Virus record (IMG/VR): IMGVR_UViG_3300030104_001426
Location: 1-29,460 of that record
Length of the DNA stretch: 29,460 nucleotides
DNA from: a virus
Direction: 5' to 3' (one strand)
Position 1 is the first letter of the stretch, and each line of letters opens with the position of its first letter. This document shows positions 1 to 29,460 of this stretch, one piece after another. Both the position numbers and the translations under genes were made by a program. The notes beneath the pieces are model-generated. The model was not told the DNA's origin, ran no database searches, and saw nothing but the letters and a program-made list of their open reading frames with translations.

Positions 1-104
1 TCTTCATCGTTAGCATCTAAGTGTAACACTAATCCTTGAGCTGCATCTGCATCACCTGCTGATACTGCTGCATCTTGTGAAAATATCCTTCTGTTAGTTG
101 GCAT
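1..104 (-). CDS. N-terminus of LamG-type surface/tail protein (partial)
   Basis: An open frame starts with ATG at 104 and runs off the left edge with about 34 codons visible. The start overlaps the stop of the preceding gene as TAATG, typical of coupled phage genes. After a Ser/Ala/Asp-rich stretch the peptide reads GLVLHLDAND, the usual opening of a LamG (concanavalin A-like) domain in phage fibre or surface proteins. Its place after a fibre-chaperone-like gene supports a role at the virion surface or in host recognition. Only the first residues are seen, so the domain call is inference. It may be the 5' part of the LamG gene whose 3' part fills the right end of the window. Confidence 0.6.
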   Translation of the reverse strand, partial: MPTNRRIFSQDAAVSAGDADAAQGLVLHLDANDE

Positions 105-592
105 TATAAAGTTGTATCGTAGTTAAACACATCTACTTTTTTAGTAAGTGCTTTAATCTCGCTTTCTTTTGTATCTACTGAACTTCTTATATTATCTCTT
201 TCTGTTTCTATAGCATCAGGTATTGCAGTACCTTTTTCTGCTTTTCTTGTTACATACCAATCAGTAGAACTTAATTTATTGTAAGCTGCACTTTTTAATT
301 CTGCTTTCTTTTTTGTTTTTAGTTCTGCAAGTGTTTCACTAAATGTTTTAGTTTTTACATCATAAATAAATACTGTTCTTTTTTCACCATCCACACCTTC
401 ATAATCATCTATGGTATGTAGGTTGCTTATGTATTGGGTTTTACTATCGTAACTTGGTGTTATAATATCATAAAAACCTGCACTTTCGTGTACACTCGTA
501 TCTAACTTATCAAATCCTACTATTGTATTTCCAAAACTACTTGGTAACTTTGGGTACTTTATTATTTTACCTTTTACTATTCTTGCTTTCAT
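104..592 (-). CDS. Tail fibre chaperone-like protein (162 aa)
   Basis: The protein has an N-terminal beta-rich part and a C-terminal helical part. The C-terminal half carries LSSTDWYVTRKAEKGTAIPD, followed by an ETERDNIRS helix. This S-T-D-W-Y-x-x-R-x-A-E-x-G-x-x-I-P pattern is familiar from phage tail-fibre assembly and XkdW/DUF4376-like proteins, which help fibre subunits fold or attach. The gene lies between a fibre-type structural gene and the start of a LamG protein, as expected for a fibre chaperone. The ATG is preceded by an A/T-only leader ending in AATT. The function is inferred from that motif and from position. Confidence 0.55.
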   Translation of the reverse strand: MKARIVKGKIIKYPKLPSSFGNTIVGFDKLDTSVHESAGFYDIITPSYDSKTQYISNLHTIDDYEGVDGEKRTVFIYDVKTKTFSETLAELKTKKKAELKSAAYNKLSSTDWYVTRKAEKGTAIPDAIETERDNIRSSVDTKESEIKALTKKVDVFNYDTTL

Positions 593-594
593 AA

Positions 595-1185
595 TTATGG
601 TGTTGTATCTGTATCGTAACTATTAATTGTATAATTTACTACTGAACCCCCAACACTATCTTCCTTTGCACATATTAAAGTAATATGATTTTTTTTACTT
701 TGGTCAATACTTGTTGTGCCAACTTTGTTAAAAGCTGTTGTTCCCAATCCAGTTCCTGCTACTAATGTAATGGCTGCACTTGACAATGTACCATCTAATA
801 CTAAATCTATTACCTGATTTTGTTTTAAGTTGTCAATAGTTATATTTGCAGTTCCAATGTTCCCTGTACAAAAGAAAACACTACCTGCTGAACAGTCAAT
901 TGTAAAGTTACCTGTATCTGTTTTATCTACTCTATTTGCAAATCTATTTGCTAATTCATCGTGATCTACTGCATTGTCAGCTAACATTGAATTTTCTACT
1001 GAACCTGCTTGTATTGTTGCTGCACCTGAACTTATTGCTACATCACCTGTAACTGATAGTGTAGTACCATTACCCAATAAAGAATATAATTCAGTATGGT
1101 TATCGTTTAGAAAACCAAAAGCATCCCTAATAGGTGTACCATCACCTTGATTTGGAGTTCCTAAATCTACTTGTTTTTTCGCCAT
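595..1185 (-). CDS. Putative tail fibre / virion structural protein (196 aa)
   Basis: The N-terminus (VDLGTPNQGDGTPIRDAFGFLNDN) is a pattern common at the start of fibre or appendage proteins in marine phages: a linker that sets up an array of features. It is followed by GNGTTLSVTGDV and a SVENSMLADNAVDHDELANRF stretch typical of fibre-shaft heptad regions. The C-terminal half is rich in beta-forming Thr, Ile and Val (residues about 100-196). It ends 2 nt before the fibre-chaperone-like gene. No enzyme motif is seen. The structural assignment is from composition, the N-terminal pattern and neighbours. Confidence 0.5.
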   Translation of the reverse strand: MAKKQVDLGTPNQGDGTPIRDAFGFLNDNHTELYSLLGNGTTLSVTGDVAISSGAATIQAGSVENSMLADNAVDHDELANRFANRVDKTDTGNFTIDCSAGSVFFCTGNIGTANITIDNLKQNQVIDLVLDGTLSSAAITLVAGTGLGTTAFNKVGTTSIDQSKKNHITLICAKEDSVGGSVVNYTINSYDTDTTP

Positions 1186-1197
1186 ATTATATTTTTT

Positions 1198-1419
1198 TTA
1201 TAGTGTTATTTCTGTTTGGTCAGCAGTTAATGTAAGTGAATCAGCCCTTTGTACTAATGTATCTACAGTAAATGCTTTAGTTTCTATTAAACTACCTGTT
1301 AATGGCAATAAAAAACATTCAGGTGAACTAAAACTCGGTATGCTTTCTGCTATGGTGTTATCTTCATCACCAAATTCTGTAAAGCAATATATTCTACCCC
1401 AGTTTATTGTGTTTGCCAT
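1198..1419 (-). CDS. Small hypothetical protein (73 aa)
   Basis: I do not recognise this family. It begins MANTINWGRIYC and ends in a Thr/Leu/Asp-rich tail, with a predominantly beta-prone composition and two Cys residues. The ATG lies exactly 6 nt downstream of a TATTGT box that has TAACAAA 13 nt further upstream, the late promoter-like element described in this annotation, so it probably heads a transcription unit with the fibre-type gene downstream. Its start overlaps the end of a 40-aa ORF. A small virion or fibre-associated protein is plausible but unproven. Confidence 0.6.
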   Translation of the reverse strand: MANTINWGRIYCFTEFGDEDNTIAESIPSFSSPECFLLPLTGSLIETKAFTVDTLVQRADSLTLTADQTEITL

Positions 1420-1516
1420 ATTTATACAATAAATTTTGTTGGTTTTTGTTATATACTTTTTTGTTTAAGTACTCTGTAAGTTTCTTAATGTTATTTTCTT
1501 TTGCTTTATACTTCAT
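1394..1516 (-). CDS. Small basic hypothetical protein (40 aa)
   Basis: ATG at 1516 overlaps the TGA of the connector gene as ATGA, which favours translational coupling. The 40-aa product is Lys/Asn-rich (MKYKAKENNIKKL...), probably helical, with no recognised family. The last 26 nt overlap the next gene and the late promoter-like element lies inside its 3' half, so this DNA has two roles. It is too short for coding statistics, so it is called mainly on the ATGA junction and on filling an otherwise empty gap of about 90 nt. Confidence 0.45.
   Translation of the reverse strand: MKYKAKENNIKKLTEYLNKKVYNKNQQNLLYKYGKHNKLG
1426..1451 (-). promoter_or_regulatory. Late promoter-like element P1419
   Basis: On the minus strand TAACAAA (1451-1445), a 13-nt spacer and TATTGT (1431-1426) lie 6 nt before the ATG at 1419. 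The arrangement is identical in spacing to six other sites in the window. If TATTGT acts as a -10 box, transcription would begin at or near the A of the ATG. Confidence 0.65.
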
Positions 1517-2016
1517 AATACCCAACCTTCAAAACTTGCATCTTTATCAGGGTGTACATCTTCATTTGTTGAAGTGTAGTATTCAGGAAATTTACTTGGT
1601 GCATTAAAACTTAAATAATCTATCAACCTGTTTGTATAATATTGTGCTGTATTTCTTTCTTTTTCTAAAAGATAATCTACTTCTTCTTTAGAAGCATTTT
1701 CTGCATTTTCACTATTGTGTTTAAATACACCTTTGTTTGCTATAGTATAAGCACTAAATGGTAACAGTTCTACCATACACCAATGTATAAGGCAAGGTTT
1801 TACATATTCGTTTACTAATGTTTGGTAATCACCAGTAAGTGTACCTGCTACAATTTTTGCTTGTATGCTTTCTAGTAAATCTGTACCTAAATAGTTTTCT
1901 ATATGTTTATCTTGTGCAATTTTTACATACTGTATAAACTTATCTGTATCTATATTACCTGATAGTGAAGTAAATTTTACTACATCTTTTCTTGTTATTA
2001 ATAGTGCTTCTGCCAT
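1513..2016 (-). CDS. Head-tail connector, DUF6712-like (167 aa)
   Basis: The mostly helical protein opens with LITRKDVVKFTSLSGN and has a long helix pair with VKIAQDKHIENYLGTDLLESI, then a hydrophobic CLIHWCMVELLPF segment. It ends in a short FEGWVL tail. This layout matches the head-tail connector-type proteins (DUF6712 as I recall it) that follow the portal gene in flavobacterial phages. It would sit on the portal ring at the neck. The start codon overlaps the portal stop region by one base, indicating coupled expression with the portal. Confidence 0.65.
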   Translation of the reverse strand: MAEALLITRKDVVKFTSLSGNIDTDKFIQYVKIAQDKHIENYLGTDLLESIQAKIVAGTLTGDYQTLVNEYVKPCLIHWCMVELLPFSAYTIANKGVFKHNSENAENASKEEVDYLLEKERNTAQYYTNRLIDYLSFNAPSKFPEYYTSTNEDVHPDKDASFEGWVL

Positions 2017-4043
2017 TATCCTTTATAGTTTGGGTGGTGTCCTTTGTCACCTCTTGTTATATTTGCTTGTGCTACTTCTTTGGGGTTTTTGGGTAGTTTA
2101 AAACCTTGTTTTACAGCTTGATTTACATTTACAAACTTTGTGTTAGCAAGTGCATTACCTTTATAGGGTGTGCCATCTTTTTTTAATTTCTTTTTGTAAA
2201 TTCTTCTTTCCCAAATGTGATGACAATTAACCCCACCTTGCCACTTGAACAAAGAATAGTTTTGCCCATTGTGTCCATGCTGCTTATTTACACCCCTAAA
2301 ACTCATTTGTGCAATATCTTCTTTTCTATATAGTTTACCTGTACTTAACATTCTTCTACAAAATGGTCTAGTTTCACCTTTTGCTTGTCTTTTTGTGCCT
2401 TTCACATACTTGTACCTAACCTTAAATAAATCATTATCTTGGCTAGAATCTTGTTTTGCTGATAACTTTAAACCATTTAAATAATTTTCTACATTAAAAT
2501 CTTCAGGTTCATCTTCTGTAGTATCTGTATCTAACAGTTCATAGTTTTCTAAATCTTCTATTTCACCTAATTGGTCTATTAGTGTAAATAATTCATCACC
2601 ATCATCATCACTTAAAAAAGGTCTTTCATCTTTTGCAAGTTCTTCTTCTGAATACATGCTTTTCTTCTTTACACATTTACCATTTTTATCTTTAACAAAT
2701 CCTTTTGGACATTTTTTTAGATCATCTTTTATATGTTTTTCACAAGGCATATACCAAGTCCTTGTGTTACCATCCACATCTATATATTCATGTGTGTGTA
2801 TTCCTTCACACCCTATATTTGTAGCCATTTCTTCAGCTTTTTCAGGTGTGCTATATGCTAACCTATCATCTATAATAGCAAAATCTTTATCTACTACCTG
2901 ACTAACTAACTTCACACCAGTTTCTTCTTCTTTAGCTTCTTGTGTTACTGCGTTATCTGTATCAATAAATTCTAAAGGTTGCAAGGTTCTAAAGTAAAGT
3001 TTTAAACTTATTTCATTAACTGCTAAAATATGGTTTATACATTCTATAATTTGATCTTGGTAAGGTTTTATGGTTATGTTGTTAAACAACAAACTAGCAG
3101 TTTTAATTTCATCTGCATTATTACCTAAACCACTATTACCATCCCTTACACCTAAAAGTAATGGGCTTGTTACTCTATGCCCCATAATTATTTTTCTAAT
3201 ACACTCATTAGCTAAATATTCATAGTGTGCAGGTGCATCATCTAGTGGTATATCATCTACAGTAGTTTTACTTTCTGCATTGTTGTTAAATGCTACAATT
3301 ACCTTTTCACCCCTGCTACCTGTAAGTTTATTCATTACCTCACTTTTAATTTGTAACTGTTTTTCTCTATCAGGTACACCATTGTTAAAGTTTACTACTT
3401 TAGTACCACTAAAATTACATTGTACATCATTTATAAGGAAGTCAGAAATTTCACTTTCTAATTCACAGTAAGCCAAAGCACCCTGATAATCTACTGGACA
3501 TATATAGTCATAACCTGATACATATTTTTTTACTACTTTTATTTCAGGTTCTTTACCATTACCATAACCAAAGTTTGCAATTCTTTTTAGTTTAGTATTT
3601 TGTTTTACCTTTTCCCAATCAGGTGCATAATAGTATGCTTCTATATCACCTTCTTCATTCATCTTTTCAGGTCTTAAAGTTTGTCTTGGGAAGTGTTCTG
3701 CTTTTATTACTTTACCATTTTGGTATAAAACTTGGAAACATGCTTCACCAAGTAGTTTAAGATCAAGTGCAATTTTCTTTAAACACTCATTACTAAAAAT
3801 ACTTCTTAGTGCTGCATATTCATCAGTTTTTGTACTACTATCAAGTGCATCTAAGCCCTTGCCGTAAATCATATTACTAATACCATTTATTATTGCATTG
3901 TTAGTTGTAGAACTTGTAAAAAGGTCTATAAGATATTGGTAGTAATTGTTGTCATCACCATAAGCTACCCATTCTTTTCTTTTATCTTCTACTACTTTGG
4001 GTTTGTTGTAGGTTGATAAATTTACTATGTGTATGTTATCCAT
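2016..4043 (-). CDS. Portal protein with C-terminal Cys/His-rich extension (675 aa)
   Basis: Residues 1 to about 395 have portal character: an N-terminal GDDNNYYQYLIDLFTSS start, INGISNMIYGKG, then CFQVLYQNGKVIKAEHFP and a helical stem region with MGHRVTSPLLLG and the long helix around 320-345. The portal dodecamer forms the DNA channel at one capsid vertex. The following 280 residues are an extension: a Cys/His cluster (C412, H416, H418, C434, H437, C445, C457), an acidic linker (about 478-530), and a basic domain with PFCRRM and GGVNCHHIWERRIY (C562, C607, H608, H609). Similar extensions occur in other Bacteroidetes phage head proteins; a metal-binding role is inference. It follows the 113-aa gene by 2 nt. 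Confidence 0.8.
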   Translation of the reverse strand: MDNIHIVNLSTYNKPKVVEDKRKEWVAYGDDNNYYQYLIDLFTSSTTNNAIINGISNMIYGKGLDALDSSTKTDEYAALRSIFSNECLKKIALDLKLLGEACFQVLYQNGKVIKAEHFPRQTLRPEKMNEEGDIEAYYYAPDWEKVKQNTKLKRIANFGYGNGKEPEIKVVKKYVSGYDYICPVDYQGALAYCELESEISDFLINDVQCNFSGTKVVNFNNGVPDREKQLQIKSEVMNKLTGSRGEKVIVAFNNNAESKTTVDDIPLDDAPAHYEYLANECIRKIIMGHRVTSPLLLGVRDGNSGLGNNADEIKTASLLFNNITIKPYQDQIIECINHILAVNEISLKLYFRTLQPLEFIDTDNAVTQEAKEEETGVKLVSQVVDKDFAIIDDRLAYSTPEKAEEMATNIGCEGIHTHEYIDVDGNTRTWYMPCEKHIKDDLKKCPKGFVKDKNGKCVKKKSMYSEEELAKDERPFLSDDDGDELFTLIDQLGEIEDLENYELLDTDTTEDEPEDFNVENYLNGLKLSAKQDSSQDNDLFKVRYKYVKGTKRQAKGETRPFCRRMLSTGKLYRKEDIAQMSFRGVNKQHGHNGQNYSLFKWQGGVNCHHIWERRIYKKKLKKDGTPYKGNALANTKFVNVNQAVKQGFKLPKNPKEVAQANITRGDKGHHPNYKG

Positions 4044-4045
4044 GT

Positions 4046-4387
4046 TTATATAAATACAAATTCGTTAGTTGTTGTGTTGGTAGTGTACTGATTTTCGTTT
4101 ACTGTGAAATCTGCTACTGTTTGATTAGTGCAAAATATTTTATCTCTAAAAATTAGTGTACTACCTTCTGTAATTTCTAAAGTATAAAAAGTATCTTCTA
4201 CCAAAGTAAAAGTATTGCTGTACTGGTAATAGTAATCTACTTCTGTAAAACTTGTAGATGTTTGGCTAAACACTTCCTTGTTTGTGCTTTCGTTGTTTAT
4301 CTTAATTGTATAAGTGTTTCCTGAAGTGTATGTTCTTGGAATAAAACTAAATGTTTGGCTACTACCTGAACTTTGTAAAACTATCAT
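4046..4387 (-). CDS. Conserved virion-associated beta protein (113 aa)
   Basis: The short protein looks all-beta, rich in Ser, Thr and Tyr, with a C-terminal DKIFCTNQT motif followed by ENQY and NEFVFI. I associate this type with the portal-side of head genes in flavobacterial phages but know no established function. It is the first gene after an intrinsic terminator and its ATG sits 6 nt behind a TATTGT late promoter-like box, so it starts the portal transcription unit. It could be a head-closure or decoration protein; that is a guess from context. Confidence 0.6.
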   Translation of the reverse strand: MIVLQSSGSSQTFSFIPRTYTSGNTYTIKINNESTNKEVFSQTSTSFTEVDYYYQYSNTFTLVEDTFYTLEITEGSTLIFRDKIFCTNQTVADFTVNENQYTTNTTTNEFVFI

Positions 4388-4393
4388 ATATAT

Positions 4394-4419
4394 ACAATAA
4401 AAGTACTTCTATTTTGTTA
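4394..4419 (-). promoter_or_regulatory. Late promoter-like element P4387
   Basis: TAACAAA (4419-4413), 13-nt spacer, TATTGT (4399-4394), then 6 nt to the ATG at 4387. It lies immediately downstream of a terminator hairpin, as expected for a promoter that restarts transcription for the 113-aa/portal unit. Confidence 0.7.
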
Positions 4420-4422
4420 AAT

Positions 4423-4448
4423 AAAAAAAAGGGCAGCTATTGCCACCC
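4423..4448 (-). terminator. Intrinsic terminator after tail tube gene
   Basis: The minus-strand RNA forms a 7-bp stem GGGUGGC/GCUGCCC (4448-4442 with 4437-4431) around loop AAUA, followed by eight U residues (4430-4423). Two of the pairs are G-U in the minus-strand RNA and would be A-C mismatches in the other orientation, which fits transcription from the minus strand. It separates the scaffold-capsid-tube unit from the portal unit. Confidence 0.85.
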
Positions 4449-4473
4449 TTCCATAAAACAAAAAAATCAAATT

Positions 4474-5022
4474 CTAACTGTTTGTGCCTTCTGTTACTGT
4501 TACTGTACCTGTTTGTCCTGCAAATGGATCTGCTGAAGTTGCACCTTCTAAAAAGTTAGCAGGTTTTAGTTCTTGTGCAGATAGTGTAAGTGTATAACCA
4601 CTTAAATCACCCATTGCTGCACCAGTAACTATTGTACCACCTGAAACATCTGCACCATGTTCTAACCCCATCATAAAGGCATTACCATTATAATCTTCAA
4701 TAACCACATGAGGTCTACCATAAGATAATAATTTTAATTCTTTATGGTCTTGTACTGTTAGTTTTTTAAGTGTAAGATTTAGTGTTTGCTCGAAAAAAGT
4801 TGTACCATTTTCTCTAGAACTTGTTATAGTTTGTTCAAAACTACTGTTACCCTTTACTTCATAGTTAAAGCAAGTAACATCTCCTAAACTATCTATTACA
4901 TCTGTATCTGTGCTATCAAAAGTTGTTGTTATTGAACCAAAATCAAAAAAGTACACACCTTTAATACCACCAACTACATCCTTACATGGTTCTTTTCTAC
5001 CCCTTGTTAAATTACATGCCAT
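4474..5022 (-). CDS. Major tail tube protein (182 aa)
   Basis: It opens with MACNLTRGRKEPCKDVVGGI and has a mixed beta core with YEVKGNSSFEQTIT, TFFEQTLNLTLKKL, KELKLLSYGRPHVVIED and GYTLTLSAQELKPANF. This matches the tail tube proteins I know from flavobacterial siphophages, which stack as hexameric rings to build the tail. About 180 aa is usual for a tube protein. It is the last gene of the scaffold-capsid unit, before a strong terminator. A small A/G-rich AGGAAT stretch precedes the ATG, one of the few Shine-Dalgarno-like sites here. Confidence 0.7.
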   Translation of the reverse strand: MACNLTRGRKEPCKDVVGGIKGVYFFDFGSITTTFDSTDTDVIDSLGDVTCFNYEVKGNSSFEQTITSSRENGTTFFEQTLNLTLKKLTVQDHKELKLLSYGRPHVVIEDYNGNAFMMGLEHGADVSGGTIVTGAAMGDLSGYTLTLSAQELKPANFLEGATSADPFAGQTGTVTVTEGTNS

Positions 5023-5061
5023 AATTCCTAAAATTTTTTTTATTATAAGTTATTGATAATC

Positions 5062-5089
5062 AGGCAGTTAAGTATAAACCTAACTACCC
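5062..5089 (-). other. Intergenic stem-loop between capsid and tail tube genes
   Basis: The minus-strand RNA can fold a 9-bp stem (5089-5081 with 5070-5062) with two G-U pairs and a 10-nt loop. No U-tract follows, so it is not a standard terminator. It lies in the roughly 90-nt gap between the major capsid gene and the tube gene and could stabilise the capsid mRNA or mark a processing site. The fold is seen; the role is inference. Confidence 0.45.
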
Positions 5090-5113
5090 TTTTATCATTC
5101 GTTAATTAGTATT

Positions 5114-6034
5114 CTATGTGTACTGAACGCAATCAGAACCTACACCAAATTGAACACCTGCTTGAAATCTCATTATGAATCTAACATTTTGTGAACCATC
5201 TATATCACTCATGTCAATTACTTTAACTTCATTCAAGTCATTTAGTAAAGAAGTACCAAAGAAAAAGTTACTTTTTTGTCCTGCAACCATTTCGTTAGTT
5301 CCTAAACCTTGTGCATGTGAAATTTTAATACCATCAAAGTATGCAGGTGTAATAGCTTGGTTGTTACCTTTATCTTCATAACCTGCAGCTCCTAATCCTG
5401 AACTTCCAAATCCACCTAAACTACGTATGTAGCTTCGGTAAACATTTGTTGCTACCCATATAGTAGCATCTTCTTGTCCATATACAGCACTTGGAATCGC
5501 ATCTGCAACTTTACCTAATTCTGTAATAACATTACCACTATTTACATCTGTAGCAACTACATCTACTACATCACTATCAGCAGCAAGAAGTGCTTTAAAT
5601 CCATCAAATTGTCCTGCTGTACCATTTACTCCTGCCCATATATTAGTTTCCATTCTTTGAGCTACTTTAGCTGAAAAATGTCCTATAATAAAATCTGCAA
5701 AAGATTTTGGTATTTCTCTACCTAAACCACCTAAACCAACTTCTGCTGCTTGCCATGTGTTTAAGAAATCTTTTTTACATACAGTAACATTTACCATAAA
5801 ATCTTCAAGTGTTAATGTTCTTTCAGATAATGTTAAAGTTGAACTATCTGAATAATCACATGCACCATTTTTTACAATGTCGTTACTGCTTACTTTTTGC
5901 ATAATTTGCTTATGCACTATGTTAGGTAAAATTGTTATTGTTTCTTCACCTAAAGTTTTACCACTTAACAGGGCTGCTTGGATATATTTCCCTGCAAATT
6001 CACCTGCATAAGTAGTTGAAATACTTGTTGCCAT
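5114..6034 (-). CDS. Major capsid protein (306 aa)
   Basis: The protein has the size and layout of an HK97-fold major capsid protein. An N-terminal arm (MATSISTTYAGEFAGKYI) leads to an E-loop-like region, a spine-helix region around residues 110-140 (IPKSFADFIIGHFSAKVAQRM) and a P-domain with GQEDATIWVATNVYRSYI. The C-terminal part, KSNFFFGTSLLNDLNEVKVIDM followed by MRFQAGVQFGVGSD, is typical of capsid proteins of this phage group. It follows the Glu-rich scaffold-like gene by 11 nt with no separate promoter, so it probably shares the scaffold's transcript. Confidence 0.85.
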   Translation of the reverse strand: MATSISTTYAGEFAGKYIQAALLSGKTLGEETITILPNIVHKQIMQKVSSNDIVKNGACDYSDSSTLTLSERTLTLEDFMVNVTVCKKDFLNTWQAAEVGLGGLGREIPKSFADFIIGHFSAKVAQRMETNIWAGVNGTAGQFDGFKALLAADSDVVDVVATDVNSGNVITELGKVADAIPSAVYGQEDATIWVATNVYRSYIRSLGGFGSSGLGAAGYEDKGNNQAITPAYFDGIKISHAQGLGTNEMVAGQKSNFFFGTSLLNDLNEVKVIDMSDIDGSQNVRFIMRFQAGVQFGVGSDCVQYT

Positions 6035-6045
6035 TTTCTAAATTA

Positions 6046-6681
6046 TTATATATTATTAATTCTTCTCATAACTCTATCAAAAGTTGTTTCACCTCTTCTG
6101 CTCATAAATACAGGTTCAGTTTTTACTTCTTCTTCAGGGTTATGTTTTACCTTTTCAACTGCTGAAAGTTCTTCTTTTTCTTCAATGGGTTTATCTTCAG
6201 CACTCATTTCTTCTTCTTTGTTGCCCATTTTTTCAATCATTCCTTTGATCTCTTTTATTTCATCTTGAAGTGAAGCTAGTTCTTCCTTAGTTGCATACTG
6301 CATTTCTTCTTTCTTCTCTTCTTCAAGATTTTCTTGTACTTCTTGTACAACTTCTTTATTTGCCATATTATCAGTATTTAAATTTTCTTCACTAGCTTCT
6401 TCTTTAGGTTCTTCTTCTTTTTCTTCTTCTGCACCAATAGAAGCTATAATGCCTTCTTCTTTTACTATTAATTTTTCACCATCTTCTAAAGTATATTCAC
6501 CAACTGGTAAAGGTACTTTTTCATCTTCTGTAACTATAAAAACTTCACTACCTGCTTCAAAGTTTTCACTTTCTATTACAGTACCATTTTCAAGTGTAGC
6601 TTGTTCTAGTTTTACTTCTTTTGTTTCAGTATCAATACTTAACAATTCTTTGATTTTTCCTAACATATTATCTGCCTTCAT
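6046..6681 (-). CDS. Putative capsid scaffolding protein (211 aa)
   Basis: This extremely acidic protein has an N-terminal beta module (residues about 20-80: LENGTVIESENF, VFIVTEDEKVPLPVGEYTLEDGEKL), then long Glu/Lys-rich coiled-coil stretches (about 85-190) and a basic C-terminal tail ending FDRVMRRINNI. A coiled-coil acidic body with a basic amphipathic end next to the capsid gene is the classic scaffold design, the tail contacting capsid subunits. It is read from its own TATTGT-type promoter-like element. The assignment rests on composition and position; no catalytic motif is visible. Confidence 0.7.
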   Translation of the reverse strand: MKADNMLGKIKELLSIDTETKEVKLEQATLENGTVIESENFEAGSEVFIVTEDEKVPLPVGEYTLEDGEKLIVKEEGIIASIGAEEEKEEEPKEEASEENLNTDNMANKEVVQEVQENLEEEKKEEMQYATKEELASLQDEIKEIKGMIEKMGNKEEEMSAEDKPIEEKEELSAVEKVKHNPEEEVKTEPVFMSRRGETTFDRVMRRINNI

Positions 6682-6687
6682 AGTAGT

Positions 6688-6713
6688 ACAATAATTATTG
6701 GTTTAGTTTGTTG
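6688..6713 (-). promoter_or_regulatory. Late promoter-like element P6681
   Basis: CAACAAA (6713-6707; one mismatch to TAACAAA), 13-nt spacer, TATTGT (6693-6688), 6 nt to the ATG at 6681. It would drive scaffold, major capsid and tail tube together. Confidence 0.65.
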
Positions 6714-6725
6714 TGTTTTTGTTAA

Positions 6726-7139
6726 TTACCTTTTAGCCATTTCTCTTACATCAGCTATAAATTTAACTGCATCTTTAACAAGTTCAATATGTTCACTTTG
6801 TGCTGCTTTTAAATCTCTATACATTTTTACTTCTTTTGGGTTTATCCCAAGATTTTTTGCTACCCTTTCTATATCATTAATTGCAGTTTCATAATAAGCT
6901 ACATTATACATCCCTGAACCATCTCTTAAAGTGCTTGTTTCATTTACAAATTGCTTAGCATCTGCCATAACATTAGCAATTTTACCCATAAGCTGTATAG
7001 CTTGTTTTTTTAATTCTTTTGCTCTTTGGTTACCTTTTGCTATATCTTTAAGTACATCTCTTTCAAAACTTAAGTTCACTTTTTTTGTTTCACCTACTTT
7101 TTTTAGGTATGCTTGTATTCTCTTTTCTATAGTATTCAT
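6726..7139 (-). CDS. Tandem paralog C with shared N-terminal tag (137 aa)
   Basis: Third and last of three adjacent paralogs. It begins MNTIEKRIQAYLKK, nearly identical in the other two, then diverges into a highly helical Lys-rich protein. A second weaker similarity follows near the C-terminus: RVAKNLGINPKEV. No enzyme motif is visible. The short leader (CAAGTAGAATAAG before the ATG) resembles that of paralog B, indicating duplication of the whole gene with its leader. The location between protease and scaffold suggests a head-internal protein. Confidence 0.7.
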   Translation of the reverse strand: MNTIEKRIQAYLKKVGETKKVNLSFERDVLKDIAKGNQRAKELKKQAIQLMGKIANVMADAKQFVNETSTLRDGSGMYNVAYYETAINDIERVAKNLGINPKEVKMYRDLKAAQSEHIELVKDAVKFIADVREMAKR

Positions 7140-7160
7140 CTTATTCTACTTGTTGTATTT

Positions 7161-7511
7161 TTATTTTAAAACTTGTGACAAAGATTTTCTTTGTTGCTCA
7201 TAAGCATTTATCATTTTTCTAACTCTTTGTACTTCTGGAATATCAACTCCTAAGTTTTTTGCTGATTTTTCAACATCATCTGAAATTCTTTGTGCAACTC
7301 TATAAACAGCATCAATTCTATCCATTTCTCTTTTACCTTTTCCTATGGCTTCTCTTGCATCAGTAGCAAACTGCATTAAGTCATCAATACCTCTTTCAAG
7401 TTCCTTTTCATATTTCTTTAAGTCATCTACAAAAGATAACTTTACCTTCTCTACTTTTTGTTTTGGTATTTTACTTAAATATGCTTGTATCCTTTTTTCT
7501 ATTGTGTTCAT
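7161..7511 (-). CDS. Tandem paralog B with shared N-terminal tag (116 aa)
   Basis: Middle member of the triplet. It begins MNTIEKRIQAYLSK and is otherwise helical and charged, with KSAKNLGVDIPEV at about residues 85-97 aligning with RVAKNLGINPKEV of paralog C. The ATG is 1 nt after the stop of paralog A, so it is probably translated from the same message. No known family is recognised. The tag is far better conserved than the body, which suggests it is the functional common part. Confidence 0.7.
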   Translation of the reverse strand: MNTIEKRIQAYLSKIPKQKVEKVKLSFVDDLKKYEKELERGIDDLMQFATDAREAIGKGKREMDRIDAVYRVAQRISDDVEKSAKNLGVDIPEVQRVRKMINAYEQQRKSLSQVLK

Positions 7512-7512
7512 C

Positions 7513-7869
7513 TTACCCTACTTGTTTTATTTCATTTTCTAGTTTATTCTCTAAACTTTTTAGTTTGTTTAACTCTGATTTTAAAACTTTTACTTTTGGT
7601 GGCTCTGCTATACCTAGTTCTTTAACTTCATTCTCTAATTCTTCCAATAATTCATCTGCATCTAAATAAGCATCTCTAAAATCAAATTGTAAAATATCTC
7701 TTGCTTTAGTCATAGATTTTTGTGCTTTTTCTATTTCATCTCTAATAAAATCTTCTAAACCAAAACCATCATTTATTCTTTCCTGTATGTCATTTATTTT
7801 AGATAATTTAATTTGTTCTTTGGGTAATTTACTTAGGTATGCCTGTATTCTTTTTTCTATAGTATCCAT
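7513..7869 (-). CDS. Tandem paralog A with shared N-terminal tag (118 aa)
   Basis: First of the triplet in transcription order. It begins MDTIEKRIQAYLSK, then a helical, strongly charged body with ELGIAEPPKVKVL in the place of the NLGINPKEV-like segment of the other two. The ATG lies exactly 6 nt behind a TATTGT late promoter-like box, so the triplet appears to form its own late transcription unit. The function is unknown. Options are internal head proteins targeted by the tag, scaffold helpers or neck components. Confidence 0.7.
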   Translation of the reverse strand: MDTIEKRIQAYLSKLPKEQIKLSKINDIQERINDGFGLEDFIRDEIEKAQKSMTKARDILQFDFRDAYLDADELLEELENEVKELGIAEPPKVKVLKSELNKLKSLENKLENEIKQVG

Positions 7870-7875
7870 GTTATT

Positions 7876-7901
7876 ACAATATGTTTTTTTATTATTTGTT
7901 A
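7876..7901 (-). promoter_or_regulatory. Late promoter-like element P7869
   Basis: TAACAAA (7901-7895), 13-nt spacer, TATTGT (7881-7876), 6 nt to the ATG at 7869. It starts the three-paralog unit. Confidence 0.7.
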
Positions 7902-7906
7902 TGTTT

Positions 7907-8056
7907 TTAACTTGTGCCTGTTACTGATCCAATACCTTGTGCTTGAAAACTGCCATCACAGCATTTTCTTGAATAAGTTTTACCATCAGGACATAAACAA
8001 GCCCTTTTACCATCTGTGTTACAAGGTTTGTACTCTTTTATGTATAATGTTCTCAT
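7907..8056 (-). CDS. Small Cys-rich protein (49 aa)
   Basis: ATG at 8056 lies 3 nt after the stop of the protease gene and the frame fills an otherwise empty gap. The protein has five Cys residues: C12, then RACLCPDG (C20, C22) and YSRKCCDG (C32, C33), followed by AQGIGS. This spacing looks like a small disulfide or metal-binding knuckle. I recall similar short ACLC...KCCDG...QGIG peptides near structural genes in other flavobacterial phages, but no function. The regular Cys pattern and tight spacing make it likely to be real. Confidence 0.7.
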   Translation of the reverse strand: MRTLYIKEYKPCNTDGKRACLCPDGKTYSRKCCDGSFQAQGIGSVTGTS

Positions 8057-8059
8057 TTT

Positions 8060-8986
8060 TTAGGGTTTAAATAACATTTCTAGTTCTTTTAGTTTGCTTT
8101 CACTCCACCTTAAACCTGCTTTACCACCCCAAAGTAAATAACTAATAGTACCACATGCTTCTGTATTACCTTCATCATAGTATTCACCTGCCCTAGATAA
8201 AAAGCTATACATTCTTTTTACAGTTTCTGCTGTTATTGGTTTGCCTTGTGCTAATTGTGAAGCTCTAACCTTTCCTACTTGGGTTGCACATTTATTATTT
8301 ACTTTTTCGTTTAGATCAATACCCCTTTGTGCATTGTTTTTTACTGCATCAGGGTAGTCACTATAACTTTCTAGTTCTACTTCTTTATCTTTTAGTATGT
8401 CCTTTAGGTGGTTTAGTAGGTAATCTGCTTCTTCTTCTTGTATTTCTTCTAACTTGTTTGGTTCATTTGGTCTTTCTAACTTGTCTGCAAAGTATCCTTC
8501 TATACTAAATCCTTTTACCTTACCAGTTTTTACATAGTTATTCCAAATGTCATCGTTTAAAACCTTCATTGATAACATCCATGTACCAAGTGGTACTTCC
8601 ATATTGTATAATCTACTTTTGTCTTTTTTTAAATCTTCTACTATCCAAGTTTCAACTGCTGTTAAACCCTGTAGTGGTTCAGCATGTTCTAGTGTAGATT
8701 TACTAGCATTACCCCTTATAAAAAATAATTCACTTGCTTTTCTTACTGTTTCCCTACTGAAATATATATAATAAGGTTCATCATCCCTAGTTCTTAAAAT
8801 AGGTTTATTAGGTACAAGTGCTGCACCCATAATTATACGTTTTTCTTTATCTACTTCTGCAAATTTGTATTCTAATGATTTGAGTGCTACAAAATCTTCT
8901 TCTATTGCAGGGTTTTCTACTAAACTTACTGCATCAATACCACTTACTTCATCTTCTTCATCTATAAAAAGTTCTATTATATCCAT
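8060..8986 (-). CDS. XkdF-type prohead serine protease with C-terminal extension (308 aa)
   Basis: Residues about 1-175 carry the features of XkdF-like phage serine proteases: MGAALVPNKPIL, LEHAEPLQGLTAVETWIVED (putative catalytic H101), LGTWMLSMKV and VKGFSIEGYF (putative nucleophile S161). Such proteases mature the prohead by cleaving scaffold or capsid. The C-terminal 90 residues form a separate module (SDYPDAVKNNAQRGIDLNEK, CGTISYLLWGGKAGLRWS) that also turns up attached to other phage head proteins. The gene follows the tape measure and has its own TATTGT late promoter-like element. Cleavage targets are not visible from sequence. Confidence 0.8.
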   Translation of the reverse strand: MDIIELFIDEEDEVSGIDAVSLVENPAIEEDFVALKSLEYKFAEVDKEKRIIMGAALVPNKPILRTRDDEPYYIYFSRETVRKASELFFIRGNASKSTLEHAEPLQGLTAVETWIVEDLKKDKSRLYNMEVPLGTWMLSMKVLNDDIWNNYVKTGKVKGFSIEGYFADKLERPNEPNKLEEIQEEEADYLLNHLKDILKDKEVELESYSDYPDAVKNNAQRGIDLNEKVNNKCATQVGKVRASQLAQGKPITAETVKRMYSFLSRAGEYYDEGNTEACGTISYLLWGGKAGLRWSESKLKELEMLFKP

Positions 8987-8992
8987 ACTATA

Positions 8993-9018
8993 ACAATAAT
9001 TATTTTTGTTTTTTGTTA
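8993..9018 (-). promoter_or_regulatory. Late promoter-like element P8986
   Basis: TAACAAA (9018-9012), 13-nt spacer, TATTGT (8998-8993), 6 nt to the ATG at 8986. The TAA of the upstream box is the stop codon of the tape measure gene. Confidence 0.7.
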
Positions 9019-10749
9019 CCCAATACTAGCTGTTTCTATTATATTCCTATCTAAACTTTGTGCGTTACTTACATCACTACTAACTACAAATGCTTTTACT
9101 GGTTTTTGTTCCCTACCACTTATTGCTTCTGCAAGTTGGTTAGTATCTGATGCACCCACTACATTAAATGCAGGTGGAGCAGCAGGTGTTGGTGCTGCTG
9201 TAGAACCTCTAGCACCCCCTGACCTCATAGCACCCCCACCAATATTTGGTGTTTGTACACTTGTTATTTGTTTTACAGTTTGTAATCCACTTGCAAGAAT
9301 AGAAGCTGCACTTATTGCTTTTTGCACACTACCAAAAGGTTCAGGTATTACACTTTCACTAGACAATACTTCTGTAAAACCTAAATAAGAATTTATAATT
9401 GCTTGTGCTATTGCTGCTGCCTTACCTGCTGCACTATTTCTACCTAATAAATCTGCTAGTGAACCTAGTGTGTTAGCTGTAATTGCTAACTTTTGTTTTT
9501 CTAGTGCATCTTTTCTTTTTAATTCTTCTTGTTCTAGTTTTTGTTGCTCACCATCAAAAAATTCTCTTACCTGTTGCTTTTGTGCTTCAGTACCTTCTAG
9601 TAATTCTAGTTCTTTTAATGCTTCTGCTTCTTTTTCTTGTAACTCTAGTTCCTTTTTTTCTTTTTCAGTAAGTGCTTTTTGATCTTGAAACTCTTTTAAA
9701 AATTCTTCTCTTTCTAAATCTTTTTCTTGTGCTTCCTTTTTTAAATCTTCTTGTTCTCTAAGTAAAGAATTTACATTTATTAACTGCTCTGACCTAAAAC
9801 CTTCTACCTGTGCTAGTATACCTTCCCTTTCTGCTTGTGCTTCAAGTAATGCTATTTGGTTTTCATCATTACCATTTTTATCAAATTGTGCTTGTGCTGC
9901 TGCTATTACTGCATCTGCATTTGCCAACATCAATCTTTCTTGTTCATCTAGAACTTCTGCTAGTTTATTGTTGGCTTTTATTCTTTCTTCTATGGTTACA
10001 CTTTCATCATCCCTAATTTGCCTTAACTTTTCAGCTTCCCTATCTTTTTGTTCTAATATAATTCTATTTTTAGCTATACTTACATCTGCTTTTCTGTTAA
10101 GGTCTACTGTAGTTGCTGCTTGTTTTATTGTTTCTTTGGTGTAATCTACAATAGCTGAAGTTGCACCTTTTACTGTTTCTACTGATTTATCAAATGTGTT
10201 ATCTACACCTGTAAGTACATCTAAACTTTCCTTACCTGCACTTTTTACATCATCTAATGCACCTGCAAAATCACCACTAAATACCTTTTTTACTGCACTA
10301 GCTAAAAATCCAAGTGTATCTAAAAAACTATTAAATCTTTCTATAAGGTTATTTTTTATAGAAGTACCAAAATCACTTATTGCTTGTTGGGGGTTTTCAA
10401 ATATACCTTGAAAATAACCTATAACTGTACCTACGTTGTTATCTAAAAAATTAAAGAAATCGTTAAACGCTAAAGATAGTGCTTCAAAAGCTGTATTGAA
10501 TATGTTTGTTACCTTTTGGTTTTCGTTAAACACTTCTGTTAGCTTTGCAAATGCTGCTATAATTAAACCTATACCTGCTGCTTTTAGTGTAGTACCTATA
10601 GCACCTACACCTTTTGCCACCTTCTTACTTGTTTTGTTGGTATCTTTAAGTTGTGCTTCTAGGTTTTCTACTTGCCCAGTTAGTTCTTCTATTTTCTTTA
10701 CTGCATCTTTAGCAATAGCTTCTATTTCTATTGTTTTCTTGACAGACAT
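9016..10749 (-). CDS. Tail tape measure protein (577 aa)
   Basis: The N-terminal coiled coil (KIEELTGQVENLEAQLKDTN) is followed by a Gly/Ala hydrophobic segment (GAIGTTLKAAGIGLIIAAF), then a long amphipathic region. A Glu/Lys/Gln-rich coiled coil spans about residues 230-420. The C-terminal part has another hydrophobic stretch (SAAGKAAAIAQAIINSYLG) and a Gly/Ala/Pro linker (GGGAMRSGGARGS). This is the standard tape measure layout, fixing tail length and entering the cell envelope during DNA ejection. At about 1.5 angstrom per residue it implies a tail near 85-90 nm. The start overlaps a small upstream ORF by 22 nt. Confidence 0.85.
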   Translation of the reverse strand: MSVKKTIEIEAIAKDAVKKIEELTGQVENLEAQLKDTNKTSKKVAKGVGAIGTTLKAAGIGLIIAAFAKLTEVFNENQKVTNIFNTAFEALSLAFNDFFNFLDNNVGTVIGYFQGIFENPQQAISDFGTSIKNNLIERFNSFLDTLGFLASAVKKVFSGDFAGALDDVKSAGKESLDVLTGVDNTFDKSVETVKGATSAIVDYTKETIKQAATTVDLNRKADVSIAKNRIILEQKDREAEKLRQIRDDESVTIEERIKANNKLAEVLDEQERLMLANADAVIAAAQAQFDKNGNDENQIALLEAQAEREGILAQVEGFRSEQLINVNSLLREQEDLKKEAQEKDLEREEFLKEFQDQKALTEKEKKELELQEKEAEALKELELLEGTEAQKQQVREFFDGEQQKLEQEELKRKDALEKQKLAITANTLGSLADLLGRNSAAGKAAAIAQAIINSYLGFTEVLSSESVIPEPFGSVQKAISAASILASGLQTVKQITSVQTPNIGGGAMRSGGARGSTAAPTPAAPPAFNVVGASDTNQLAEAISGREQKPVKAFVVSSDVSNAQSLDRNIIETASIG

Positions 10750-10886
10750 ATGTTTAATTTTACTTGTTTATATCCTTCCTTTATTGTTGTTGGTAAATGG
10801 TTTTTACCTAGTGCTATATATGTATATTCACCTATTTGTTTTTCTTTCTTTGCTATTTCAAGCATATCTAATATGTATTCTATCAT
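10728..10886 (-). CDS. Small hypothetical protein before tape measure (52 aa)
   Basis: ATG at 10886 overlaps the stop of the 737-aa tail gene as ATGA, and the end overlaps the tape measure start by 22 nt. The 52-aa product has a helical N-terminus (MIEYILDMLEIAKKEK) and no recognised family. It fills an otherwise empty gap and is coupled at its 5' end. A short tail-assembly factor is possible; evidence is limited to junction geometry and the open frame. Confidence 0.5.
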   Translation of the reverse strand: MIEYILDMLEIAKKEKQIGEYTYIALGKNHLPTTIKEGYKQVKLNICLSRKQ

Positions 10887-13096
10887 AACCTTAATATTGT
10901 ATTATCTGCTCTTACTATTGTACTATCTGCTGTTATTGCAGTATTATCTATAGTTTTTATTGCATCATTTATTACATTATCTACTGGTACACTAAAATCA
11001 CTTACTTCATTTAACAGTTCAAGGTCACTTAACCCTGTTTCAAAATTTGTTACAATTTTATTAATCTTGTATAACGTATTGAAAATAATTATTCTATCGT
11101 TTAGTTGTAAATTCAATAAAATACTAATAGGCAGGTATGCTTTAAACTTAAATATCCTTCTACTATCATCAAATATTTCTGTGATGTAATCCCTGTAGTA
11201 AGTAGCAAATAAACTTTTATCTGCACTTGCATTTGAGTATTCATTTTTTTCTGCACCCCAGTGTATACTTTGTGTATTACTTGTAGGATTAGATAAATTA
11301 GAAGGTATATAATAGTTATTAATACTTGTTACTGAACCCCCTGCTGTTTCCATTACCCCTATAGCTGTACCACTTGTAATTTTATGCCCATAAAATAGTG
11401 TGGGTTTTGTAAGTATGCTTTCTTGATCTGTGTTTACACTCCACCCCCATTGAACATCTGTATTTGTACCCCCTGTTACATTTCTTAACCTTTCAAATTT
11501 CATGTGTTCAAATGGTAATGTAATCTTATATTCTTTGTTTGTAACTTCTTCTAGTATAGAAGTACTTAAATGCCCCCAGTTTATACCATTGTATTGGTTA
11601 TGGAAAGCTGTAAAAAAGGTTTCATTACCTTCATATTTAAAACTAATGTTATCGTATGGTATTGGTAGTGTAACTTCTGAAGTATCTAAATCTAAATGTT
11701 CTGTTATATCATGTACAGTTGTACTTGCTGCATAAAAATCTTGCAAGGGTTGTACTTTTATTGTGTTATCTGAAAAGAAAGAAGTTAAATTAAACATCTT
11801 AAATAGTGCAGTTAAAAAATCTATTACCTTTATATCAGGCATTTGGTCTTTTAAGTATAAGTGTTTTTGTACAACAGTTGTAAAAGTGTTCGTAGCACTA
11901 GCAAAATTACCATTTGTTTTAGTACTTTCAAATATACCCATTCTTACAGTAAAGGTAGCCGATGCAGCACACCTTATTTTTACACCATAACCAAAACCTT
12001 TTTCTAATTTTTTTTCTTGTGATAGTGTAATTATTTTATCTGTACCTGTACTTGTGTGTGTGCTTTCATGGAATACTGATCTGTTACCTAAAAGTGCCTG
12101 TGTAACTATTACAGTATATTCTACACCTATTGAAGTTGATACTTCTAATGTCATAAACCTATCACCCTTGTAACTTTTTGCATTTTTATAGGTAGTACCA
12201 TGTACATAAAAACCAAATGGGTTAGCACCTAGTGGTTGCCCCTTTAAACTTATTGCCCTGTTTATATCACTTCTATCATAAGTAGAAGTAATACTATCCC
12301 AAGTACTACCTGCAAGTGCTGATGTTGGTGGGTTATCATCATTTAAAATGCTACCTTTTTGCTTTTGCATCCATAAATACAAATTAAAATATTCTGCATT
12401 TGTTTTTACAAAAAAATCATTACTAAAAGTTATATTATAATGTTTTTGTATTGCCAGTATAATAGCATGTACCCTAAATGCAGGTTTTAACTGGTCAAAT
12501 ACTAAACCATGTGAATTACTACCTACATATAGGTTTTTAGTGCCTGCTGTATCATCACCACTATTATATATTAATCTATCTGTATGTGTTATTAAGGGGT
12601 ATATAAGTGCATCTGTAACATCTTCACCATTTATATTATAATCTTCTCCATCTTGCATTTTAGCTATTACGTTACTGCCTGAATAAGTTTGAAATTTATT
12701 TAGTATGCTTATGTCTTGTAGTTTATCATCTTTAAATAAATCTTTTATACTTATGCCTTCACCAAAAAAAGTTATTCTGTAGTTTTCAGGTTCGTTGTTT
12801 GTCATCTGTACACTTTGGTACTTAACAAAACCTTTTTTAAATGGCTTGTAGTTTAAAAATAATTCTGCTTTCTTTTTATCCTTTGGGCTAAAGTTTAAAG
12901 CTAATATATCAGGGTTGTAAAAGTGTTTAAATATTTTGTTATTATTTTTAGAAGCAGGTACATTAAAAGTTCTTGTAAATTCTGTAAATACTTTTTGTAT
13001 ATCTAAAATATCTTGTAATGACTGGGTAAGTGTTACACTTTCATTATCATGCAATTCTACCTGTTCACCTTCTATAAATAATTGCAGTTGAACCAT
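10883..13096 (-). CDS. Large tail tip/baseplate-type protein (737 aa)
   Basis: The opening VQLQLFIEGEQVELHDNESV, then TLTQSLQDILDIQKVFTEFTRTFNVPAS, is a pattern I know from large tail proteins of Bacteroidetes phages, near the tape measure. The rest alternates beta-rich segments with a central VIDFLTALFKMFNLTSFFSDN region reminiscent of baseplate-hub proteins, and ends in repeated INDAIKTIDNTAIT/DSTIVRADNTIL segments. It overlaps the preceding tail gene by one base (TAATG). A tail-tip or hub role is inferred from neighbours; no enzymatic motif is apparent. Confidence 0.6.
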   Translation of the reverse strand: MVQLQLFIEGEQVELHDNESVTLTQSLQDILDIQKVFTEFTRTFNVPASKNNNKIFKHFYNPDILALNFSPKDKKKAELFLNYKPFKKGFVKYQSVQMTNNEPENYRITFFGEGISIKDLFKDDKLQDISILNKFQTYSGSNVIAKMQDGEDYNINGEDVTDALIYPLITHTDRLIYNSGDDTAGTKNLYVGSNSHGLVFDQLKPAFRVHAIILAIQKHYNITFSNDFFVKTNAEYFNLYLWMQKQKGSILNDDNPPTSALAGSTWDSITSTYDRSDINRAISLKGQPLGANPFGFYVHGTTYKNAKSYKGDRFMTLEVSTSIGVEYTVIVTQALLGNRSVFHESTHTSTGTDKIITLSQEKKLEKGFGYGVKIRCAASATFTVRMGIFESTKTNGNFASATNTFTTVVQKHLYLKDQMPDIKVIDFLTALFKMFNLTSFFSDNTIKVQPLQDFYAASTTVHDITEHLDLDTSEVTLPIPYDNISFKYEGNETFFTAFHNQYNGINWGHLSTSILEEVTNKEYKITLPFEHMKFERLRNVTGGTNTDVQWGWSVNTDQESILTKPTLFYGHKITSGTAIGVMETAGGSVTSINNYYIPSNLSNPTSNTQSIHWGAEKNEYSNASADKSLFATYYRDYITEIFDDSRRIFKFKAYLPISILLNLQLNDRIIIFNTLYKINKIVTNFETGLSDLELLNEVSDFSVPVDNVINDAIKTIDNTAITADSTIVRADNTILRL

Positions 13097-14085
13097 TACC
13101 TAACATTGTTTATAAGATTAAATGCAAATTCAAAATCTACTGTGTAATTTATTAGCTTATCGTTTAAACTTGTTCTATGTACAAATGATTTACTTCTAGG
13201 TATTATAGGTAGTGTTTTACCTTCAAACCTTATATATACATTTTCACTTAAAAATAATTCTTCTATAGTTTTGGTTGCATCTTCTTTTATAAACCCTGTA
13301 TTCATTTGTAAATTACTAATAGCATTTACATTATATCTTTGTTGCTGTCCTTTGTAAGTTGGATAAGTAACAGTTGATACATTTATACTATTTGTTTTGT
13401 GTGTTTCATCTGATACTGTAAAAGTTTCTGTGGTTTTTTTAAAAAAATATAAATCTTCATAAGCACCAAATTTATTTACAAATGTTACTTTATAAGAAGT
13501 ATATTTAGGTTCACATACATTATTTACTGTAATTGTTTTTCTTAACGTTGTATCATCTGTATCAAATACTTGTATTGTGCTTGTGTTAGCAGGTATGGTT
13601 ATGTATTGTATTTTTTGGTTGCTATTACCACTATCTGTTATTTGTGTTGTGCTACTATCTATTACAACCTTACCTACACCTTCTGCAAATATTGGTAACT
13701 TACCTGCTGTGTTTTCAGGTAAATATATATTGTCTGCTGATATTAAAGCATTGGTGGATAGTTGGGGGTTTATTTCATCTTCAAAAGTACCAAAGCCATC
13801 TAACGCTAAAAAGTTAGTAGTTACTGGTGAACCACTTGTAAATTCTAAACTTGTAGTAGAATCAAATAACCTTTTAACTACAGTTACCCATTTAGTTACA
13901 CTTGCATAGTCGTTATTAAAATCATGGGTTATATAATCCCTTACTAAATTACCTATTTCAAAAATTATATTAGTTTGGCTTGTAATCCTATCTTTGTCTA
14001 AAGTATATTTTAGATCACTAGAAGTATAGCTACCTGCTGTACCACTATATATATAAATTTCTAATCTTGCACTTTTTAAAGCCAT
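13096..14085 (-). CDS. Tail structural protein (329 aa)
   Basis: The protein is nearly all beta, starting MALKSARLEIYIYSG, with a conserved-looking IIFEIGNLVRDYITHDFN segment near residue 40. The C-terminal part has PTYKGQQQRYNV, IRFEGKTLPIIPRSKSFVHRT and a beta-strand tail. It sits between the Ig-like repeat protein and the 737-aa tail protein with 1-nt spacing and overlap. By position it may be the distal tail protein or another tip subunit. I do not recognise a named family with confidence. Confidence 0.55.
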   Translation of the reverse strand: MALKSARLEIYIYSGTAGSYTSSDLKYTLDKDRITSQTNIIFEIGNLVRDYITHDFNNDYASVTKWVTVVKRLFDSTTSLEFTSGSPVTTNFLALDGFGTFEDEINPQLSTNALISADNIYLPENTAGKLPIFAEGVGKVVIDSSTTQITDSGNSNQKIQYITIPANTSTIQVFDTDDTTLRKTITVNNVCEPKYTSYKVTFVNKFGAYEDLYFFKKTTETFTVSDETHKTNSINVSTVTYPTYKGQQQRYNVNAISNLQMNTGFIKEDATKTIEELFLSENVYIRFEGKTLPIIPRSKSFVHRTSLNDKLINYTVDFEFAFNLINNVR

Positions 14086-14086
14086 G

Positions 14087-15706
14087 TTATATTATATTAT
14101 CGTTTCCTGCATCACTACCACAATTTACTGCCCTATCTAGTTCGGTAATTACACCATCTTGATTTATTTTAATTACCACAAAAGAAGCATTTATATTACC
14201 TGCACCACTACCTGTAGCGTTTACTGTTACTGCAAAGTATTTATTGCCACCTCTAACCCTGTCAAAACCTGAAGAAGCACTACCCCTACATACAATATTA
14301 CCTGCTGCTATATCATCTAGTGTTGAACCTGAACTATTTATAGTAACTGAATCATTAACCGAATATGGTTTTGTTCTATCACAAAATCCATTTTTAGCTG
14401 TAAAAGAATCTTCACTTATAAAAAAGTTAGGGTTAGTAGCACTACATGGGTTAGTAGTTGGGGGTTGTGTAAATCCTGTTACATCACAAGTTTTTTCTTG
14501 TGTAGCATTACTAAAACCACTTGGTACTACAAAAGTTACTTTTATTGTTCTTGCTGTAGGTGAAGTTACTTCAGGAAACACATCTAAAAACCCACTTGCC
14601 CCATCCGAAATATTTGTACTTGAACGCCTATATGTAGCAGTTACCCCATTTACATCTACTGTACCTGCTAGTATATCACCTGTAGTTGTAATACTAAAAT
14701 TATGATAACTTATAAAGTCATCTGTACAAACAAGTTCAGGTGTAGCTGTTGCCTTTTGCTCAAATGTATCATCACAATCTAAAAAAGCTCCTGCATTACT
14801 ATAACCTGTTGGTACTTCAAACCTAAATGTTAATACTATTTCCCTATTTGAACCTGTGGTATTATTTAAAGCTGAAACTGGGTTACCTGCTTTTACATCA
14901 CTTGTAATATCTGTAGTATTTGAAACCCCTGCTATAGTTTTTATGTTTACCCTTGTTAAATCACCTGTGTGTGTGTAATTAGGTATTGATACAACCCCAG
15001 TAGAACTCACAGCTCCTCCACTTAAAGCTACTGCATCTGTAGTAGCATCTTGTGTAGTACAATGTAAAGATTTTGTACATGCTGAAGCTACTGTGAAATC
15101 ATGACTATCTGTTATACAAGCATCTACACTATTTCTTGCCCTTACTTTAAATGTACCACTTACACAAGTAGAAGTAGTAGAAAAAGTAAGTGTTTGGTTT
15201 GGTACTGTACCTGTAAGAACTGCATCTATTGCTACACCTTGATAATTTAAAACCTCATAACTTGTTATCGTAGCACTTGTGCCATTTGAAAAGAAGCTAC
15301 CAAGTGATACTGTACTACCTGTAGATACGTTTGTAAGGGGTGATATTGTACCTGCAAAAACTGCCATGTTATTATTACCTGATACACAAGTTGTTGGTAC
15401 TAATTGTGTAAATGTTTGTGGGCAACTTATTGTACCATCTGTTGTATTTGTAAAGTTATCAGGTATTCGTATTGTGTAATTTACAGTTCTTGGGGTGTTA
15501 GTGCCATCTGATGCTAATGCAGAAAACTCAATTTGGTCTTGTGCTATAATTGTACCTTTAAGTATGTTGGGGTTTATAATAGTACCATTACTTTCTACAC
15601 TAAAGTTTGATAACCCTGCTGTAGAACAACTAAATGCACCTTCTGCTACTGTAGGTTCTGTAGCTGTTATGTAAAATGGGCTTCTTGAATTTATTTTTGT
15701 ACTCAT
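14087..15706 (-). CDS. Ig-like repeat tail/surface protein (539 aa)
   Basis: The protein carries at least three related modules, each ending in a strand-Pro-Cys pattern: IRIPDNFTNTTDG..C..TFTQ (about residues 103-128), FEVPTGYSNAGAFLDCDDTFEQ (about 300-321) and FVVPSGFSNATQEKTCDVTGF (about 394-414). It is Thr/Ser/Asn-rich with many Cys residues, consistent with extracellular beta-sandwich domains stabilised by disulfides. The C-terminal module differs (DRVRGGNKYFAVTV). Its place in the tail block suggests a tail-surface or adhesion role. The repeats are seen; the adhesion role is inference. Confidence 0.6.
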   Translation of the reverse strand: MSTKINSRSPFYITATEPTVAEGAFSCSTAGLSNFSVESNGTIINPNILKGTIIAQDQIEFSALASDGTNTPRTVNYTIRIPDNFTNTTDGTISCPQTFTQLVPTTCVSGNNNMAVFAGTISPLTNVSTGSTVSLGSFFSNGTSATITSYEVLNYQGVAIDAVLTGTVPNQTLTFSTTSTCVSGTFKVRARNSVDACITDSHDFTVASACTKSLHCTTQDATTDAVALSGGAVSSTGVVSIPNYTHTGDLTRVNIKTIAGVSNTTDITSDVKAGNPVSALNNTTGSNREIVLTFRFEVPTGYSNAGAFLDCDDTFEQKATATPELVCTDDFISYHNFSITTTGDILAGTVDVNGVTATYRRSSTNISDGASGFLDVFPEVTSPTARTIKVTFVVPSGFSNATQEKTCDVTGFTQPPTTNPCSATNPNFFISEDSFTAKNGFCDRTKPYSVNDSVTINSSGSTLDDIAAGNIVCRGSASSGFDRVRGGNKYFAVTVNATGSGAGNINASFVVIKINQDGVITELDRAVNCGSDAGNDNII

Positions 15707-16212
15707 TTTTCTAAACTAAATTTTAAAAAATCTTCTACTTCTAGTGCGTAAGCATTTACTACATCATCAGGTAACTGCTTAAATGCTTTTTCAAAAGGTT
15801 TTGTAAAAAACAAACTTGGCTTTATACCCTTTTGGTATATACTTCTTGCAATTATAAAATTTAAACCTTTTCTAGTTATAAATCTACCTTTTTCATCTCT
15901 AGGTGCTATTGTTCTTTTTACAGTCCACTTATCTAATTTACTTGCAGGTGGTCTTTTGGTAGTATAAGAAAATGGTGTGTTGTATTTTTTCTTTGTACCA
16001 CTTACACCTTTATCTTGGTATACTCCATATTCTTCCATAGAAAAAGATAAACTAAAACTATTTTTAAAAATTTCTAAATTAGAATCCAAACTTTTAGATA
16101 GTTTACCAAAAGCATTTTTCTTTTGTAGTTTTAATTGTTTTCTACTACCATCAATAACTTGTTTTCTAAATCTGTTTAATACAGTTTCTAGTTTACCACC
16201 TTTTGTTAGCAT
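15703..16212 (-). CDS. Tail completion / HK97 gp10-like protein (169 aa)
   Basis: The basic protein contains SMEEYGVYQDKGVSG at about residues 58-72. This Y-G-x-Y-x-D-x-G-V-x-G pattern is typical of HK97 gp10-like minor tail or head-tail joining proteins. The N-terminal helix is Lys/Arg-rich (LETVLNRFRKQVIDGSRKQL), the C-terminus acidic. It overlaps both the preceding tail-terminator-like gene and the next gene by a few bases. The usual neighbour of gp10-like proteins is a tail terminator, as here. Confidence 0.65.
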   Translation of the reverse strand: MLTKGGKLETVLNRFRKQVIDGSRKQLKLQKKNAFGKLSKSLDSNLEIFKNSFSLSFSMEEYGVYQDKGVSGTKKKYNTPFSYTTKRPPASKLDKWTVKRTIAPRDEKGRFITRKGLNFIIARSIYQKGIKPSLFFTKPFEKAFKQLPDDVVNAYALEVEDFLKFSLEK

Positions 16213-16661
16213 ATTGTCATATCGTTTTGTACAATTAAATCAAATGTAGCTGCCCATCCTGCAAGTTTATTTTCAAATCTGTCTACAAATGGTTCACATC
16301 CTACTTGCCCTTCTACTTGGTAACCTTCTGTATATAGATCACCCCTTTGTAATAACGCCATTAATCTATTTAGTATGGATAGTTGGGTATTTAATACATC
16401 TTGTTCATTGTCATTACCTACAAATATATCTGTTGTTTCTTTTTTACTTTCATCTACAATATCCATTGCAAGTACACTTATGTTAAATGTTAAAGTGTTT
16501 GTAGCTACGTTACAGTTGTTTACTATTATGTGAGATAATGGAAATATACTCTGTTTGTTTAAATCTATATCATCTAAACTACCATAGCTTACTGTATTAC
16601 AAAATGGTTCTGCTATCAGCTTTGTTTTTATTTTTTCTAGTACATCGTAAAACTTTGTCAT
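16206..16661 (-). CDS. Tail terminator-like protein (151 aa)
   Basis: The mixed alpha/beta protein begins MTKFYDVLEKIKTKL and has NTLTFNISVLAMDIVDESK, a VLNTQLSILNRLMALLQRGD helix and an AGWAATFDLIV strand. This order of helix, strands, helix, strand resembles tail-terminator or tail-completion proteins. The ATG forms an ATGA overlap with the stop of the frameshifted chaperone product, not with the unshifted product, linking it to that frame. The name rests on layout and position. Confidence 0.55.
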   Translation of the reverse strand: MTKFYDVLEKIKTKLIAEPFCNTVSYGSLDDIDLNKQSIFPLSHIIVNNCNVATNTLTFNISVLAMDIVDESKKETTDIFVGNDNEQDVLNTQLSILNRLMALLQRGDLYTEGYQVEGQVGCEPFVDRFENKLAGWAATFDLIVQNDMTIC

Positions 16662-17403
16662 CTTTGTCTGCTTTTAATTCTCTGCATTTCTATTTGTGTT
16701 TTTTCTTTTTCAAAAGCCAAAAACATTAAGCATTGGTGTACATTTAATTTAGTGATAACCTCATACTTGGAAACATCTCCTTTAGAAAGTCCATAGATGC
16801 TTGAATACCATCCCCACTTTCTTGTAAAATTCTGTGTGCTTCCATACTCGTTTCCTTCGTTTCCTTCTTCAAATAGTTCAGGGTAGTTTGTAGCAACTCG
16901 CTTTTTAAATTCCAAAAAAAAACCATAGCACCCATTACTACTTCTAGTGGCATTAGTTTCATTTCACCACTATTATCTAAACCATCATATTCTTTTATTT
17001 TGTACCTATCACCTTTTTTGTGTATTACTGGTCTATATAGAACTGCCATTGCCTTGTGCATGGTTTCCCAGTCACTCATGTTTTCATCTAAATCTATATA
17101 TTCCCCTAGTGTCATTTCATCAAGCTGTGTAATAAAACCATATTCTATACTCCCTAATTTAAATCTAGGTATTAGATCATTCTTTACTTCAAATACTTGG
17201 TTTAGGTGTTCTAGTATTTCTTTTACACTTGTTAATTTTATCTTTGCAATATCTTTTAAATCCATATTACAAAATATCTCTACTGTTTTGTGCATTAAGA
17301 AACTGGTATCTTTGTTTTCTTCAGTATTAACCTTTACAAACTTTTGATATTGTTCTAGTGTTATTTCCGATAAACTGCTAGGTACGTTTATTTCTACTTT
17401 CAT
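16658..17403 (-). CDS. Tail assembly chaperone, -1 frameshift fusion (about 248 aa)
   Basis: After about 163 codons of the short form, a -1 slip on the T run gives a fusion ending at 16658. The added frame (16915-16658) has no ATG near its beginning, and encodes a clear gpT-like extension: RKWGWYSSIYGLSKGDVSKY followed by an EVITKLNVHQCLMFLAFEKEK helix. The W-G-W-Y..I..L..G-D pattern is typical of these C-terminal extensions. Its stop overlaps the next gene as ATGA. In lambda the two chaperone forms, at an uneven ratio, guide tape measure and tube assembly; the same is inferred here. Confidence 0.8.
16744..17403 (-). CDS. Tail assembly chaperone, short (unshifted) form (219 aa)
   Basis: This helical protein follows the tail-chaperone plan (lambda gpG position). 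It begins MKVEINVPSSLSEITLEQYQKF and contains a long DEMTLGEYIDLDENMSDWETMHKAMAVLYRP segment, typical of such proteins, then a C-terminal helical end. Translation in frame 0 passes a run of nine T residues and ends at 16744. The ATG is 6 nt downstream of TATTGT and an intrinsic terminator lies just upstream, so this gene begins the tail transcription unit. Confidence 0.75.
   Translation of the reverse strand: MKVEINVPSSLSEITLEQYQKFVKVNTEENKDTSFLMHKTVEIFCNMDLKDIAKIKLTSVKEILEHLNQVFEVKNDLIPRFKLGSIEYGFITQLDEMTLGEYIDLDENMSDWETMHKAMAVLYRPVIHKKGDRYKIKEYDGLDNSGEMKLMPLEVVMGAMVFFWNLKSELLQTTLNYLKKETKETSMEAHRILQESGDGIQASMDFLKEMFPSMRLSLN
16914..16922 (-). promoter_or_regulatory. Programmed -1 frameshift site (T9 slippery run)
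   Basis: On the minus strand the codons read ATG GTT TTT TTT TGG, giving a T TTT TTT heptamer that permits a -1 slip of both tRNAs. The -1 frame opens here and is intact to 16658. No strong pseudoknot was identified by eye. Confidence 0.8.
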
Positions 17404-17409
17404 ACTAAT

Positions 17410-17435
17410 ACAATAAAATTTTAAGTAAAATGTAT
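17410..17435 (-). promoter_or_regulatory. Late promoter-like element P17403 (weaker upstream box)
   Basis: TATTGT (17415-17410) is 6 nt before the ATG at 17403. The upstream box position holds ATACATT (17435-17429) instead of TAACAAA, the poorest match of the seven. It lies just downstream of an intrinsic terminator. Confidence 0.55.
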
Positions 17436-17440
17436 AACAT

Positions 17441-17465
17441 AAAAAAAGCAGGTATTTCTACCTGC
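17441..17465 (-). terminator. Intrinsic terminator before tail unit
   Basis: The perfect 7-bp stem GCAGGTA/TACCTGC (17465-17459 with 17454-17448) closes a 4-nt loop and is followed on the minus strand by seven T residues (17447-17441). It ends the unit of small genes at 18037-17503. Confidence 0.88.
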
Positions 17466-17502
17466 CTTCATATTAACCAAATTAAAATCAAATGAAATTA
17501 CT

Positions 17503-17721
17503 TTAAGTTACATAATTTTTATAAATATATTCATATAGTTCTTCAATTTTTTTTATTATTTCTTTACTGTTTTGTTTATATAGTTCTTTGCCTGTTACTA
17601 CGTTACCTTGTAAATTCATTTCTAGTTTTACCATTTTGTTGTTTCCTTGTTCTACTGGTTTGTAATATACAAAGCAATTAGCACCCCAACACGCACTTAT
17701 AACTTCATGTGTGCCATCCAT
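17503..17721 (-). CDS. Small hypothetical protein (72 aa)
   Basis: The product begins MDGTHEVISACWGANCFVYYKP and ends in a helical segment rich in Lys, Glu and Tyr (KEIIKKIEELYEYIYKN). I do not recognise the family. It overlaps the preceding small membrane gene by 25 nt and ends 38 nt before a strong terminator. It is the last gene of a short unit between terminase and tail genes, a place where phages often keep accessory or moron-like genes. Confidence 0.6.
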   Translation of the reverse strand: MDGTHEVISACWGANCFVYYKPVEQGNNKMVKLEMNLQGNVVTGKELYKQNSKEIIKKIEELYEYIYKNYVT

Positions 17722-17834
17722 ACAATTAAGTACATTGTACCATAAAAGAAACTAAAAAAACTTACAAAAGATATAAAGCCATAAGCTATTACCTTATATA
17801 ATGTTTTCCTATTTTCTTTATCGTTTACTACCAT
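17697..17834 (-). CDS. Small single-helix membrane protein (45 aa)
   Basis: ATG at 17834 is 5 nt after the stop of the coiled-coil gene and the frame overlaps the next gene by 25 nt. A charged N-terminus (about residues 1-14) is followed by a long hydrophobic Phe-rich segment (about 16-40: VIAYGFISFVSFFSFF onward), consistent with one membrane helix. The function is unknown. It could be an inner-membrane accessory or superinfection factor, but nothing in the sequence shows this. Confidence 0.5.
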   Translation of the reverse strand: MVVNDKENRKTLYKVIAYGFISFVSFFSFFYGTMYLIVWMAHMKL

Positions 17835-17839
17835 TTTAA

Positions 17840-18037
17840 TTAATCTATATTCTTCCATGTTTCAAAGTTTTTGTTAATAATCTGTGTTTCTAAATCTTTT
17901 AATTGTTTATCCATAGCATCTATAGTTTCTTCTTGTGCTATTATCTTTTGTTCTCTATCATGTATAGATTCTCTTAACTTATCTATTTTCTGATTTAATC
18001 TAATAATTGTTTCACTAAAGTTTTTATCTAAATTCAT
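17840..18037 (-). CDS. Small coiled-coil protein (65 aa)
   Basis: The whole chain is predicted to be helical with heptad-like spacing of hydrophobics (LNQKIDKLRESIHDREQKI, then DAMDKQLKDLETQI). The family is not recognised. The ATG is preceded by the A-rich leader AAAAAAACAATT, shared with the genes at 18221 and 22928 but not with the TATTGT-controlled late genes. A terminator lies directly upstream, so it probably has its own promoter close by, which I could not define. Confidence 0.65.
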   Translation of the reverse strand: MNLDKNFSETIIRLNQKIDKLRESIHDREQKIIAQEETIDAMDKQLKDLETQIINKNFETWKNID

Positions 18038-18058
18038 AATTGTTTTTTTAAAGTTAAT

Positions 18059-18080
18059 AAAAAAGGGGTATTGCTACCCC
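18059..18080 (-). terminator. Intrinsic terminator after terminase unit
   Basis: The 6-bp stem GGGGTA/TACCCC (18080-18075 with 18070-18065) has a 4-nt loop and is followed on the minus strand by six T residues (18064-18059). It lies 7 nt after the stop of the 44-aa Cys-containing gene. Confidence 0.85.
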
Positions 18081-18086
18081 CTTAAG

Positions 18087-18221
18087 TTAATAATATACTA
18101 CCCCATTACACCCTAAATCACAATCACCTTTATCATCAAGGTAGTTCATACAGTTAGGGCATTTGTTAGAAAGAAATTCTTCCTTCTCTATCAGGTATTG
18201 TGTTGTATTTGTATCTATCAT
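18087..18221 (-). CDS. Small zinc-ribbon-like protein (44 aa)
   Basis: ATG at 18221 has the AACAATT leader shared with neighbouring early-type genes. The 44-aa product has two Cys pairs, KCPNC (C21, C24) and DCDLGC (C34, C38), a spacing compatible with binding one zinc ion. It lies between TerL and a strong terminator, so its reading frame ends where transcription is expected to end. The function is unknown. Confidence 0.7.
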   Translation of the reverse strand: MIDTNTTQYLIEKEEFLSNKCPNCMNYLDDKGDCDLGCNGVVYY

Positions 18222-18282
18222 AATTGTTATTTTAAATGTTACTGCTAATATACAAAAGTTTTAATTATAAACAAATTATTAA

Positions 18283-19449
18283 CTAATATATAAAGTATTC
18301 CCCTTTTGGTGTACTTAAATGGTCTGTTAAAATATACCTACAAGCATCTATACAATCAGGGTGAACCCCAGTAGGTTTTTCTATGGTGTTACCTTCTTTA
18401 TCTCTTGCCCACACATAACCCTGTAGTTCTCTTTTTAAGTTCTTACTATTACTTGTTACATATATTTCATTTTGGTTTATCATGTTTATACCATAGGTAA
18501 CACTATCCCTACCTTTAGTGCAGGGGTATATCTTGTGTCCATCCATAGAAAGGGTAGCTATACTTTTAGGTTCTGCATGGTCTGCTATTATGTTTTCTTT
18601 TATATTGTTTTGTGTTAGAAATAAACTCACATCTCTTAATACCATATTACTCTTATATAATACTTCATCAAATATATAAGCATTGTTCCATTTGTATAAT
18701 GCAATTATTGTAGTAGGATCAACATAACCAAAGTCCATACCATAACCTAATAATTTAGCTTCTAAGGGCAGTTTGTCTATTTCTAGCCAGTCAGGTATAC
18801 AAGCACCTTGTAAAGCACCTGTAAGGCCATCTAAATAAACTCTTGTCCAGTTTTCCCAGTAGGTACTTGTCTTTGCTTTATCTCTTGCCTTTTCTAATTC
18901 TTTTATTATACCTTCAGGTAGTGTGTTGTTATCTTTGTATGTTAATCTTACAAAATCTGTATCTAGTTGCCCTTTTAATTCTTTATCTACCCAAAACAAA
19001 CTGGTAGGGTTATAATCTAACCATATGTTACCTGAAGTTCTTATGGCTAATTGTTGGTAGCTTTCAAACCCATTTGGTATAGTGTTACATTCGTTTATAA
19101 ATAAATCTGTTCTTCTACTACCTCTTATCTTATCAGGTTGATCTATACTAAAAAATTCTAAATAACTACCATTACTAAAAGTGTATTTAAGTGTTGTTTT
19201 GTTAAAACTTTCTTCCTTGTATCTATTTGTAGTTTTCATAATCTTTAGAAAATCTTTTAATACACCCCTTCTTAATGCAGGTACAGTAGAAGCTACTACT
19301 GATACTTCCCTACCTTTATTTTTTATTGCATCTTGTATTAGTATAAGTAATATGCAAATTGTTTTACCTGCTGAAGTACCCCCACATACAATCCTTACCC
19401 TGTTCTTTAACCCCAGTAATTTATATAATGCTTCTGTTTTTTTAAACAT
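18283..19449 (-). CDS. terL: Terminase large subunit
   Basis: The ATPase-nuclease motor packages phage DNA into proheads. Walker A is CGGTSAGKT (residues 22-30) and the Walker B-type motif is DLFINE (115-120), where Asn precedes the catalytic Glu as in PBSX-type terminases. The nuclease half shows GMDFGYVDPT (D239), IIADHAEPKS (D290) and HPDCIDACRY (D365/D368). At 388 aa it is slightly compact for the Terminase_3-type family but has both halves. The ATG follows the TerS stop directly with no gap, indicating coupled translation. Confidence 0.93.
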   Translation of the reverse strand: MFKKTEALYKLLGLKNRVRIVCGGTSAGKTICILLILIQDAIKNKGREVSVVASTVPALRRGVLKDFLKIMKTTNRYKEESFNKTTLKYTFSNGSYLEFFSIDQPDKIRGSRRTDLFINECNTIPNGFESYQQLAIRTSGNIWLDYNPTSLFWVDKELKGQLDTDFVRLTYKDNNTLPEGIIKELEKARDKAKTSTYWENWTRVYLDGLTGALQGACIPDWLEIDKLPLEAKLLGYGMDFGYVDPTTIIALYKWNNAYIFDEVLYKSNMVLRDVSLFLTQNNIKENIIADHAEPKSIATLSMDGHKIYPCTKGRDSVTYGINMINQNEIYVTSNSKNLKRELQGYVWARDKEGNTIEKPTGVHPDCIDACRYILTDHLSTPKGEYFIY

Positions 19450-19683
19450 CTAATCTTCTAACCACAAAGGCACATCTTCATTTATGGTTATATCTTTTGT
19501 TTCTTTTGGTTTACCTGCCCAGTAATTATAAAATAATTGTACAAATTTAAAATCACCTTTCTGTATTCCTTTAGTTAAAGCTGCAAATGCTTCAGGTTCT
19601 AGTGGTGATAGTTTTTCTATTAAATCTATTTCTTCTGCTTTAGATTTTCTTCCTGATCCTTGCCTTTTACCCCCATGTTTCAT
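19450..19683 (-). CDS. terS: Terminase small subunit (77 aa)
   Basis: A short basic start (GGKRQGSGRKSKAEE) is followed by helices containing LSPLEPEAFAALTKGIQKGD and FYNYWAGKPKETKDIT. The G-x-G-R-x-x-K-A-E-E start and the ..Y..GKP.... ending are typical of small DNA-recognition subunits in this phage group. TerS recognises the packaging site and recruits TerL. It is short even for a TerS. The start overlaps the stop of a 40-aa ORF as TAATG and the stop abuts terL. Confidence 0.8.
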   Translation of the reverse strand: MKHGGKRQGSGRKSKAEEIDLIEKLSPLEPEAFAALTKGIQKGDFKFVQLFYNYWAGKPKETKDITINEDVPLWLED

Positions 19684-19805
19684 TAGTTTCTTTTGCTTGT
19701 TATTCTATTAGAATTGTAATTACCTTTTCTTCTTTTGCTTTTTTGTTTTGTCTTGTAGTAAATTAAATCATCCTCATTTGCTCTAATAAATCTTATATTT
19801 TGCAT
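19683..19805 (-). CDS. Small basic protein leading terminase unit (40 aa)
   Basis: ATG at 19805 opens a 40-aa frame that ends in a TAATG overlap with terS. The product has an N-terminal QNIRFIRANEDDLIYYK segment and a very basic C-terminus (KSKRRKGNYNSNRITSKRN). It sits 21 nt downstream of the predicted transcription start of the terminase unit. It may act as a leader for coupled terS translation or as a small DNA-binding protein; neither is shown. Confidence 0.6.
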   Translation of the reverse strand: MQNIRFIRANEDDLIYYKTKQKSKRRKGNYNSNRITSKRN

Positions 19806-19816
19806 CTTGAAAAAAG

Positions 19817-19828
19817 TTGATTAATCAA
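19817..19828. promoter_or_regulatory. Perfect 12-bp palindrome at terminase promoter
   Basis: TTGATTAATCAA is its own reverse complement and covers the predicted start point of the terminase-unit promoter. A dyad there is the usual geometry of an operator for a dimeric repressor. None of the other six copies of the element has it. Confidence 0.5.
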
Positions 19829-19832
19829 ATAT

Positions 19833-19858
19833 ACAATAAAAAAAATAGTGTTTTGTTA
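19833..19858 (-). promoter_or_regulatory. Late promoter-like element P19805 (terminase unit)
   Basis: TAACAAA (19858-19852), 13-nt spacer and TATTGT (19838-19833) have the same spacing as at the other late genes, but the next ATG is 27 nt further on. A Bacteroidetes-type -7 box, TATATTTG (19833-19826), follows directly, without a good -33 TTG. The TAA of the upstream box is also the stop codon of the gene before. Confidence 0.7.
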
Positions 19859-20380
19859 AAAGAATAATTGATTATATTCTAGTAAGTGTTCTTTGTCTAG
19901 TACATAACTGTCTTTAAGTAAGTATGACCTTGTAAACCTTTGTAGTAGGTTTTGTTGTTTAAATAACATTTTGTTTGTTGCAAATCCTTCAAACTTATAT
20001 TTGGGGTACTCACAATAAAATAGTGCAAATATTTCACAGTTAGATTTACTATAGTATGGTGTCATTAATGGGTAATCTTTTGTGCTAGTTTTTACATCTA
20101 CAGTTCTACCTTCTAGTATTGCATCACAAGGATCTGTACCTTTTAACTTAGAAGTATTGCCTATAGAAAAATCAGGAAACAAATTGTGGTATTTACAAAA
20201 TAAGTATTCAGCACCAAAACCTATTATATTTCTTTCTAGGTGTTTGTCATCTGTAGCTGCTGTACCCATTCCATTCTTACCTGTATCTTCTTTGTTCTTT
20301 TGTCTTTTACTAGCAACCAGTTCTACTATCTCTATATCTATAGGTGTAAGTTCTAGTGTTGTATATTTATTTAGAATCAT
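19856..20380 (-). CDS. PD-(D/E)XK-type nuclease, putative (174 aa)
   Basis: A helix with GAEYLFCKYHN (E58), then GTDPCDAILEGRTVDVKTST (D83, D95-V-K97) gives the E...D...D-x-K pattern of restriction-like PD-(D/E)XK nucleases. The second half has alternating strands (CEIFALFYCEY, YKFEGFATNKM). Such small proteins in phages act as resolvases, recombination nucleases or restriction-like enzymes; the sequence does not decide between these. It follows the GIY-YIG-type gene with a TAATG overlap and precedes the terminase promoter. Confidence 0.65.
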   Translation of the reverse strand: MILNKYTTLELTPIDIEIVELVASKRQKNKEDTGKNGMGTAATDDKHLERNIIGFGAEYLFCKYHNLFPDFSIGNTSKLKGTDPCDAILEGRTVDVKTSTKDYPLMTPYYSKSNCEIFALFYCEYPKYKFEGFATNKMLFKQQNLLQRFTRSYLLKDSYVLDKEHLLEYNQLFF

Positions 20381-21207
20381 TAGTTGTGAAAATATTCTTT
20401 TATTTTATTTAAATCTGTACCATTTAAATCAAACCATTCTCCCCTAACCCTTTTATTTTTAAATAATTCATGTAATTCTTTTTCATCTTTAATCATTGCA
20501 TTATGGTGAAATAACATTTCTATTGTTGGTTTTTCACTCTGTAAAGTTCTTTCTCTAAATTTTGGATGTATTGACCTTCCTATTTTGTAGTAACCTGTAT
20601 TTTTATCAATCATAACATATACATTTGTTGGTCTATCCCTAAACAATGAAGGGCTGTTAGTATCAATTATATCTCTTAAATTATTTATACATAAATTTTC
20701 ATCTTCATCTATTTTTTTCAAGTTAATATCTAAAACATCTCCTTTTACTTTTGGGCAATTATCTTTATCCAACAATGCCATTTCAAATCTAGTATTAGTT
20801 ATTTTAAAATATAATTTGTCATTATCATTAACTTCTATATCTCGGTATCTCCAGTAACTGTATTGCTCTTGATATACTTTTGTTTTTTTTATGTTAATTA
20901 TTTCATATGTTTTACCTTTTTTGGGATATATGGATTTGATTTTAGGTCTGTTTTTATCTAACCATTTCTTTTTTTTATCCTCTATTTCTTGTAGTTTTTT
21001 TTGTTGTATATCTATTAAGTTATTATACTTATTTAAATTTATTTCCAAACTTTTTAAAATTTTGTTATAATTTTTTTTGGCATCGGTTTCTAGCTTTTTC
21101 TTCATTAGCAATTTATTTTTTTTATTTCTAGCTAGATAGCTTTCTTTATTATTTTCATAATGAAGTTTACTTGCCTTTTTTTGGTCTTCTTTATTATTGT
21201 ATGGCAT
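20380..21207 (-). CDS. T5orf172/GIY-YIG-type protein (275 aa)
   Basis: The N-terminus (MPYNNKEDQKKASKLHYENNK) is a pattern often seen at the start of phage homing-type endonucleases. A long Lys-rich coiled coil follows (about residues 25-90). The C-terminal domain has NVYVMIDKNTGYYKIGRS (196-212), an Arg in RERTL and an ELHELFKNKRVRGEWFDL end, matching the T5orf172/MUG113 branch of the GIY-YIG fold. DNA cleavage activity is possible but not certain for this branch. Low G+C and very Lys/Asn-rich composition stand out from the neighbours. Confidence 0.65.
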   Translation of the reverse strand: MPYNNKEDQKKASKLHYENNKESYLARNKKNKLLMKKKLETDAKKNYNKILKSLEINLNKYNNLIDIQQKKLQEIEDKKKKWLDKNRPKIKSIYPKKGKTYEIINIKKTKVYQEQYSYWRYRDIEVNDNDKLYFKITNTRFEMALLDKDNCPKVKGDVLDINLKKIDEDENLCINNLRDIIDTNSPSLFRDRPTNVYVMIDKNTGYYKIGRSIHPKFRERTLQSEKPTIEMLFHHNAMIKDEKELHELFKNKRVRGEWFDLNGTDLNKIKEYFHN

Positions 21208-21222
21208 TGTATATTTTATTTG

Positions 21223-21654
21223 TTACCATATAGGTTCATACTTTTTTAACCTATCTATTTCTTTTTGTTTTAGTTCAAGTTTTTTAAGTAGTTCTTTGTT
21301 TTGTTTTAGTAATATCTTACTTTCTCTTTTGTACTTTCTGTATAAATCTATTGCATTTGTATCTACTACCTTTTCTTCTTCTAACATTGTTTCAAGTGTT
21401 CTATAACTATTTAAATTACTTGCATAATATTTTTTTTGTTTTATCCATTGTGCAAATACTTTTTTGTGATGTACTACACTTGCATGATCCCTTTTTATTT
21501 CCTCACCTATTCTTTTACAAGATAGCTTTGTATGTTTAAGTGCAAGGTTAGAATATAATACCCTTGCTTCTACATAATCTTGTGTTCTTTTCTTTAATGA
21601 TATATCTTGTATACCAGTTTCTGTTTCTACTAATTCTTTAATTTTTTTAATCAT
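21223..21654 (-). CDS. DnaA domain IV-like DNA-binding protein (143 aa)
   Basis: Residues about 10-75 match the DNA-binding domain IV of the initiator DnaA: RTQDYVEARVLYSNLALK, then LSCKRIGEEIKRDHASVVH (residues 45-62), which contains the I-G-x-x-x-x-R-D-H-x-S-V-x-H signature helix. There is no AAA+ ATPase part; the C-terminal half is a Lys-rich coiled coil. It may bind DnaA-box-like sites at the phage origin or divert host replication control. It sits in the replication block. I found no clear cluster of DnaA boxes by eye. Confidence 0.75.
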   Translation of the reverse strand: MIKKIKELVETETGIQDISLKKRTQDYVEARVLYSNLALKHTKLSCKRIGEEIKRDHASVVHHKKVFAQWIKQKKYYASNLNSYRTLETMLEEEKVVDTNAIDLYRKYKRESKILLKQNKELLKKLELKQKEIDRLKKYEPIW

Positions 21655-21811
21655 AACTTTCTTTTATTGCTTTTATCATACCTGCACATGCTTCATACAT
21701 TTCTTGTTCCTCATACATTTCTACTATCTTTAGTAGTTCTTGTTTGGTTGCACCATCATCTATATCCTGTAGGGTAAGAAGGTAAAATTCATGTATTGCA
21801 TTAACTTTCAA
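21647..21811 (-). CDS. Small acidic hypothetical protein with TTG start (54 aa)
   Basis: The frame has no ATG before residue 31; the only start after the upstream stop is TTG at 21811, which overlaps the TGA of the preceding gene as TTGA. It ends 8 nt into the next gene. The product is acidic and helical (HEFYLLTLQDIDDGATKQELL, then EMYEEQEMYEACAGMIKA). It fills an otherwise empty 150-nt gap in a tightly packed genome. The family is not recognised. Confidence 0.6.
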   Translation of the reverse strand: MKVNAIHEFYLLTLQDIDDGATKQELLKIVEMYEEQEMYEACAGMIKAIKESYD

Positions 21812-22167
21812 ATTATCTCTTCACCACTTTCAAGTTCCTTTTGCAAATTGGCTAATGCACGCCAAGCTACTTTAACACTATGCCTTACCCCATCAGTATC
21901 CATTGTACCTGCTTGTAGTAAGTGCCTTGTAAGTGCATCTAGTTCATCACCACTTTTGCTTCTATCCCAATGTAGTTTCTTGTTGGGGTTGTGTTGTTGG
22001 TTGCCTTTGTAACTGCACCTAGCTATTTCTTTTATAGCATCAGGAAAGTATTTTAACACTCCTGAATATATAGGTAAAGTTTTTCTTTCTTCTGTAGGTT
22101 GTTTTACTACTTCTGTTTCTTTTATTTCTTGTATTCTTTTTTCTACAAATCCTTGTAATTGTTTCAT
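21808..22167 (-). CDS. DUF5664-type protein, dATP/dGTP diphosphohydrolase N-domain-like (119 aa)
   Basis: The core segment LPIYSGVLKYFPDAIKEIARCS, then QQHNPNKKLHWDRSKSGDELDALTRH and a C-terminal VKVAWRALANLQKELE, is a strong pattern I associate with DUF5664, described as the N-terminal domain of dATP/dGTP diphosphohydrolases in some phages. Here it stands alone after a Glu-rich N-terminal extension (residues 1-30). A nucleotide-pool role is possible but unproven. Its start overlaps the RecE-type exonuclease stop (ATGA). Confidence 0.7.
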   Translation of the reverse strand: MKQLQGFVEKRIQEIKETEVVKQPTEERKTLPIYSGVLKYFPDAIKEIARCSYKGNQQHNPNKKLHWDRSKSGDELDALTRHLLQAGTMDTDGVRHSVKVAWRALANLQKELESGEEII

Positions 22168-22928
22168 AATATTCCTCTTAAAACGTATTGATCTAAATTA
22201 TTTTGTTCTTGAAAAAAATGCCTGTACACACTTACAGCTTGTTTAAATTTTGTACCACCTCTTTCGTAAAATTCTTCACTTGTTTCAAATACACCAATAT
22301 CTTTTGTTTGTTTGTTTACTACTATAAATTTAAAATCAGTTGCTTTAAATAATTTCATGTACAAATAACATTGCATATCGTAATTATATTTATCTGCTGA
22401 ATATCCAAAATCTTTTAGGTTGGTAGAAGTGGTTTTTAAATCTATAATTGTTTTACCTTTTATAATATCTGCTTTACCCCTGAAAGGTAACCCATCTATC
22501 ATTTCTATTGCAGGTACTTCAAACTGTGAATCTTTTAAATAACCCTTTACTATTTCGTTTTGTAAAACTGCATCTGCTATATGTTCTACATCTGCTACTT
22601 CTTTTTTAAGTAGTATATGGTGGTGTTTTTCTTTTGCTTCTTTGTATGCTTTTGTATTTCTACTTGATACATCTAGTATCTGTACATTGTCCATTTTTTG
22701 AGGTTCTAATATCATCCAATGGAAAACCTTACCAATCATTAGTGCTGTAGTTTCTTCACCTGCAAAATTCAAACTTTGCCTGTACGTTTTTGCACTTTTT
22801 AAAAGGTTACTTAATGCACTACTGCTTAAAGCATATTTACCTAAATGTTCATAGTAAAAAGTATCACTAACCATTTCAGTTAGTATTTCTTCCTTACCCC
22901 AAGTTTCATTGTTTAGTAACTTAATCAT
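22164..22928 (-). CDS. RecE-type PD-(D/E)XK exonuclease (254 aa)
   Basis: It resembles the phage exonucleases of the RecE/exoVIII C-terminal and lambda-exonuclease-like group. Motifs are IGKVFHWMILEP (H70), FRGKADIIKGKTIIDLKTTS (D154, D163-L-K165) and YDMQCYLYMKLF (Q186). Such enzymes resect double-stranded DNA ends for recombination by a partner annealing protein; no clear RecT- or Erf-like gene is visible here. The ATG has the AAAAAAACAATT leader. It heads the part of the replication block downstream of a small coiled-coil gene. Confidence 0.8.
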   Translation of the reverse strand: MIKLLNNETWGKEEILTEMVSDTFYYEHLGKYALSSSALSNLLKSAKTYRQSLNFAGEETTALMIGKVFHWMILEPQKMDNVQILDVSSRNTKAYKEAKEKHHHILLKKEVADVEHIADAVLQNEIVKGYLKDSQFEVPAIEMIDGLPFRGKADIIKGKTIIDLKTTSTNLKDFGYSADKYNYDMQCYLYMKLFKATDFKFIVVNKQTKDIGVFETSEEFYERGGTKFKQAVSVYRHFFQEQNNLDQYVLRGIL

Positions 22929-22972
22929 AATTGTTTTTTTATAAAGGTACTATTTTATCAACAAATTACAAA

Positions 22973-23122
22973 CTATATGTTTTTTAAATCTTCTAAAACT
23001 TCTTCAAGTTTACTTATCATCTTTTTTATTTGTGATTTTAGTTTTATGTATTGTACCTTTTCTTCTGAAGTTGTATTTTGTACATACACTAACCCAGTCA
23101 TTTCATCTACTACTTTTTTCAT
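22973..23122 (-). CDS. Small coiled-coil protein (49 aa)
   Basis: ATG at 23122 overlaps the stop of a 27-aa ORF as ATGA. The product has a short N-terminal part (KKVVDEMTGLVYVQN) and a long C-terminal helix with heptad spacing (IKLKSQIKKMISKLEEVLED). The family is not recognised. It precedes the exonuclease by 44 nt. Confidence 0.6.
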   Translation of the reverse strand: MKKVVDEMTGLVYVQNTTSEEKVQYIKLKSQIKKMISKLEEVLEDLKNI

Positions 23123-23202
23123 AATCTATAAAAATATATTATTAAATATTCTAAAACTCTTAATATTACATAACCAGTAACAAACTGCTGCCAATCAATC
23201 AT
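23119..23202 (-). CDS. Micro-ORF, membrane-type peptide (27 aa)
   Basis: ATG at 23202 overlaps the upstream stop as TAATG and the TGA at 23119 overlaps the next ATG as ATGA, so both junctions look translationally coupled. The peptide is hydrophobic (VTGYVILRVLEYLIIYFY) and could span a membrane once. Such short ORFs arise by chance, but being coupled at both ends and filling the gap exactly make it a credible gene. Confidence 0.5.
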   Translation of the reverse strand: MIDWQQFVTGYVILRVLEYLIIYFYRL

Positions 23203-23453
23203 TATACTGTACTTTCTGCTTTTGTTAATCTTAACCTGTAATCACTTAATGCAGTTCTTAAATTACCTTCTTCTACTTTCTTTTTTGCAATAAGTAAACC
23301 CAGTTCTGTAAGTTCTTCTTTTATTATATTTAGTTCTTTGTGTTCAGGTTTTGCATCACTCCATTTTTTTATAATACCATAAATGTTTAGTATTGCTTTA
23401 TCTATTCTTAAATCATCTAAATTATTTAATTTCTTATTTATTAGTTCTTCCAT
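23202..23453 (-). CDS. Helical hypothetical protein (83 aa)
   Basis: The charged and helical protein starts MEELINKKLNNLDDLRIDKA with IIKEELTELGLLIAKKKVEEG in the middle and ends ALSDYRLRLTKAESTV. No family is recognised. It lies 4 nt after the preceding gene and its stop overlaps the next micro-ORF. Confidence 0.65.
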   Translation of the reverse strand: MEELINKKLNNLDDLRIDKAILNIYGIIKKWSDAKPEHKELNIIKEELTELGLLIAKKKVEEGNLRTALSDYRLRLTKAESTV

Positions 23454-23457
23454 AGTT

Positions 23458-23844
23458 TTATTCGTATTCTTTATATATTCTTTTTAATTTATTCCAAACA
23501 TTATGTACAAAACAAGAACTACAAGAAGTAGTAGAAACATTTTCTTTAAATACCCTATTGTATATTTTTAAAATATTTTCTTGTTCTTCTACAGTAATGG
23601 TAGAATTGTTTATTTTTTCTGCCATGTAATTATATTCTTCTTCTGTAAAGCATTCAGGTTTGTTATATGGAAATAGAAGGTTAAGTTTATCTTTTCTTTC
23701 ATCACATCCACAATCATCCCCTGCTATAAATTTAACTACTTTTTTTATACCAGTTGCAGTTGTAATTTTTTCAACTGTATCCCCCACACCTTTACTTTTT
23801 TTATCGTATTTCTCTTTATACTTTTTGTAATTCTTCTTTGCCAT
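23458..23844 (-). CDS. Conserved Cys-containing phage protein (128 aa)
   Basis: The basic N-terminus (MAKKNYKKYKEKYDKKSKG) is followed by VGDTVEKITTATGIKKVVKF, then GDDCGCDERKDKLN (C44, C46) and a C-terminal SCSSCF pair (C108, C111). I recall the GVGDT..KIT..TGI...AGDDCGCDERK pattern from other flavobacterial phage genomes, without known function. The Cys placement could bind metal. The start overlaps the stop of the sigma-like gene as TAATG. Confidence 0.7.
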   Translation of the reverse strand: MAKKNYKKYKEKYDKKSKGVGDTVEKITTATGIKKVVKFIAGDDCGCDERKDKLNLLFPYNKPECFTEEEYNYMAEKINNSTITVEEQENILKIYNRVFKENVSTTSCSSCFVHNVWNKLKRIYKEYE

Positions 23845-24392
23845 TATTTTATTTTATCAAAATCATTATTTTTAAAATCTTCCCAATCTTCAGATAGTTT
23901 ATGTTTTATATCTTTCTTTAAATGCTTTAAACTATTAAATATACTTACCCAACTTATTTTAGTTTCACTTGCAAGTTTTCTTATACTCATATCTGTTTGG
24001 CTGTATAGCTTCCATAGTTTCTTATCATACCAATGCCAGTTATCTGTAACACCATCTACTAAACTACAAATTTTGTCGTATGCTTCGTTTTCTTCTATAT
24101 TATCTTCATAAGGTAGTTGTATATTGTATTCACCATTATCTATACTGTATTTCTTTACTTTTTTCTTTTTATTGTAATACTGGTAGTATAAAGAACGTAA
24201 TGTAAAATACATATAACCTCTACTTACTTTACCATTTTTTATTACTTTGTTTTCACTTGCATACCTCATAAGTGCCATATAAGAAAGTTGTACTATATCT
24301 TCTGCATAGTTATATTCTCCAAAGCTATTAACTATTTTTATCCAATCATTATGATACTTAGCTACTTTTTCAAGCCATTTGTACTTTTCCAT
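23844..24392 (-). CDS. Sigma-70-like factor, putative (182 aa)
   Basis: The first half holds a region-2-like segment: NDWIKIVNSFGEYNYAEDIV, then QLSYMALMRYASE and SRGYMYFTLRSLYYQYYNKK. The C-terminal half has a helix-turn-helix-type stretch, SIRKLASETKISWVSIFNSL followed by a basic helix, in the position of region 4. Small proteins of this kind in Bacteroidetes phages are usually annotated as sigma factors. I place the start at ATG 24392 (MEKYKWLEK) rather than an in-frame TTG ten codons upstream. It could read the TAACAAA/TATTGT late elements in this window; that link is inference. Confidence 0.7.
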   Translation of the reverse strand: MEKYKWLEKVAKYHNDWIKIVNSFGEYNYAEDIVQLSYMALMRYASENKVIKNGKVSRGYMYFTLRSLYYQYYNKKKKVKKYSIDNGEYNIQLPYEDNIEENEAYDKICSLVDGVTDNWHWYDKKLWKLYSQTDMSIRKLASETKISWVSIFNSLKHLKKDIKHKLSEDWEDFKNNDFDKIK

Positions 24393-24586
24393 TCTACTGT
24401 AATACTTACTATAAACAAACAAAATTGTAAAGTGTATTCAGTTTCTTTTTCTAATTGTTGGTAAGAATATAAACAGCCAAACATTAAACCTATAATGGGT
24501 GCAATACTTACATCTCCATCTACTAAATTACTCCAGTACATAGCTGCTGTACTTAATATTAAAAGTCCTATTATTATGTTTATCAA
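24362..24586 (-). CDS. Small membrane protein with TTG start (74 aa)
   Basis: The best start is TTG at 24586, overlapping the TGA of the helicase gene as TTGA, the same junction as at 21811. The product has hydrophobic segments at about residues 1-17 (INIIIGLLILSTAAM), 28-42 and 53-64, consistent with two or three membrane helices. An internal ATG at residue 16 would remove the first one. It overlaps the sigma-like gene by about 31 nt. The function is unknown. Confidence 0.55.
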   Translation of the reverse strand: MINIIIGLLILSTAAMYWSNLVDGDVSIAPIIGLMFGCLYSYQQLEKETEYTLQFCLFIVSITVEWKSTNGLKK

Positions 24587-25497
24587 AACATTACCTGTTT
24601 TATATTCTTTTTGTTATGTAGTATATCTTGTCCTGCGAACTCAAAACCTACATTGTTTATTTTCATTCTAATTTTTACTGGTTGTTCAAATGGTGTACAC
24701 CTACCTCCTGTTTCTGTTTCTTTTACTTTTAAAACATGCAGGTGTGTAAACATCCATTCAGTAGGGTGTCCTGTATACCTATGTATACAATAGCAATCGT
24801 TAAACCTATTGCCAAACTTACCCCCACCTTCTATACTTGCCATACCTAAAGGTACAGGTAAATTTTCATATTCATGACTTTTTGGGTGTGTTCTTCTTAA
24901 TGCTTCACTGTTACCATGACAATTTAAAAACAAACTTATACCCCTTTTCTTTGCAAATAATCTTAATTCAGTAAGTACCATGTAATCATATTCATGCCCA
25001 CCTAAACTTTTAATATCTTGGGGTTCTTTAGCTAAACTATTGTAAGGATCAATCAAACATAAATTGTAATCCCAAGCATCTTTAATTGCATTTGCTTCTG
25101 CTAGTAAATCTTTATAAGTATACAATTCATCTACATCTATAATTTTAAAATAGTCATCACACCAACCTAGTGCAGTTTGTATTTCTATTTCACTTGCCAT
25201 GCTTATTGGTTTACCCATTTTAAATTCTATAATCTTTCTTACTATAGAATCTACTGTATTTTCAGAACTCCAAATAAGTGTTTTAGTTTTATGCAGTACA
25301 GCCCACACAGTTAGTAAGTAAATTGCTACACTTGTTTTACCTACGTTTGCATGGCCTATAAGAAGTGTGGTATTACCATTTAGTTTTAACCTTATGTATT
25401 CATCTATTTCAGGTATACCTATTTTTAAACCTTCCTTAACCCTACCAAACTTAATATCTAGTAGTTTGTTTTTTATTTCAGTTGCTCTTATTATCAT
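24583..25497 (-). CDS. DnaB-type replicative helicase ATPase (304 aa)
   Basis: The RecA-fold ATPase has Walker A GHANVGKT (residues 48-55), Walker B NLCLID (145-150) and the sensor-like stretch SLFLNCHGNSEALRR. The chain corresponds to the C-terminal motor of DnaB; the N-terminal primase-binding domain is absent, which is usual for this phage group. It would unwind the fork for phage replication. Its ATG directly follows the T-tract of a terminator-like hairpin with no gap, so its leader is unusual. Confidence 0.82.
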   Translation of the reverse strand: MIIRATEIKNKLLDIKFGRVKEGLKIGIPEIDEYIRLKLNGNTTLLIGHANVGKTSVAIYLLTVWAVLHKTKTLIWSSENTVDSIVRKIIEFKMGKPISMASEIEIQTALGWCDDYFKIIDVDELYTYKDLLAEANAIKDAWDYNLCLIDPYNSLAKEPQDIKSLGGHEYDYMVLTELRLFAKKRGISLFLNCHGNSEALRRTHPKSHEYENLPVPLGMASIEGGGKFGNRFNDCYCIHRYTGHPTEWMFTHLHVLKVKETETGGRCTPFEQPVKIRMKINNVGFEFAGQDILHNKKNIKQVMF

Positions 25498-25520
25498 AAA
25501 AAAAGGGGGTAAAAACCCCC
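25498..25520 (-). terminator. Terminator-like hairpin abutting helicase ATG
   Basis: The minus-strand RNA forms GGGGGU/ACCCCC (25520-25515 with 25510-25505), with a 4-nt loop and seven U residues (25504-25498). The last U is immediately followed by the helicase ATG at 25497, so it may regulate or partly terminate upstream transcripts. Confidence 0.75.
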
Positions 25521-25526
25521 CTGTGT

Positions 25527-25856
25527 TTAAAATGGTAAATCTACTTCTATTTCCCTGTCAGGGTTTTGTTCTGTATTGGTAACTTCATTTGCAGTTTCTA
25601 TTTTAAACCCTTTTAGTTTTACAAAGAATCTATCTTTCCACTTGTTACTATTTACATTCATGCTTACAGTAACAGTATCACCTACTTTATATTGGCTTAA
25701 ACTTTCTATTGCTTTATTCCAAAATTCTACAGGTAATTCTTGTGGGTATTTATCCTTCGTTTCTAGTATCATTGTTTGCACTTGGTTTAACCCTGTATTG
25801 CCTTCCAACTTTTGCAAACTGTTTATTTGTTTTATTTGTCCTTCTACTTTGTACAT
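25527..25856 (-). CDS. Single-stranded DNA-binding-like protein, DUF3127 type (109 aa)
   Basis: The chain looks like an OB fold: YKVEGQIKQINSL, a ILETKDKYPQELPVEFWNKA segment and GDTVTVSMNVNSNKW, then FFVKLKGFKIE. This matches DUF3127-like proteins of Bacteroidetes and their phages, considered OB-fold DNA binders. The chain ends in the acidic-hydrophobic tip REIEVDLPF, resembling the DDDIPF tip through which SSB recruits partner proteins. It lies directly upstream of the helicase gene. The SSB role is a well-supported inference. Confidence 0.72.
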   Translation of the reverse strand: MYKVEGQIKQINSLQKLEGNTGLNQVQTMILETKDKYPQELPVEFWNKAIESLSQYKVGDTVTVSMNVNSNKWKDRFFVKLKGFKIETANEVTNTEQNPDREIEVDLPF

Positions 25857-25858
25857 AT

Positions 25859-26206
25859 TTATATTTTTGATAATTCTGTTTCAATTTCTTTACTTACTTT
25901 AAACTGGTTTCTAATTTGTTTTACACTACCACCTTGTTTTCTGTATTCTATCATGGCACTATATTCAGGTGTACCCCTATTAAGCCACTTCTTTTGCTCA
26001 TCAGGTACTTTAGGTAGGTCATCTACTATATTAGTATTTTTTACACCTTCACTTATTACCCAATCTACTATTTGATCTGCCAACTTAAAAGCATCTTCTG
26101 TAGTAGCATTACTGTATTTGCAACCTGTATTGCTGCATTGCCCATAAAATTCAAAAGCTGTTTTTATGGAACTTTGTTTTATAATATACATTTGTGTTTT
26201 ATCCAT
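25859..26206 (-). CDS. Conserved hypothetical replication-block protein (115 aa)
   Basis: I place the start at ATG 26206 (MDKTQMYIIKQSS), which has the TTTAAAATAATAATT leader. An in-frame ATG 26 codons further upstream lies inside a terminator hairpin and is unlikely to be used. The product has QCSNTGCKYSN (two Cys), a DQIVDWVISEG helix and a C-terminal GGSVKQIRNQFKVSKEIE segment that looks like a helix-turn-helix. It ends 2 nt before the OB-fold gene. DNA binding is possible. Confidence 0.65.
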   Translation of the reverse strand: MDKTQMYIIKQSSIKTAFEFYGQCSNTGCKYSNATTEDAFKLADQIVDWVISEGVKNTNIVDDLPKVPDEQKKWLNRGTPEYSAMIEYRKQGGSVKQIRNQFKVSKEIETELSKI

Positions 26207-26253
26207 AATTATTATTTTAAAATTATTAACCAAGTTACAAAAAATTAGTGAAT

Positions 26254-26279
26254 AAAAAAAAGGGGTACTTTCATACCCC
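26254..26279 (-). terminator. Intrinsic terminator after NinG-like gene
   Basis: The 6-bp stem GGGGTA/TACCCC (26279-26274 with 26267-26262) has a 6-nt loop and eight T residues follow on the minus strand (26261-26254). It separates the lysis/NinG side from the replication genes. Confidence 0.85.
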
Positions 26280-26308
26280 CACATTTAAACAATTATAAAT
26301 AAGAAACA

Positions 26309-26695
26309 TTAAGTAATATTTTTGACCTTTGTAGTATAGTGGTCAATCATATTCTGTATATCACTTGATGCAAACTTACAAACTTCTTTACTTTTTTTTA
26401 ATAAATCTTGTGATAACTTTTTACCAAGTTGTAAACTAAACTCGTATTGTCTACCCTGTTGGTAAGTATTACAATACACACATTGAGGTTTAACGTTGTT
26501 TAAATCCCACCTTGTACATAAATGTCTTCTACTTATAAAATGTCCTGCATGTAGTTGTTTATAGTGTTGCTGTTTCCCACAAGTAATACACTTGCAATTT
26601 CCATTTTTGTCAGCATTAAACAACCTTACATATATACTAAATATTCTATCAAGTTTTTTAATTAGTTTACTTCTACTAAGTTTTTTTTTAGGCAT
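26309..26695 (-). CDS. NinG-like recombination nuclease (128 aa)
   Basis: Zinc-finger-type pairs CITC (C36, C39) and CVYC (C72, C75) surround AGHFISRRHLCTRWDLNNVKP, with H52 in the G-H-F-I-S-R-R motif typical of NinG/Rap. NinG takes part in lambda recombination, cutting branched DNA. The lambda protein is about 200 aa; this is a short version common in Bacteroidetes phages. It is followed by a strong terminator. Confidence 0.85.
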   Translation of the reverse strand: MPKKKLSRSKLIKKLDRIFSIYVRLFNADKNGNCKCITCGKQQHYKQLHAGHFISRRHLCTRWDLNNVKPQCVYCNTYQQGRQYEFSLQLGKKLSQDLLKKSKEVCKFASSDIQNMIDHYTTKVKNIT

Positions 26696-26749
26696 ATATT
26701 CCCACTAACCCACCAAAGTTAGTCGTTTTTTTTTACAAAGTCAAGTTTG

Positions 26750-26884
26750 TTATCTTCCCTGCCCTCTATATGTCTTTCTGTAGTGTTTAGAACCCTTTAT
26801 TTTGCTTGTTTTGGTCTTGGCATGTACATTTGGTCGTTTTACTTTTTTTCGTGCCTTATAAGTGCTTATTTGCTGTCTTGCCAT
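26750..26884 (-). CDS. Small highly basic protein (44 aa)
   Basis: ATG at 26884 overlaps the stop of the holin gene as TAATG. The product is extremely basic (ARQQISTYKARKKVKRPNVH, then AKTKTSKIKGSKHYRKTYRG and QGR). I recall short proteins with the pattern VKRx.VHAKTKTSK...YRGQG in many flavobacterial phages, of unknown function. The composition suggests nucleic-acid binding. The recurrence and the coupled start support it as a true gene. Confidence 0.65.
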   Translation of the reverse strand: MARQQISTYKARKKVKRPNVHAKTKTSKIKGSKHYRKTYRGQGR

Positions 26885-27264
26885 TATCTTGTTTTGTCCT
26901 TGATTTTTTCAAATGTTCTTAAACCACCTAACCCTAACATACCCATTAGTACAGTCATTAAGTGTTCCATCTGTAAAGCAGGGGGTACTTCTTCAGGTTG
27001 TAAAGCCCATATAAATAAATCTCTAATTATAAAATTATATGCAAGTGCTATACCACAAACCCAACCAACGAAAGGCCTCCACCCTGCAACAAAAACACTT
27101 CTGTGCTTTGCTTCAATTTCATTAATCTTTGTTTGTATTTGTATTAGTTCGTTTGGATCAAGTTCTTTGCCTTTTATGGCTTCTCTTATTTCCCAAGCAA
27201 GTGAACCTAAATTAGATTTTTCTTTGTTACCACCTTTTAATAAACCCAACAGTAATTTTATCAT
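26884..27264 (-). CDS. Holin of 3-TM type (126 aa)
   Basis: The N-terminal half is charged and helical; then FVAGWRPFVGWVCGIALAYN (about residues 58-77), a second hydrophobic segment and MTVLMGMLGLGGLRTFEKIK (about 103-122). The GWRPF.GW.CG...Y and LGLGGLRT.EK motifs mark the GTA-type 3-TM holin family. Holins set the lysis time by permeabilising the inner membrane. It follows the endolysin by 23 nt. Confidence 0.8.
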   Translation of the reverse strand: MIKLLLGLLKGGNKEKSNLGSLAWEIREAIKGKELDPNELIQIQTKINEIEAKHRSVFVAGWRPFVGWVCGIALAYNFIIRDLFIWALQPEEVPPALQMEHLMTVLMGMLGLGGLRTFEKIKDKTR

Positions 27265-27287
27265 GTGTATTTCCTACTAAAGCAGTT

Positions 27288-27665
27288 TCAGCTATATAGC
27301 CAAATGGCATTTGGTTTATCATTATCCAAGTCCACATGCAAAAATGTGTTGGCAATTCCAATCCTTCTAAATCCAACTGTAACAAGTGCTGCAATAATTT
27401 TTGATCTTGTAACAGAATCTGTACATCCAATATCTGCTGCAAGTCCATACATATGACTGCTTCCCTTACTTGTATTTGTTTTGGGTTTTCCACCCACTTT
27501 TGCATTATGGCTTTCTGTTCTATATCCACTGTTGATTTTAAATGGTATTCCTGCTTCTGTTCTTGCCCTGTCAAGTAACTGCATAAAATCAGCATCCATA
27601 TTTTTACCTGAACCTCTAAAGTCAGGGCTATCAAATTCTTCAAGTTTAAAGTTTTTTAGTTCCAT
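27288..27665 (-). CDS. Endolysin, peptidase M15 type (125 aa)
   Basis: The zinc peptidase domain is complete: [14 protein letters not shown] (R49), [13 protein letters not shown] (H71 and D78) and FLHVDLD (H110) give the H-x6-D...H metal ligand set of M15 D-Ala-D-X peptidases. Such enzymes cut peptidoglycan cross-links during lysis. At 125 aa it is a minimal single-domain form without a cell-wall binding domain. The start overlaps the membrane gene upstream by 20 nt. Confidence 0.9.
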
Positions 27666-28032
27666 TTTTTCTTAAATCATCAATCCAAACTGTACTCATT
27701 AAAGATAACTTTTCTATACTATCTTTTTGCATTTCAATTACTAAATTTTCTAAACTATCTTTTTGGCTTACTAGCATATCTACTTTCATTTCTAGTGAAC
27801 TTATTTTTTTCTTTGCACTTTCTAGTTCATCAGGGTTTCTACCTGTAATAGTTGAAATAATCATGGCTACACTTGCAGCTATCATACCTATTAGTGTGTT
27901 TACTATAGAAGCATTTTCTTCAGGTATAGTGTATTCTGTTAAATATACCAGTATGCCTACTATAAGAAAGAATACCAACAATGCACCTGAAAAATGTAAC
28001 AAGAATCTAAATGTTCCGTTCTTAGGTATCAT
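27646..28032 (-). CDS. Membrane / coiled-coil protein of lysis block (128 aa)
   Basis: Two hydrophobic segments (about residues 9-31, [20 protein letters not shown], and 43-63, [19 protein letters not shown]) are followed by [12 protein letters not shown] and a long coiled coil (about 75-115). Position next to the endolysin suggests a holin or spanin-like role. The two-TM plus coiled-coil layout is common in Bacteroidetes phages just before M15 endolysins. The start overlaps the upstream small gene as ATGA. Confidence 0.65.
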
Positions 28033-28175
28033 TTTGTTTTTTGATATATTTGAATTATCACTAATACTATTGTTAAAACTAAAACAGCAGTTTGTAAGTA
28101 CATATTAACTTGTGGCATTGAACTAAATACTAATGCAAATGCTGAAAGTCCGTATGTTCTTAAATCTGTTATCAT
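28029..28175 (-). CDS. Small two-helix membrane protein, holin candidate (48 aa)
   Basis: ATG at 28175 overlaps the stop of the LamG gene as TAATG and its TGA overlaps the next start as ATGA. The product has two hydrophobic segments (about residues 9-20, and 28-43, [16 protein letters not shown]) and a basic C-terminus (YQKTK). A small two-helix protein in the lysis block is a natural holin candidate. Confidence 0.65.
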
Positions 28176-29460
28176 TACAAATCAAATGTTGCTTTTGTTG
28201 CATTATAATTTGCAAGTGATTCTGTGGCATTTAATTCTTTATCGTGCCATTTTACCATAGCCATTTCGCCAATCCAAGCTACGTGGGCTGTTACAGAATT
28301 AGCTTTACCGATTTCAAAAGCATTAGTATTTGATGTTCCTACTGTACCACCACCTGCTACAGGTGTAACATTATATGGACTTGGCTCTACACCATTAAAA
28401 TACATTCTTGCTTTTTTATCTGTAACATTCCAAGCAAGTACAAAATGATGCCAAGTATCTTGTGGTGTATGTGATGTGCCTGACCTTGTATTAGAGGTTG
28501 TGTCATAATCATAAAAATAATAACCTGTTGTATTATGCCAAACCACAAACCATTGATTACTCGAACTATCTCCTTTAAATGCTATAGTTTGCTCATTTGT
28601 TGTGCCTGTTCTTTTTAACCACATTTCTAAACTACCATCTCTATCTAAATTAAATAAACTATTGTGTGGTATAGTAAAATATTGACTTGAACCACTTAAA
28701 GTAAATCTTTTTTCATTTGGAAATGAACTATTTGTACCAAAAACAGCACTTGTTATAGTTGCATTATGTCCATTAGGATAATTATTCTTTGTAGCTAAAT
28801 AGTTTTGTGCTACTTGGGCTGGTGTAAGTGCAGAAGAAAACAATCTTACAAATCCTATTTGTCCATCATAATATCTTCCAGTTGTACCATCACCACCAAT
28901 AGTAAAAGCATTTGAGTTATCTGTAACAGAAGATGATGATGAAGGAGAACTTGCTTGAAGTATACCATTTATATATATTTTCATATCAGAACCATCAAAT
29001 GTACCAACTATATGTTTAAATTTACCTGTCTCATTTAATGTTCCTTGTACTGTGTTTGATGTGCTGTTAATAAAGAAAGTATATAATCCATTTGCACTTG
29101 CATACAATCCATAACTTGCATTTTTCCATACTATTCTTTGATGGTCCGCAAAAGTTTCAGGTCTTACAATTACCTCTACACTTAAAGCAGATGTTGGACT
29201 TAAAGATGCACTATCAGATACAGTAATATTTTCATTATCATCACTTCTATTAAAGTCAAAAAAGTTACCTAATTCTTTGTCAAAAGCTGCGTTGTTTACA
29301 GTTCCTGAATTACTGTTTACACTATCTACCCAAGCACCACTTGTATAGTTTGCTGCATCAAAATTTGCGTTTAAATTAGTGTCATAAATAGAACTATAAC
29401 TTATAAAATTTCCTGCTCTAAAGTTTTGTGCTACTTCTGAAGCTGTTAGGGTTGTATTAT
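28175..29460 (-). CDS. C-terminal part of multi-LamG-domain surface protein (partial)
   Basis: The open frame runs in from the right edge without stop; about 427 residues are visible and its true start lies outside. It opens with LTASEVAQNF, the normal end of one LamG domain. A second LamG domain follows, with SALSVEVIVRPETF, then GKFKHIVGTFDGSDMKIYIN and YYDGQIGFVRLFSSALTPAQ. A third has GSLEMWLKRTG, DTWHHFVLAWNVTDKKARMY and GEMAMVKWHDKELNATE. LamG-type jelly rolls bind sugars or surface polymers, so a receptor-binding fibre or tip role is likely. The lysis genes follow directly. Confidence 0.8.
   Translation of the reverse strand, partial: NTTLTASEVAQNFRAGNFISYSSIYDTNLNANFDAANYTSGAWVDSVNSNSGTVNNAAFDKELGNFFDFNRSDDNENITVSDSASLSPTSALSVEVIVRPETFADHQRIVWKNASYGLYASANGLYTFFINSTSNTVQGTLNETGKFKHIVGTFDGSDMKIYINGILQASSPSSSSSVTDNSNAFTIGGDGTTGRYYDGQIGFVRLFSSALTPAQVAQNYLATKNNYPNGHNATITSAVFGTNSSFPNEKRFTLSGSSQYFTIPHNSLFNLDRDGSLEMWLKRTGTTNEQTIAFKGDSSSNQWFVVWHNTTGYYFYDYDTTSNTRSGTSHTPQDTWHHFVLAWNVTDKKARMYFNGVEPSPYNVTPVAGGGTVGTSNTNAFEIGKANSVTAHVAWIGEMAMVKWHDKELNATESLANYNATKATFDL

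Follow-up and report, generated by a model that had tools for sequence, protein, structure and literature searches.

The window, a virus record of 29,460 bases, carries nearly all of its genes on the minus strand. They include genes for the terminase, portal, capsid, protease and a tape-measure-like protein, and an early/replication side encodes DnaA-C, exonuclease and SSB-like proteins. The virus is a small marine flavophage of roughly 30 kb. Its terminase is 47% identical to those of Flavobacterium phage FpV9 relatives and its portal and capsid match, among named phages, only those of Nonlabens phages P12024S/L, from which we infer a flavobacterial host. A search of bacterial genomes for relatives found none and gave no prophage or host evidence. 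Three tandem genes at 6726-7869 (minus strand) share a near-identical N-terminus (M-N/D-TIEKRIQAYL) and occur in the closest relatives only.

Paired boxes before the late genes

A first-pass annotation of the window had described seven copies of a paired element, TAACAAA-N13-TATTGT, upstream of late genes. All seven were recovered with the 13-nt spacer (Table 1). Five are exact and on the minus strand, one has a single mismatch (6681) and one has a different left box (17403). Shuffled sequence, the test that the annotation had proposed, yielded 0.032 exact pairs per window with a maximum of 1 (1000 first-order Markov shuffles of the same window), against the five observed, and an exact pair with ATG at +6 appeared in none of the 1000 shuffles. 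A search allowing up to three mismatches returned 60 matches against 64.8 expected, no more than chance. Because these looser matches as a whole are at chance level, the case rests on the exact matches and on comparison between phages. TATTGT itself occurs 14 times on the minus strand; the seven occurrences that do not precede promoter-bearing genes have at least four mismatches in the left box, in agreement with the earlier statement that seven further ACAATA matches lack a distal box. In six of the seven copies TATTGT lies at -12 to -7 from the A of the ATG; the exception is the copy before the terminase genes, with a leader of 27 nt.

The annotation had placed two copies directly behind terminators, and intrinsic terminators were indeed found there. 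A third terminator (18062-18083, minus strand) lies before a gene without a late box, that at 18037. We also confirmed that the boxes do not fit the known Bacteroidetes promoter: the TAnnTTTG -7 box is present in 0 of the 7 copies, and no TT[GA]-N17-22-TAnnTTTG was found before the promoter-bearing orthologues. Host-type promoters before the early genes have weak support, with one good site at 26744 (minus strand) that is not enriched in orthologues.

Two points of the annotation needed amendment. The left box at 17403 had been called poor and does differ from TAACAAA at four positions (ATACATT), but its family consensus TTTTATACATA is kept even where the protein of the relative is no more than 56-73% identical, which makes this promoter a variant rather than a copy in decay. 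The element at 19805 does stand ahead of the terminase, but 19805 itself starts a 39-codon ORF (MQNIRFIRANEDD..., 19684-19805, minus strand) between the terS promoter and the terminase small subunit gene terS (19450-19683); several relatives start terS at that ATG. Relatives carry the box pair 27-29 nt before terS. The leader of the terS promoter contains a palindrome which is a possible operator or packaging-site element.

Table 1. Promoters, associated elements and regulatory genes in the window
Feature	Position	Strand	Details
Late promoter PterS	19833..19858	-	Exact TAACAAA-N13-TATTGT; before the 39-codon ORF (19805) and terminase genes; 27-nt leader
Palindrome TTGATTAATCAA in terS promoter leader	19817..19828	.	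Relatives at same place: TTGAWTAATCAA, TTGAATAATCAA, TCATTAATGA, ATTATTAATAAT or TAATTAATTAATTA
Late promoter of 17403	17410..17435	-	TATTGT at -12; variant left box ATACATT, family consensus TTTTATACATA
Intrinsic terminator	17444..17469	-	Directly upstream of 17403 promoter; also conserved in relatives
Late promoter of 8986 (head maturation protease, PF14550)	8993..9018	-	Exact pair; TATTGT at -12
Late promoter of 7869	7876..7901	-	Exact pair; TATTGT at -12
Late promoter of 6681, ahead of major capsid gene	6688..6713	-	CAACAAA (1 mismatch); TATTGT at -12
Late promoter of 4387, ahead of portal gene	4394..4419	-	Exact pair; TATTGT at -12
Intrinsic terminator	4427..4452	-	Directly upstream of 4387 promoter; also conserved in relatives
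Late promoter of 1419	1426..1451	-	Exact pair; TATTGT at -12
ECF-like sigma factor (sigma2 + sigma4), proposed reader of the promoters	23844..24392	-	TIGR02937, AlphaFold model, Foldseek
Small hydrophobic protein, about 60-77 aa	24362..24586	-	Overlaps sigma gene start; conserved in relatives that have a close sigma, directly upstream of its gene

Conservation in relatives and the predicted start site

Among 240 loci (the window and relatives), the exact pair occurred 87 times with a 13-nt spacer and 0-2 times with each of the other spacers between 6 and 23 nt. The N13 peak also held in 306 related loci that were not fetched by the motif, where 39 distinct dereplicated sites had this spacing and 0-3 had each other spacing from 8 to 19, so the result is not circular. 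A scan of 2.9 million viral contigs for TAACAAA-N13-TATTGT-N6-ATG gave at least 79 new loci. Among the matches listed, 64 loci have proteins in common with the window, and two or more sites are present in 34 of these; the 15 that are unrelated to it carry a single site each and appear to be chance matches. Fpv5, the named phage with the nearest terminase, contained zero matches to the window's motif.

The upstream regions of the orthologues of each window gene were then compared. TATTGT was found at -12 before orthologues of 1419, 4387, 6681, 7869, 8986 and 17403; for 17403, TATTGT or TATTAT stood there in 25 of 52 distinct upstreams. Neither box was found at -12 before orthologues of the other compared genes, save for one upstream at 595-1185, and the boxes were absent before internal genes of the late operons. 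The distance from box to ATG is not constant across phages, being 6, 7, 8, 15, 19 or 27-29 nt, with 7, 8, 15 or 19 nt at certain orthologues of 6681 and of further late genes. Such variation fits a promoter rather than a signal for translation. With the boxes before the same late-gene orthologues, a fixed spacing and two copies behind conserved terminators, the earlier proposal of a phage-specific late promoter is supported.

Taken as a -10 element, the downstream box at -12 to -7 would set the start of transcription at the A of the ATG. Bacterial transcription starts favour a pyrimidine followed by a purine, and a pyrimidine stood at -1 in 59 of 59 dereplicated promoter-bearing family genes compared with 305 of 628 others (49%; p = 5e-18, a value made optimistic by the kinship of the sequences). 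The late mRNAs of the window phage are thus predicted to be leaderless, with the 5' end at the first codon. A at -3, which flavobacterial translation favours (PMC6847099), was not raised before promoter-bearing genes (31/59 vs 392/628). Only 5.5% of F. psychrophilum mRNAs are leaderless (PMC9723704) and 87% of F. johnsoniae leaders exceed 10 nt (PMC6847099). Leaderless phage late mRNAs, if true, would contrast with the mostly leadered mRNAs of the host.

An ECF-like phage sigma as proposed reader, and the lineage-specific boxes

The window encodes a candidate reader of these promoters (Table 1), whose start was placed at 24392 by upstream stop codons in relatives. All 46 proteins in the set formed by this sigma and 45 aligned homologues matched TIGR02937 (sigma70-ECF) over their full length, with a best E-value of 3.7e-10 and 3.6e-06 for the window protein (residues 11-166 on positions 8-165 of 165). 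We call the window protein "ECF-like" because its score lies under the curated NCBIfam cut-off (26.7 vs 42.9 bits) and a Pfam scan of it gave no match. Its AlphaFold model (pLDDT 76) is fair within domains, but with a pTM of 0.42 the arrangement of the domains is not reliable. The model has helices at 5-77 and 99-166 joined by a low-confidence link of about 20 residues; sigma2 and sigma4 alone, with a linker of fewer than 50 residues, are what distinguishes an ECF sigma. The top Foldseek matches were all ECF sigmas (sigmaE, SigL, SigH, AlgU), with probability near 1 and a global TM of about 0.33. A tblastn search with the window sigma against named phages found nothing, and a profile search of PDB sequences returned antibody noise only.

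Occurrence of the sigma was compared with that of the boxes. Nearly all of the 31 near-complete records with a sigma of at least 264 bits had three or more sites, mostly on one strand, the exceptions being G012 with two and G023 with one. G023 has a close sigma yet only one site within one mismatch, which counts against the pairing. Near-complete records with a more distant sigma (100-225 bits) had 0-2 sites, none beyond background. The sigma was present in every motif-rich family record longer than 25 kb that was checked; a further 50 records in which it was sought were mostly fragments. Positive autoregulation was not apparent, the box standing at -12 in 0 of 33 distinct sigma upstreams. The small hydrophobic protein encoded beside the sigma matched no anti-sigma family; it is a candidate sigma partner, or may be an unrelated membrane protein.

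Downstream boxes differ between sigma lineages, reading TATTGT, TATTAT, RGTTAT or, in P12024S, CGTTAA. In every case the box lies at -12 and an (A)ACA core is found upstream of it. In distant phages RGTTAT stands at -12 before the same late genes, with GAACA or AAACA in place of the left box. Positional k-mers, counted with no motif assumed, recovered TATTG at -12 (z 21) and GTTAT at -11 (z 16); one set paired TATTGT at -12 with TAACAAA at -32 and the other AGTTAT at -12 with AACAA at -31/-30. Box type clusters on the sigma tree, with 11 changes compared with 22.5 for shuffled labels, a test limited by long branches and shared phage ancestry. As both sigma and promoter changes follow phage ancestry, it is only suggestive that the downstream box shifts together with the sigma lineage, and no recombinant turned up whose box follows the sigma and not the structural genes. 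No clearly defined box was established for the X group (AATTWA/AGTTAT) or for L024, L030 and L032. The sigma of L030/L032 sits on a long branch within the window's clade and the late box is unrecognisable in L024 and L030/L032; sigma and promoter may have changed together in these phages.

P12024S and P12024L (Nonlabens/Persicivirga phages, Inhavirus) offer a cultured counterpart. They have head genes homologous to those of the window (30-37% identity), the ECF sigma gp33, annotated as a Sigma-70 region 2 protein, and, as found here, a leaderless-type motif before late genes. The P12024S gp33 scores above the Pfam Sigma70_r2 cut-off (25.2 vs 24) and is undetected by the profile of the window family. 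The window's motif is absent from the P12024S genome; its late genes are preceded by AAAACAAA-N13/14-CGTTAATA-N4-ATG, with CGTTAATA as the downstream box and not TATTGT. The motif also occurs in relatives whose gp33 homologues are as little as 48% identical. One P12024S late-type promoter lies just after gp33 and ahead of the terminase, like the terS promoter in the gene order of the window.

How the late boxes may be read

We consider it probable, and hold this with good confidence, that the seven boxes serve as late promoters for host core RNA polymerase carrying the ECF-like sigma of the phage, and that the resulting late mRNAs are leaderless. This sigma, a product of the early/replication side, would join the host core enzyme. 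Its region 4 would read TAACAAA as a -35-type box with an ECF-like AAC and its region 2 would read TATTGT as the -10 box, so that transcription from the A of the ATG yields leaderless virion mRNAs. The terS transcript would be the exception, with its 27-nt leader carrying the palindrome. Terminators just upstream of two promoters would insulate these from the preceding unit.

The boxes might instead be read by a host sigma, either sigma A helped by an activator from the phage or one of the host's ECF sigmas, the phage sigma-like gene serving another purpose. Flavobacteria have several ECF sigmas, seven in F. psychrophilum, where a promoter class with a CGT box (SM6) is described (PMC9723704), and the P12024S box CGTTAA resembles SM6. 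The window's box, though, fits neither TAnnTTTG nor SM5 TAnnTTGY (PMC9723704), and from one phage lineage to another it changes along with the sigma that the phage encodes. The box is missing from records with distant sigmas, and all the motif-rich family records above 25 kb that were checked have the sigma. We thus regard reading by a host sigma as unlikely.

A signal for translation initiation or mRNA stability would explain why TATTGT lies a fixed 6 nt from the ATG in most copies. It is scarcely credible given that the same boxes stand 27-29 nt before terS and 7, 8, 15 or 19 nt before other late orthologues, are missing before internal operon genes and in two cases follow terminators, and that the A at -3 favoured in flavobacterial translation (PMC6847099) is not raised. 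Recognition by a single-subunit phage RNA polymerase or by a DNA-binding regulator other than a sigma is also highly improbable. Phage RNA polymerases do use conserved promoters of similar length, but scans of window proteins revealed no single-subunit polymerase, and two boxes 13 nt apart, the downstream one at -12, together with a Y/R start have the anatomy of a sigma-type promoter in a genome with a sigma-like gene.

Compared with known systems, promoters read by the phage sigma would resemble those of ECF sigmas, the hallmarks of which are sigma2 plus sigma4, an AAC -35 box and an AAC/CGT promoter pair (PMC8103513). The window shares the two-domain protein with a short linker and an upstream-box AAC about 16-17 nt from the downstream box. 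AAC-type -35 boxes are present in the window lineage (TAACAAA), the RGTTAT lineage ((A)ACA) and the P12024S lineage (AAAACAAA), and the 17403 variant has ATACA. CGT is lacking from the -10 box of the window (TATTGT) and present in that of the P12024S group (CGTTAATA), giving the latter an AAC/CGTT promoter. The window further differs from ECF systems in that its sigma is phage-encoded, no self-promoter was found and an anti-sigma is only a candidate.

T4 gp55 and SPO1 gp28 + gp34 are functional analogies, being phage proteins that redirect host core RNA polymerase to late genes. T4 late promoters have only a -10 box, used with the sliding clamp. Unlike this -10 box alone (TATAAATA), TATTGT has a conserved upstream box at a fixed spacing; the window phages are also set apart from T4 and SPO1 by their size of about 30 kb and their kinship to phages of Bacteroidetes. 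The Bacteroidetes sigma A promoter (TTTG/TAnnTTTG) is likewise AT-rich, with a downstream box near -12 to -5, but the window boxes have no TTTG, a fixed 13-nt spacer and an AAC core.

Little seems to have been written on late transcription in Bacteroidetes phages, and our literature search found no account, for these phages, of late promoters read by an ECF-type sigma of the phage. If reading by the phage sigma is true, widespread marine flavophages use a minimal ECF-like sigma as a late switch, and their late regulons can be deduced from sequence at single-base resolution. The lineages would then provide natural sigma/promoter pairs in which the -35 core is conserved and the -10 box changes, helpful in studying box choice by sigma region 2. 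A broader reading, that matched ECF-sigma/late-promoter pairs, each specific to a lineage, have radiated among small flavophages and make leaderless late mRNAs and that the co-translated small membrane protein of the window's clade is a phage anti-sigma timing the late switch, is as a whole rather unlikely.

The cultured P12024S makes the sigma/late-promoter proposal testable. In this phage (L281), late-type promoters at 2980-3031, 5365-5412 and 25135-25201 lie in intergenic regions of about 46-65 bp shared with opposite small genes, two of which have host-type TAnnTTTG promoters.
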